This document shows, piece after piece, positions 1 to 64,000 of a stretch of 64,000 bases of DNA. Made by a program: the position numbers and the translations under genes. Position 1 is the stretch's first letter. Each line of letters begins with the position of its first letter. Origin of the DNA: Pocillopora verrucosa (taxonomy: Eukaryota > Cnidaria > Anthozoa > Scleractinia > Pocilloporidae); assembly GCF_036669915.1 (NCBI RefSeq), contig NC_089318.1, forward strand, positions 20,354,405 through 20,418,404. Direction: 5' to 3'. Below the pieces are notes generated by a model. That model saw only the letters and a program-made list of their open reading frames with translations, was not told the origin of the DNA and ran no database searches.

Positions 1-924
1 AGAGTCGTATTGCTGCAAGAGATATTCGCTGCGTCGAAGATATTCAAACAGCTCGGTTAATTTTAATTTTCTGTTCTTTTCTTCTCTCCTCATGTGAGCT
101 GCAAGTAGAAAGAAGGCTCTTGCCGATATGGCATTTCCGTATAAAGCTTGACCATTCAGGTCAGATTCCGTGACTGAGATAAGCATTTTCTTCGCTGATC
201 TGGATTTGTTTTCGTACGATAGGGTCGCTGCCTGTTCTATCTTTAAGACCAGAACCATGTCAGCATTTTTTCTATCTTCATAGTAGTGAATTTTCTCTGT
301 TGCAAGGCGCTTGTGTTGGACAAACATTCCGTTGTCTTGAAAAAGCTCGAGCGCTTTTAGGAGTTGCTCGCCCTCGCGTTGCTTTCTGCTAAAATTGCCT
401 TGAATCTTGATTAAGGCCATCGGTAGTTCGACACGAACAATACTCGCTCCACTCGAGTCTGTGTGTTCTTTTTCTAGAGTGTCGCTCAACGGCTGAAGCT
501 GGCAGTCCACGACTCCTTTTGCTGTCTGGTATTTAAGAGTGCAATCTACTTCCTTTGGACCGCTATCAGATCGAACTTCCCCTTTGTTGAAAAGCTGTCG
601 CTGGCATTCGACTTTTTCTGTCACTCCTTTTAGTCGTTCACTACGATCGTTCGAGTCGGCTTCTTTTGATCCATTCTCTCCCTGAAGCCCGACCCTTTCG
701 CAGTCTCGACTGCTGCTCATTTGCTCTGTGTTTGAATGGCCCACTAGAATGGCGCTAAAGTTTGCGATTTTTACGTTGAAAGTGTTTGCGACTGTCTCAA
801 ACTTTGCTCGAGCGATAATCGGTGCATTAGAAGGAGACTTTGATGACAAGCCTTTCCCATCGTAAGTTGTCTGTCCGTGGTATGTGCGTCCTTTAGTGAA
901 ATCTTCAGCGAGGGTAGGTGCCAT
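1..924 (-). CDS. RHIM-like/helical-repeat array protein, copy A (3' end outside window)
   Basis: An open frame of 308 codons runs from an ATG at 924-922 to the window edge without a stop, so the C-terminus is missing. It aligns throughout with the intact copy at 9872-11395. The N-terminal motif reads ANFSAILVGHSNTEQ, a RHIM-like core with the Gly and the Asn at +3 kept. The helical region begins near residue 170 and the visible part ends inside the family signature (LLQQYDS, just before SPEDW). The upstream 925-1130 matches the upstream of 9872-11395. A kappaB-like palindrome lies 221 bp before the ATG. Function is not known; a signalling adaptor role is inferred from the motif and helical architecture only. 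Confidence 0.8.
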   Translation of the reverse strand, partial: MAPTLAEDFTKGRTYHGQTTYDGKGLSSKSPSNAPIIARAKFETVANTFNVKIANFSAILVGHSNTEQMSSSRDCERVGLQGENGSKEADSNDRSERLKGVTEKVECQRQLFNKGEVRSDSGPKEVDCTLKYQTAKGVVDCQLQPLSDTLEKEHTDSSGASIVRVELPMALIKIQGNFSRKQREGEQLLKALELFQDNGMFVQHKRLATEKIHYYEDRKNADMVLVLKIEQAATLSYENKSRSAKKMLISVTESDLNGQALYGNAISARAFFLLAAHMRREEKNRKLKLTELFEYLRRSEYLLQQYDS

Positions 925-1141
925 TTCACCCATATTTCGTGCTTCGTCGACGATGTTATTTTGACGGTTCTGCCTCTCTGATTTCACGCTTTTGCTCTTG
1001 TTTTGTTCTTTAAGGTTGTCCTTATTCGAGCGCGGGCGAAATGTTTGAGGAGTTGTAGCCGACAAATGAATTTGTCATCGATGAAATCCTGCTGAACAAA
1101 CTTCAGAGGTATAATAGTCACGCATTTTATTAGCTATACTG

Positions 1142-1158
1142 AAAGGGGAATTCCCTTT
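1142..1158. promoter_or_regulatory. kappaB-like palindrome upstream of copy A
   Basis: AAAGGGGAATTCCCTTT contains GGGAATTCCC, a full match to the NF-kappaB consensus GGGRNNYYCC on both strands. It lies 221 bp before the ATG at 924. The equivalent position before 12057-13580 has GGGAAATTCCC and before 9872-11395 a one-base-off GGGAAAGACCC. Use by NF-kappaB is inferred. Confidence 0.45.
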
Positions 1159-2419
1159 ACACATAAGGGCCTTTAAATTTCCGTCTTATAGCCGTCACGA
1201 GATTCATTGGGCATAACATCATATCGAAGACGACACAGTGACACGTATGTAAAGAAACAAATAACAAAAAAAAAAATAGGACCGTACCTTCGAAGGCGAT
1301 TTTGGTGTTTTGTTAAGCCTTGAAGTAAAGTAATACTCGGTGAAATCTCGAAAACTCTAAACTTTCTCAGCGAGTCATACTTCGTTTTTATGCATGCTTC
1401 AACACGAGTCATTTGCATTGTGATATAGTTGAGGGGAAAGTCCCCGAGGTCTCAATTCAAGTAAAGTTATCAACGCAGTTACGTAATGATATTTTAAAGT
1501 AATTTTTAGCGCCACAGAAAATCGCTGAACTAAGTTTACCTTTGAAATGATCGTTTGTAAAGATAGACAAACACTAAAGGAGTGAAAAGAAACAAACATT
1601 CCACTCTCTTGCTTGTAAAACAAAGAGTCTATTTTAAGTAATTTATTTGCTTACTCAAGCAAATTCTCATGTGATCTTGTTATCTACCACATTTTGTTGC
1701 TATCCTCTGCGGTTTTCAAATATGGATAAAAATCCTTTTTCTTTGTCAACATCTCAGTTCCTCTTAGAGTTCTGAGCGGAGTTCTTTCATATCTCATCGA
1801 GGCGAGCTTGGTGAATATTGATTTGCATTTTATACCGATGAAGGCAATTTATTTGAGAAGTAATCATCAATGACGTTGTTTGTATCTTTTCAACCTTTTT
1901 TGGTTCGCTAGGCCGCATTGAAAACTCAATCTTGAGACAGAGTACTAGACATTTATTTACAGAACTTCTCCTCACATAGGTGTTGGATTCTCTTCTGTGG
2001 AGAAAACCTTTCAGCCAGCAAGATATTTAAATAACTTTATACAAGCATTCTATCCTACATTTTTCAAATTGTGAAAGTTAATCACATGCAAAACGCGTGA
2101 TATTCGCTTTTTTTTTTGGTTAAGTAGATCAATTGTGTCACAACTTAAATCATTAAACAATGACATACTTCTTCCCGTTTGCAAATCACATATTTCTAAA
2201 CAACGAGTGTCTTAAAGAAAAGCTATGGCGTCATTTCTCAGAAATTGAAGTTCATGGATCCGTCCAGAGAGACAAAGAAAGAGTTTAGCAATGTGTTAAA
2301 TGAGATAAGAGGCATATTTCTTTTAACTCTTCCACGACTGAATTAGAGCTTTCCTGATAAATTTGAAAGAATAATAAATCCAGACACCACCTTTTCACTT
2401 TGACATAAGGTTAGTCTTT
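1159..2419. other. Intergenic DNA between copies A and B
   Basis: AT-rich DNA with no supportable gene apart from the second kappaB-like site at 1433-1445. Short open frames here lack any family resemblance. A T-run occurs near 2110. The last 100 bp are the presumed 3' flank of copy B. Confidence 0.5.
1433..1445. promoter_or_regulatory. second kappaB-like site upstream of copy A
   Basis: GGGGAAAGTCCCC; its reverse strand contains GGGACTTTCC, the classical immunoglobulin-kappa enhancer form. It sits about 510 bp before the ATG of copy A and just beyond the proximal palindrome. Function is inferred from motif match and position. Confidence 0.4.
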
Positions 2420-3853
2420 TCAACTTGAACATTTCTGTTCCGTTTCACTGGCGCTTGTTTCACCGCTGCCATCATTGCTGGAGGTTTCAGACTCGTTGCC
2501 AAAAGGAGACTTTATATTTTCTCTTTGTGGAATACCGTGGCACAGCTGCTGAAGAAAATCGATGCGCTCTTGAAGCGAAGATAGCTCAGTGGTGAATTCA
2601 TGATGCTGAGCAATTTCCAATGCCTCTTCGGCGGTTTTCTTGGCTAGTGGGTACATTGCCCTTCCCTGTCGATAATACTGATCAGAGCGGGTTTTCAAAA
2701 TCTGCACTCGCGTTCCTCGAGGAATAACATCAGATAGTTGGTGCTCCAAAATATCGAGATGTTTTACTGCATCTGCAATATCTTGCGGGGGAATGACTTT
2801 TATTCGAGTTCGTGCCACAGTTGATATACAATCGAGTAAAACAGCTGCCGCTCGAAGGTGCCCATATATTTGCTTCTTAACTCGCACTCTCTCTCTGGGA
2901 TCCTTCTTGCCCGTTTCAATTGCGTTTTCGAAGTATTTTTTTACCATCCTCTGGTATTTGTTTCGTGCTTCCGCATTTCTCTCGTCATCCGGAATCGTAC
3001 TCATATGCATCAAATAAATTGAACCATAGTTGTAATAAATCTCAGCCAAGTCCTCCGGAGACTCGTGGTTTTGCAGCAAGAATTCGCCTCTTTCGAGGAA
3101 CTGGCGGAGACGCGGAAGCTTTTTGCTATTTTGATATCTACAGGCCTGTACGAACCTATAGTAGGCTCTCGCTAATAAAATATTTGGATTGCGAAGCTGA
3201 TAGGTAGAGCCAAAATCTATCGCCGAGGAGAAAAGCTGCTTGCTTTCCTTTAGGGATTTTTTCTGGTAAGAAAAAGCCACTCCGCGTTCTATCATCATTG
3301 CCATTTGCATGTCAGTGTTGCCTTTACGCATAAAATATTCCATGTATGAAGTAACCAAACGATCGTGTTCCTCAAACTGTCCATTGTCTTGTAAATCTTC
3401 AAGTCGCTCCATGATTTGCTCGCATTGTTTTCCGTTGAGATATCCTGTTCTTTCGATAACTGGCAACTGCGGCTCGATGTCGTGAACTGGGGTTGGAACT
3501 TCGCAGCCTTGTAAGTCATCGAACGCTTGTACTAGGCTCTCAGTTTTACCCCTTTGTCGCTCGCTGCAATTGCCATCCTTCGGGCTGCTATCGCATTGAA
3601 CCCCGTCGTCGTTGCAGCAAAAGCTATGGCTTACTTGTTCTGTGTTCGACTGGCCAACTACAGTTACGCTGCAGTTTGCGAGTGTTAAGTTCATAGTATT
3701 TCGGTCGATGTCAACTTTAGCTTGAGCGATGAAGGAGGCTGAATCTTTTGGAGTAAAACTGAATAATGAGCCCATAACATCGTAACATGATGGCTGTCCA
3801 CGTTCTGTGAGCTGTTTTGAAAATTCATTAGCGGGGTTATGTGTACAATTCAT
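2420..3853 (-). CDS. RHIM-like/helical-repeat array protein, copy B
   Basis: Intact single-exon frame of 477 codons from ATG at 3853. Residues 52-73 carry the N-terminal beta-prone motif; N60-C-S-V-T-V-V-G67-Q-S-N70 has the same spacing as the RHIM of RIPK3-type proteins, with Val in place of the usual Gln at -2. Residues about 130-440 are predicted by eye as consecutive amphipathic helices, TPR-like, with the family signature SPEDLAEIYYNYGS from residue 265. The tail is Ser/Glu-rich. This is the most divergent intact copy; its upstream region lacks the kappaB block but matches the upstream of 7070-8386. No enzyme motif, signal peptide or membrane segment is visible, so a cytosolic scaffold or adaptor is the likeliest class (inference). 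Confidence 0.85.
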   Translation of the reverse strand: MNCTHNPANEFSKQLTERGQPSCYDVMGSLFSFTPKDSASFIAQAKVDIDRNTMNLTLANCSVTVVGQSNTEQVSHSFCCNDDGVQCDSSPKDGNCSERQRGKTESLVQAFDDLQGCEVPTPVHDIEPQLPVIERTGYLNGKQCEQIMERLEDLQDNGQFEEHDRLVTSYMEYFMRKGNTDMQMAMMIERGVAFSYQKKSLKESKQLFSSAIDFGSTYQLRNPNILLARAYYRFVQACRYQNSKKLPRLRQFLERGEFLLQNHESPEDLAEIYYNYGSIYLMHMSTIPDDERNAEARNKYQRMVKKYFENAIETGKKDPRERVRVKKQIYGHLRAAAVLLDCISTVARTRIKVIPPQDIADAVKHLDILEHQLSDVIPRGTRVQILKTRSDQYYRQGRAMYPLAKKTAEEALEIAQHHEFTTELSSLQERIDFLQQLCHGIPQRENIKSPFGNESETSSNDGSGETSASETEQKCSS

Positions 3854-3870
3854 TACTTTCAGAATTTCTT

Positions 3871-4541
3871 AGTACGTTGTTGGCGTCAATATCCAGGTAA
3901 AACCTCTTTGACTTTTTCCTTACGTTTATGGCTTGTACTTATTTGATTCAGTTACAATATGCGTCTGGGTCAAACCAAACTCCAGACGTTTCTCAGTGAT
4001 ATTTCCTAGAGGACTTGAAATTGTTTACTCCAGTTTAAATATTCATGCAATAGAAAGTGCCTCGATTGTGTGCTGATTTACATAAAAGCCAGTGTTTTGA
4101 TTATTCTCCTCGACAGAAGAACTTGTCGCAAAGAGACTTCTGTAAGTAAGCTTGAAAGTAACGACCTTATTGTCCGTCAATACAAATAAATGGTTTTGTT
4201 GCATCAGAGAGTTGAACTAATATTTTCGTGAAAGCCGAGCCTCGAAACCAAAGACGTAGGCTATGTACTTTGTACTTCCGGTTCCATAGTTTGAATGTCG
4301 AATACTGATAACACATTGAAGTGTTTTTGACAGTTGCTATCCACCATTGATCGAAGTTTAAGAAAAGCAAAGGTCGGTCTAAGAAGTGACCCGGTTTCCA
4401 AGTGGAAATTGCTTAAATTCAAGGTTACAAGAAAGTCACGCGCTTTTTTAAACGACCGTATGTATTTACAGTTTTTCTTCACATACGTGCCGCGTTCGTT
4501 TTGGAGTAAACAGATAATCTAATTGATCTGTTTTTAAATTT
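3871..4541. repeat. Upstream segment shared by copies B and D
   Basis: This stretch aligns almost end to end with 8599-9282 at high identity, including the block around TTGTCCGTCA and the GTACTTTGTACTTCCGG motif. It therefore is the promoter-proximal part of a duplicated unit. No kappaB consensus is seen in it. Confidence 0.75.
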
Positions 4542-5006
4542 ACACTAACTAGGTTTGATATCACCAAAATGGCTACCGGTCGCCTTTCGAGTGTTAAATC
4601 AGCCAGAGGTTAAAGGAATTTCCTGCTACCGTAATATTCTCATCTGTTTAGACAAAAAATAATCCGCAATGACACCTAGATAATGGTAATCGGGCTCAAA
4701 TACCTAATCCACCGAAGTTTCATCCTTAATTAAATACAAATATGTTATCCATCTTCGTTTATCTTTTATGAAAACTGAATGACGTCAGAGTAAATATTAT
4801 TTGAACTTGTACCAAATTTGGGCGTAAAATAACCAGTTTTTATTGAATTATCAGTATTAAAAACGAGTCAATCAGATCGGAGTCGAGATTTTATATTATT
4901 TGATAAATCTGTACCTAGATAATATCCAACATTAAGGGTTTTTTTTTTGCGCAGACGTCTTGTGTGTCATCAAATTTTATTGTCTAAATTTGTGCACTGT
5001 TTATTT
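4542..5006. repeat. 3' flank of pseudogene C, triplicated
   Basis: Positions 4687-5006 match 9553-9871 closely and, in part, 9289-9521. It is the non-coding region downstream of the C/E-type genes. No gene is seen in it. Confidence 0.7.
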
Positions 5007-6391
5007 CTATCCTGTATTTGACCCACTGGCACTGTAGGCGGCTTCGCTGGTTGAAACTTCGAGTTCTTCAGCGAAAACTAGGTGAGAATGAAGTTTCATC
5101 GCAAACAATTCAATCATCTCTTGTAGAGTGTTTAATTCAGTGTCAAATTTATGAAAGGAAGCGAGCCTGAAAGCCTCTTCTACTGTTTCTTTGGCCAGGT
5201 TGTATGATCCCTGACGATAACACTGATCTGATCGAGTTTATAAGAGCTGTATCCATGTACCCTTGGGGATACAGTCACCAAGTTTGAACTGAACAATATC
5301 CAGGTGATCTTCAGCTTGTTTGATGTCGCTGGGTGGAATGGTTTTCTGTTGAATGCGTGCGGTAGTTGAACAACAATCAAGGAGAATTGATGCAAGTTTG
5401 ATGTGAGCGTATCTTTCCCTTTTAATTCGAACTCTTAATCGATGATCTTTTTGACTGAAGAAGAGAGCTTTCTCAAAAGAGCATCTCGCGTTATTCCGCA
5501 TGGCGTTACGGGCACGAGCATTTCTCGTGTCATCCGGTATCAGGCTCATGTAATCTAACCATAAACAACCATAGGTGTAGTAGAGGTCAGCCCAGTCTTC
5601 TGGAGAGTCGTACTGCTGCAAGAGATGTTCGCTGCGTCGAAGATATTCAAACAGCAGAGTTAATTTTAACTTTCTGTGCTTTTCTTCTCTCCTCATGTGA
5701 GCCGCAAGTACATAGAAGGCTCTTGCCGATATGACATCTCCGTATAAAGCTTGACCATTCAGGTCAGATCCCGTGACTGAAATAAGCATTTTCTTCGCTA
5801 ATTTGGATTTGTTTTCGTATGAGAGGGCCACTGCCTGTTCTATCTTTAAGACTAGAACCATGTCAGCATTTTTTAGTAATAAAAAGTAATGAATTTTCTC
5901 AATCGTAAGGCGCTTGTGTTGGACAAACATTCCGTTATCTTGACAAAACTCGAGCGCTTTTAGGAGTTGCTTGCCCTCGCGATGCTTTCCGCTAAAATCG
6001 CCTTTTACCTTGATTGAGGTCATCGGTAGAACGACACGGGCAGTAGTCGCTCCACTCGAGTCTGTGTGTTCTCTTTCTTTTGTTTCGCTCAACGGCGTGA
6101 GATGGCAGTTCACGACTCCTCTTGCTGTCTGGTATTGGCTCAGGGTGCAATGTTCTTCTTTTTAACAGCTGTCAGATCGAACTTCGCCTTTGCTGAAAAG
6201 CTTCGTTGGCGTTCTAGTTTTTCTGTCATTTCCGTTCACTACGATCGTTCTAGTTGGCTTCTTTTAGACCATTCTCGCTCTGAAGCCTGTCTCTGTCGCA
6301 GTCTCGTTGCTGCTTACTTATTCTATGTTTGAATGATTTGCTTTAAGGACGCTACAATTTGCGAGTGTTACGTTCAAAGTGTTTGCGACCG
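5007..6391 (-). pseudogene. Array protein pseudogene C (recent duplicate of copy E)
   Basis: Nearly identical to 9872-11395 across the helical region, including SPEDWADLYYTYG. A single A-to-T change turns the Lys codon of the QLLKTRSDQ segment into TAA at about 5238, removing the last 77 or so residues, although the frame beyond it remains homologous to the normal stop at 5007-5009. The 5' part is also damaged: frame breaks occur between 6113 and 6391, and homology stops at about 6391 inside the RHIM-like region, so the start codon and first roughly 45 residues are absent. Lesions and high similarity together indicate a young pseudogene. Confidence 0.85.
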
Positions 6392-7069
6392 TGTATGTTT
6401 CATCCAGAATTGCGTCTAAGTTTTTGTGGAGGGTGCCATGTTTTGGTTAAGAAAATAGTCAAAGCAAATGTATTTTTGCCGCAGATATTACTGTTGAAGC
6501 CCCAACTAAGTAGCTTTGGAATCCTTCAGTCGAGAGACACACATGAAGAATGACTTTCTTCGTTTTTTTTAGAGCTCCATCGTCATGTTCCCAACCGAGT
6601 CTGACTTTTGTATTGATCAACATCAAAGGATTGAAATTTCTTATCTACATGCAAGTTAGATTTTTAAAGAATTTTATAGGCACAACAAACTCGCAGCCAC
6701 CCCTTTTCACCGTCCGGCCAGAGAAAGTAACTTTTATTGAATCAGGGAATTTATCCAACAATATTTTATATGTTTACATGCAAATTGAACCTTAAAACGA
6801 AAATCTTCTTACGTCTAAAATGGAAGTTGACATCATGCCTTGGTACTTTGTACTTCCAGTTTCACAATTAAATTGTGAAAGAAAAGTTCAGGTTCATTGA
6901 AACGCGGCTTCTTACTAAAAAAACACTTGCTATTCGTTTATCTTACTTTTCAGTATGAATAATGATTTCAGTATGAATAATGATTTAACTTTCAGCGACA
7001 CATACAGAAAAACGAGTTTTATGCAGACACATGGAGATATACGTTTTAGCGAGTTCGAATTATCCATCT
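6392..7069. other. Intergenic DNA between pseudogene C and copy D
   Basis: AT-rich DNA with no gene I can support. A small direct tandem repeat (TCAGTATGAATAATGATT, two copies) lies at about 6952-6987. Confidence 0.5.
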
Positions 7070-8386
7070 CTATCCTGAACTGGACCCACTGGCACTGTAA
7101 GGGGCTTCGCTGTTTGAAAAATGAAGTTCTTCCGTGAAAACTAGTTGAGAATGAAATTTCCACTGAAACAACTCGATCATCTCTCGTAGAGTTGTTAATT
7201 CAGTGTCAAATTTGTGGAAGGAAGCGAGCCTGTAAGCCTCCTCGACTGTTTCTTGGGCAAGTTTGTATTTATCCTCACGATAAAACTGATCTGATCGGGT
7301 TTTCAAGAGCTGTATCCATGTACCCATGGGTATAACCTCTCCAAGTTTGAACTGAACAATATCAAGGTATTCCTTAGCTTGTTTGATGTCGTTGGGTGGA
7401 ATGGTTTTCTCTTGAATCCGCGAGGCAGTTGAATAACAATGTAGGAGTATTGTTGCTAGTTTGATGTGAGCGTACATTAGCCTTTTAATCTGAACTCTGG
7501 ATCGAGGATCTTGTTGGCTGTAAAAGACAGCTTTCTGAAAAGAACTTATCGCGTTATCCCGAGCAGTGTTGTGAGCACACCGGTTTACCGGTATCAGACT
7601 CATATAATCCAGCCAAAAGCAGCCATAGGTCTGATAAAGCTCAGCCCAGTCTTCTGGCGAGTCATGGTTTTGCAAGAGAAATTCGCTGCGCCTTAGAAAT
7701 TTTAATATCTTACCCATTTCCTTTGAAGATCTTTCCATAGGATCAGCCACTCTTAAAAAGTAGGCTCTCGCCAGTAATATGTTCGGATTTATAATTTGAT
7801 ACGTTTGGTGTTTGTCTAATGTTATAACTGAAATAAACATGCTCTTGCTTTTCTTGAATTCTTTTTGATACGCAAAAGCTACTCCTCGCTCTATTTTCAG
7901 CGCTAAAGCCATGTCGGGATTTTTTCCTTCCGCAAAACTTTGCATACTTGCGGTAACAAGGCGTTCATGGTCTTCAAACTTTGCATTGTCTTGGAGATCC
8001 TCAAGTCTTGACAAGATCTTCTCAAACTGGATTCCTTTTAGGGATCCTTGTATTTTGATTAGGGGCAGTGGACAGTCCACAAAGGTACGGTGTCGTGCTT
8101 CGTCAGAAAGCTGTCGATGGTAGTCGACGGGTTTCAAAGCTTGTTCCGTTTTTGATTTGCCGACTGCAACAGTTTTGAAGTTAGAGATAGTAATTTTCAG
8201 AGTGTTTGCGACGGTGTCAATTGTTGCTTCAGCGATACCCCTTGCAGAATTGACAGGAACACACGTAACTAACGAGCCATTCTCATCGTTGCAAGATGGC
8301 TGTCCGTTGTCTATGCTTTGGTTTGATATGTCTTCAGCGGGGCCGGATGGGAATTTCATTCCTTTCCTAGTTTCTTGATTCGTCAT
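7070..8386 (-). CDS. RHIM-like/helical-repeat array protein, copy D
   Basis: Intact frame of 438 codons. I start it at the ATG at 8386 (MTNQETRKG), because two relatives begin with MNDQTRN or MDDQTRN at the corresponding place; an in-frame ATG 31 codons upstream at 8479 has no family support. The motif is SNFKTVAVG76KSKTEQ: the core Gly is kept, but charged residues are more frequent than in other copies. The helical region contains SPEDWAELYQTYG. The tail ends PYSASGSSSG, close to that of copy E. It lies between pseudogene C and copy E, and shares upstream DNA with copy B rather than with its neighbour E. Confidence 0.82.
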   Translation of the reverse strand: MTNQETRKGMKFPSGPAEDISNQSIDNGQPSCNDENGSLVTCVPVNSARGIAEATIDTVANTLKITISNFKTVAVGKSKTEQALKPVDYHRQLSDEARHRTFVDCPLPLIKIQGSLKGIQFEKILSRLEDLQDNAKFEDHERLVTASMQSFAEGKNPDMALALKIERGVAFAYQKEFKKSKSMFISVITLDKHQTYQIINPNILLARAYFLRVADPMERSSKEMGKILKFLRRSEFLLQNHDSPEDWAELYQTYGCFWLDYMSLIPVNRCAHNTARDNAISSFQKAVFYSQQDPRSRVQIKRLMYAHIKLATILLHCYSTASRIQEKTIPPNDIKQAKEYLDIVQFKLGEVIPMGTWIQLLKTRSDQFYREDKYKLAQETVEEAYRLASFHKFDTELTTLREMIELFQWKFHSQLVFTEELHFSNSEAPYSASGSSSG

Positions 8387-8598
8387 TTTTATGTTATGGT
8401 AATACTTCTTTGATTTCAGCCTTTGTTTGAAAAGACTTATGTGCTGGAGAAGTCTGCAAAAAGCCAAAGATTTATCCACCGAATATGAATTCTTCGTTGT
8501 TACCGCAGAACTGTGCGTGACTCAAGTTTTTTACGTGACGTTGCGATGGTCAGGGCGGAGCGCTAGGTCCCGGATGACACGCTAGCTCGACCGTCGCC

Positions 8599-9282
8599 AG
8601 TACGTTGTCGGCGTCGATATCAAGGCAAAATCTCTCTGACTTTTTCCTTGTGTTTATGGATTGTACTTATTTAAATCAGTTACAATATGCATCAGGGTTA
8701 CACGCACTCTAAACCTGACTCCAGACGTTTCTCAGTGATGTTTCCTCGAGGACGTTCAATTGTTCATTCCTGTTTAAATATTCCTACAGTAGAAGACGCC
8801 ACGTTTGTGTGCTGATCTGCACGCAAGCCAGTGTTGTGATTATTCTCCTCGAGAGACTTCTGTAATTAAGCTTGAGGGCAACGACCTTATTGTCCGTCAG
8901 TACAACAAAACGATTTTGTTGTATCAGAGAGTTTAACTAATATTTGGGAGAAAGCTGCGCCTCGAAACCAAAGACGTAGGAAAAGTCCCTTAAAACCTTG
9001 GCTTTGTACTTTGTACTTCCGGTTTCATAGTTTGAATGTCGAATATTGATAACACATTGAAGTGTTTTTGACAGTTGATATCCACCATTGCCCGACATTT
9101 AAGAAAAGGACAGGTTGGTCTAAGAACTGACCCCGTTTCCAAGTAGAAATTGCTTCAGTTCAAGGTTAAGAGGAAGTTACCCGATTTTTTAAACGACAGT
9201 ATGTATTTACAGTTTTCCTTCACAAACGTGCCACTTTCATTTTGGAGTAAAGGGATAATCTAATTGATCTGTTTTTAAATTT
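8599..9282. repeat. Upstream segment shared by copies D and B
   Basis: Counterpart of 3871-4541. It ends abruptly at about 9282 where sequence switches to a 3'-flank copy, marking a recombination joint. Confidence 0.75.
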
Positions 9283-9288
9283 GCAAAT

Positions 9289-9552
9289 CTCATGAAAACT
9301 GCATGACGTTTGAGTAAATATTATTGGAACCTTTAAATCTGTGCGTAAAATAACTGGTTTTTATTAAACCATCAGTATTAAAAGCAAATAGATCGGAGTC
9401 GAGGTTTTAAATTATTTTATAAACCTGTACCTAAATAATATCCAGTATTAAGGGGTTTTTTTGGCGCAAACTTCTTGTGTTTCATTAAATTTTATTGTCT
9501 AAATTTGTGCAGTGTTCATCTCTATCCTGAATCTGACCAACTGGCACTGTAG
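9289..9552 (-). pseudogene. Truncated 3' remnant of an array gene
   Basis: This 264-bp segment is a third copy of the downstream flank found at 4766-5041 and 9628-9902. It retains the stop (9522-9524) and the last ten or so codons (YSASWSDSG) of a C/E-type gene, then breaks at 9552 and is immediately followed by another copy of the same flank. Such a partial direct duplication is the expected product of unequal crossing-over. Confidence 0.7.
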
Positions 9553-9871
9553 TAATCTGGTTCAAATACCTAATCCACCGAAGTTTCATCCTTAATTAAA
9601 TACAAATATGTCACCCATCTTCGTTTATCTTTTATGAAAACTGCATGACGTCAGAGTAAATATTATTTGAACCTATACCAAATTTGGGCGTAAAATAACT
9701 AGTTTTTATTGAGTTATCAGTATTAAAAACGAGTCAATCAGATCGGAGTCGAGATTTTATATTATTCGATAAATCTGTACCTAAATAATATCCAACATTA
9801 AGGGATTTTCTTTGCGCAGACTTCTTGTGTTTCATCAAATTTTATTGTCTAAATTTGTGCACTGTTTATTT

Positions 9872-11395
9872 CTATCCTGTATTTGACCCACTGGCACTGT
9901 AGGCGGCTTCGCTGGTTGAAACTTCGGGTTCTTCAGCGAAACCTAGGTGAGAATGAAGTTTGATCGCAAACAATTCAATCATCTCTTGTAGAGTGTTTAA
10001 TTCAGTGTCAAATTTATGAAAGGAAGCGAGCCTGAAAGCCTCTTCTACTGTTTCTTTGGCCAGGTTGTATGATCCCTGACGATAACACTGATCTGATCGA
10101 GTTTTTAAGAGCTGTATCCATGTACCCTTGGGGATACAGTCACCAAGTTTGAACTGAACAATATCCAGGTGATCTTCAGCTTGTTTGATGTCGCCGGGTG
10201 GAATGGTTTTCTGTTGAATGCGTGCGGTAGTTGAACAACAATCAAGCAGAATTGATGCAAGTTTGATGTGAGCGTATCTTTCCCTTTTAATTCGAACTCT
10301 TAATCGATGGTCTTTTTGACTGAAGAAGAGAGCTTTCTCAAAAGAGCATCTCGCGTTATTCCGCATGGCGTTACGGGCACGAGCATTTCTCGTGTCATCC
10401 GGTATCAGGCTCATGTAATCTAACCATAAACAACCATAGGTGTAGTAGAGGTCAGCCCAGTCTTCTGGAGAGTCGTACTGCTGCAAGAGATGTTCGCTGC
10501 GTCGAAGATATTCAAACAGCAGAGTTAATTTTAACTTTCTGTGCTTTTCTTCTCTCCTCGTGTGAGCCGCAAGTACATAGAAGGCTCTTGCCGATATGAC
10601 ATCTCCGTATAAAGCTTGACCATTCAGGTCAGATTCCGTGACTGAAATAAGCATTTTCTTCGCTAATTTGGATTTGTTTTCGTACGAGAGGGCCACTGCT
10701 TGTTCTATCTTTAAGACTAGAACCATGTCAGCATTTTTTCTATCTTCATAGTAGTGAATTTTCTCCATTGCAAGGCGCTTGTGTTGGACAAACATTCCGT
10801 TATCTTGACAAAGCTCGAGCGCTTTTAGGAGTTGCTCGCCCTCGCGATGCTTTCCGCTAAAATCGCCTTTTACCTTGATTGAGGCCATCGGTAGTTCGAC
10901 ACGGGCACAACTCGTTCCATTCGAGTCTGAGTGTTCTATTTCTTTTGTTTCGCTTAACGGCGTAAGTTGGCAGTCCACGACTCCTCTTGCTGTCTGGTAT
11001 TGGTTCAGGGTACAATATTCTTCCTTTTGACCGTTGTCAGATTGAACTTCGCCTTTGCTGAAAAGCTGTCGTCGGCATTCGACTTTTTCTATCACTCTCT
11101 TTTGTCGTTCATTTCGATCATTCGAGTCGGCTTCTTTTGGACCATATTCGCTCTGAAGCCTATCTTTTTCGCAGTCTCGATTTCTGCTTAATTGCTCTGT
11201 GTTTGGATGGCCCACTAGAATGACGCCACAGTTTGCGAGTGATACGTTCAAGGTGTTTGCGACCGTCTCAAATTTTGCTCGAGCAATAATCGGTGCATTA
11301 GGAGGAAACTTTGATGACAAGCCTTTCCCATCGTAAGATGTTTGTCCATGGTGTGTGCTTCCTTTAGAGAGATCTTCAGCGAGGGTAGATGCCAT
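9872..11395 (-). CDS. RHIM-like/helical-repeat array protein, copy E
   Basis: Intact single-exon frame, 507 codons, ATG at 11395. The N-terminal 170 residues are polar and probably disordered, with the RHIM-like core N55-C-G-V-I-L-V-G62-H-P-N-T-E-Q. Residues about 170-480 form the helical region (FSGKHREGEQLLKAL, then SPEDWADLYYTYG from 309), ending with the tail SEAAYSASGSNTG. It is the best template for the partial copy A and for pseudogene C. The upstream DNA holds a near-kappaB GGGAAAGACCC at 11684-11694. No catalytic motif is apparent; I infer a cytosolic adaptor. Confidence 0.85.
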   Translation of the reverse strand: MASTLAEDLSKGSTHHGQTSYDGKGLSSKFPPNAPIIARAKFETVANTLNVSLANCGVILVGHPNTEQLSRNRDCEKDRLQSEYGPKEADSNDRNERQKRVIEKVECRRQLFSKGEVQSDNGQKEEYCTLNQYQTARGVVDCQLTPLSETKEIEHSDSNGTSCARVELPMASIKVKGDFSGKHREGEQLLKALELCQDNGMFVQHKRLAMEKIHYYEDRKNADMVLVLKIEQAVALSYENKSKLAKKMLISVTESDLNGQALYGDVISARAFYVLAAHTRREEKHRKLKLTLLFEYLRRSEHLLQQYDSPEDWADLYYTYGCLWLDYMSLIPDDTRNARARNAMRNNARCSFEKALFFSQKDHRLRVRIKRERYAHIKLASILLDCCSTTARIQQKTIPPGDIKQAEDHLDIVQFKLGDCIPKGTWIQLLKTRSDQCYRQGSYNLAKETVEEAFRLASFHKFDTELNTLQEMIELFAIKLHSHLGFAEEPEVSTSEAAYSASGSNTG

Positions 11396-12056
11396 TCGTC
11401 CTTGTTTCGTGCGTCGTCGACGATGTTATTTTGATGGTTCTGTCTCTCAGATTTCACGCTTATGCTCTTGTTTTGGCTGCTTCTGTCGGGTATGATTTGG
11501 ATAAAGCTCTAGAGAATCTTTAAGGTTGTCCTTATTCGAGTGCGGGCGAAAGGATCTAGGAGTTGTAGCCGACAAATGAATTTATCATCGATGAAATCCT
11601 GCGAAAAAAGCTTCAAAATTATAATATCCGTGCCTTTTATTTGCTATTTGAGCTTTTAAACAATATTTATCTTGTATCCGAAAGGGAAAGACCCTTTACA
11701 TATAGGGGCTTTAAATTTCCGTCTAAAAGCTGTCACATGATTCGTTAGAGATGACATCATTTCGATGCCAGGGATGTTCTTAATTATCGGGAAAAACAAT
11801 AAGATGAAAAGGGGAGGAATTCAATATTCTTTCTTGATCTTGAAATACATTGCGTGACAGATTCAAGCCAAGTTGCCTTCTGTTATCAATTTGCAGTACT
11901 GTTCCGTCAACGTTCCATCATTACCATTTACAATTACAGTTTCATCTGCTGTAAATTAAGTTAAACCCTTAAACTAGTTGCGAATGAAGGCTAGCTTACA
12001 AATCAACAATGTTCTATAGATGAAATTTGCAGATTTCAATTTATAATTTTTTATGT
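11396..12056. other. Upstream of copy E and 3' flank of copy F
   Basis: 11396-11780 matches the upstream of copy A, including a degenerate kappaB-like GGGAAAGACCC at 11684-11694. The rest is AT-rich with no gene seen. Confidence 0.55.
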
Positions 12057-13580
12057 CTATTGTGAGTGACTTCCACTGTTATTGTAGCCGGTGTCGCTGC
12101 TGGCATGATCATGTCCTTCGATAACAATCTGGTCGGGTGTTTGGAGTTTGTTGTTAAGGAAGTTGATTCTTTCACGGAGGGTTTCCAATTCTGTGTTGAA
12201 TTGGTGGACGCATGCAAGCTGATAGGCATCCTCGGCTCTTTCCTTAGCCAGATGGAATCGTCCTTGACGATTAAGTTGATCCGATTGGGTTTTAAAGAGA
12301 AGCATCAACGTTGCCTTCGGTATACTGCCACCGAGTTTGAACTGGATGATCTCAAGGTGCTCTTCGGCTTCTTCAATGTCACTGGGTGGAATTGGTTTTT
12401 CTTGAGCCAGTGCGAAGGTTGAACAGCTATCCAGGAGTATTGTGGCAAGCTTGAGGTGGGCATACATTTGCCTTTTAATCCTAACTCGCGGGCGATAATC
12501 TTGTTGACTGAAATAGATAGCTTTCGTAAAATAGTATTTTGATTTTTCTCGAGCGGCGTTTCGTGCAAGTGCATTTCTCCTGGCATTCGGTATTTGGCTC
12601 ATACGATCCAGCCAAAGAGCGCCATAGGTCTGGTAGAGCTCAGATAAGTCCTCTGGTGAGTCATAATTTTGCAGTAGATATTCGCTGCGTCGAAGAAATT
12701 CCAAGAGCAGGGGAAATTTTGAGTTTCTGTACCTTTCATTTCTTCTCATGTGAGCCGCAAGTAAGTAGTAGGCTCTTGCCGTTATAATGTCTGAATATGA
12801 AGCTCGACTCTTTAGGTCAGATTTTGCGACTGAAATAAGCTTTTTCCTGGCTAGCTTCCATTGACCTTTGTAAGAGAGAGGAGCTGCCCGCTCTATCTCC
12901 AAGACCAACAGCATGTCCGCATTTTTTTCTCCTTCATAAAAATGTATTGCCCTTGTGACGAGGCTGTCGTGTTCATCGAAGTGTCCGTTATCTTGATAAA
13001 CCTCGAGCTTTTCCAAGAGTCGCTCGCACAGGCCATGCTTTCCACTGAGATCTCCTTCTACCTTGATTGGGGCCATCGGTAGTTCAACACTTGTAATAAT
13101 TATTTCACCTGAGTCAGCGTGATTACTATTTTGTGTTGCACTCAAAGGCTGAACTTGGTAGTCTACCACTCCTTTTGCTGTCTGGTTGAGGATGCAATTT
13201 GCTCCCTTTGGACCGCTGTCTGATCTAACCTCGCCTTTGCCGAAAACCTGTTGTTGACATTCGACTTTTTCTGTCACTCTCTTTCGTTGCTCAATACAAT
13301 CGTCAGAGTTGGATTCTTTTCGACTATTTCCGCACTGAAGCCTGCATTGGTCACAACAATGATTACGTCTTACTCGTTCTTTGTTTGACTGGCTAACTAA
13401 AATCATGCTGCAGTTTGCGACTGTTACGTTCAAAGTATTTTGTGTTAATTTTGCATGAGCGATAATCGAGGCTTCGGGAAGAAACTTTGATGACAAGTCT
13501 TTCCCTTCGTGGGATGATGGCTGTCCATGGTTTGTGAGTTCTTTAGAGCGATCTTTAGCGGTGTTAGATGAAGATGCCAT
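12057..13580 (-). CDS. RHIM-like/helical-repeat array protein, copy F
   Basis: Intact frame of 507 codons, ATG at 13580. The motif is N56-C-S-M-I-L-V-S63-Q-S-N-K-E: the core Gly is replaced by Ser. The broken relative at 24330-24500 has Gly at the same place, so the Ser is probably derived. A Cys-rich patch (CCDQCRLQCG) follows at residues about 74-83. The helical region has SPEDLSELYQTYG. The tail ends DTGYNNSGSHSQ. Two kappaB matches lie upstream (13847-13857 and 14138-14147). Function unknown; adaptor inferred. Confidence 0.85.
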   Translation of the reverse strand: MASSSNTAKDRSKELTNHGQPSSHEGKDLSSKFLPEASIIAHAKLTQNTLNVTVANCSMILVSQSNKERVRRNHCCDQCRLQCGNSRKESNSDDCIEQRKRVTEKVECQQQVFGKGEVRSDSGPKGANCILNQTAKGVVDYQVQPLSATQNSNHADSGEIIITSVELPMAPIKVEGDLSGKHGLCERLLEKLEVYQDNGHFDEHDSLVTRAIHFYEGEKNADMLLVLEIERAAPLSYKGQWKLARKKLISVAKSDLKSRASYSDIITARAYYLLAAHMRRNERYRNSKFPLLLEFLRRSEYLLQNYDSPEDLSELYQTYGALWLDRMSQIPNARRNALARNAAREKSKYYFTKAIYFSQQDYRPRVRIKRQMYAHLKLATILLDSCSTFALAQEKPIPPSDIEEAEEHLEIIQFKLGGSIPKATLMLLFKTQSDQLNRQGRFHLAKERAEDAYQLACVHQFNTELETLRERINFLNNKLQTPDQIVIEGHDHASSDTGYNNSGSHSQ

Positions 13581-13846
13581 TTCTGTTTTGATTCGGGGTT
13601 AGTTGTCGATGTTAAAATGTCCGAAATGCTTCTTGGATTTCGTAGCAATTTCCTTCAGGTGTAATTCAACTAGGGCTTGCGAGTTCCTATTACAAAATTC
13701 TTAAAGACTGTTTTGATGTATTCGAAGGAGAGGGTTTCTTGGAATTGTAGTTGAAAAAGCAACTTCCATCGAAGAGATCATTTACATGAAGAGCTCTAAG
13801 TCTCATAAATGCAATTTACATAACAATAGGTTTATTGTAATCAAAA

Positions 13847-13857
13847 GGGAAATTCCC
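13847..13857. promoter_or_regulatory. kappaB-like site upstream of copy F
   Basis: GGGAAATTCCC, a consensus and palindromic NF-kappaB site, 267 bp before the ATG. The same block, with the same 11 bases, occurs at 24763-24773 before the fragment copy at 24330-24500. Confidence 0.45.
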
Positions 13858-14137
13858 TTTTTATCAATATTGTGGCTTAATATTTGCATCTGTTTCAGTA
13901 TTTTTATCCACTCAATGAAACCCACAGGTTCTTTTAGATTTACCTGTAAAGACAGTTTTCGTCGAGATAATCCCAAGAATAATTTTGAACAGAGCCATGT
14001 TTCCTTTGTTATTTAAGTATAACATTGCTCCACGTTTTTTTTTTAATTTAGAAAGACGAATGACATATTTATGTATGATACCGTCAGTCTGATGTCTGCT
14101 TATAAATTCTAACCAATGGGTTCCCATTCCTGTAAGG

Positions 14138-14147
14138 GGGAAGTCCC
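14138..14147. promoter_or_regulatory. Distal kappaB-like site upstream of copy F
   Basis: GGGAAGTCCC within a block TATAAATTCTAACCAATGGG...TTACGTCAG that is shared with the promoters of copies G, J and M. It lies 558 bp before the copy F ATG. Confidence 0.4.
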
Positions 14148-14463
14148 TTGATATCTTATCTACGGTCACGCATTACGTCAGATATCAACGATGGAGCTCG
14201 ACTGTTAGCGACTGCTGGCGATTGCCAACGTAGACGCACAGATAGTGGCTAAATATTTCTATCCCCCAAGTTCGTTTTCCGGCAAAAATTCGTCTCGTGA
14301 GTCATCAGGCATTACATCATTATATTATTTGTACTTTCCTCTGCTGTAGAACGAGATTAATCAACTGCTTAACAATGAAAGCAGAACTACCTTACCAGTT
14401 GACAGTTTATGTTTTTGTGTTAGGAAATTAACTAGCGTGATGTTGATTTTAATCGGATAATAT

Positions 14464-15813
14464 TTATTCACTACAACAGGTTTCGCTACTTGATTGCTCG
14501 AGTTCTTTAGAAACAACTAGCTTAAATTTTTCAACATTATCGTCAAGAAACGTTATACGTCTTCGTAGAGGGTCCAATTCTGTGTTAAATTTATTGGAGG
14601 ACGCGAGATGAAGAGCCTGCTCAGCTGTCTCCTTCGCAAGTTGCAGAAATCCTTGGCGATAAAATTGATCCGATCGAATTTTCAAGAGCTGTATCCTTGT
14701 ACCTGCGGGGACACTGTCACCAAGGTCATGCTGAATGAAATTGAGGTGTTCTTCAGCTTCTTTTATGTCACTTAGGGGAATAGCTTTCGCTTGGGTTCGC
14801 ACGGCAGTTGAAACGCAATCTAGGAGTAATGTTGCAAGATTGAGACGAATGTACCTTTGCCTTTTAACCCGAACCCTTAGTCGATGATCTTTTTGGCTAT
14901 ACGAGATAGCTTGCTCAAAATAGTATCTCGCGTTTTCTTTGGCGGTCGTTCGTGCCGGCGCATTCCTCTGGTCATCCGGTATAAGGCTCATGCGATCTAG
15001 CCAAAGGCGACCGTATTTTTGGTAGAGTTCGGCCCAATCTTCCGGCGAGTCGTAGTTTTGCAACAAAAACTCGCTGCGTTTAAGGTATTCAAAGAGCCGA
15101 GGTAACTTCACAGGCTTTCTTTTCCGTATGTCAGCCACAAGTAAAAAGTAGGCTCTTGCCATCAGAATATTCGAATTAAGTACATGACACGTTCTTTCTT
15201 TGTTTGATTGTATGACTGAGGTAAACATACTCTTGCTCTTTTTAGACTCTTTCTGATAAGAAAAGGCTACTCCTCGCTCTATTTTTAAGGCCAACTCCAT
15301 GTCAGGTTCATTTCCATTGGCACAAAGTTGAAGCAACGATAGGACTAAATGCTCGTGTTTGATAAAATGTCCATTGTCTTGCAAAATCTCAAGTTTTTCC
15401 AGGATTCTCTCGCATCGTGGTCCTTTGAGATACCCTTGTTTCTTGATTAAGGGCATCGGTTTTTCAACACTGGAGGAAACAATTCCACCTGAGTCTTCCT
15501 TTCGGCAATGGGCTTGTGCTTCTTTAGAAAGCTTTTCTTGGCCACAGCAATGATCATTTTTTCCTTGTTCTATACTTGACTGACCGACCAGTACTACGCT
15601 GAAGTTTGAGACCATTAACGTCAAAGATTTGGTGTGAGCTTTAGATCTTGCCTCAGAGACAGTCGAGACTGAATTATTGGAAGGAAACCTAGATAACGAG
15701 CCTTTCATGTCGGTGCAAGTTACCTGTCCATTGTCTGTGCGCTCTTTTGCAATTTGTTTAGCGTTGCTATAAACGCCAACGCTTACCGGCGTATTTCTTG
15801 TTTGGTCATTCAT
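14464..15813 (-). CDS. RHIM-like/helical-repeat array protein, copy G (VLVGQS subfamily)
   Basis: Intact frame of 449 codons, ATG at 15813 (MNDQTRNTPVSVGV). RHIM-like core: N70-F-S-V-V-L-V-G77-Q-S-S-I-E-Q, followed by a Cys/His-containing patch (HCCGQ). The helical region begins near residue 120 (PMPLIKKQGYLKG) and contains SPEDWAELYQKYGRLWLDRMS from about 256. The tail ends SSSETCCSE. It is about 90% alike by eye to 25493-26842. The promoter block with octamer, CCAAT and kappaB is at 16198-16249. Probable cytosolic adaptor, by inference. Confidence 0.86.
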   Translation of the reverse strand: MNDQTRNTPVSVGVYSNAKQIAKERTDNGQVTCTDMKGSLSRFPSNNSVSTVSEARSKAHTKSLTLMVSNFSVVLVGQSSIEQGKNDHCCGQEKLSKEAQAHCRKEDSGGIVSSSVEKPMPLIKKQGYLKGPRCERILEKLEILQDNGHFIKHEHLVLSLLQLCANGNEPDMELALKIERGVAFSYQKESKKSKSMFTSVIQSNKERTCHVLNSNILMARAYFLLVADIRKRKPVKLPRLFEYLKRSEFLLQNYDSPEDWAELYQKYGRLWLDRMSLIPDDQRNAPARTTAKENARYYFEQAISYSQKDHRLRVRVKRQRYIRLNLATLLLDCVSTAVRTQAKAIPLSDIKEAEEHLNFIQHDLGDSVPAGTRIQLLKIRSDQFYRQGFLQLAKETAEQALHLASSNKFNTELDPLRRRITFLDDNVEKFKLVVSKELEQSSSETCCSE

Positions 15814-16197
15814 GTTTGTTTAAGAGTAACAATTAGTTGTTTCCAGCGTTGTATCCTCGGACTGGTGATTTTGAACCAGTGTAATCTAAGGTAGATGCGG
15901 ATACCTCCCACTAGAAGAAAGAGATATTCCTCCGAAGACGTCGAATACTCTGTTTCGGCGATGAAGTTTGTTTATGTTCTTCCCCAACAGCACTATAAAG
16001 ATATTCTGTTCTGTTTATGAGAGCCGGAGTTTCTTCTAGATTTAGCCGTGAAAAACGGTTTTCGTCGAGAGAATCCCACGAATTATTTTAAATAAAGCCA
16101 TGTTTTCGTTTTGTTAAGAAAGGATGATACGTACTTTGTCCTACGTTCCTTAAATTAGGAGAGGTGAATTAATAATTCATCATATCTTTCATCTGAT

Positions 16198-16249
16198 ATT
16201 TGCATATAAATTCTAACCAATCGGTTTAATTCCTGTGAGGGGAAGTCCC
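16198..16249 (-). promoter_or_regulatory. Composite promoter block of copy G (octamer, CCAAT, kappaB)
   Basis: On the plus strand: ATTTGCAT (16198-16205), TATAAATT, CCAAT (16217-16221) and GGGAAGTCCC (16240-16249), 385-436 bp before the ATG at 15813. The CRE-like element found further out in copies J and M is mutated here (TTGCGTTA). Arrangement and spacing are the same in the J and M promoters. Confidence 0.45.
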
Positions 16250-16394
16250 TGTGATATTTAAATCATAATCACGCATTGCGTTAGTTATTGAGAAGCCCGC
16301 AGACGGTAGCAACATAATTGAGAGAAATGGCAATCCCTTAAGTCAAGATAATTATGTCCATCCGTATTTACATCATGCACGGCTGGCTGCAATG

Positions 16395-16535
16395 CTAACG
16401 CAGATTGAAATTTCCAAGTATCTTACCCAGTATTCCGATTATTTCAATTAGAGGGTTTAATTCTAAGTTATATCGACAGGCGGAAGCCACAGTTAAGCCT
16501 TTTCGGTTATTTCTATTGTAAGGTGGGATAATGGC
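16395..16535 (-). pseudogene. Fossil C-terminal remnant of an array gene
   Basis: Reading the minus strand gives VASACRYNLELNPLIEII, clearly related to the family's LASSNRFNTELDTLQERI, followed by a decayed helix. Preceding bases still resemble the KETAEKA segment but the frame is broken. The same relic recurs between other genes (27390, 30530, 32940, 33100, 45050, 49450), so it was part of the ancestral duplicated unit. Confidence 0.6.
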
Positions 16536-16541
16536 TGACAA

Positions 16542-16757
16542 TTAAATATATATAGAAAAGTGCTCATATTTATAGAAATATGCATGATATTACTGTCATT
16601 GTTGCTGTCACTTGACCCTGAGCACGATTGAAATTGAAATAGCTAACGATTAAATATATATAGAAAATTGCTCATATTTATAGAAATATGCATGATATTA
16701 CTGTCATTGTTGCTGTCACTTGACCCTGAGCACGATTGAAATTGAAATAGTAATTTC
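16542..16757. repeat. 108-bp tandem duplication
   Basis: Two adjacent near-identical copies, starting at 16542 and 16650, of a segment ending TTGAAATTGAAATAG. Single copies of it occur in the equivalent intergenic places elsewhere in the array, so the doubling is local. Confidence 0.85.
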
Positions 16758-17033
16758 TCTGTCACACATCATAGACGAACTCTTGTACCTTGTCGAAAGA
16801 ATTATCACCAACCATTATTAAATTCTAGTGAAAAGAAAGCAAGCGAACATATAAAATTGAGCAAATAATGGAAAAAAGTATATACGCAACAGGGCAAAAG
16901 AATGATAAAAACAGGCAGAGTTACTGTGTTTCCACATGTCAGATACTAAGTATAGATATAATATTCTTTCGATCTTGTTTTATTTAATTGTGATACTTAT
17001 TCAATCCTTTTAAAGTTTATAATCTCTTGATCT

Positions 17034-18482
17034 TTACTCGGTGCCGCTATAGCAGCTTTCAGTATGGGTATCTTCTATTTCCACGATAGCAACTTCTTTC
17101 GCAACCTCGAGCTTTACGTCAAGAAACTGGATCCTCTCTTGAAGAGTGTCTAATTCAGTGTTAAATCTATTCGAGGAAGCGAGCTGAAAAGCCTCCTCGG
17201 CCGTTTCTTTGGCCAGTTGGTATAATCTCTGACGATAGAATTGATCAGATCGAGTTTTTAAGAGCTGTACCTGTGTTCCTGTGGGTACACTCTCACCAAG
17301 TCTATACTGAACAAAATCAAGGTGTTCTTTGGCTTTCTTGATATCACTGGGTGCAACTTCTTTTTCTTGGGTGCGCACGGCAGTTGAACTGCAGTCTAAC
17401 AGCAGTGCTGCTAACTTGAGATGACAATAGGTTTGTTTTTTTATCTGAACTCTCGGTCGTTTATCCCTTTGGCAGAAAGAGACAGCTTGCTCATAATAAT
17501 ATTTTGCTTTATCCCGGGCCGTCTCTCGCGCCTGTGCATTTCTCAGGTCATCAGGGATAATGCTCATATACTTCAACCAAACGGATCCATAGTTGTAATA
17601 CAGCTCGGCCCAGTCTTCTGGGGAATCGTGATTTTGCAGAAGAAACTCGCTTCGTTGAAGAAATTCAAATAGAGGGGAAAACTTCACCGGCTTTCTATTT
17701 CTGTAGTCAGCTACAAGTAAAAAATAGGCTCTTGCCGTTAAAATACTAGGATTCATAACATCACAATTTTTAGTTTTTTCTGATTTTATAACCGAGATAA
17801 ACATACGTTTGCTGTTTTTGAATTCTTTTTGGTACGAAGAGGCCACTCCTCGCTCTATTTTCAAGGCCAACTCCATGTCCGGATTTTCGCCATCTGCAAA
17901 ACGTTGAATACAGGCAGTAACAAGGCGCTCATGTTCAGCAAACTTTCCGTCGTCCTGCAGAAACTCAAGTTTTTTCAGGATTCTCTCGCACTCTTGTCCG
18001 TTTAGATATCCTTGTTTTTCGATCAAAGGTATCGGTGGGTCAACACTGGCAATGAAAGTATCACGCCACTCAGTCTGTGAACGTTGTTGCGTATCCCCAA
18101 AAGTTTGAAGCTGGCAAGCTACCAACTCCGCTGGTCGCTTGTGTTGGTCTAGAAGGCTACCCTTTGTCTTTGGAGCAGAGTCTGATTGTACTTCACCCCC
18201 GTTGGCATGTTTTGTTTCCCGTTTAAGGAAAGTGTGCTCCCAGTTAGGCTGCTGCTGTTTGGTGAGTGATTGTTGGACTATGACCAGACTCCTATTTTCG
18301 ATCCTTAAGTTCAAATTTCTTGGTTCTGTGGCCTTGTCAGAAAATGAGATTGAATTCTCAGAATACATTGTGTTTCCATCGTTACCAGCCTCACATCTTC
18401 TTCGTTCCAGTTCCATCGGTAGCATTTCAACGGTTTCATTCGCTGAACACTGCTCTGTAGACTGCGTCTCATTACTACTCAT
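17034..18482 (-). CDS. RHIM-like/helical-repeat array protein, copy H (VIVQQS subfamily)
   Basis: Intact frame of 482 codons from ATG at 18482 (MSSNETQSTEQ); an upstream in-frame TTG at 18491 is not a credible start. The N-terminal motif reads NRSLVIVQ70QSLTKQ: beta-prone and in the same place, but the core Gly is Gln, so it departs from the RHIM consensus. The helical region has SPEDWAELYYNYGSVWLKYMS. The tail ends HTESCYSGTE. Type member of the second main subfamily; relatives are 50390-51832, 57351-58799 and several pseudogenes. Its upstream DNA contains no kappaB consensus, but a TTCCCAGAA element lies 445 bp out. Confidence 0.86.
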   Translation of the reverse strand: MSSNETQSTEQCSANETVEMLPMELERRRCEAGNDGNTMYSENSISFSDKATEPRNLNLRIENRSLVIVQQSLTKQQQPNWEHTFLKRETKHANGGEVQSDSAPKTKGSLLDQHKRPAELVACQLQTFGDTQQRSQTEWRDTFIASVDPPIPLIEKQGYLNGQECERILKKLEFLQDDGKFAEHERLVTACIQRFADGENPDMELALKIERGVASSYQKEFKNSKRMFISVIKSEKTKNCDVMNPSILTARAYFLLVADYRNRKPVKFSPLFEFLQRSEFLLQNHDSPEDWAELYYNYGSVWLKYMSIIPDDLRNAQARETARDKAKYYYEQAVSFCQRDKRPRVQIKKQTYCHLKLAALLLDCSSTAVRTQEKEVAPSDIKKAKEHLDFVQYRLGESVPTGTQVQLLKTRSDQFYRQRLYQLAKETAEEAFQLASSNRFNTELDTLQERIQFLDVKLEVAKEVAIVEIEDTHTESCYSGTE

Positions 18483-19679
18483 CGTGAACAAATACTTTCC
18501 TCTCGCTCTTTCGTTTGTAATCCTTCGCAGTTTCTTTCTTTATACCAAATGAAACGCCGGAAAACAGGGAACATTGAGTTGTTTACAATGACAGACAGGT
18601 TTGAATTCAAGCCAACGTCTCTTTCTTTAATCTCGTCGACGCAAGTAGGTCCTCGACAGATTTATGTGGTATTTTCCACGCAGCCACGCAGTAAACTGGA
18701 ACAGAAAATCGTCAATGTTTTCGTCAGAGTGAAGACGAGACTAAATTATAGGCCTTCTCAACCGTGGCGGTAACAACATGTAGGTAGCTGAGATAATGAA
18801 ATATTCACGATTCCGAGAAAGTACTACAAGTACGTCTGCCAGTTCGAATGCTGAAGACACGATAACATCACGTAAATCTTAGTAGTTGCTACTTCTAGGA
18901 AAATTGTCCTTTCTCGAATGACTTTTTTCCCAGAAACATCGTTGTAGTGTAATCTTCAGACCCGAAGTGGCACCTTCAAATGATAAAATCGTTTTAGCCA
19001 TATTGACAGTTTATGCAAATTTACATTCAACAACTGACACCATCAATCTTCTAGTTCAGCATTAAGCACACGTCACGCATGTGATAAAGTACCGAAATTT
19101 GTCATGTGTCCCCTTTGCCCTTTACTTCCTCTTTTGTTACCGTCGTCATGACTACAATCATTGACAGGCGTCCATTCAGTAACCCAAATTAAAAACTTTG
19201 CGATCGTCGGAAAAGATTCTGTTGTCTTTGAGGTGCAGGGAAATCAGATTGATGAAGTGATATCTTCAACTATCGCTTAAAGGGATTACAAATGCTGAAA
19301 TGTTTTGCAGTTTTCTGAATTCAAGAAGCTGCTGGATATTTTCTTAGTTTCAGTCTTTGAGGAGCTTGAACAAATTTACATGAAATTTTGGAGACATTTT
19401 GAAAGAGTTTTGTTAATTTTGCAAATTTCTAACGATGGATTTAGAAATAATCGCACGATTTTAAATGATTTCAACGACGTCATATTTAACTCCCTGGCTC
19501 ATAATCGGCACTGGATGTTGATAACGCGTTGTGGAGTAGATCTCACGAGTTAAACTTCTCAGTTTGTCTTTTCAGGAAAAGAAAGAGAACACAAAATCTA
19601 ACTTGATTTCTACACATAGCTTACGAAATATAAAGCGACTATTAATTTGGTGAGTTCATCTGAGTAAATAGAATAGGAG
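18483..19679. repeat. H-type upstream segment, dispersed through the array
   Basis: Sequence here recurs, with deletions, at 28241-29270, 41580-41940, 42527-43300, 47020-47480, 52550-52990, 58860-59735 and 61060-61340. It is the unit boundary between an H-type gene and the next gene or DGLUCY segment. No gene is seen. Confidence 0.7.
18927..18935. promoter_or_regulatory. STAT/GAS-like palindrome upstream of copy H
   Basis: TTCCCAGAA fits TTCN3GAA. Equivalent positions read TTCCTAGAA (41687-41695), TTCTCAGAA (42702-42710) and TTCCAAGAA (59394-59402), and a spoiled TTCCCAGAG at the pseudogene copy (28679-28687). The half-sites persist while the centre varies. Function is speculative. Confidence 0.3.
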
Positions 19680-19905
19680 AGATGGTAAGTGAGTTCGGTA
19701 ATACAGAAATATGTTTTTCAACTTGTTACGATCGTGGGATGAAAAAAAAATTATGAGTCCCCATGAGGAACCGAACACGCGTCCTGCATACTGCTAGGAC
19801 TCAGAATTTTTTCTTTGTTCCACGCTTGTGGCAAGACGAAAAAAATCTTTCTCTATTTCTTTACCGAGCTCAAAACTTACCAATCTCTCTTATTTTGTTT
19901 ACAAC
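19680..19905. mobile_element. Foldback element (inverted SINE-related repeat), degraded
   Basis: A partly eroded left arm (GAGATGGTAAGTGAG...CGATCGTGGGA) and a right arm (CGCTTGTGGCAAGACG...CCGAGCTCAAAACTTACC) are inverted copies of one another. Equivalent, better preserved elements are at 61455-61680 and 43753-43990. The centre holds GAGTCCCCATGAGG, the reverse of a tRNA-like 3' end. Confidence 0.55.
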
Positions 19906-19982
19906 TATGACGCTATCGACATTGCTGATCCAAGCAGTATGCAGGACGCTTGTCATATGAAATTCGAAATTGACTTCGCTCA

Positions 19983-20110
19983 CCGTGGAGTCCCTGTGGC
20001 TCAGTGGTAGAACATCGGAGCGCGGAATCCGAAGGTCTGAGGATCGATTGCTCATGGGGACTACAAATTTTTTTCTTTGTCCCACGCTGGTAACAAGACG
20101 AAAAACATCT
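19983..20110 (+). mobile_element. tRNA-derived SINE-like element
   Basis: Starts with a tRNA-like head: acceptor-stem halves GTCCCTG and CATGGGGAC pair, TGGCTCAGTGG is a good A box, GATCGATTGC is a decayed B box. The tail (CTTTGTCCCACGCTGGTAACAAGACG) equals the arm of the foldback elements. It lies directly upstream of the DGLUCY exon at 20148. It is not a functional tRNA gene: the anticodon loop would be 8 nt and the B box is mutated. Confidence 0.6.
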
Positions 20111-20147
20111 TTCTCTTTATCTAAGTATTTCACTCTTTCTCCGACAG

Positions 20148-22212
20148 GCTTACCGCTGACCTTTACTGACAATATGGAGCAGTTGATCGCAAGTGATACA
20201 ACCGTAGCAGAATTCATCATGAAACATCCGCCTGTTCATGTAGATACCAAGCCACAAGTAGTAACATTAAAAGACAAACCTTTCACTGCTTCTTTGGTTT
20301 CTGAAAGCGCAGTCCTCAGTCTCCGTGGTCTCGAAAAGGAGATTCAAGACGACATCGGAGAAAGGGGCATCGCTAAACTTCACATTGCTGACGAGCTTCT
20401 GCGGGCTGCACTCGTTTTGTCACACTCGTCATTTGTAGGAATACATTTCGGTTTCCCTTGCAATACCAATGATGAGTTTCCAGATGAAACGGACGGTCCC
20501 CTTGGGGCAATTGCACTTGGTAAAGCTCTCAAAGCCCTTGGAAAGGAGGTGACATTTATTGCAAGTTACTATCACGTCAAATTAGTGCAGGTACTTGTCG
20601 AAACATTTTTGAGAAACAAAGCTTGTGTTGTGGAGTTCACGCCACAACGGACACATGGCTCTGGCGGGGTCAGAGCAGCTGCTCAAACGTTGCTGTTTCA
20701 CAATCCAACTAATCAAATGAGTCCAAAGTTTGACGTTTTAGTTGCCATAGAAGCGGTTGGTAGGACAGAAGAGGGCCGTTACATGACCATGAAAGCAAGG
20801 GACTTGTCCGAGATTTGTAAAGTCAGTCCAGTGGACGAAGTTTTCATTCAAGGTAGCTATAATTATAAGTTAATGGGAAGTGTACTTACAAACCCTGCGC
20901 CAAGATATTCATTCATGCCCCCAATCGCCAGTTAAAAGGTGGAGCCCTTTTGATCTGAGTGTTTGAGACATTTATGACATTGTAATGACTTTCAAGGAAA
21001 TTTGTAAATGCCGTTTCTTGATTAGTAAATGTTAATTTGCCGGAGAATCGCCAACTTATCAAAAGAAGTTAGTCTTACTAAAAATCGATTTCGAAGAGTT
21101 TATTCGATGAAATTTGTCTCCATGCGCTTTTATCATCAAAACAAAAAAATGGGATAACATGAGGACCTCACTCAGAGCAATCTTTTTTAACTCATTTACC
21201 ATAAAATCTCTCATAACGGTGACGGAATTATGAGACTTCTCTCAACAAGGTACTTTATATGGACCTTATTCCTCTCTTTCAGCTAAAAAGTCAGGAAAAA
21301 TTGCCACAATCGGAATCGGTGATGGTGGTAATGAGATCGGAATGGGAAAGGTCCACCAAATGGTCGTCGATGGCATTAAAAATGGACAACACATCGCTAC
21401 TACGGTTGCCACTGATCATTTGATCACCTCGGGTGTTTCCAATTGGGGCGGATCGGCGTTAGTGGCAGCTCTGGCCATCTTAAGTCAGTGCCCGGTGCAC
21501 TCACCGTACGTCAGACGAGGAATTTTGCCTGATACACCTGTTCTTACCAAAGAAGTCTTGAACATGGTGGAAATGGTAATGCCTTTGATGAAGTCTTCTT
21601 TTTGCGTACCGAACTGACCCTCGATATTAGTTAACTTTAGGCTCTACAATAATTATTGAACCCAAACATCGGATGCGTACAGGTGTGTCAAAACGAACTA
21701 ATCAGATTTTAAAAAACAGCTCACAGGCACAGCAATAAACGGAAAAAGTCGCCGTGATACGAGAGAAAAAGATATCGGAAGGAATTTTATAAGATAAAAT
21801 GGGCTTCCTGGGTAACTTATGCATGTACACCACTCGAGACTTCGTCCACTTTGAAAAAAGTTGCCTGGGTCGGTAGTTCCAGGAGAAGTAGTGAGTATCT
21901 TAATTTGCGTCCCTATGTGGTTCCGGTACTAAGTTCCTGAACTACATATAAAAGATTAAGGGTCCATCTCGGACACGCAAGATCTTTGAAGAGAAGGAAA
22001 TTTACAGTTATTTATAATTTTTTCTTTTTCAGGAAGAAGACATTCTGAAGTGTATCGTTGGGCTCGGGGTATGCGACGGTATATTACAAAAGAGAGAGAT
22101 GTCTGTGGATGGTCAACCATTTCATCCCGTCCACAAAGAAAAATTGCAAAGACTGTTGACTATAGCCACTTTGCCAATAGGGATTACCGAGCAAGACGCG
22201 GCCATACGATGA
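20148..22212 (+). CDS. DGLUCY: D-glutamate cyclase-like protein, C-terminal DUF4392 domain (three exons)
   Basis: Three exons with clean GT-AG joints: 20148-20852, 21283-21575 and 22033-22212 (stop TGA). Phases match across both junctions. The product, about 392 residues, contains GIGDGGNEIGMGKVH and TSGVSNWGGSALVAAL, hallmark segments of the DUF4392 domain of animal DGLUCY, which in mammals turns D-glutamate into 5-oxo-D-proline in mitochondria. The full-length protein also has an N-terminal DUF1445 domain; none is seen upstream in this window, so this is either the 3' half of a gene with distant 5' exons or a partial duplication. The first acceptor has a pyrimidine-rich tract that begins right after a SINE tail. 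All three exons are free of lesions, unlike the other two copies. Confidence 0.78.
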
Positions 22213-23099
22213 AGTGTACCCTTCACTTTATTTCTGTATATGTTGCATCGCAAGAAAAGAGAGACAAACAAATGTTGAAACTAAGCTACAAGTACAATCT
22301 AAGCGATTTGTTTTATTCCAACTCGTCAAATCGTCTCAGAGGCTTCCGTTCACTATAACAGTAATTTAACTGATTTGAAAGGTATCTTCTTACAATATAA
22401 CTTTAGAGCATTTTGAAAACCTTTATTTTTACTTATAACTATTGAAAAGGAACCTTTGAACGCCATTGTGATCGTGTCATTGTGATTAAGCCTTTAGAGG
22501 GCGTTAAAGAGTAACACTAATGGTTTTGTACAAGAAAATCACTACGAGCTTTTTTTTTTATTTGTATAATTTTCATAAATATTTATTAATCAGGGCTTTT
22601 CGCAGGAAATACATTGATACAATTTTTCGAAGAGTCTTAATTTCTTTCATTCTTTTACATAATGATACAGTTGATTCTCAAATTCGTAAAGTTTCGGTTT
22701 CACAAACCTCATGATTAATTAAAACAAAAGTAATGAATTACCCTTACTAATCAAGCAATGCAATTCTAACCAGCATTTTCAAAGCCAGTGATAACTCGAA
22801 GCAATTTCCTTGCTCCCCAGAAGGTTTGAAAAATCGTGATGTACTTTTCTTACTTCCACCTCTAAAAAGCTTTCAGTTGTTAAATGCAAACCACATCCTG
22901 CCTCAACTAGACCGTGAAAGACCTTTGCTTGCAAGATTTTTGCAATGAAATACGGGGCAACTTGCGAAATTTTAAAATGGACACTTTACTACAGTGCCAT
23001 GAAGATAGACTCGATGTGATGAAGGAAAATAGTGAGCGCTTTGGGAATAGTGTCCTGTTTATTTTGAGGAAGAATCACCATACTCTCTTTTATTAAGGG
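22213..23099. other. 3' flank of DGLUCY-like copy 1
   Basis: AT-rich, no gene seen. Up to 22461 it matches the 3' flank of copy 3 (63692-63930); from there to about 23957 it holds extra sequence, including a LINE fragment, that copy 3 lacks. Confidence 0.55.
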
Positions 23100-23862
23100 A
23101 AAGAGACGCTGTTGTTTCGCCCTTAGCTCCGGTTGGAGCATAGGCCATTAACCACTTCCGTCCTCCATCGGGTTCTGTCCTGGGCAAATCTTCCTAAAGT
23201 GGCCCAAGTGTGGCCCCAGTTTCTCATTTGGGACTCTACACCTCTTCTCCAGGAGTTCCTGGGACGACCCCTCTTTCTCTTGCCCTGGGGGTTCCAACGT
23301 AGTGCCTGCCGGGTGATGTTGTTAGCCGGTTTCCTTAGGATGTGACCTATCCATCTCCACTTTCTCTTTGAGATCTGAGTTATGATTGGTTCCTCGCCTG
23401 CTAATTCCCACAGCATCTCGTTCGTTACCCTATCAGTCCAACTGATTTTTAAAATTCGCCTAAGGCACTTATTGACGAAGGTCTGCAATTTCTGGGACGT
23501 TTGCTTAGTTGTTCTCCACGTTTCTGAGCCATAGAGGAGGACTGCTTTGACGTTGGTGTTAAAAATTCTAAATTTGGTTCTCCGTGAGATGACATGGGAG
23601 GACCACACTTTCCTCAGCATATTGAAAGCTACTCTGGCTTTGTTTATCCTGGCCTTGATATCTTCATCGGAACCTCCGTCAATGCTGACTACACTGCCTA
23701 GGTAGACAAAAGATGTTACTTCCTCCAAGATGGTATCCCTCACTTTAACTGGTCTGTTGTTGGTGCAGTTGACCTTCATAACCTTGGTCTTACTCACATT
23801 CGGATGCAGGCCTAACTTGATGGAATTAGCTGTTAGCCGTGCTGTTTTGTCCTTTTTTGAAA
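23100..23862 (-). mobile_element. Non-LTR retrotransposon 3' fragment (reverse transcriptase C-terminus)
   Basis: An open frame of about 240 codons encodes the post-catalytic part of a LINE reverse transcriptase: SFVYLGSVVSIDGGSDEDI, then ARVAFNMLRKVWSS, VLLYGSETWRTTK, and the basic GKRKRGRPRNSWRR near the end. The catalytic FADD region and endonuclease are absent, so the copy is 5'-truncated and dead. The frame is uninterrupted, suggesting a fairly young insertion. The clade is not certain. It is related to, but clearly different from, the longer element at 54706-57208. Confidence 0.82.
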
Positions 23863-23950
23863 GAGACGCATTTGATGAAAAAAGAGAGAACTAGTGAAAT
23901 TTTTCTTCAGCTCTCTAGAGTGCTAGATACATACGTTGCCAACAGAGAAC

Positions 23951-24142
23951 TTACGAAATGTGAAACACTTCCACGTTGTGATGAACTTGTTTTTTCACTT
24001 CCCCAACCGGGATCACCTTCGTTTTGTGCCGTGAGCGTATACAGGCGCACATCAGGAGTGCGACGAGAACAATAAGGACCACGAACATAATTATATTCAT
24101 CGCTTTCAATACGTTAATCGCGTTGTTACTGGAGCTGGTCAT
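23951..24142 (-). CDS. Putative small single-pass membrane protein
   Basis: 63-codon frame from ATG at 24142. A short Ser/Asn-rich N-terminus is followed by one strong hydrophobic helix (about residues 15-36, IIMFVVLIVLVALLMCACI) and a basic stop-transfer RSRHKTK, then a polar tail KKQVHHNVEVFH. The same coding stretch reappears at the right edge of the window (63930-64000) after DGLUCY copy 3, with the tail conserved, so the unit duplicated with its neighbour. It may be a small gene or one exon of a larger one. I do not recognise it. Confidence 0.4.
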   Translation of the reverse strand: MTSSSNNAINVLKAMNIIMFVVLIVLVALLMCACIRSRHKTKVIPVGEVKKQVHHNVEVFHIS

Positions 24143-24329
24143 GGTTTTCGCAGATCTGTTTGGTATTTTTGGAGCGCACTGAAAATCTTTGTCTGGAGCA
24201 CAAAATTTTTAGTCTGGAGCCCTTTGAACCCAGTGTTAAGGGGTATGATCTCGCTAGGTTATAGGGAATGGACTTTGTTGATTTCCTGTCAAAGAAGTCC
24301 ATTTATGTTTGTTAGGTGTCTTTGTCAGG

Positions 24330-24500
24330 TATCTTTGTTAGGTATCAGATCGGGTTCTTTTGGACTATTTCCGCACTGAAGCCTGCATTGGTCACAGCAA
24401 TGACTACATCTTACTCGTTCTTTGTTTGACTGGCCGACTAGAATCATGCTGCAATGTGCGACTTTACGTTCATGTTCACACCATTTCTGTTTTGTTTCGT
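24330..24500 (-). pseudogene. N-terminal fragment of a copy F-like array gene
   Basis: Contains AHCSMILVGQSNKERVR and CCDQCRLQCGNSPKE, matching copy F residues about 55-85, but everything after is gone and the first 50 or so codons are deleted. The upstream DNA to about 25080 matches the copy F upstream, including the kappaB site at 24763-24773. It keeps the core Gly that copy F has lost. Confidence 0.75.
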
Positions 24501-24530
24501 GGTTCGTTGTAGATGTTAATATGTCCAAAA

Positions 24531-25492
24531 TGCTTCTCCGACTTTTAAGCTATTTCTTCGGGTGTGATTTAATTAGGGCTTGCAAGTTCAAATTTCTATT
24601 GAAAAATGATTGTTTCGATCTGTTTGCAGCGAGGGTTTCTTGGAATTATGATCGAAAAAGCAACTTTCATCAAAGAGATCCCTCGCGAATTTTTCTTTAA
24701 AGTTTAAGTATTCAGCCTTCATAAATGCAATTTACATATGAATAGGTTTGTTGTAATCAAAAGGGAAATTCCCTTTATATCTTTGTTATTGCTTAATACG
24801 GCTTGCTGCAATACTGACGCAACACGATATAATAACCCAGGCGACTGTTAGCGACTGCTGGCGACTGCTAACGTAGGTGCGTAGATAGTGGCTTAGTTTT
24901 TTGCATCCCTCACGTTCGTTTTCCGGCAAAAATTCGTCGCGTGAGTCATCAGGCATTATATCATTACATCATTTGTACTTTCCTTTGCTGTTGAACGAGG
25001 TCAGTAAACTGCTTAACAATGAAAGCAGAACTCTCTTACCGGGCGACAATCCGTGTCAGTTTTGTCAGGAAATTGAATGACGTGATGTTAATTTTAATCT
25101 GCGTCGGCTAAGGCGAACTTTTTCAGAAAAAAATTTTCAAAATTGCACAATAACAACACTTTTTCTTTCTGGTTTGCCACTGTTCAGGAATCGAGGAATT
25201 ATTATGTACTCATCGACCTGCGGTTTTAGAGGGAAGGCGAAGAAACTGATATTTTCCTCGATAGAAAGAAAAAGACTTGAATGATTGGTTCGGAAGAAAT
25301 ATTCTGGAAAAATAAATGAAAGGAAGAGTAAAGAACAATAAGAGAAATCGCCATGAAGGCCATCTTATTGGACGACTTTTGTTCCCAAATAATTTTGGAG
25401 CATTTACTTATTTATTTAGTAATTTTTTTGGCTCGAACCTTTTGGACTAGATTTCCTTTTTGCATCGACATCTTTCTCCATCTTTCCAATAT
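24531..25492. other. Intergenic DNA between F-like fragment and copy J
   Basis: 24531-25080 is the F-type upstream (with the kappaB site). 25081-25492 is AT-rich with no gene seen and continues into the 3' flank of copy J. Confidence 0.5.
24763..24773. promoter_or_regulatory. kappaB-like site upstream of the F-like fragment
   Basis: GGGAAATTCCC, identical to the site before copy F and in the same surrounding sequence; now orphaned from an intact gene. Confidence 0.4.
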
Positions 25493-26842
25493 TTATTCAC
25501 TGCAACAGGTTTCGCTACTTGAATGCTCGAGTTCTGTAGAAACAACTAGCTTGTTTTTTTCAATTTTATCGTCGAGAAACGTTATACGTCCTTGCAGTGG
25601 GTCTATTTCGGTGTTAAATTTATTAGAGGAGGCGAGATTAAGAGCCTCCTCAGCTTTCTCCTTTGCAAGTTGCAGACGCCCTTGGCGATAAAACTGATCC
25701 GATCGTTTTTTCAAGAGCAGTACTCTTGTGCCTGTGGGGATACTGTCACCAAGATTATGCTGAACGAAATTGAGGTGTTCTTCTGCTTCTTTTATGTCAG
25801 TTAATGGAATAGGTTTCGCTTGGGTTCGCGTGGCAGTTGAAACACAATCAAGGCGTAATGCTGCAAGACTGAGATGAGTGTACCTTTGCCTTTTGGCCTG
25901 GACCCTTAGTCGAGGATCCTCTTGGCTGCAAGAGATAGCTTTCTTAAGAAAGTATATCGCCTTTTCTTTGACGATTGTACGCGCCTGTGCATTCCGCTGG
26001 TCATCCGGTATAAGGCTCATGCGATCCATCCAAAGGTGACCGTATTTTTGGTAGAGTTCGGCCCAATCTTCCGGCGAGTCGTAGTTTTGCAACAAAAACT
26101 CGCTGCGCTCAAGGTATTCAAAGAGCCTAGGTAACTTCACACCCTTTCTTCTTCTTTTGTCAGCCACAAGTAAAAAGTAGGCTCTTGCCATCAGAATATT
26201 CGAATTAAGTGCATGACACGTTTTGTTTTTGTCTGATTGTATGACTGAGGTAAACATACTCTTGCTTTTTCGAGACTCTCTCTGATAAGTAAAGGCCACT
26301 CCTCGCTCTATTTTTAAGGCCAACTCCAAGTCAGGTTCCTTTCCATTGGCACAACGCTGAAGCAACGACGTGACTAATTGCTCGTGTTCGTTAAAATGTC
26401 CATTGTCTTGCAAAATCTCAAGCTTTTCCAGGATTCTCTCGCATTGTGGTCCTTTGAGATACCCTTGTTTCTTGATTAAGGGCATCGGTTTTTCAACATT
26501 GTATGAAACAATTCCATCTGAGTCTGCCTTTCGACAATCGGCTTGTACTTCTTTAGAAAGCTTTTCTTGGCCACAGCAATGATCATTTTTTCCTTGTTCT
26601 ATGCTTGACTGACCGACCAGTACGACGCTTGAGCTTGAGACCATTAACGTCAAAGATTTGGTGTGTGCTTTAGATCTTACTTCAGAAACAATCGAGACTG
26701 AATCATCGGAAGGAAACCTAGATAACGAGTCTTTCATGTCGGTGCAAGTTGTCTGTCCATGGTCTGTGCGCTCTTTTGCAATTTGTTTAGCGTTGCTATA
26801 AACGCCAACGCTTACAGGCGTATTTCTTGTTTGGTCATCCAT
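25493..26842 (-). CDS. RHIM-like/helical-repeat array protein, copy J (VLVGQS subfamily)
   Basis: Intact frame of 449 codons, ATG at 26842, same length as copy G and colinear with it without gaps. RHIM-like core SSSSVVLVG77QSSIEQ; the Asn at -7 of copy G is Ser here. The helical region starts at PMPLIKKQGYLKG and has SPEDWAELYQKYGHLWMDRMS; the tail ends SSSETCCSE. The promoter block with all four elements is at 27193-27271. Differences from copy G are scattered substitutions, consistent with both being under protein-level constraint. Confidence 0.86.
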   Translation of the reverse strand: MDDQTRNTPVSVGVYSNAKQIAKERTDHGQTTCTDMKDSLSRFPSDDSVSIVSEVRSKAHTKSLTLMVSSSSVVLVGQSSIEQGKNDHCCGQEKLSKEVQADCRKADSDGIVSYNVEKPMPLIKKQGYLKGPQCERILEKLEILQDNGHFNEHEQLVTSLLQRCANGKEPDLELALKIERGVAFTYQRESRKSKSMFTSVIQSDKNKTCHALNSNILMARAYFLLVADKRRRKGVKLPRLFEYLERSEFLLQNYDSPEDWAELYQKYGHLWMDRMSLIPDDQRNAQARTIVKEKAIYFLKKAISCSQEDPRLRVQAKRQRYTHLSLAALRLDCVSTATRTQAKPIPLTDIKEAEEHLNFVQHNLGDSIPTGTRVLLLKKRSDQFYRQGRLQLAKEKAEEALNLASSNKFNTEIDPLQGRITFLDDKIEKNKLVVSTELEHSSSETCCSE

Positions 26843-27192
26843 GTTTGTTCAAGAGTAATAATTCGTTGTTTCCAGCGTTGTATCCTTGGACTTGTGATTT
26901 TGAACCTGCTAGAAGAAAGAAGACGAAGACGTCGAATAATCTGTTTCGGTGACGAAGTTTGTTTATGTTCTTCCCCGACAGCACCATAAAGATGCTCTGT
27001 TCCAGTTAGTGAAAGCCATAGTTTCTTGTAGATTTAGCCGTGAAAAAAGGTTTCCGTCGAGATAATCGCAAGAATTATTTAAAACAAAGCCATGTTTTCG
27101 TTTTGTTAAGAAAAGGATGATACGTATACATTGTCCTACTTTCTTTAAATTCGGAGAGGTGAATTATAGAGTCATCATATCTTTCATGTCAT

Positions 27193-27271
27193 ATTTGCAT
27201 ATAAATTTTAACCAATCGGTTTATTTCCTGTGAGGGAAAGTCCCTGTGATATATAAACGCGCATTACGTCA
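27193..27271 (-). promoter_or_regulatory. Composite promoter block of copy J (octamer, CCAAT, kappaB, CRE)
   Basis: ATTTGCAT (27193-27200), CCAAT (27212-27216), GGGAAAGTCCC (27234-27244; its other strand contains GGGACTTTCC) and TTACGTCA (27264-27271, a CRE/ATF-like TGACGTAA on the gene strand). The kappaB site is 392 bp before the ATG at 26842. Confidence 0.5.
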
Positions 27272-27389
27272 GTTATCGAGAGGCCCGCAGAGGGTAGCAA
27301 CATAATTAAGAGAAATGGCAATCCCCCAAGTCAAGATAATTATGTTTTTCGGTATTTACATCATGCACGACTAGCTGCAATGCTGACGC

Positions 27390-27525
27390 AGATTTAATTT
27401 TTCAAGTATCTTGCCCAGTATTTTGATTATTTCAATTAGAAGGTTTAATTCTAAGTTATATCTATAGGAGGAAGCCACACTTAAGCCTTCTCGGCTGTTT
27501 CTTTTGTCAGGTGGTATAATGGCTG
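27390..27525 (-). pseudogene. Fossil C-terminal remnant of an array gene
   Basis: The minus strand encodes VASSYRYNLELNLLIEIIKI, aligned with the family's LASSNRFNTELDTLQERI; adjacent bases resemble KETAEKA in another frame. Copy of the relic at 16395. Confidence 0.6.
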
Positions 27526-27686
27526 ACGAAGAGATATAAATAGAAAAGTGCTCATCTTTTTAAAAATATGCATGATATTACTATCATTGTTCACCTGACC
27601 CTGACCACGATTGAAATTAAAATAGTAATTTCGCTGTCACACATTATAGACAAACACTTGTTCCTTGTTGAAAAAATTATCACCGG

Positions 27687-28240
27687 CCACCGACTTTCTA
27701 TTTGTGTGGTCACCTACAAATGAAAAATAGGATCTTACCGTTAAAATACTAGGATTCGTAACATCGCAATTTAGTGTTTGTTCTGATTGTATGACTGAGG
27801 AAAACATACATTTGCTCTTTTTAGACTCTTTCTGATAAGAAAAGGCCACTCTTCGCTGTATTTTTAAGGCCAACTCCATGTCCGGATTTCCCCATCCGCA
27901 AAACGTTAAATACACGCAGTAACAAGGTGCTCATATTCAGCAAACTTTCCTGCGACCTACAGAAGCTCAAGTTTTTTCACGAATCTCTCGCACTCTTGTC
28001 CGTTTAGACATCCCTGTTTTTCGTTTAAATTGGATCAATGGAGGGTCAACGCTGGCAATGAAAGTATCGCGCCACTCAGTCTGTGAAAAGTGTTGCGTTT
28101 CCCCAAAAGTTTGGATTTGGCAGGCCACCAATGCTGCAGGTCGCCTGTATTGGTCTAGAAGGCTACCCTTTGTCTCTGGAGCAGAGTCTGATTGTACCTC
28201 CCCCCCGTTGGCACTACGTCTCGTCACTACTCGCCGTAAA
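27687..28240 (-). pseudogene. Array protein pseudogene K (H-type)
   Basis: Only the central third and part of the N-terminal region survive: GNPDMELALKIQRRVAFSYQ at 27840-27900 and AALVACQIQTFGETQHFSQ further upstream, separated by frame breaks. The helical C-terminal half is deleted from 27687 onward, about 60 N-terminal codons including the RHIM-like motif are deleted, and the ATG position reads CGG. The flank beyond 28241 is the H-type upstream segment, with its STAT-like palindrome spoiled. Confidence 0.8.
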
Positions 28241-29356
28241 TATATTCTTCCTGCTCTAGCGTTTGTAATACCTCGCAGTTATACCAAATAGAACGCCAAA
28301 CTTTTGTGACTATTTGACGGAAGACAAGGAACTTTGATTGATTTGTTTACAACAACAAACAGGTTTGAATTCTTTCTTTAATCTCGTCGAAGCAAGGATG
28401 TCCTCGGCGGATTTATGAGATATTTTCCACGCAGCCACGCAGTAAACTGAAACAGAAAATCATCAATGCTTTCGTCAGAGTAAAGACGAGACTATATTAT
28501 AGGCCTTTATAACAGTGGCGGTTACAACATTTAGGTAGCAGAAAGAATGAAGTATTTATGATTCCGATAAAGTAAATACAAGCACGCTTGCCAGTTCGAA
28601 AGCGAAAGACGCGATAACATGACGTAAATATTGGTAGTTGCTTCTTCTAGGCAAATTTTCTTTTCTCGAATGACTTTTTTCCCAGAGACATCGTTATAGT
28701 GTAATCTTCAGACCCGAAACGGTACCTAAATAGTAAAATCGTTTTCAGTCATATAAGCATTTATGCAAATTTACATTAGCCAACAGACTATATCAATCTT
28801 ATAGTGCAGCATTTAGCACATGTCACGCACTTGATAGAGTATCGAAATTGTGTCCCATTTGCCCTTTATATACTGTTTTGTTAAAGTAGCCATGACTGCA
28901 ATAATTGACAAGCGTCCATTCAGTAACCCAAATTAAAAGCTTTGCGATCACCGGAGAATATTCTGTTACCTTAAAGGCGCATGAAAATAAGATTGATGGA
29001 GTGATATCTTCAACTATCGCTCTAAGGGATTAGAAATGTTCAAGTGTCTTCCAATTTCAGGATTCAAGCAACTTCCGGATATTTTCTTAGTTTCAGTCTT
29101 TGAGGAGCTTGAAAAAATTTTTAAAAATTTTGGAGACATTTAAAAGTGTAAAGTAAATTTTGCAATTTTCTAACGATGGATTCAGAAATAATGGCGTGAT
29201 TTTGAATAAATTCGGTACAGCCTCACTGGATTGCACGATTTCATGGACTTCTTATTTAATAACTGCTTAACAATGAAACTGTCTTACTAGTCGACAGTTC
29301 ATGTAAGTTGTGTTAGGAAATTGAATGGCGAGATGTTGATTTTAATCGGCCAATCT
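28241..29356. repeat. H-type upstream segment (copy)
   Basis: Homologous to 18483-19550. It contains TGACGTAA (around 28620) and the degraded TTCCCAGAG (28679-28687). No gene seen. Confidence 0.65.
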
Positions 29357-30179
29357 CTATTCACTACAACAGGTTTCGCTACCTGATTGCTCGAGTTCTG
29401 TAGGAACAACTAACTTGTTTTTATCAAGATTATCGTCGAGAAACGTTATACGTCCTTGTGGAGAGTCTAATTCAGTGTTAAATTTATTGGAGGACGCGAG
29501 ATGAAGAGCCTCCTCAGCTAACTCCTTTGTAAATTGCAGAAGTCCTTGGAAAGAAAACTGATCCGATCTCTTTTTCAAGAGCAGCACTCTTGTGCCTGCG
29601 AGGATGTCATCAAGATCATGCTTGCTTCTTCTGAATGAAATTGAGGAGTTCTTCAGCTTCTTTTATGTCACTTAAGGGAATAGCTTTCGCTTGGGTTCGC
29701 GCGGCAGTTGAAACGCAATCTAGGAGTAACGTTGTAAGACTGAGATGAATGTACGTTTTCCTTTTGACCTTAACCCTTACTCGATGATCCTTTTGGCTGT
29801 AAGAGATATCTTGCTCAAAATAGTATCTTGTATTTTCTCTGGCGGTTATACCTGCCGGCTCATTCTGCTGGTCATCCGGTATAAGGCTCATACGATCCAG
29901 CCAAAGGCGACCGTATTTTTGGTATAGTTCGGCCCAATCCTCCGGCGAGTCGTAGTTTTGAAACAAAAACTCGCTGCGTTCAAGGTATTCAAAGAGCTGA
30001 TGCTTTCTTTTTCTTACGTCAGCCACAAGTAAAAGGTAGGCTTTTGCCATCAGAATATTTGAATTAAGTACATGACACATTTGTTTTTGTCTGATTGTAT
30101 AACTGAGGTAAACACACTCTTGCTCTTTTAGACTCTTTGATTAAGGGCATCGGTTTTTCCACACTGAAGGAAACAATTC
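29357..30179 (-). pseudogene. Array protein pseudogene L (G-type)
   Basis: The C-terminal 76 codons (to SGSETCCSE) and a central block with SPEDWAELYQKYGRLWLDRMS are recognisable but out of frame with each other owing to an indel at about 29600-29630. An internal deletion joins the codons near CHVLNSNIL to the LIKGIGFS region, and the N-terminal 110 or so codons with the RHIM-like motif are gone. The 5' breakpoint coincides with the perfect inverted repeat at 30180-30209. The matching promoter block has lost its kappaB site (GGAAAAGTCTC at about 30365). Confidence 0.82.
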
Positions 30180-30209
30180 CCCTGAGTCTGCCTTTCGGCA
30201 GACTCAGGG
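30180..30209. repeat. Perfect 13-bp inverted repeat at a deletion joint
   Basis: CCCTGAGTCTGCC, spacer TTTC, then its exact reverse complement. The left arm and spacer are normal gene sequence (the GG-(T/I)-V segment region), the right arm replaces the normal continuation CAATGGGCT, and sequence then jumps to upstream non-coding DNA (TTTTTAAATAAAGCCATG). Confidence 0.85.
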
Positions 30210-30529
30210 TTTTTAAATAAAGCCATGTTTTCGTTTGTTAAGAAAAGGATAATACGTAAATTGCCATGCGTTTTTTTAATTTAGAGAGACGAATAACATG
30301 TTTATTTATGATACCAGTCATTCTGATGTTTTCTATAAACTTTAACTAATAGGTTTACTATAAGGAAAAGTCTCTGGATATTTTGACCACAACTACGTAT
30401 TACGTCAGTTATTGAGAAGCCCGCAAAGGGTTGCAACATAATTAAGAGAAATGGCAATCCCCCAAGTCAAGATAATTATGTTTATCGGTATATATATCAT
30501 GCACGGCTAGCTGCAATGCTAACGCAGAT

Positions 30530-30650
30530 TGAATTTTTCTTCCCAGTATTTTAATTAATTTAATTAGAGGGTTTAATTCTAAGTTATATCCATAGGAGGA
30601 AGCCACACTTTAGCCTTCTCGGGCGTTTCTATTGTCAGGTGGTATAATGG
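30530..30650 (-). pseudogene. Fossil C-terminal remnant of an array gene
   Basis: Another copy of the relic at 16395, recognised from the minus-strand YNLELNPLI segment and the degenerate KETAE region. Confidence 0.5.
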
Positions 30651-31050
30651 CTGACGATAAAACAATAAATATGTAAAAAAGCGCTCATATTTTTAGAAAT
30701 ATGTATGATATTACTATCATTGTTCACCTGACCCTGAGCACGATTGATATTGAAATAGTAATTTCTCTGTCACACATTATAGACGAATACTTGTTTCTTG
30801 TCGAAAAACTTATCACTGACCACTATTCAAATTGTAGTGAAAAGGAAGCTAGCGAATAGATAAAATAAAATAAATAATGGCAAAAATTAAATACACAAAT
30901 GATCAAAAGAACGTCAAAAACAGGCAAAGTTACTGTGTTTCCACCACAGAGTATGTCGTATACTTAGTATAGATATGATATTCTTCCGATCTTGTTTTAT
31001 TTAATTGTGATACTTATTCAATCCTTTTCAAGTTCATAATCTCGTGATCT
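30651..31050. other. 3' flank of copy M
   Basis: AT-rich non-coding sequence shared with the 3' flanks of copies H, N, S and T (motifs CATGATATTACT..CATTGTTC and ACAGGCAAAGTTACTGTG). No gene seen. Confidence 0.55.
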
Positions 31051-32385
31051 TTACTCGGTGCCGCTACAGCAGCTTTCAGTATGGGTATCTTCTATTTCCA
31101 TGATAGTAACTTCTTTGGCAACCTCAAGCTTTACGTCAAGAAACTGGATCCTTTCTTGAAGAGTGTCTAATTCAGTGTTAAATCTATTCGAGGAAGCGAG
31201 CTGAAAAGCCTCCTCGGCCGTTTCTTTGGCCAGTTGGTATAATCTCTGACGATAGAATTGATCAGATCGAGTTTTTAAGAGCTGTACCTGTGTTCCTGTG
31301 GGTATACTCTTACCAAGTCTATACTGAACAAAATCAAGGTGTTCTTTGGCTTCCTTAATATCACTGGGAGCGATTTCTTTTTCTTGGGTGCGCGCGGCAG
31401 TTGAACTGCAGTCTAACAGCAGTGCTGCTAATCCGAGATGACAATACGTTTGTTTCTTTATCTGAACTCTCGGTCGTTTATCCCTTTGGCAGAAAGAGAT
31501 AGCTTGCTCATAGTAATATTTTGCTTTATCCCGAGCAGTCTCTCGCGCCTGCGCATTCCTCAGGTCATCAGGGATAATGCTCATATACTTCAACCAAACG
31601 GATCCGTAAATGCAATACAGCTCGGCCCAGTCTTCTGGGGAATCGTGATTTTGCAGAAGAAACTCGCTGCGTCGAAGAAATTCAAAGAGCGGGGATAACT
31701 TCACCGACTTTGTATTTCTGTAGTAAGCAACAAGTGAAAAATAGGCTCTTGCCGTTAAAATACTACGATTCGTAACATCCCAATTTTGTGTTCGTTCTGT
31801 TTGTATGACAAAGGTAAACATACTCTTACTCTTTCTAGACTCTTTCTGATAAGCAAACGCCACTCCTCGCTCTATTTTTAAGGCCAACTCCATGTCAGGA
31901 TCATTTCCATCACAACAAAGTTGAAGCAACGATGTAACTAAGTGCTCGTGTTCGTTAAAATGTCCATTGTCTTGCAAAATCTCAAGTCTTCTCAGAATTC
32001 TCTCGCATTGTGGGTCTTTGAGATACCCTTGTTTCTCGATTAAGGGCATCGGTTTTTCAATACTGAAGGAAACAATTCCATCTGAGTCTGCCTTTCGGCA
32101 ATGGGCTTCTGCTCCTTTAGAAAGCTTTTCTTGGCCACAGCAATGATCAATGTTTACTTGTTCTATGCTTGACTGACCGACCAGTACGACGCTGGAGCTT
32201 GAGACCATTAACGTAAAAGATTTGGTGTGAGCAATCGAGACTGAATCATTGAAAGGAAACCTAGATAGCGAGCTTTTCATGTCGGTGCAAGTTGCCTGCT
32301 CATGGTCTGTTCGCTCCTTTGTAATTTCTTTAGCGTTGCTATAAACGCCAACGCTAACAGGCGTATTTCTTGGTTGGTCGTCCAT
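31051..32385 (-). CDS. RHIM-like/helical-repeat array protein, copy M (chimeric G-type/H-type)
   Basis: Intact frame of 444 codons, ATG at 32385. The first about 185 residues are G-type (MDDQPRNTPVSVGVYSN, SSSSVVLVG70QSSIEQ, PMPLIEKQGYLKD), while residues from about 195 to the end are H-type (SPEDWAELYCIYGSVWLKYMS, tail HTESCCSGTE). A short G-type segment (SEVRSKA in copy J) is missing before the motif. The promoter is of the G-type with kappaB and CRE (32761-32846). The protein therefore couples a consensus-like motif to the other subfamily's helical domain. The chimeric joint lies within the helical region near VAFAYQKESRKSKSMF. Confidence 0.86.
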   Translation of the reverse strand: MDDQPRNTPVSVGVYSNAKEITKERTDHEQATCTDMKSSLSRFPFNDSVSIAHTKSFTLMVSSSSVVLVGQSSIEQVNIDHCCGQEKLSKGAEAHCRKADSDGIVSFSIEKPMPLIEKQGYLKDPQCERILRRLEILQDNGHFNEHEHLVTSLLQLCCDGNDPDMELALKIERGVAFAYQKESRKSKSMFTFVIQTERTQNWDVTNRSILTARAYFSLVAYYRNTKSVKLSPLFEFLRRSEFLLQNHDSPEDWAELYCIYGSVWLKYMSIIPDDLRNAQARETARDKAKYYYEQAISFCQRDKRPRVQIKKQTYCHLGLAALLLDCSSTAARTQEKEIAPSDIKEAKEHLDFVQYRLGKSIPTGTQVQLLKTRSDQFYRQRLYQLAKETAEEAFQLASSNRFNTELDTLQERIQFLDVKLEVAKEVTIMEIEDTHTESCCSGTE

Positions 32386-32760
32386 GTTTGTTCGCGAGTA
32401 ATATTACCTTGTGTTCAGCGTTGTATCCTTGGACTGGTGATTTTGAACCAGTGTAATTTAAGGTAGATGCGGTTTACCTCCTACTAGGAAAAAGAGATAT
32501 TTCTCTGAAGACGTCGAATGCACTGTTTCGGTGATGAAGTATGTTTATATTCTCCCCGAAAGCATTATCTGTTACGGTTAATGCGAGCTAGAGTTTCTTG
32601 TAGATTTAGCCGTGAAAGAAGATTTTCATCGAGATAATGGCAAGAATTATTTGAAATAAAGCCACGTTTCCTTTTGTTCTTAAAGAATGATACGTAGATT
32701 GTCCTACGTTCTTTAAATTCGGAGAGGTGAATTATAAATTAATCATCTCTTTCATCTGAT

Positions 32761-32846
32761 ATTTGCATATTAATTCTAACCAGTTGGTTTATTTTCCTGT
32801 GAGGGGAAGTCCCTTGATATTTTAACCATAACCACGCATTACGTCA
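32761..32846 (-). promoter_or_regulatory. Composite promoter block of copy M (octamer, kappaB, CRE)
   Basis: ATTTGCAT (32761-32768), a mutated CCAAT (CCAGT), GGGAAGTCCC (32804-32813) and TTACGTCA (32839-32846). The kappaB site is 419 bp before the ATG at 32385. Confidence 0.5.
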
Positions 32847-32903
32847 GTTATTGAGAAGCCCGCAGAGGGTAGTAACATAACTGAGAGAAATGGCAATCAC
32901 CAA

Positions 32904-33245
32904 GTCAAGATAATTATATTCATCGGTATTTACATCATGCACGGTTAGCTGCAATGCTAACGCAGATTGAATTTTTCAAGTATCTTGCCCAGTATTTTAA
33001 TTATTTCAATTAGAGGGTTTAATTCTGAGTTATATCTGTAGGAAGCCACGCTTGAACCTTCTCGGCTGTTTCTAGTCAAGATAATTATGTCCATGCACCT
33101 CCAGCTGCAATGCTAGCGCAGAATGAACGTTTCAAATATCTTGCCCAGTATTTTGATTATTTCAATGAAAGGGTTTAATTCTAGGTTATATGTAAAGGAG
33201 GACGCCACACTTTAGCCTTCTCGGCTGTTTCTATGGTCAGGTAGT
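32904..33245. repeat. 171-bp tandem duplication of the fossil remnant
   Basis: GTCAAGATAATTAT begins both copies, at 32904 and 33075. Each carries the fossil C-terminal remnant seen elsewhere (minus-strand YNLELNPLIEII region). The two copies differ by scattered substitutions and small indels, so the duplication is not very recent. Confidence 0.75.
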
Positions 33246-33400
33246 ATAATGGCTAATGATAAAACAATAAATATATAAAAAAAGTGCTCATCTTTTAGAA
33301 ATATGAATGATATTACTGTCATTATTCACTTGATTCTGAGCACGATTGAAATTGAAATAGTAACTTCACTGTCACATATCAAAGACGAACGCTTGCTTTC

Positions 33401-33870
33401 CACGGGAAACTTTTTGTGGGAAAGTGTTGGGGATTTTCCCCATTATTGGGAAATGTTTGGGACAACATTTTCCTCTCATGGGAAATGATTGGTAAAAGTT
33501 TGGGTTTATTTTTCCCAATGCTGGGTTCACTTTGGGAAATGAAGGGGATTTTTTTTAAAATACCAATGTTGGTAATCCAATGGGTTTTCTCCCCAGAATA
33601 TGGGAAAATGATGGGACTATTTTTGCACAAGTTGGGAAATATTTCAAGATGTTATTCCCAATTTTGGGAAATGCAAGGGACAAGAAACCCCCACCTTGGG
33701 AAAGGGTTGGTTAAAGTTAGGGTTAAGTTTTCCCGATGTCGTGTTTAGTTTGGGAAAATATGCAATATAGATTCCAAGATCCCAAAATTGGGAAACCAAT
33801 GGGTTTATTTCCCAAAATGTGGGAAAATAATGGGGCTATTTTTCCACAAGTTGGGAAATATTGCAACATG
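33401..33870. repeat. Left subterminal repeats of the CACTA element
   Basis: About 20 copies of TTGGGAAA or its complement, irregularly spaced, directly inside the left terminus. Probable transposase binding region by analogy with plant CACTA elements. Confidence 0.75.
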
Positions 33871-34114
33871 CTAATCTTGTGTTAGCATTACAATGTAAGG
33901 GTAAGGCTTATTTGAAAACCAGAAGTATGGTTATTCAGTGTATGCACTTAATGAAATGTAAGTTTATAACCACATTAACATGTGACAGAAACATCATATC
34001 AAATTAAAAATTGGATACTACAACTATACTGCTGATGGCATTGTTGATACATTTCCTTTTGAGCTTATACCAAAAAGTCAGCATTTTGCCTTAATTACAA
34101 TACTCAATATTTTT

Positions 34115-35045
34115 TTAAGTTGCCTTCACCCATGTTGAAATACTACTCCAGTGTCCTTCAGCAATTCCAATAATTGAATCCCAAGCAACAACATTCCTTA
34201 CTGACCTGCCACGTGATTCCCTCACATATGTATTGTAATGAGTAAGTCTCCTACTTGGAATGAAAAAGGAGACATCTACCGTTCTGTTGACAAAATCTAC
34301 ACTTTGTACATGACCATGCCAAATGTCTCCACAGCACTCACCCTGAACAAGAATCATGTCCCCTCTTTAAGGATAAACAGGTACGATTAATTCACAAGGA
34401 CAATTTTCATGATGATGCATGTAATCTACTACTGTCAGTAAATTGTCATTGTATGGGTACAGAATAACTTTCCGGGAAATGTTGGCAACTTTAAACACTA
34501 TGGACCTGGGATTTGGCTCGCTCTCAACCTTGACAAAGCCACTCTAACAGTGGGTGTCGACTACACCAGTCTCTGTAAGATGCAATGGATAAAGAAATCC
34601 ATGACCTAATAAACTGTTCAAGTTACCATCAGTGTTGACAGAAAAAATCCTTGCAGCTGGACTATATGTTCTTGTCCATTGGCGGACACTATGAAATTGT
34701 CACCAAAAGCAAAAACAGTTCCATTGAAAGCAATGTCTGATTTAAAACATCTCTTTGAAATAAATGTGGCCTCTGGAACTTTCCAACTAAGTACACACAA
34801 TAGTTCAGCTATCTTGTCTTGGTCACCCATAATAAGAGGCTTAATGTTTGATACTGAACCGATGAGAAAAGCATCCCTTGGAGGAGGCTCCATTTCACAC
34901 AGTGCCTCGGCTGTTTCACTTGAGCAAGCTATCCCCTACGTGAAGAAACAAGAAAAGACACATTGGATATCAAGAATTTGTTACATTCTTGAACAGCAAA
35001 TTATATCTGCACTATAAAAATAATAATAATGATAATAATAATAAC

Positions 35046-35080
<35 letters not shown>

Positions 35081-37540
35081 TGATAACGTAGAACAAGGGA
35101 AGGGGAAATTCAGAGTTTTATAATGTTATTTTACTCACAAAAATTTATGGGTTATGTGAATTTGTCAAGAGTTTCAAACTCACCAGTAAAACATCATGCT
35201 TTCCAAGGCTAGTTTGTTCTTTTTCCACCACTGATTTTGAGTACTCTCTTATTGACTCTACATAGGCAAATGTAGCTTCGATGTTGTTTCCATTGTGAGA
35301 CGTCTTTACATACTCCTTAACAGCTCTTTCATACACTGCACACCAAACATTATCCGAGGCTGAGAAATTTATGATGTCTTCATGAATATGAAGTAAGTTT
35401 GTGTATTGAGATGGTACACAATGCCAACCCTTGTACTTCTTCCACTAATATATTTAACCGCCATGACAATTTCTGGTTACCTTTAATCATGTCAGGAGTC
35501 CATCCATTCCTTCCACCATGAAAGTGCAGCTCTGTCAATCTTGCTATAGGGGAGACAATTTTATATTCCTTAGCATTAGTAAGTTGGCTTTCCATAATGC
35601 ATTCTGCCATTGGAAATGAAAATTTCTGGAAACTTTCAGCTTTCCTATATCCAATACCTTTGCAATCTTTACCCAGTTGTTTTGGAAGTCTACCATCTTT
35701 AAATTCACCAGTCCATGGAAAGTTACCAATTTGTTTATCAAGCTCTGTTCTGTCAAGCATCTCCAACTCCAAAGCTCTAGACAACTGATTCTTGACCACA
35801 TTCAGGGCAATTGTGAGATAGGCATCATAAAAAAGATGATTCAAAATGTCAAATCCATAAGGTTGTAAAGATACTTGTGAAAAAGGGACAGTCCGGTAAA
35901 GCCTTTTTCTGATGACATTCTTTTCCGAACACTTGGTCTTGTCAAAAATATTTTCAAGTTCTGATTCAATGACCCTCTCTCCCCAAGGGTGTCTAAAATG
36001 CAAGCGATAGTGTGTATTTGAGCTATTCTGTAGATGTCGACCGACTAGTTTACATCTGCGACATGCACATTTACCCTGGTTAAGAAACTTCCCTGTTTCG
36101 CATTGACCAGGATGATCAGCTGTCCACACCAGTAAAAGCAATCGAACTATTTCCTCATTAGATGGAAAACCTGGAATTGTGATTCCTTTAGGGTAGTTCA
36201 ATTTATAACCTTCAATAAATCCCTCACACAGATCATTCATTACAGGCTGCCAAAAAGGGTCCAATCCATTTGGTAGATTAGGAACTTGGGAACAAGGCAC
36301 AAAACTTACCACGTAAACTTCCTCCACGTGATTTCTTTCAGCCTTTTTCATGTTAGCAACAGAAACTGCAAAGGATCCAGACCCCCTGTAGCTTGAACCA
36401 AATAGCTGCCAGCCATCAAAGTGCCCCACAAGTGGCACGTTTAATGGGGAGCCTTTTGTCTTTCTAATACGGTGTTCAAATTATTAAAAAAAAACAGGAA
36501 ACTCAACAATTTTCACATTGCTATCCCCATCTTGATCTTTAGCTTGTGAGTTAATGAGATGGTTTGCAGGTATGAGAATGTCACAGTGTACACAACAGGT
36601 TGGCAAAGTCCATGTGCTATCTGGGTTCCAAAACCACTCGAGCTCTGACCACCGCTTCCCATCCCAAAGCTCTTTCTTTAATCGGTAATCCAAGCCATTT
36701 GCTAGCCAGTGATATTTCTTAATCCAATGTGCAAGCATTTGTTACACATAGTTTTATTTCTGAACAAGTTCTTCACCTTATTCTTGAGACCCAAATACAA
36801 ATAATTTATGTTACCAGCATTATTACCGTAAGGACATTTTCCTTGTTTGCTATCCATGATGTTGTATGTGCCATGGTAGACAGTTTTCTTGGTAGTTTTT
36901 TTCCATCTTTTGTGATCTCCTTTTCCTCAAAACAGAAACAAACAAAGAATTCTTTAACATCTTCATATCCCTGCTCTTTTAAAAGCAACTGTACATCGTT
37001 CCAACTTTTTTGTCATAAGGTTGTCAAAACCTCGACATCCACATCCTCGTTTAGAGAAAGAAAGAACAGTTTCTTTCCGTACTTCAAAACATCCTCAAAT
37101 GTTCTTACCGATGCCCCACTTTGATGCTTTATTCTAAGAGCATCCAGTGCAGCTTTAACCACTATCTCTTTCAAAGGTTTTTTTTCAACATCGATGTCAT
37201 CAGCGTCCTCTTGTTCACTACTGTCAAGCGGTTCCACTAGCGGAGAATCAGGGTCTCCTAGAGTTCCGTTCTCTTCCCCACACAGCTTATCATATGTATC
37301 TTGTTCGAGCAGAATATCGTGAAAAATGTCAGATTCAACATCTGATTGGTAAGAACTGTTTTTGACCGCAAATTCATGTGTTTCTTTCCAATGTCGAAGC
37401 TCTGTTTTTCGGTCAGTTGCTCTGCCCTGGCATCCAAAGCAAGGACACTGAACGTGTCTAAACGGCTTTTCTTTACACTCACAGCTTGTAATGTCATCTC
37501 TTGACCAGGTAGAACTTACTCTTTCTGAACTACTAGTCAT
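34115..37540 (-). CDS. CACTA-type transposase (multi-exon)
   Basis: Minus-strand coding blocks in order: 37540-37013 (N-terminus with CPCFGCQGR and RHW, a probable zinc-finger-like segment, then an acidic stretch), about 36988-36806, 36738-36484 (HWLANGLDY, ELEWFWNP), 36470-35380 (the core), 35336-35145, 34893-34618 and 34357-34115. The core has VGHFDGWQLFGSS and LDPFWQPVMNDLCEGF, followed by IVRLLLLVWTADHPGQ and CRRCKLVGRH, the order seen in En/Spm-family transposases. The last block carries WHGHVQSVDFVNRT and SVRNVVAWDSIIGIAEG. Exon joints were not all resolved; I see no obvious lesion within blocks, so activity is possible but unproven. Confidence 0.7.
35016..35080. repeat. (AAT)n microsatellite
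   Basis: Runs of TAA/AAT units with a few interruptions, in an intron of the transposase gene. Confidence 0.9.
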
Positions 37541-37799
37541 AATCGATGCAGTTATAATAATGGGCCATTTTCAACACCCATGGTACGATGAAAGAGAATC
37601 GCGGGTAAACAAATTCCGCGCCAAAAATACATGTAAACCAATCACGAGGACGGAAACGCATGATGCAATACCGAGCCCTCGTACGTTTTGGTCAGCAGAC
37701 GATCTGGTCAAGCGAGGATTTCGGCGCCAAGAGATCGCGCCAAGGCACTATCAGAAAGGTGGCAGAAAACTCTGTCTTTCGTAAAATTATTTGTACAAA

Positions 37800-38850
37800 A
37801 TGGCCAATTCTGACAGTACAAGTACAGATGAATTTGAGAATCCAAAAGTAGACAACGCAGAGAAAGCGAAGTGCAAAGTACGAGAAATGTTCGGAGATGA
37901 AACGACCAAGGCCTTCGAAGCCTCGTAAGCTTAACTTTTGTTTACAGTGTAAGCTTGTTAGTTGATGTTTGATGAAAGCTCAAGTCATATTATTGTGTAT
38001 GACCTCATTTTTTCAATTCAGTGATTTGAAGTTCAGTTTTCTTTCTATCTGTTATTCCATCATTCTGTTAGTCTTGTTATAAAGTAACCTTTGGCGCCAT
38101 TAATTAAAGCTTAACTTACTCTCAGACTCTGTTGATTAAAATACTAGACATTCCGCCTCTCTGGAAAAGGCCTCAGTATTAAGCTTATGTAGTATTATCT
38201 ATTTATCTAACTTCTGCTCATTTTTTAAAGTATAAAGTATAGTGGTTGACCTGATTCCTTCAGTGATAATGTATATACCTAAACATGCTCGGCATTATTT
38301 AATTGACTTTTGTCTCACATTGACTTTTCATAATGTATGGTTTTTGGACAAAGTTGAAGCAATTAAATGGGTCTACAACATTATTTTGATCAAGTGGGGA
38401 GAGGTTTATATAGTAATAAGAATGACTTGTATAATTCACTATTACAAAGTAAGATATCACACACTAAAGCCTAATTCTGATTTATCACTACAGTTCTTTT
38501 TTGGCTATGTGTAATTTCTTCAGTGTTTTACATCCTCTTGTAGGTATTATCTTTTATGCTTTGTGTGGTTTAAACCCTTTAAGATGTGTTTCACATGTAC
38601 TTTTATATCACAGGTCAGTCTTGGAGAAGGTGACACTGAAATACAGTCACAAGAAAGTGACGATGACATGACAGTGTCAACTGTTTCAGTTGATTCAACG
38701 GAGGACTCTGTGGAGGAGGCCAGAGATGCATCAACAGCAATGGATGGTGTTCCCAAGTTAAAGCGTGCTGTTGAGAAAATTACAGTTAGTCTGTCACTAA
38801 AGGGTTATCAGATGATTGTTAAATCAGTATTTCGTGAACAGCTCGATTGA
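37800..38850 (+). CDS. Small accessory protein of the CACTA element (two exons)
   Basis: Exon 1 37800-37924 starts MANSDSTSTDEF and ends at GCCTC|GTAAGC; exon 2 38619-38850 follows the acceptor CACAGGTCAG| and stops at TGA. The joint keeps phase and gives a 119-residue protein that is very acidic and Ser/Thr-rich in the middle (SQESDDDMTVSTVS) and basic with a helix at the end (KLKRAVEKITVSL). It starts 260 bp from, and divergent to, the transposase, implying a shared promoter. It resembles no family I know; a transposition accessory or DNA-binding role by analogy with TnpA is speculation. Confidence 0.5.
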
Positions 38851-39284
38851 GACAACATTGTCAAAGTGCTAAGAAGTAGATTTTCAGTGAAAGCAAATAT
38901 CTTGACAACATTGACAGTATCACAGCTAACAGAGATCGTTGCAAAGAAATTGTTGAACTATCAATTCTGTTCCCATCAAGAAGGGGGCCAGCTTAAATAA
39001 CATGAAAATGCAGGACATTATTGTGCATAAAGAAATTTCTCTTTAATCAGTCGGTGAACATGTGAAAAACATATGGCTGCACGAACAGCACTGCCTTGTT
39101 CAGTATTAAAGTATGTTCATATTATGTATATTTTATATGTAAATGTTGCTGTTAACCATGAAAATGAATGAATTGTCATCTAAAATAAATGTTACTGTTA
39201 ACCCTATTAATAATAATAAACCTTGATTTTGTGTTTTATTGTACTTGATTGATTATAATGACATTCTGAACCAACAAAATCCGA

Positions 39285-39796
39285 TAGTTCGGGAAATATG
39301 TATGCCAATGTTATCCCATCATTGAAGATTAACAGGGGCAATAAAAACCCATCCTTGGAGTATTACTATCCCAATATATTCCCATACCTCGGGTTTAAAT
39401 TGGTTAATGTCATCCCACTAATTGGGGATTAACTGGGCAATAAAAAGCTATGGTTGGGGTATAGCTGTTCCAATGTAATCCCATACCTTGGGTTTTTGAT
39501 GGCCCAATAAAAATAACCCACTATTGGGGTTCAACTGGGACAATTGAATCACATTTTGGAGTTTTTGTGGGTTGATAAAATCCCATTAATGGGATAAATG
39601 TGGGACGGGAAAACTCCATTCCTGGGTTAAAGTTGGTACACTAAAATCCCAATTTGCGGGTTTTTAATGGGTTTACTTGAACCCAACATTGGTTTTGGTA
39701 GCATTTACCAATTTGGGAAATTACAACCAAAACCCAAGAAAACCCCACAAATTTCCTGTTATTTCCCACTTTGGGAATCACCAAAAATTCCCTGTG
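39285..39796. repeat. Right subterminal repeats of the CACTA element
   Basis: Repeated CCCAAT/ATTGGG and GGGTTTNNATGGG motifs, partly different in sequence from the left end, up to the terminus TTCCCTGTG. Confidence 0.7.
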
Positions 39797-40052
39797 TTCT
39801 TGTCGGAAAAAATTATCACCGACCATTATTCAAATTGTAGTGAAAAGGAAGCAAGCGAACAGATAAGATAGAGTAGATAATGGAAAAAAGGAAACACGCC
39901 AAAGGGCAAAAGAATGATAAAAACAGACAGAGTCAATGTGTTTCCACCTCTGAGTATGTCATATACTTAGTAGAGCCGATAATATTATCTTGATCTTGTA
40001 GTATTCAATTGTGATACTTTCAGTCTTCCTCAAGTTTATAATCTTGTGATCT

Positions 40053-41495
40053 TTACTCGGTGCCGCTATAGCAGCTTTCAGTATGAGCATCTTCTATTTC
40101 CACGATAGCAACTTCTTTCGCAACCTCGAGCTTTACGTCAAGAAACTGGATCCTTTCTTGAAGGGCGTCTAATTCAGTGTTAAATCTGTTCGAGGAAGCG
40201 AGCTGAAAAGCCTCCTCGGCCGTTTCTTTGGCCAGTTGGTATAATCTCTGACGATAGAATTGATCAGATCGAGTTTTTAACAGCTGTACCTGTGTTCCCG
40301 TGGGTATACTCTCACTAAGTCTATACTGAACAAAATCAAGGTGTTCTTTGGCTTTTCTAATATCACTGAATGCGATTTCTTTTTCTTGGGTGCGCGCGGC
40401 AGTTAAACTGCAGTCTAACAGCAGTGCTGCTAGTTTGAGATGACAATACGTTTGTTTTTTTATCTGAACTCTCGGTCGTTTATCCCTTTGGCAGAAAGAG
40501 ACAGCTTGCTCATAGTAATATTTTGCTTTATCCCGAGCGGTCTCTCACGCCTGTGCATTTCTCAGGTCATCTGGAATAATGCTCATGTACGTCAACCAAA
40601 CGCATCCGTAGGTATAGTACAGCTCGGCCCAGTCTTCTGGGGAATCGTGATTTTGCAGAAGAAACTCGCTGCGTCGAAGAAATTCAAAGAGTGGGGATAA
40701 CTTCACCGAGTATCTATCGGTGTAGTCAGCTACAAGTGCAACATAGGCTCTTGCCGTTAAAATACTACGATTTGTAACATCGCAATTTTGTGATTGTTCT
40801 GATTGTATGACTGAGGTAAACATACTCTTACTCTTTTTAGACTCTTTTTGATAAGTAAAGGCCACTCCTCGCTCTATTTTTAAGGCCAACTCCAAGTCAG
40901 GTTCAATTCCATTGGTACAACGTTGAAGTAACGATGTGACTAAGTGCTCGTGTTCGTTAAAATGTCCATTGTCTTGCAAAATCACAAGTTTTTTCAGGAT
41001 TCTCTCGCATTGTGGTCCTTTGAGATACCCTTGTTTCTTGATTAAGGGCATCGGTTTTTCAATACTGGAGGAAACAATTCCACCTGAGTCTGCCTTTCGG
41101 CAATGGGCTTCGTTTGGAGTTTGAAGTTGGCAGGCTACCAACTCTACTGGTCGCTTGTGTTGGTCTAGAAGGCTGCCCTTCGTCTTTGGAGAAGAGTCTG
41201 ATTGTACTTCATCCCCGTTGCCACGTTTTGTTTCCCGTTTATGCAAAGTGCGCTCCCAGTTTGGCTGCTGTTGTTTGGCGAGTGATTGTTGGGCTATGAC
41301 CAGAGTGTTATTTTGGATCCTTAATTTAAAATTTCTTGGTCCTGTGGCCTTGTCAGAAACTGAGATTGAATTCTGGGAATATGTGTTTGCATCGTTACCA
41401 CCCTCACGTCTTCTTCGTTCCGGTTCGATCGGTAGCACTTCAGTGGTTTTGTTCGATGAACGCTGCTCTACGGACTGCGTCTCATTACTACTCAT
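40053..41495 (-). pseudogene. Array protein pseudogene N (mosaic H/G/H, single nonsense)
   Basis: From ATG at 41495 (MSSNETQSVEQ) the frame is open for 316 codons and then hits TGA where the intact relatives have the Arg codon of NAQARETARDKAK (CGA to TGA at about 40550). Beyond the stop the frame stays open to the usual TAA at 40053-40055 with tail HTESCYSGTE spelled normally. The N-terminus and C-terminus are H-type, but the middle (NEAHCRKADSGGIVSSSIEK to SMFTSVIQSEQ) is G-type. Apart from the one stop it looks intact, so it is a very recent loss or a sequencing/allelic variant. Confidence 0.8.
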
Positions 41496-42411
41496 CGTGA
41501 ACAAATACTTTCCTCTCGCTTTTCGGTTTGTAATGCCTCGCAGTTTCTTTCTTTATACCAAATAAAACGCCGGAAGACAGGGATTGCAATTACGCTTGCC
41601 AGTTCGAAATTGAAAGACGCGATAACTTGACTTAAATATTAGTAGTTGCTACTTCTAGGCAAATTGTCTTTTCTCAAATAACTGTTTTCCTAGAAACATC
41701 GATATAGTGTAATCTTCAGACACGACACGGAACCTCCAGATAAACAAATCGTTATTCGTCATATGAACAGTTGACAATCATTGACAAGCGTCCATTCAGT
41801 AGCCCAAATTAAAAACTTTGCGATCGTCGGAAAAGATTCTGTTACCTTTGAAGCGTAGGGATAACAGTTTGATGGAGTGATATCTTCAACTATCGCTTAA
41901 AGGGGTTACAAATGTAGAAATATTTTCCAATTTTCTGAATTCAAGCAACTGCTGGTACGTATACGTACATTGTCCTACGTTCTTTAAATTCGGAGAGGTG
42001 AATTATAGAATCATCATATCTTTCATGTCATATTTGCATATAAATTTTAACCAATCGGTTTATTTCCTGTGAGGGAAAGTCCCTGTGATCTATAAACGGT
42101 AACCACGCATTGCGTCAGTTATTGAGAAGACCGCAGAGGGTAGCAACATAATTAAGAGAAATGGAAATCTCCCAAGTCAAGATAATTACGTTTATCGGTA
42201 TTTAAATCATGCACAGGCGGTGTGCATGATTCTACTGTCAGGTAGTATAATGGCTGATGAAGAAATATAAATAGAAAAGTGCTCATCTTTTTAGAAATAT
42301 GCATGATATTACTGTCATTGTTCACCTGACCCTGAGCACGATTGAAATCGAAAGAGTAATTTCGTTGTCACATAGACGAACACTTGTTCCTTGTCGTAAA
42401 AATTATCACCG
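41496..42411. other. Scrambled upstream and promoter fragments
   Basis: H-type upstream (41580-41940) is joined at about 41955 to a G-type promoter block (42000-42130) with an orphan GGGAAAGTCCC at 42073-42083, then to 3'-flank sequence. No gene seen. Confidence 0.6.
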
Positions 42412-42526
42412 ACTACCGAGCTTCTAATTGTGTAGTCAGTTACAAGGGAAAAATAGGCTCTTGCCGTTAAAATACTAGGATTCGTAACATCCCAATTTTG
42501 TGTTTGTTCTGATTGTACGACGGAGG
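42412..42526 (-). pseudogene. Short central fragment of an H-type array gene
   Basis: About 38 codons equivalent to SEQTQNWDVTNPSILTARAY remain between two deletion joints; the 5' side runs straight into H-type upstream DNA at 42527. Confidence 0.7.
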
Positions 42527-43356
42527 CCTTTCTAACAGTGGCGGTTACAGCATGTAGGTAGCAGAAATAATGAAATATTTATGATTCCGATAAAGTAAAT
42601 ACAAGCACGCTTGCCGGTTCGAAAGCGAAAGACGCGATAATATGACGTTAATATTGGTAGTTGCTGCTTCTAGGCAAATTTTCTTTTCTCGAATGACTTT
42701 TTTCTCAGAAACATCGTTATAGTGTAATCTTCAGACCCGAAACAGTACCTCCAAATAGTAAAAATGTTTTCAGTCACATTAGCATTTAAGCAAATTTACA
42801 TTAGTCAACAGACTTTATCAATCTTATAGGTCAGCATTGAGCACACGTCACGCACTTGATAGAGTGTCGAAATTGTGTTCCATTTGCCCTTTATGTCCTG
42901 TTTTGTTAAAGTCGTCATGCCTGCAATAGTTGACAAGCGTCCATTCAGTAATCCAAATTAAAAGCTTTGCGATCGCCGGAAAAGATTCTGTCACCTTAAA
43001 GGCGCAGGAAAAAAAGATTGATGGAGTGATATCTTCAACTATCGCTCTAAGGGATTAGAAATGTTGAAGTGTCTTCCAATTTTCTGGATTCAACATTCTG
43101 CAACTTCGGGATATTTTCTTAATTTCAGTCTTTGAGGAGCTTTAAAAAATTTAAAAAATTTTGTAGACATTTAAAAGTGTAAAGTAAATTTTGCAATTTT
43201 CTGACGATGGATTCAGAAGTAATGGCGTGATTTTGAATACATTCAGTAAAGCCTCTCTGGATTGCACGATTCCATGGACGTCTTATTGAACAAATGCTCA
43301 ACAATGAAACTCTTAGGCCTGTTCCAAATGTCGTGCTATACATCCTCGTATAGAGT

Positions 43357-44442
43357 CTATTTCAGCTCATTCCGCTGGTCATCCGGTGGAAGGCTCATAC
43401 AATCCAGCCAAAGGCGACCATATTTTTGGTAGAGTTCGGCCCAATCCTCCGGCGAGTCGTAGTTTTGAAACAAAAACTCGCTGCGTTCAAGGTATTCAAA
43501 GAGCCGAGGTTTTCTCTTTCCTACGTCAGCCACAAGTAAAAAGTAAGCTTTTGCCATCAGAATATTCGAATTAAGTACATGACACGTTTTGTTTTTGTCT
43601 GATTGTATAACTGAGGTAAACACACTCTTGCTCTTTTAGACTCTTTCCGATCCTCTATTTTTAAGGCCAACTGCAAGTCAGGTTTATTTCCATTGGCACA
43701 ACGTTGAAGCAACGATGTGACTGAATGCTCGTGTTCGTTAAATTGTCCATTGACAGAAAAGTAGAGATGGTAAGTTTTGAGCTCGGTGAAGAATTAAGAA
43801 AGATGTTTTTTCGTCTTGTAACGAGCGTGGGACAAAGAAAAATTCTGAGTCCCCATGAGGAATCGAACCTCAGACCTTCGGATTTACAGCACCGGAGCAC
43901 AAATCCGAAGGTTTAAGGTTCGATTCCTCATGGGGACTCAAAATGTTTCTTTGTCTCAAGCTCGTGACAAGACGAAAAAACATCTTTTTGAAATTGTCCA
44001 TTGTTTTACAAAATCTCAAGTTTTACCAAGATTCTCTCGCATTGTGGTCCTTTGAGATACCCTTGTTTCTTGATTAAGGGCATCGGTTTTTCCACACCTG
44101 AGGAAACAATTCCCTTGAGTCTGCCTTTCGGCAATGGACTTGTGCTTCTTTAGAAAGCCTTTCTTGGCCACAGCAAGGATCATTTTTTCCTTGTTCTATG
44201 CTTGACTGACCGACCAGTACGACGCGGGAGCTTGAGACCATTAACGTCAAAGATTGGTGTGTGCTTTAGATCTTTCCTCAGAGACAATTGAGACTGAATT
44301 ATCGGAACGAATCCCAGATAGCGAGCCTTTCATGTCGGTGCAAATTGTCTGTCCATGGTCTGTGCACTCTTTTGCAATTTCTTTAGCGTTGCTATAACTG
44401 AACGCCAACGCTTTCAGGCGCATTTCTTGTTTGGTCGTCCAT
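43357..44442 (-). pseudogene. Array protein pseudogene P (G-type, SINE-disrupted)
   Basis: The start equivalent is at 44442 (MDDQT). The N-terminal region with the motif (around 44200-44250), the linker and the central helices to SPEDWAELYQKYGRLWLDCMS can be followed, but with frame breaks. The C-terminal half is deleted beyond 43357. A 238-bp foldback element (43753-43990) with a 13-bp target duplication interrupts the helical region. Its promoter block keeps CCAAT and CRE, but the octamer and kappaB positions are degraded. Confidence 0.82.
43740..44003. mobile_element. tRNA-centred foldback/SINE element with 13-bp TSD
   Basis: AAATTGTCCATTG at 43740-43752 and again at 43991-44003 flanks a 238-bp insert. 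The insert is an inverted repeat: AGTCCCCATGAGGAATCGAA, then CCTTCGGATTT, a 15-base centre (ACAGCACCGGAGCAC), then the reverse complement. Arms end with the common CGTGGGACAAAG/CTTTGTCTCAAGC tails. The centre and inner arms are a tRNA-like head. The TSD length points to LINE-type target-primed insertion rather than a cut-and-paste transposon. Confidence 0.85.
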
Positions 44443-45558
44443 GTTTGTTCAAGAGTAATAATTCCTTGTCTTTAGCGTTGTATCGTTGGACTGATGATTT
44501 TGAACCAGTGAAATTTAAGGTATATGCGGATTACCTCCTACCAGAAGATAGAGATATTTCTCCGAAGACGTCGTATGCTCTGTTTCGGTGATGAAGTTTG
44601 TTTATGTTCTTCCTTGATAGCACTATAAAGATGTTCTGTTCCGGTTAATAAGAGCCAGAGTTTCTAGTAGCTTTAACCGTGAAAAAGGGTCTACTTCGAG
44701 AGAATCTCAAGAATTATTTAAAATAATGCCATGTTTTCGTTTTGTTAAGTAAAGGATGATACGTACATTGCCCTGCTTTTTTTTTTTTTTAACTTAGAGA
44801 GACGAATGACATGTTTATTGATGATACCAGTCATTCTGATGTTTTCTATAAACTTAAACCAATATGTTTACTATAAGGAAAAGTCTCTGGATATTTTAAC
44901 CATAACCATGCATTACGTCAGTTATTGAGAAGCCCGCAGAGGGTAGCAATATAATTAAGAGAAATGGCAATCCCTAAGTCAAGATAATCATGTTTATCGG
45001 CATTTACATCATGCACGGCTAGCTGCAATGCCAACGCAGATTGAATTTTTTTCTTTTTTGCCCAGTATTTTAATTATTTCAATTAGTGGGTTTAATTCTG
45101 AGTTATATCTATAAGCCACACTTTAGCTTTCTCGGCTGTTTCTATGGTCGGATGGTATAATGGCTGACGATAAAGCCATAAATATACAAAAAGTGCTCAT
45201 CTTTTTAGAAATATGCATGATGTTACTGTCATTGTTCACCTGACCCTGAGCACGATTGGTATTGAAATAGTAATTTCTCACACATTATAGACGAACACTT
45301 GTTCCTTGTCGAAAAAATTATCACCGACCATTATTCAAATTGTAGTGAAAAGGAAGCAGGCGAATAGATAAAATAGAGTAAATAATGAAAAAAAGTAAAT
45401 ACACAAACGGTCAATAGAACGAGAAAAACAGGTAAAGTTGCTGTGTTTCCACCACAGAGTATGTCTTATACTTAGTAAAGATATAACATTCTTTCGATCT
45501 TATTTCATTAAATTGTGATACTTATTCAATCCTTTTCAAGTTTATAATCTCGTGCTCT
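44443..45558. other. Upstream of pseudogene P and 3' flank of pseudogene Q
   Basis: Contains the decayed promoter block at about 44830-44930, the fossil C-terminal remnant at 45050-45165, and common 3'-flank sequence. No gene seen. Confidence 0.55.
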
Positions 45559-46994
45559 TTACTCGGTGCCGCTACAGCAGCTTTCACCATGGGTATCTTC
45601 TATTTTCATGATAGTAACTTCTTTCGTAACCTCGAGCTTTACGTCAAGAAACTGGATCCTTTCTTGAAGAGTGACTAATTCAGTGTTAAATCTATTCGAG
45701 GAAGCGAGCTGAAAAGCCTCCTTGGCCGTTTCTTTGGCCAATTGGTATAATCTCTGACGATGGAATTGATCAGATCGAGTTTTTAAGAGCTGTACTTGTG
45801 TTCCCGTGGGTATACTCTCACCAAGTCTATACTGAACAAAATCAAGGTGTTCTATGGCTTCCTTAATATCACTGGGAGCGATTTCTTTTTCTTGGGTGCG
45901 CGTGGCAGTTGAACTGCAGTCTAACAGCAGTGCTGCTAATCCGAGATGACAATACGTTTGTTTCTTTATCTGAACTCTCGGTCGTTTATCCCTTTGGCAG
46001 AAAGAGACAGCTTGCTCATAGTAATATTTTGCTTTATCCCGAGCAGTCCATCGCGCCTGCGCATTCCTCAGGTCATCAGGGATGATGCTCATATACTTCA
46101 ACCAAACGCATCCGTAGTTGTAATACAGCTCGGCCCAGTCGTCTGGTGAATCGTGATTTTGCAGAAGAAACTCGCTGCGTTGAAGTAACTCAAATAGCGG
46201 GGATAACGTCACCGACTTTCTATTTGTGTAGTCTGCTACAAGTGAAAAATAGGCTATTGCCGTTAAAATACCAAGATTCGTAACATCGCAATTTTGCGTT
46301 TGTTCTAATTGTATGACTGAGGTAAACATAGACTTGCTCTCCTTAGACTCTTTCCGATAAGAAAAGGCCACTCCTCGCTCTATTTTTAAGGCCAACTCCA
46401 TGTCAAGTTCATTTCCATTGGTACAACGTTGAAGCATCGATGTGACTAAGTGCTCGTGTTCGTTAAATTGTCCATTGTCTTGCAAAATCTCAAGCTTTTC
46501 CAGGATTCTCTCGCATTCTGGTCCTTTGAGATACCCTTGTTTCTTGATTAAGGGCGTCGGGTTTTCAATACTGGAGGAAATAATTCTACCTGAGTCATCC
46601 TGTCGGCAATGGGCTTTGTTTGAAGTTGGCAGGCTACCAATTCCGCTGGTCGGTTGTGTTGGTCCAGAAGGCTGCCCTTTGTCGTTAGAGCAGATTCTGA
46701 TTGTACTTAACCCCCGTTGGCACGTTTTGTTTGCTGATTAAGCAAAGTGTGCTCCTGGTAAGGCTGCTGTTGTTTGGCGAGTGATTGTTGGACTATGACC
46801 ACGCTCTTACTTTGGATCCTTAACTTCAAATTTCTTAGTTCTGTGGCCTTAGTAGAAACTGAGATTAAATTTTCGGAATATTTGTTTGCATCGTTACCAG
46901 ATTCACGTTTTCTTCGTTCCGGTTCCATCGGTAGGATTTCAACGGTTTCGTTCGATGTACACTGTTCTGTAGACTACTTCTCATCACCACTCAT
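45559..46994 (-). pseudogene. Array protein pseudogene Q (H-type with G-type middle)
   Basis: The C-terminal 308 codons (45559-46485) are open and mostly normal (SPDDWAELYYNYGCVWLKYMS, tail GESCCSGTE). The segment at about 46490-46620 is G-type; from about 46620 upstream it is H-type again, with VIVQQSLAKQQQ. Lesions: the sixth or seventh codon after ATG (46994) is TAG where copy T has Gln, and frame breaks occur near 46490 and 46620-46710. The H-type upstream region has been deleted right up to the start. Confidence 0.8.
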
Positions 46995-47530
46995 CGTGAA
47001 TATATTCTTCCTCCGGATAAAGTTTATGCAAATTTACATTCATCAACAGACACAATTGATCTTATAATTCAGCATTAGAGTATCGAAACTTGTCTTGTGT
47101 TTCCTTTGCCCTTTACATCCCCTTTTGTTATCGTCGTCATGACTGCAATCATTGACAAGCAACCATTCAGGAACCCAAATTAAAAACTTTGCCATCGTCG
47201 GGATTAGGGATTGGAAATGTTAAAATGTTTTTCAATTTTCTGAATTCAAGCAACTGCTGGATATTTTCTTAGTTTCAGTCTTTGAGGAGCTTAAACACAT
47301 TCACATCAAGTTTTGGAGACATTTTAAAAGTGTAAAGTAAATTTTGCAATTTTCTAACGATGGATTTGGAAATAATGGCGCGATTTTTAATACATTCAGT
47401 AAAACCTCTCTGGATTGCATGATTTCACGAAAGTCTCATTAAACAACTGCTTAACAATGAAACTATAACACCAGTCGACAGTTCATGTCAGTTTAATTAG
47501 CGTGATGTTGATTTTAATCGGCCAATTCCT

Positions 47531-48881
47531 ATTCACTACATCAGGTTTCGCTACTTGATTGTTCGAGTTCTTTAGAAACAACTGGCTTGAATTTTTCAAT
47601 ATTATCGTCGAGAAACGTTATACGTCCTCGTGGAGGGTCTAATTTGGTGATAAATTTATTGGAGGACGCGCAATGAAGAGCCTTATCAGCTCTCTCCTTT
47701 GCAAGTTACAGAAATTCTTGATGATGAAACTGATCCCATCATATTTTTAAGAGCTGTATCGATCCCTGTGCCTGCGGGGACACTGTCACCAAGGTCATGC
47801 TGAATGAAATTGAGGTGTTTTTCAGCTTCTTTCATGTCACTTAAGGGAATAACTTTCGCTTGGGTTCGCACGGCAGTTGAAACACAGTCTAGGAGTGATG
47901 TTGCAAGACTGAGATGATTGTACGTTTTCCTTTTGATCTGAATCTTTACTTGATAATCCTTTTGGCTGTAAGAGATATCTTGCTCAAAATAGTGTCCTGC
48001 ATTTTCTTTGGCGGTTCTACGTGCCGGTGCATTCCTCTGGTCATCCGATATTAGGCTCATGCAATCCAACCAAAGGCGACCGTATTTTTGGTAGAGTTCG
48101 GCCCAATCCTCCGGCGAGTCGTAGTTTTGAAACAAAAACTCGCTGCGTTCAAGGTATTCAGAGAGCCGAGATTTTCTTTTTCTTATCTCCGTCTTAAAGC
48201 CGCAAGTAAAAAGTAAGCTTTTGCCATCTGAATATTCGAATTATGTACATGACACGTTTTGTTTTTGTCTGATTGTATGACTGAGTTCTGAGGTCTACTC
48301 TTACTCTTTTTTTACTCATTCCGATAAGAAAAGGCCACTTCTCGCTCTATTTTTAGGGCCAACTCCATTTCAGGTTCATTTCCTATTGGAACAACGTTGA
48401 AGCGATGATGTGACCGAGTTGTTCGTGTTCATTAAATTGTCCATTGTCTTGCAAAATCTCACTAGTTTTCCAGGATTCTCTCGCATTGTGGTCCTTTGAG
48501 ATACCCTTGTTTCTTGATTAAGGGCATCGGGTTATCATTACTGGAGGAAACAGTTCCACCTGAGTCTGCCTTTTGGCAATGGGCTTGTCTAGAAAGCATT
48601 TTTGGCCACAGCAATGATCATTTTCTATTTGTTCTATACTTGACTGACTGACGGACTAGTACGACACTGAAGCTTGAGACCATTAACGTCAAAGATTTGG
48701 TGTGAGCTTTAGATCTTTCTTCGGAGACAATCGAGGCTGAATTATTGGAAGGAAACCTAGATGGCGAGTCTTTCATTTCTGTGCAAGTTGCCTGCCCATG
48801 GTCTATGCGCTCTTTTGTAATTTATTCAGCGTTGCTAAAAACGCCAACGGTTACAGGCGTATTTCTTAGTTGGTCGTCCAT
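47531..48881 (-). pseudogene. Array protein pseudogene R (G-type)
   Basis: Recognisable from the start equivalent at 48881 (MDDQLRNTPV) to SSSET at 47535, where an early TGA truncates the tail. Multiple frame breaks affect the N-terminal motif (VVLVRQS-like, Gly lost), the central helices (48190-48500) and the QLLK region. The longest open piece (47686-48135) has SPEDWAELYQKYGRLWLDCMS. The promoter block has lost the whole kappaB section (about 49300). Confidence 0.82.
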
Positions 48882-49560
48882 GTTTGTTCAAGAGTAATAA
48901 TTCCTTGTTTTCAGCCTTGTATCGTTGGACTGGTGATTTAAACCAGTGTAATTTAAGGTAGATGGGGATTACCTCCCATCAGACGATAGAGATATTTTTT
49001 CGAAGACGTCAAGTACTCTGTTTCAGTAATGAAGTTTGTTTACGTTCTTCCGTGATAGCACTGTAAAGATATTCTGTTCCGGTTAATAAAAGCCAGAGTT
49101 TCTTGTAGCTTTAACTGCGAAAAAAGGTTTACGTCGAGAGAATCCCAAGAATTAGTTTAAGTTAAGCCATGTTTTCGTTTTGTTAAGAAAAAAAATGATA
49201 CGTACATTGCCCTGCGTTTATTTTAATTTAGAGAGACGAATGATATGTCAATTTATGATACCAGTCATTCTGATGTTTGCTATAAATTCTAACCAATGAG
49301 TTTACTCTCCATTGCGTCAGTTATTGAGAAACCTGCAGAGGGTAGCAACATAACCAAGAGAAATGGTAATCCCCCAAGTCACGATGATTATCTCCATCCA
49401 TATTTCCATCACGCACGGCTAGCTGCAATACTAACGCAATTGAATCTTTTTAGTTTCTTTCCCAGTTTTCCGATTATTTCTATTAGAGGGTTTGATTCTA
49501 AGTTACATCTGTACGAGGAAGCCACGGTTGCTTCTGGCTATGGCTATTTTTTTTTTTTTG
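48882..49560. other. Upstream of pseudogene R
   Basis: Promoter block without its kappaB site, CCAAT retained near 49280, GCGTCA at about 49313, and the first part of the fossil C-terminal remnant (49430-49530). A T-run marks 49548-49559. Confidence 0.5.
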
Positions 49561-49930
49561 ACAGCGGACGCTGAGCTGAGCGGACGCATATTTCTCGCTC
49601 TGTGTTATTTCATTCTATTAAGTTTCCCTAATTATGACTGGTAAAGAAAACCAACTAAAAAAAGAAAATCAGCAGTTAAGGAATGAAATTGAAGATCTCA
49701 AGAAGCAACTGGATAAATTGACTGAGGAAATTGGACATCGACGTGAAGAAATCAATCATGATGCTGGCATCGAACATGGCGGCGACACTGTGGGCAAAAA
49801 ACGATCAGTTGAGTTTGTTTCAGCTCAATGCGATGATTTTGAAGCGTTTAAAAAGTACGCATCGAAAGAACTGAAGCGTTTAAGCTCAAGGCTAAATGTA
49901 ATTTCAGATGCTTGCGATAGAATCTCTAGG
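49560..49930 (+). mobile_element. 5' end of a retroelement with coiled-coil ORF1-like frame
   Basis: An insertion within the fossil remnant. The flanks share an imperfect 19-bp duplication ending GAGGAAGCCAC (about 49507-49525 and 49922-49940). The insert carries an ATG at 49634 and a frame MTGKENQLKKENQQLRNEIE with a heptad-rich coiled coil (to about residue 40), then FEAFKKYASKELKRLSSRL. This looks like the N-terminus of a LINE ORF1-type protein; it then runs into host sequence and stops at 49981. The element lacks a 3' end, which is odd for a LINE. Confidence 0.55.
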
Positions 49931-49981
49931 AGGAAGCCACACTTTAGACTCCTCGGCTGTTTCTGTGGTCAGGTAGCATAA

Positions 49982-50389
49982 TGGCTGACAATAAAACAAT
50001 AAATATATGAAAAAGTGCTGATCTTTTAGAAATATGCATGATATTACTGTCATTGTTCACTTGACCCTGGGCACGATTGAAATTGAAATAGTAATTTCGC
50101 TGTCACACATTAGAGACGAACACTTGCATTTGTTCCTTGACGGGAAAATTATCACCGACCATTATTCAAATTGTAGTGAAAAGAAAGCAGGCGAATAGAT
50201 AAAATAGAATAAATAATGAAAAAAAGTAAATACGCAACAGGGCAAAAGAATATAAAAACAAGCAGAGTAAATGTGTTACAACCACTGAGTATGTCATATA
50301 CTCAGTAAAGCTGATAATATTCTTTCGATCTTATAGCATTTAATTGTGATACTTATTCAATCCTCTTCAAGTTTATAATCTCGTGATAT
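49982..50389. other. 3' flank of copy S
   Basis: Common H-type 3' flank, AT-rich, no gene seen. Confidence 0.55.
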
Positions 50390-51832
50390 TTAATCGGTGC
50401 CACTATAACAGCTTTCACTAGGGCCATCTTCTATTTCCATGATAGCAACCTCTTTGGCAACCTCAAGCTTTACATCAAGAAACTGGATTCTTTCTTGAAG
50501 AGTGTCTAATTCAGTGTTAAATCTATTCGAGGAAGCGAGCTGAAAAGCGTCCTCGGCCGTTTCTTTGGCCAGTTGGTATAATCTCTGACGATAGAATTGA
50601 TCAGATCGAAATTTTAAGAGCTGTACCTGTGTTCCCGTGGGTACACCCCCATCAAGTCTATACTGAACAAAATCAAGGTGTTCTTTGGCTTTCATAATAT
50701 CACTGGGTGCGATTTCTTTTTCTTGGGTGCGCGCGGCAGTTGAACTGCAGTCTAACAGCAGTGCTGCTAGTTTGAGATGACAATACGTTTGTTTTTTTAC
50801 CTGAACTCTCAGTCGTTTATCTCTTTGGCAGAAAGAGACAGCCTGCTCATAGTAATATTTTGCTTTATCCCGAGCGGTCTCTCGCGCCTGCGCATTTCTC
50901 AGGTCATCAGGGATAATGCTCATGTACGTCAACCAAACGCATCCGTAGTTGTAGTACAGCTCGGCCCAGTCTTCTGGCGAATCGTGATTTTGCAGAAGAA
51001 ACTCACTGCGTCGAAGAAATTCAAAGAGCGGGGATAACTTCACCGAGTATCTATCGGTGTAGTCAGCTACAAGTGCAAAATAGGCTCTTGCCGTTAAAAT
51101 ACTACGATTCGTAACATCGCAATTTTGTGATTGTTCTGATTTTATGACTGAGGTAAACATACTCTTACTCTTTTTAGACTCTTTCTGATAAGTAAAGGCC
51201 ACTCCTCGCTCTATTTTTAAGGCCAACTCCAAGTCAGGTTCAATTCCATTGGCACAACGTTGAAGCAACGTTGTGACTAAGTACTCGTGTTCGTTAAAAT
51301 GTCCATTATCTTGCAAAATCTCAAGTCTTTTCAGAATTCTCTCGCATTGTGCTCCTCTGAGATACCCTTGTTTCTTGATTAAGGGCATCGGTTTTTCAAC
51401 ACTGGAGGAAACAATTCCACCTGAGTCTGCCTTTCGGCAATGGGCTTCGTTTGGAGTTTGAAGTTGGCAGGCTACCAACTTTAATGGTCGCTTGTGTTGG
51501 TCTAGCAGGTTGCCCTTTGTCTTTGGAGTAGAGTATGATTGTACTTCACCCCCGTTGCCACGTTTTGTTTCCCGTTTATGAAAGCTGCACTCCCAGTTAA
51601 ACTGCAGCTGTTTGGCGGGTGATTGTTGGACTATGACTAGAGTGTTATTTTGGATCCTTAATTTCAAATTTCTTGGTTCTGTGGTCTTGTCAGAAACTGA
51701 GATTGAATTCTGAGAATATGTGCTTGCATCGTCACCACCCTCACGTCTTCTTCGTTCCGGTTCCATCGGTAGCACTTCAGTGGTTTTGTTCGATGAACGC
51801 TGCTCTGTGGACTGTATCTCATTACTACCCAT
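50390..51832 (-). CDS. RHIM-like/helical-repeat array protein, copy S (mosaic)
   Basis: Intact frame of 480 codons from ATG at 51832 (MGSNEIQSTEQ, the family start); an ATG-less extension of 33 codons upstream is open but is not supported by relatives. The N-terminal motif is NNTLVIVQ69QSPAKQ (H-type). Residues from about 137 to 230 (NEAHCRKADSGGIVSSSVEK to VAFTYQKESKKSKSMF) are G-type; the rest is H-type, with SPEDWAELYYNYGCVWLTYMS and tail PSESCYSGTD. The same mosaic structure occurs in pseudogene N, so the conversion event predates their duplication. Confidence 0.85.
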   Translation of the reverse strand: MGSNEIQSTEQRSSNKTTEVLPMEPERRRREGGDDASTYSQNSISVSDKTTEPRNLKLRIQNNTLVIVQQSPAKQLQFNWECSFHKRETKRGNGGEVQSYSTPKTKGNLLDQHKRPLKLVACQLQTPNEAHCRKADSGGIVSSSVEKPMPLIKKQGYLRGAQCERILKRLEILQDNGHFNEHEYLVTTLLQRCANGIEPDLELALKIERGVAFTYQKESKKSKSMFTSVIKSEQSQNCDVTNRSILTARAYFALVADYTDRYSVKLSPLFEFLRRSEFLLQNHDSPEDWAELYYNYGCVWLTYMSIIPDDLRNAQARETARDKAKYYYEQAVSFCQRDKRLRVQVKKQTYCHLKLAALLLDCSSTAARTQEKEIAPSDIMKAKEHLDFVQYRLDGGVPTGTQVQLLKFRSDQFYRQRLYQLAKETAEDAFQLASSNRFNTELDTLQERIQFLDVKLEVAKEVAIMEIEDGPSESCYSGTD

Positions 51833-52029
51833 CGTAAACAAATAATTTCTTCTCGCTCTTCCGTTTCTCGCAGTTTCTCTCTTTATACCGAATACGACAC
51901 CAAATCTGTGAGACTTTTTGAAGGAAGACAAGGCGCTTTGATTGAGTTGTTTACAATGACAGACAGGTTTGAATTCAAGCCATCGTTTCTTTCTTTAATC
52001 TCGTCGACACAAAGAGGTCCTCAGCTGAT

Positions 52030-52545
52030 TTAGCTGGTACTGTCGATCAGGGATCGAACATTGCCTGATCGGAAAAGAAAGCGAAGAAATCTTTCCCTTC
52101 ACTGAACAATGTCTTCGCTTTAAGAAGACCGACTTTTACTTTTAATATCACCAACTTATGTAAACAAAAAGCCCAAATTACGGTTTGCTTCAATTTCAGG
52201 CGTGAATTTGCATAATCTTTCATGGGCGAAATTTTTTGAATTTCAAAGGTCAAAACCATTTTCTATGCTACATCTGCTTTATCTTTATCCACTTACCAAA
52301 GAAATCTTTCCAAATTACAGATACACCACAAAAGGTAGTTCACTTCGAATTTCAAGTTGTTCAGACCACATCCAAACAGGTTTTACAACACAGCTTCCAT
52401 CTCAGACTCCCAGTGGAACGTGACGTAAAATACGTCACGCGTTACTAGGTAACAGTGCTCATACATATGCTCGAACCCCACTCAAGTGGGGTTCGCAGAA
52501 TTACACACTTTGCCCGTGTTGCAGTCGTCATGAGTTCCAAGAAAG
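52030..52545. other. Unique insert with a cluster of hairpins
   Basis: Sequence not found in the other H-type upstream copies. Near its right end are three inverted repeats in 77 bp: CGTGACGTA-AAA-TACGTCACG (52419-52439), GTTAC-TAG-GTAAC (52441-52453) and CGAACCCCACT-CA-AGTGGGGTTCG (52472-52495). The rest has no supportable gene. Confidence 0.6.
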
Positions 52546-53019
52546 TATTGCAATTACGCTTGCCAGTTCGAAAGGGAAAGACGCGTAACTTGACTTAAAT
52601 AGTATTAGTTGCTACTTCTAGACAAATTGTCTTTTCTCGAATGACTGTTTATCTACAAACATTGTTATAGTGTAATCTTCAGACACGACATGGCACCTCC
52701 AAGTAACAGTTTATGCAAATTTACATTCATCAACAGACACGATCGATCTTCAACTCAGCATTAAGCACAAGTCACGCACGTGATAAAGTACCGAAACTTG
52801 CCACGTGTCCCCTTGGCCCTTTACTTCCTTCAATCATTGACAAGCGTCCATTCAGTAACCCAAATTAAAAACTTTGCGATCGTCATGCGCGATTTTGAAT
52901 ATATTCAGTACAGGCTCTCTGGACTGCATGATTTCACGGATGTCTTATTAAACTCCCTGGTTCATAATTGGCACTAGATGCTGATAACGCGCTGTGGAGT
53001 AGATCTCACGAATTAAACC

Positions 53020-53185
53020 CATGAGCGTGGGACAAAGAAAAAATTCTGAGTCCCAATGAGGAATCTAACACGCGTCTTGCATACTGCTCGGAAACAGAAT
53101 TATTTTTTTGTCCCACGCTCGTGAAAAGACGAAAGACATCCTTCTCTATTTCTTTACCAAGCTCAAAACTTACATCTCTCTTATT
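53020..53185. mobile_element. Foldback/SINE-related element, partial
   Basis: ATGAGCGTGGGACAAAGAAA and CTTTTTTTTTGTCCCACGCTCGTG-type arms are inverted around a tRNA-like centre. It corresponds to 19740-19880 and 61500-61640 before the other DGLUCY copies. Confidence 0.55.
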
Positions 53186-53189
53186 TTAT

Positions 53190-53605
53190 AATATATTAAT
53201 ATTTATATAGCGCCGATATCAATATTGCTATTTTCATCAGTGCTTAAAAATAAAAATATTTCAAAACTACTTAGACTATATAAATCGTAAAAAAACCCGC
53301 GTAAAACCTAATAAAAACGAGATTAAAAAGCACATAAAATCACAAAAAGCTTTCTGAAATAAAAATGTATTGAGTGTCTTTTAATAAGATGCTAATGAAG
53401 GGCTACTCCTAATCGCATAGGGCAATAAATTCCATGGTTGAGGAGCAGCAGCAGCAAAAGATCGATCTCCTAACGTTGTTAAAGTCTTGAATTTCACAGG
53501 GTTTAGAAGCATTTCATCACAATCGGAGCGTAACTTGTATTTACATGCTTCTTAAAGACTATTTAGTTCTGGAAGATAAAATGGCGCTGAGCCATTGATA
53601 GCCCT
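53190..53605 (-). mobile_element. LINE 3' fragment (CR1/Rex-like reverse transcriptase C-terminus)
   Basis: The minus strand reads LGDRSFAAAAPQPWNLLPYA followed by IRSSPSLASYKKTLNTFLF, the typical C-terminal end of CR1/Rex-group LINE polyproteins, then a stop and an AT-rich 3' UTR. It is 5'-truncated and inserted between the foldback element and the tRNA-like head that precede DGLUCY copy 2; copies 1 and 3 lack it. Confidence 0.75.
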
Positions 53606-53714
53606 ATACGTTAACAATTTATATTACAAACATGACGCTATCGACATTGTTGATCCTAGCAGAATGCACGACGCGTGTCATATAAACTTCGCAATAGACC
53701 TCGCTCACCTTAGT

Positions 53715-53822
53715 CTCTGTGGCTCAGTGGTAGAGCATCATAGCGCTGAATCCAAAGAACTTGTGACAAGACGAAAAACATCTTTCTCTTTATCTGAGTA
53801 TTCAGTCACTCTTTCTCCGACA
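53715..53822 (+). mobile_element. tRNA-derived SINE head, internally deleted
   Basis: GTCTCTGTGGCTCAGTGGTAG keeps the A box; the B-box half is deleted (joined to CTTGTGACAAGACG). It ends at the acceptor of the DGLUCY exon, as in copies 1 and 3. Confidence 0.5.
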
Positions 53823-53823
53823 G

Positions 53824-54532
53824 GCTTACCGCTGACTTTCACTGACAATATGGAGTGGTTGATCGTATGCGATACAACCGTAGCAGAATTCATCGTGAAA
53901 CGTCCGCCTGTTCCTGTAGATACCAAGCCACGAGTAGTAACATTAAAAGACAAACCTTTCACCGCTTCTTTGGTTTCTGAAAGCGCAGTCATCAGACTTC
54001 GTGGCCTCGAAAAGGAGATTCAAGACGACATCGGAGAGAGTGGCATCGCTAAACTTCATATTGCAGACGAGCTTCTGCGGGCTGCACTCGTTTTGTCACA
54101 TTCGTTATCTGTAGGAATACATTTCGGCTTCCCTTGCAATATCAATGAGGCGTTTCCAGAAACTGAAACGGATGGTTCCCTTGGGGCAATTGCACTTGGT
54201 AAAGTTATCAAAGCCCTTGGAAGGGAGGTGACATTAATTGCAAGTTACTATCACGTCAAATTAGTACGGGTACTTGTCGAAACATTATTGGGAAACAAAG
54301 CTTGTGTTGCGAAGTTGACACCGCAACAGACACATAGCTTTAGCGGAGTGAGAGCAGCTGCTCAAAGGTTGCTGTTTCACAATCCAGCGAATCAAACGAT
54401 TCCAAAGTCTGACGTTTTGGTTGTTATAGAAGTGGTTGGTGGGACAGAAGAGGGCCGTTACATGACCATGAAAGCAATGGAACTTGTCCGATATTTGTAA
54501 AGTCAGTCCAGTGGACGAAGTTCTCATTCAAA
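53824..54532 (+). pseudogene. D-glutamate cyclase-like pseudogene, copy 2
   Basis: Homologous to exon 20148-20852. It is open for most of its length, but a 1-bp insertion at the KARDLSEICK position (about 54478) shifts the frame to a stop, and the donor changed from AG|GT to AA|GT. Exons 2 and 3 are absent: sequence leaves homology at about 54705, where a LINE begins, and the DNA after the LINE belongs to an array gene's 3' flank. Confidence 0.85.
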
Positions 54533-54705
54533 GTAGCTATAATTATAAGTTAATGGGAAGTGTACTTACTAACCCTGTGCCAAGATATTCAGTCATGCTC
54601 CCAATCGTCATTTAAAAGGCAGAGCCCTTTTGATTCGAGTGTTTGAGACATATATGACATTGTAATGACTTTCAGGGAAATATATAAATGCCGTTTCTCG
54701 ACTTA

Positions 54706-57208
54706 CTTGCTTACTTAGGCACGTGGCTCTATGTGGAGCATAGGCTATCGGTGACCCCTCGCCATCGCACTCTGTTCTGGGCTAATCTTGCTGCTCGCGT
54801 CCAGTTTGTACGTTGCTGCTTGAGCTCTGCCCAGTGTCTCGCCTCCAGCTGTTGCGAGGCCGGCCTCTCTTCCTCTTTCCTTGCGGGTTCCAGGTCAGGG
54901 CTGGACGTGTGGTGCTGGATGCTGGCTTCCTGTGGGTGTGTCCGATCCAGCCCCATTTCCTCTTCAGAATTTGTTTTGCTACTGGTTCCTGTCCCGCTCG
55001 CTCCCACAGTTCTTCATTTGGGATCATCTCTGGCCATCGGATGTTGTAGATGCGCCGCAGATAGGTGTTGAAGAATGTCTGGATTTTCTGTAGCATTGTC
55101 TTTGTCGTCCTCCAAGTTTCGCATCCATAGAGCAAGACTGACTTCACATTGAAGTTGAAGATGCGAAGTTTGGTTCTTGTCCTGATCTCCTTGGACGACC
55201 AGATGTTCTTGAGCATGGCAAAAGCTGCTCTGGCCTTGCCAATCCTGGCTGTGACATCTCTCTCCGTGCCCCCCTGTTGGTCGACTGCACTCCCAAGGTA
55301 GATGAAGGAATCCACTTCCCTGATGGGCTCTCCACCTACTGTTAGTGGTGTGTTGGCAGTGGTGTTAATCTTCATCAGCTCTGTTTTCTTCTTGCTGATC
55401 TTGAGCCCTGTCCCAGCTGATATGATCTCCAGGCAGGTGGTCCTGTCTTGCATCTGTCGGTGGTTGTGTGACAGGAGCACCATGTCATCTGCCTGTTGTG
55501 GTGGTCTTCATGATCTTGTCGATGACCAGAAGGAAGAGAAATGGTGACAGCAGGCGCCCTTGCTGGACTCCAGTCTTGACCTCAAAGCTTTCTGACAGCT
55601 GGCAGGCGTGAGCGATCTTGCAGCTCATGTCATGGTAGGTACAGCGGATGAGGGCGATGATCTTCTCCGGGACTCCGTAGTGCCCCAGCAGCTTCCATAT
55701 CGTCTCTCTGTCCACACTGTCGAAGGCCTTCTCATAGTCTATGAAGCTGATGTAGAGGGGGGGAGTGCCACTCCAGCGACTGCTCCACTATGATGCGTAG
55801 ACTGGCGATCTGGTCCGCACATGATCTATTTCTGCGGAAGCCAGCCTGCTGGTCTCGGAGCTTCGGGTCGACTGCCTCTTTCATCCTCTCCAATAGAACT
55901 CTGTTGAGCTCTTTGCCTGGCACTGACAGGAACATGATCCCTCGGTAGTTGTTGCAGTCCCTGAGGTCTCCTTTCTTGGGCAGCTTGATCACGATACCTT
56001 CTTTCCACTGAGCCGGTACCTCTTCCTTCTTCCAGATCTTGCTGAAGAGGCTGTGTAGCATGTTGGTCGCCGTTTCCATGTCTGCTTTAATGGCCTCTGC
56101 TGGTATCTTGTCCGGTCCTGCTGCTTTCCCATTTCTCAGTGTCATGATGGCCTTCTTGATCTCTGCTTTTGTGGGCTTGTCGCAGCTGATGGGTAGTTCT
56201 GTCTCTGCTGGTGGGATGTCGGGTGGTGTTTCAGGGGCGGGACGGTTCAGCAGTTCCCTGAAGTGCTCTGCCCATCGCTTCAGCTGTTCCTCGGTTGTCG
56301 TCAGTGGGTCTCCATCTTTATCCTTTACTGGCTTGTCTGTCTGCTGGAATTTGTCCGACAGCTTCTTGGCTACCAGGTATGGGTCTTTGAGGTTCCCCTG
56401 TCCGGCTGCTTCCTCTGCCTGACTGGCCAGGTTTTCGATGTAATTCCTTTTGTCCTTCCTATGCTCCTCTTCACTTCTCCGTCTGCTGTTCTATATTCTA
56501 TCTGTGCCTTTACCTTGGCTGCTCTTGTTCGGCTTGTGTTCAGGTCAGTTTTCCTCTTTTTCCTTGCTTTTAGCTTCTGGATGGTGTCAGAAAAGAGCCA
56601 TTCCTTGTGTTGGGTCGCCCTCTTGCCCAGACCTTCTTCACACGTACTGTGCCAGAGTTTCTTGCTGTCCTCCCATTGTGTCTCGATGTCTGTCTCCCTG
56701 CCTTCTGTCAGTTCCTGTAGTAGCTGGAATCTGTTGGAAAGGCTGACCTGGATGCTGTTCGTGTGTCTTTATTCCTGAGCAGTCCAACGTTGTACCTTCT
56801 TCGAGTGTTGTTTGTGTTGGCATACCTCTTCCGCCTCAGCCTCATTGTTGTCGTAACCAGATGGTGGTCTGATGACACGTCGGCACCTCTCATCACTCGC
56901 ACATCTCGCCATGACCTCCTGAACTTCCGGCTGATGCAGATGTGATCAATCTGGTTTTCCCTTCTGTGGTCTGGGGATCTCCATGTGGCTTGTGTGGGAA
57001 GATGCTTCCTCCTATCACCAGCTGGTTCAAGGCGCACGGGTCTGCAAAGCGCTCACCATTCTCATTCATCTGTCCCAGTCCGTGTGTTTCCATGGTGCCC
57101 TCGTAGCCAGTGTTGTCTGTTCCGATCTTGGCATTGAAGTCTCCCGTCAGTATGGTCATGTCTTTGGCTCCTTCTTTGTCTATTACCGCCTGTAGTTGCT
57201 GGTAGAAT
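54706..57208 (-). mobile_element. Non-LTR retrotransposon with APE endonuclease and reverse transcriptase, defective
   Basis: Minus-strand blocks in element order: endonuclease C-terminus (ILTGDFNAKIGTDNTG at about 57100, then QIDHICISRKF and GADVSSDHHLV), linker, reverse transcriptase (LRNGKAAGPDKIPAEAI; WKEGIVIKLPKKGDL; QQAGFRRNRSCADQI; then FDSVDRETIWKLL in another frame), the catalytic ADDM region again frame-shifted (about 55487), and a C-terminus like the element at 23100 (GKRKRGRPRNSWRR). At least three frameshifts make it inactive. The 5' half of the endonuclease is missing. It sits exactly between DGLUCY copy 2 and the flank of copy T. Confidence 0.85.
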
Positions 57209-57350
57209 GGGCAAAAGAATGATAAAAACAAACAGAGTTACTGTGATTCCACATGTTATATACTTAGTGTAGATATAATATCCTTTCGATCTTATAGTAA
57301 CTAATTGTGATCTTTCTTCAATCTTCCTCAAGTTAAAAATCTCGTGATCT

Positions 57351-58799
57351 TTACTCGGTGCCACTATAGCAGCTTTCAGTATGGGCATCTTCTATTTCCA
57401 TGATAGTAACCTCTTTGGCAATCTCAAGCTTTAAGTCAAGAAACTGGATCCTTTCTTGAAGAGGGACTAATTCAGTGTTAAATCCATTCGAGGAAGCGAG
57501 CTGAAAAGCCTCTTCGGCTGTTTCTTTGGCCAGTTGATATAATCTCTGACGATAGAATTGATCAGATCGAGTTTTCAAGAGCTGTACCTGTGTTCCCCTC
57601 GGTACACTCTCACCAAGTCTATGCTGAACAAAATCAAGGTGTTCTTTGGCTTCCTTAATATCACAGGGAGCGATTTCTTTTTCTTGGGTGCGCGCGGCAT
57701 TTGAACTGCAGTCTAACAGCAGTGCTGCTAATCCGAGATGACAATACGTTTGGTTTTTTATCTGAACTCTCGGTCGTTCATCTCTTTGGCAGAAAGAGAC
57801 AGCTTGCTCATAGTAATATTTTGCTTTATCCCGCGCGGCCTCTCGCGCCTGTGCATTTCTCAGGTCATCTGGGATAATGCTCATATACTTCAACCAAACG
57901 CATCCGTAGTTGTAATACAGCTCGGCCCAGTCTTCTGGCGAATCGTGATTTTGCAGAAGAAACTCGCTGCGTCGAAGAAACTCAAATAGCGGGGATAATT
58001 TCATCGAGTTTCTATTTGTGTAGTCTTCTACAAGTAAAAAATAGGCTCTTGCTGTTAAAATACTAGGATTTGTAACGTCGTAATTCTGTGTTTGTTCTGA
58101 TTTTATGACTGAGGTAAACATAGACTTGCTCTTCTTAGACTCTTTCTGATAAGAAAAGGCCACTCCTCGCTCTATTTTTAAGGCCAACTCCATGTCCGGA
58201 TTTTCCCCATCTGCAAAACGTGTAATAAAGGCAGTAACAAGACGCTCATGGTCAGCAAACTTTCCTTCGTCCTGCAGAATTTCAAGTCTTTTCAGGATTC
58301 TCTCGCACTCTTGTCCGTTTAGATATCCTTGTTTTTCGATCAAAGGCATTGGTGGGTCAACGCCGACAATGAAAGTATCGCACCAGTCAGTCTGTGAACA
58401 GTGTTGCGTTTTCCCAAAAGGTTGAAGTTGGCAGGCTACCAATTCCGCTGGTCGCTTGTGTTGGTCTAGAAGGCTGCTTTTTGTCTTTGGAGCAGAGTCT
58501 GATTGTACTTCACCCCTGTTGGCACCTTTTGTTTCCCGTCGAAGCAAAGTGTGCTCCCACTCAGGCTGCTGCCGTTTGGCGAGTGGTTGTTGGACTATGA
58601 CTAAACTCTTGTTTTCAATCCTTAGTTTGAAATCTTTTGGTTCTGTGGCCATGTCAGAAACTGAGATTGAATTTTCAGAATATGTGTTTGCATCGTTACC
58701 ACCCTCATATCTTCTTCGTTCCAGTTCCATAGGTAGGATTTCAAGGGTTTCGTTCGATGAAAACTGCTCTGTAGACTGCTTCTCATCACTACTCATCAT
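57351..58799 (-). CDS. RHIM-like/helical-repeat array protein, copy T (VIVQQP, H-type)
   Basis: Intact frame of 482 codons beginning with two ATG codons (58799 and 58796); the second corresponds to the family start MSSDEKQSTEQ. Motif region NKSLVIVQ70QPLAKRQ, with Pro after QQ. The helical region, entirely H-type without a G-type patch, has SPEDWAELYYNYGCVWLKYMS; the tail ends HTESCYSGTE. It is the closest full-length relative of copy H. Upstream lie H-type sequence, a TTCCAAGAA element (59394-59402), TGACGTAA (59190-59197) and a MITE. Confidence 0.86.
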   Translation of the reverse strand: MMSSDEKQSTEQFSSNETLEILPMELERRRYEGGNDANTYSENSISVSDMATEPKDFKLRIENKSLVIVQQPLAKRQQPEWEHTLLRRETKGANRGEVQSDSAPKTKSSLLDQHKRPAELVACQLQPFGKTQHCSQTDWCDTFIVGVDPPMPLIEKQGYLNGQECERILKRLEILQDEGKFADHERLVTAFITRFADGENPDMELALKIERGVAFSYQKESKKSKSMFTSVIKSEQTQNYDVTNPSILTARAYFLLVEDYTNRNSMKLSPLFEFLRRSEFLLQNHDSPEDWAELYYNYGCVWLKYMSIIPDDLRNAQAREAARDKAKYYYEQAVSFCQRDERPRVQIKNQTYCHLGLAALLLDCSSNAARTQEKEIAPCDIKEAKEHLDFVQHRLGESVPRGTQVQLLKTRSDQFYRQRLYQLAKETAEEAFQLASSNGFNTELVPLQERIQFLDLKLEIAKEVTIMEIEDAHTESCYSGTE

Positions 58800-59210
58800 G
58801 AATATATTCTTCCTGCTCTAGGGTTTGTAATGCCTCGCAGTTACACCAAATAAAACGCCAAACTTTTGTGACTTATTGACGGAAGATAGGGAACTTTGAT
58901 TGAGTTGTTTACAATGACAGACAGGTTTGAATTCAAGCCAAAGTTTCTTTAATCTCATCGACGCAAGAAGGTCCTCGGCAGATTTATGTGATATTTCCCA
59001 CGCAGCCACGCAGTAAACTGGAACAGAAGATCATCAATGTTTTTGCTAGAGTAAAGACGAGACAAAAATATGGGCTTTCTATACCGTTGTGGAACAACAT
59101 GTAAGTGGCAAAAATAATAAAATATATGTGATTCCGAGAAAACAAATATAAGTACACTTACCAGTTCGAAAGCGAAAGACGCGATAACATGACGTAAATA
59201 TTAGTATTTG

Positions 59211-59349
59211 CGGTAAAATTTCCGCACAGCCCAGTACTATTGTAAAACAAATCTGTTCTCCCAATGGCAATGTATTGTTTTCTTCATTGTTTTCCCTATC
59301 AAAGAACTGAATGCATAATGTATTATGGGGCTATGCGGAAATTGTACCG
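59211..59349. mobile_element. 139-bp MITE-like element
   Basis: CGGTAAAATTTCCGCACAGCCC at the left and its near-complement GGGGCTATGCGGAAATTGTACCG at the right are terminal inverted repeats of about 22 bp. The insertion splits the array sequence TTAGTAGTTGCTACTTC that is continuous elsewhere (about 18878, 41638), with about 6 bp duplicated imperfectly (TATTTG/TAGTTT). No coding content. Confidence 0.75.
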
Positions 59350-59736
59350 TAGTTTCTACTTCTAAGCAAATTGTTTTTTCTCGAGCGATTGTTTTCCAAG
59401 AAACATCGTTATAGTGTAATCTTCAGACCTGAAGTGGCACCTCCAAATCAACGAATCGTTCATGTTCGTGATATTAACAGTTTATGCAAATTTAAATTTA
59501 TAAACAGACACATCAATCTTATAATTCAGCATTGAGCACAAGTCATGCACGTAATAAAGTATCCAAATTTGTCTTGTGTCCCCTTTGCCCTTTACTTCCT
59601 GTTTTGTTTACTTTGTCATGACTACAATCATTGACAATTGTCCAATCAGTATCCCACGTTAAAAACTTTGCGATCGTCGGAAAAGATTCTGTTACCTTAA
59701 AGGTGCAGGGAAATGATGGAGTGATATCTCAATTAC

Positions 59737-61057
59737 TATAAAGTTTGGATATTACGCGCGATGTCATTGGTTGAAAGAGCGTGCTCTGCGAGAGTATAGA
59801 GCACAGCCTGCTGAGCTAAAGCTGTCACGCCATCTGCCAAATTATACCATGTCCGACTTTCTCCGGGACTTTTCCCTAGTTTTTTTTTCTTTAATTGAAA
59901 GTGAAATTTCAGAACAGGCAAGTCGGCAAATAGCAATAGACGAACCAAACAAAGGTTTGTAAACATACCAGGCGCCCTAACTGAAGTTAGTATAACGTGA
60001 GAAGGGACGAAAATCCTTTAAGAGTAAACGAAATGGGCAGTCCGAGTTTTGAAGGTTTTCACACTCAGTTAGATTGCAAGCTTACTTAAGGTAATAAAAA
60101 TCAAACACAGCTAACGCTCGTGTAGCATATATAGTTTGGTGTTCAGAAACAAAACAGAACAAAACAGGAATGATGAAAAAGACAGCCAAACTGGCGTAAC
60201 AGTTAAAACTGATACTTATCATGACGGTGTCATGCTGAGGTCCAACGCGGCTAGCTCATCATGGCGATCTCCGGTCATCATAGTCAAGTAAGCCTCAGAT
60301 ATTATGTCGGCCGCCCTTCGAGAGAACAACTAAGAGCTTGCTCTTATATTCTTTCCGAGGCGTTGAGTGGAAGGCCACATCAGTGACTGCAGTCGAGTTT
60401 TAAGACGCTGTCATCCCGAGCAATCCTCATATTCCGGTAAATTCGGCTGTCGTTCTTTCATAAAACACCCGCCTAAACGGTTCATTTTCTCATTGTCATG
60501 GGAAAAAAAAGTTGCGTGTTTTTATGAGCCACAATTCGGCCGGATTTCATTAAACATTTCACTTTCAGAATCTGTATAAGAGACTTAAAGGCTTCAGACG
60601 AAAGAATTAAATTCGACTTGCTGAACTATTAAGTTTGTAAACTATTGCAGAATGTGAACTTTGATGGCCTGACATTTTTGACAGCTTTATTCTTTTACAG
60701 CGAATTAGATTATTTGAACCATTCTAACAGAGATTCTGATTGGCTTATTGTATCGTGTTTTACGAGAGTATAGAGCATGCTGACGACACTGTTGTTCGCT
60801 TTGGAAATAAAGTTTGTTTTGAAAATTGAAAGTAATATGTGGAGAATTTAACGGATTCTTTATTATAAAACAAGTAGAGAAGCCTTGACTTTGCTCTGTT
60901 CTGTTGTAAAGCACGCAGGAAGCGGCGAGAGCACTCAGGAAGTGAGGAGAAACACCTGATTACGTTTAGTGTTTCTCCCTACACTTCGTTCGTGCTCTAG
61001 TCGCTTCCTGCGTGCTTTACAACAGAACAGAGTACAGACAAGGCTTCTCCATTTGTT
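59737..61057. mobile_element. 1.3-kb insertion of unknown class
   Basis: Absent from other copies of the H-type upstream region, where GATATCTTCAACTATCGC is continuous. Both ends contain a GAGAGTATAGAGCA motif (about 59790 and 60770) in association with CGTGTT/CGTGCT. No convincing gene: a 63-codon plus-strand frame at 59771 (MKERALREYRAQP) ends at a possible donor GGTTTGT and is unassigned. A large hairpin lies in the right part (60866-61058). Confidence 0.5.
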
Positions 61058-61058
61058 A
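60866..61058. repeat. Large imperfect inverted repeat (foldback)
   Basis: ACAAGTAGAGAAGCCTTG at the left pairs with CAAGGCTTCTCCATTTGT at the right, and the arms continue through CTCTGTTCTGTTGTAAAGCA / TGCTTTACAACAGAACAGAG almost to the centre at about 60965. Arms are about 85 bp. Confidence 0.8.
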
Positions 61059-61454
61059 ACTATCGCTCTAAGGGATTAGAAATGTTGAAATGTTTCCAAT
61101 TTTCTGAATTCAAGCAACTGCTGGATTTTTCCTAGTTTCAGTTTCTAAATTTAAATGAAATTTTGGATACGTTTCAGAAGTGTAAAGTAAATTTTTCAAA
61201 TTTCTAACGATGGATTTAGAAATAATCGCACGATTTTGAATGATTCCATGGACGTAACTTTAAACTCCCTGTTTCATGATCGGCACCAGATTTTGATAAA
61301 GCGCTGTGGGGTGGATCTCACGAGTTAAACTTCTCAGTTTGCCTTTTCAGCAAAAGGAAGAAGACTCAAAATCTAACTTGATTTCTACTCGTAGCTTGGG
61401 AAACATAGAGCGATTATTAATTTGGTGAGTTCATCTGAGTAAAAAAGAATAAGG

Positions 61455-61680
61455 GAGATGGTACGTTTTGAGCTCGGTAAAGAAATAGAGGAAGATGTTT
61501 CTCGTCTTGTTACGAGCGTGGGACAAGGAAACGATTCAGAGTCCCCATGAGGAGTTGAACACGCGTCCCGTATACTGCAAGAACTCAGAATTTTTTCTTT
61601 GTTCTATGCTCGAGAAAAGACAAAAACATCTATCTCTATTTTTTTACCGAGCTCAAAACTTACCATCTGTCATATTCTAT
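61455..61680. mobile_element. Foldback element with tRNA-like centre, best preserved copy
   Basis: GATGGTACGTTTTGAGCTCG at the left is inverted as CGAGCTCAAAACTTACCATC at the right; inner parts (CGAGCGTGGGACAAGG and CTTTGTTCTATGCTCG) also pair. The centre holds the reversed tRNA-like 3' end AGTCCCCATGAGG. Present in the same position before all three DGLUCY segments. Confidence 0.75.
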
Positions 61681-61769
61681 TTTACAAATATGACGCTACC
61701 AACATTGCTGATCTTAGCAGTTTGCTGGACGCGTGTCATATAGACTTCGTAATAGACCTCACTCACCGC

Positions 61770-61897
61770 AGTTGCTGTTGCTCAGTGGTAGAGCATCGGA
61801 GCACGAAATCCGAAGATCTGATGTTCGATTCCTCATTGGAACTCAGAATTTTTTCTTTGTCCCACGCTCGTGACAAGACGAAAAACATCTTTCTCTT
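61770..61897 (+). mobile_element. tRNA-derived SINE-like element
   Basis: GTTGCTCAGTGGTAGAGCAT contains a good A box and GTTCGATTCC a perfect B box. The anticodon stem would close an 8-nt loop, so it is a SINE head rather than a tRNA. The tail runs into the DGLUCY acceptor region. Confidence 0.6.
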
Positions 61898-61927
61898 TAT
61901 CTGAGTGCTTCACTCTCTCTTCAACAG

Positions 61928-63691
61928 GCTTGCCGCTGACCTTGACTGACAATATAGAGCGGTTGATCGTATGTGATACAAACGTAGCAGAATTCAGGGT
62001 TAAACATCCGCCTGTTCATGTAGATACCAAGCCACGAGTAGTAACATTAAAAGACAAACCTTTTACTACTTCTTTGGTTTCTGAAAGCGCAGTCATCAGG
62101 TTTCGTGGTCTCGAAAGAGAGAGATTCGAGACGACATCGGAGAAAGGGGCATCGCTGAACTTCACATTGCAGACGAGCTTCTGCGGGCTGCACTGGTTTT
62201 GTCACATTCCTCGTCTGTAGGAATAAATTTCGGTTTCCCTTGCAATACCAATGAGGAGTTTCCAGATGAAATGGATGTTCCCCTTGGGACAATTGCGCTT
62301 GGTAAAGCTCTCAAAGCCCTTGGAAAGGAGATGACATTTATTGCAAGTTACTATCATGTCTAATTAGTACAGGTATTTGTCGAAACATTTTTGGGAAACA
62401 AAGGTTGTGTTGTTGAGTTCACGTCACAGCGGACACATGGCTCTGGTGGAGTGAGAGCAGCTGCTGAAAGGTTGCTGTTCCACAATCCAGCGAATCAAAC
62501 GGGTTCAAAGTTTGACGTTTTGGTTGCTATAGGAGCAGTAGTAGGACAGAAGAGGGCCGTTACATGACCATGAAAGCAAGGGACTTGTGCGATATTTGTA
62601 AAGTCAGTCCAGTGGACGAAGTTCTTATTCAAGGTAGCTATAATTATAAGTTAATGGGAAGTGTACTTACTAACCCTGTCCCAAGATATTCAGTCATGCT
62701 ACCAATCGTCAGTTAAAAGGTGGAGCCCTTTTGATTTGAGTGTTTGAGACATATATGATATTGTAATGACTTTCAGGGGAAATATGTAAATGCCGTTTCT
62801 TGACTAATAAATGTTAATTTGCTGGAGAATTTCAAACTTATCAAAAGAAGTTAGTCTGACTATAAATCGATTTCGAAGGGTTTATTCGATAAAATTTATC
62901 TCCACACGCTTTAATTATCAAAACAAAAGAATGTTATAACATGAGGACCTCACTCAGAGCACCCTTTTTTTATTCATTAATCATAAAATGTCTCATAACG
63001 GTGACGTACAAGGTACTTTATATGGACCTCATTCCTCTCTTTTAGCGAAAAAGTCAGTTGGTGATGCTGGTAACGAGATCGGAATGGGAAAGGTCCACCA
63101 AAGGGTCGTCATTGGCATTGCAAATGGACGACACATCGCTGATACGGTTGCTACTGACCATTTGATCACCTCGGGTGTTTCCAATTGGGGTGGGTCGGCG
63201 TTAGTGGCAGCTCTGGCCATCTTAAATCAGTGCCCAGTGCACTTACCACACGCCAGATGAGGAACTGTGCCTGATACACTTATTGTTACCGAAGTCTTGA
63301 AAACGGTGGAAATGGTAATGCCTTTAATAAAGTCTTCTCTTTGCGCACCGAATTCATCCTCGATATTAGCTAACTTTAGGCTCTACAATAATTGTGGAAC
63401 TCAAACATCGGAGGCGTAAGGGTGTGACTCAGGATACGAGAGAATAAGAAAAGAATTGATAACATTAAAAATTGGAAATTTACATTTATCTATAATTGTT
63501 TTCTTTTTCAGGAAGAGGACCAACTGAAGTGTATCGTTGGGCTCGGGGTATGTGACGGTATATTACAAAAGAGAGAGATGTCTGTGGATGGGCAACCATT
63601 TCATCTCGTCCACAAAGAAAAATTGCAAAGACTGTGGACTATAGCCACTTTGCCAATAGTGATTACCGAGCAAGACGCGGCCAGACGATGA
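61928..63691 (+). pseudogene. D-glutamate cyclase-like pseudogene, copy 3
   Basis: Exon equivalents: 61928-62633, 63046-63330 and 63512-63691. A 2-bp insertion after RGLE (about 62118) shifts the frame; the YYHVK codon Lys is TAA (about 62360). In exon 2 a 24-bp in-frame deletion removes most of the GKIATIGIG segment before GNEIGMGKVH, and an Arg codon became TGA (about 63258). Exon 3 remains open to its stop. It aligns to copy 1 throughout, including introns. Confidence 0.85.
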
Positions 63692-63930
63692 AGTGTACCC
63701 TTCACTTTATTCTTGTGCACATTGCATCGCAGAAAAGAGAGACAAAAAATTGTTGAAACTGGGCTAGAAGGACAATCTCAGTAATTTGTGTGATTCAAAC
63801 TCGTCAAATCGTCTCAAAGGCTTCCGTTCACTATAACGGTAACTGATTTGAAGGTATCTACTGCCAATATAACTTAAGAGCTTTTTGAAGACCCATATTT
63901 TTACTTATAACTATTGAAAAGCAACCTTTG

Positions 63931-64000
63931 AATGAAATACTTCAACGTAGTGATGAACTTGTCTTTTCACCTCCCCAACTAGGATCACCTTCGTTTTGTG
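63931..64000 (-). CDS. Partial second copy of the small membrane protein (cut by window edge)
   Basis: Matches 23958-24035 closely and keeps the tail codons (HHYVEVF-like). Only the C-terminal part is inside the window, so integrity cannot be judged. Confidence 0.35.

Follow-up and report, generated by a model that had tools for sequence, protein, structure and literature searches.

A tandem array of TPR proteins in the coral Pocillopora verrucosa, and possible RHIM-like motifs in the leaders of its relatives

The window analysed here, a stretch of 64,000 nucleotides from Pocillopora verrucosa (C7:20354405-20418404 of a 353-Mb assembly), contains a tandem array of genes from a coral protein family. 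In one branch of this family the proteins resemble amyloid adaptors or sensors of the RHIM type. The explanation that we favour, with a probability of about 0.4, is that this coral family combines a motif with a TPR domain, that its leader motifs stack as amyloid-like seeds, and that the branch found in the window has been altered.

When the ten intact open reading frames were searched against the window with tblastn and the matches were merged, 20 family copies were obtained, all on the minus strand: ten full open frames of 438-507 amino acids, one intact copy crossing the edge, and nine that are broken or fragmentary. The first-pass annotation had reported at least ten intact and nine broken copies on the same strand; these were all recovered, and the copy across the left edge makes an eleventh intact one. 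The genes had also been described as single-exon. The frames are indeed open throughout the intact copies, but it is from the open frames only that a single exon can be read. The SPED motif noted earlier was found again, as SPED[WL][AS][ED][LI]Y, in 11 of 11 aligned rows (the ten intact copies and the broken copy 40545).

The intact copies share an aligned leader module, which in the window reads roughly A.A..DT.T.TLN[VIL].L.N[CW]N.V.VGQS. The edge copy (1-933) is in the genome an open frame of 549 amino acids with its ATG at 933, and its module (724-780) has the tetrad ILVG with N at +3. It is followed by the copies at 2420-3853 (477 amino acids, outside the main clade of the array; module 3638-3694, TVVG, N at +3), 7070-8386 (438 amino acids; module 8144-8200, VAVG), 9872-11395 (507 amino acids; module 11195-11251, ILVG, N at +3) and 12057-13580 (507 amino acids; module 13377-13433, ILVS, N at +3). 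Group I comprises 14464-15813 (module 15568-15624), for which an AlphaFold2 model was made, and 25493-26842 (module 26597-26653), both of 449 amino acids and both with VLVG. Group II comprises 17034-18482 (module 18258-18314) and 57351-58799 (module 58575-58631), both of 482 amino acids and with VIVQ, in which the glycine is absent. Two intact copies are mosaics: 31051-32385 (444 amino acids; module 32161-32217, VLVG) resembles group I in its N-terminal half and group II in its C-terminal half, and 50390-51832 (480 amino acids; module 51611-51667, VIVQ) has a group II frame with a group-I-like middle. The broken copies, located by tblastn, lie at 5010-6413 (one in-frame TAA), 29360-30137, 40044-41495 (one in-frame TGA), 43363-44442, 45562-46994 (with a close intact database homologue, P0001) and 47565-48881, and the fragments, located in the same way, at 24355-24462, 27667-28263 and 42414-42524.

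Among the paralogue families listed, 300-nt blocks are held in common at 61-99 % identity, far beyond chance. The database search gave 112 homologues, the weakest with E 2.2e-61, and all those with a species name were from stony corals (Oculina, Desmophyllum, Orbicella, Stylophora). For a FastTree analysis, rooted at the midpoint, 48 TPR domains were selected, the edge copy not among them; nine of the ten intact window copies grouped with a C11 copy and P0001, while copy 2420 stood apart among proteins of other corals. Compared in 50-column windows, the mosaic copy 31051 has 25493 and 14464 as its nearest copies in four of the first five windows that can be compared (79-89 %), and 17034 as the nearest in the last four (85-100 %). 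The array appears to be a lineage-specific tandem expansion whose variants have probably been remixed by gene conversion. Over all pairs of intact copies, dN/dS was 0.27 for the TPR domain, which is under purifying and not diversifying selection, compared to 0.64 for the leader before the module, 0.61 for the module and 0.57 for the linker; within group II alone the module reached 0.83. No special constraint on the module relative to its flanks was thus seen among the window copies, which counts against the favoured explanation.

The model of copy 14464 has a TPR superhelix of the APPBP2/Rap/MalT kind at residues 119-430, preceded by a leader of about 120 residues of low confidence, in which strands at 53-58, 63-68 and 71-76 form a three-strand module (confidence 62, 60 and 40 in ten-residue blocks). 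In the predicted model of a relative from contig C5 the motifs lie within a leader of pLDDT below 50 and strands are absent. Both models have APPBP2 as their best structural match, and the fold matches listed for both include Rap, NprR and PlcR at about 7-15 % identity; the absence of a family from these lists was not counted as evidence. The TPR-like helical region of the earlier proposal is thereby supported, both models predicting a tandem helix-turn-helix solenoid. That proposal was to be weakened by a globular fold with the motif buried inside; the model predicts otherwise, placing the module outside the TPR domain in the low-confidence leader.

Where bits were listed, the Pfam TPR models remained below the curated cut-off for window and relative proteins (best 22.3 vs 30.1), and TPR_2 matched 44 of 92 members with a best E of 0.00046, in a search for which 25 of 61 families were listed. 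Sequence searches of the PDB, run both with entire proteins and with pieces holding the motif, gave weak or repeat-protein matches only. Conservation in the leader was 1.88 bits before the module, 2.45 in it and 2.05 after it, and the TPR helices averaged 2.56-3.64 bits. In TPR superhelices the A helices line the groove, and these inner helices were better conserved than the outer B helices (3.37 vs 2.93 bits, Mann-Whitney p 1.5e-4).

The window copies had been proposed to carry a RHIM, and we reject this identity. The copy quoted in its support is 2420-3853, which does read NCSVTVVGQSN. The tetrads of the 11 window copies are TVVG, VAVG, ILVG (twice), ILVS, VLVG (three times) and VIVQ (three times); none fits a [VI]Q[VI]G core and none has Gln at the second position, while Gly is missing from four. 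An Asn at +3 is found in four copies (edge, 2420, 9872, 12057), three of which keep the Gly. Of the one short motif said to be common to the copies, the aligned module is present throughout, whereas the core varies and the Asn is confined to these four. The profile search suggested by the first-pass annotation gave no Pfam RHIM match in nine of the ten intact window proteins, scanned singly, nor in three window motif pieces. At E<=10 none of the window or relative proteins or motif pieces tested matched Pfam RHIM (PF12721), in a search run without a positive control and with HMMER filters that drop most weak matches. As no tetrad fits and Pfam RHIM is silent, the definition of a RHIM protein does not cover those of the window. 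When the leaders were scored in seven-residue windows on an AGGRESCAN-like scale, which is of little weight as evidence, the top three windows included part of the module in all 11 copies, and the hottest one did so in eight. In human RIPK3, the available text of PMC12119088 reports that a natural Thr at the first tetrad position (TQIG), where the quoted copy with its TVVG also has Thr, abolished NF-kB activation and not ZBP1-dependent death.

Genome-wide, Pfam RHIM gave seven matches (E 0.387-8.92), none of them within the TPR family, a number that chance could give in 353 Mb. One is a 51-amino-acid frame at C7:970443 (L023 1501-1653) with an IQLG..N core (20.3 bits, E 0.387), which reaches the Pfam RHIM cut-off together with its neighbours; it could be due to chance or be part of a genuine RHIM gene, as one of its exons. 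At L026 and L028 there are weaker matches of a tetrad-like kind.

A search with a window protein found the same TPR domain on contigs C11, C9, C12 and C5, and searches from two C5 members returned the window array. Lack of the motif in orthologues outside the locus was to count against the earlier proposal. The outcome favours the proposal in so far as a RHIM-like motif in the family is concerned: RHIM-like cores were found in the relatives on the C5 side, where the leaders contain VIVGDDNNI, AIVGESNEI, VSIGNNDTI, VVLGDGNQI, LVIGNGNTV, VLIGDNNNI and VIIGDRNEI. Four of six C5 proteins have two cores per leader. One C5 protein, L019, has the core VQIGRRNTT, i.e. VQIG with N at +3; most C5 motifs are without Gln, and this counts against the favoured explanation. 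Five of the six C5 proteins have the pattern phi-x-phi-G-x-x-[ND]-x-phi in their leaders (shuffle mean 0.12; L019 fails by its last residue, and L034 is outside the set), as do 28 of 32 homologues with at least 430 amino acids (shuffle mean 1.16); these counts are of related members and not of independent events. The same pattern was found in none of the 11 window copies, in 4 of 82 C7-type homologues and in none of six of the C9/C12 type. With the looser phi-x-phi-G-x-x-[NSD] there are matches in 5 of the 11 window copies (shuffle mean 0.81) and in 46 of the 82 homologues of the C7 type (shuffle mean 5.78), and none of the four core patterns was present in the six C9/C12-type leaders, which again counts against the favoured explanation. 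An additional IQIG is seen in the leader of P0078 (618 amino acids), a window-type homologue, and the strict tetrad occurs in 1 of 82 homologues.

A near-canonical core is also seen in L034, which lies about 2 kb past the gene of L019 and reads VCLQVGDDNTI. Among the 34 L034-type homologues found, all 31 longer than 600 amino acids, including Oculina LOC144665631, have LQxG with N at +3 (three shorter ones were left out of the count). Their cores are LQVG (21), LQIG (4), LQLG (4), LQAG (1) and LQMG (1), with V, L, Q, G and N invariant. In this lineage the motif has 3.40 bits and its flanks 2.91 and 3.24; since conservation drops so little on either side, the motif may instead form a hairpin within a small domain of its own fold, and this too counts against the favoured explanation. 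Several proteins of the C5 branch start with MG[CNS].FS, which we take to resemble a myristoylation signal. L034 (295-2343) and L019 (1344-3212) have an extra stretch between motif and TPR (...VGYWFRF... and ...VGFLFRF..., with ...LGFWFRF... in the C14 member), for which there was no telling Pfam match. The C14 member itself (L054 1311-2912) is distant and single (E 0.0017 with L034) and is a candidate early-branching form; no core was evident by eye in its leader. When the C5 motifs were searched as profiles against the PDB (E<=10), designed repeat proteins and a phosphotransferase were all that was listed and a RHIM fibril was not among them, a further point against the favoured explanation.

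Profile alignment of 39-column blocks with hhalign links the modules in part. Window-type and C5-type blocks scored 17.1 with G on G (maximum of 100 column shuffles 6.7), and C5 and L034 blocks 13.0, a two-residue gap being needed to bring G onto G (shuffle maximum 9.2); the window type and L034 scored 4.2, out of register and below the shuffle maximum of 7.5. Absolute hhalign probabilities were low, 4.6 and 1.4, and the shuffles are a lenient null because each block had been picked by the core pattern, with the presumed glycine at its centre. The midpoint-rooted tree has two sides, the C5 10-Mb cluster with C14 and C9/C12 with C7/C11. The near-canonical cores fall on the former; the core may have been lost in the window branch or gained in the C5 branch.

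According to the favoured explanation, a family member would most likely serve as an adaptor or sensor and would consist of a polar, probably disordered leader and a TPR superhelix of the Rap/MalT/APPBP2 type, with no nucleotide-binding domain seen. The leader would hold a single short RHIM-like motif or two of them, either of the form phi-x-phi-G-x-x-N or altered from it. As the inner helices are conserved and selection is purifying, the groove may bind a shared ligand, presumably a common peptide or protein. Such binding would draw the leaders together, and their motifs could then stack homotypically into amyloid-like seeds that recruit motif-bearing partners. The window branch would retain its beta module as a form of changed specificity or as a regulatory (decoy) form, and for this branch a derived regulator is preferred over a canonical seed. 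Amyloid formation, the partners and an immune role are what we infer for the family from its sequences. An effector or adaptor role in defence is plausible by analogy, considering the tandem expansion, the mosaicism and the likeness to fungal PP-NB-ARC-TPR proteins. More speculative, and in our estimation unlikely, is that corals run RHIM-class amyloid signalling on NOD-less motif-plus-TPR proteins, the LQxG..N branch seeding, the two-motif MG[CNS].FS branches acting at membranes, and recombining arrays with altered cores tuning or blocking the seeding.

A serious alternative, which we hold to be quite possible, is that the module is an ordinary beta-meander or docking motif without amyloid function, its core a beta turn convergent on the RHIM and the proteins TPR scaffolds. 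The three adjacent strands modelled in the window copy would fit this, as would the conserved flanks of the L034 motif, the silence of Pfam RHIM on the family and the C9/C12-type leaders that have none of the four core patterns. The strands are, however, of low confidence and absent from the C5 relative, where pLDDT stays below 50 in the leader that bears the motifs, and residues invariant in 31 of 31 L034-type proteins exceed the needs of a turn alone. A further reading takes the window copies for peptide receptors: a groove of the Rap/PlcR type would read a short peptide and the leader would be a variable output tail. Rap, NprR and PlcR are among the listed folds and the inner helices are conserved, but the argument is one of fold similarity, and the TPR domain (dN/dS 0.27) is purified rather than diversified; we regard this reading as highly improbable.

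It is also conceivable, if rather improbable, that the proteins are TPR adaptors for substrates or cargo without an immune role, like APPBP2, LGN or kinesin light chain, and that their expansion reflects general tandem duplication in corals. APPBP2, a Cullin-2 receptor, tops the structural matches of both models. Tandem duplicates make up almost a third of the predicted genes in two coral genomes, according to the available text of PMC10236652. Set against these readings, the explanation by amyloid-like seeding remains the one that we favour.

The family can be compared with several known systems. With the RHIM proteins RIPK1, RIPK3, TRIF and ZBP1 it shares, in L034 and L019, phi-Q-phi-G with N at +3 placed N-terminal to a folded domain. 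It differs from them in the window copies, which have no Gln at position 2, no Gly in 4 of 11 and no Pfam match, and in that the motif is joined to TPR; none of the proteins scanned gave a match to a kinase, TIR or Death domain. The fungal PP-NB-ARC-TPR receptors (PNT1/HELLP of Podospora; PMC7885112, as far as its text was available) likewise have an N-terminal RHIM-related motif and a C-terminal TPR, whereas the coral proteins have no NB-ARC match between the two; no NB-ARC or NACHT Pfam match was found there in 9 window and 7 relative proteins. The motif of the PNT1 pathway is reported in the accessible parts of PMC7885112 and PMC12881547 to cross-seed partly with human RHIMs. The RHIM-like motifs of Drosophila PGRP-LC, PGRP-LE and Imd (PMC7885112, same portion) are likewise divergent, but the partner domains differ. 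The coral TPR-CHAT family, in the available text of PMC12314368, also consists of TPR proteins expanded in tandem; unlike it, the 9 window and 7 relative proteins gave no Pfam match to CHAT. With Rap/NprR/PlcR, MalT domain III and APPBP2 the identity is about 7-15 %, and no common output domain was seen.

RHIM-related motifs have been reported in mammals and their viruses, flies, fungi and prokaryotes (PMC7889193, available part), and in cnidarians, according to the accessible text of PMC12119088, a 2025 survey did not find any homologue of RIPK1 with its kinase, RHIM tetrad and Death domain. Among the literature matches listed, with titles and the starts of abstracts, none dealt with the family of the array or with RHIM motifs in corals. 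If true, a coral core joined to TPR without a NOD would supply a missing piece in how amyloid signalling of cell death evolved, and the family would provide short peptides open to direct assay. The array is a concrete case of the uncharacterised, recombining tandem arrays of coral genomes.

The window has other features as well. Two partial D-glutamate cyclase-like open frames of similar sequence are found on the plus strand at 20054-20935 and 53664-54500 (PF14336, E 3.1e-30 and 1.1e-20), perhaps duplicated along with the array. A tRNA-Thr call by ARAGORN (43847-43937, minus strand) inside the broken copy 43363-44442 is probably spurious. A weak Transposase_21 (tnp2) match was obtained at 35380-36351 (minus strand, E 0.058), and retroelement-like remnants lie between copies on the minus strand at 23123-23779, 54782-55483 and 55732-56145 (RVT_1 with E 9.7e-8, and DUF6451 twice).
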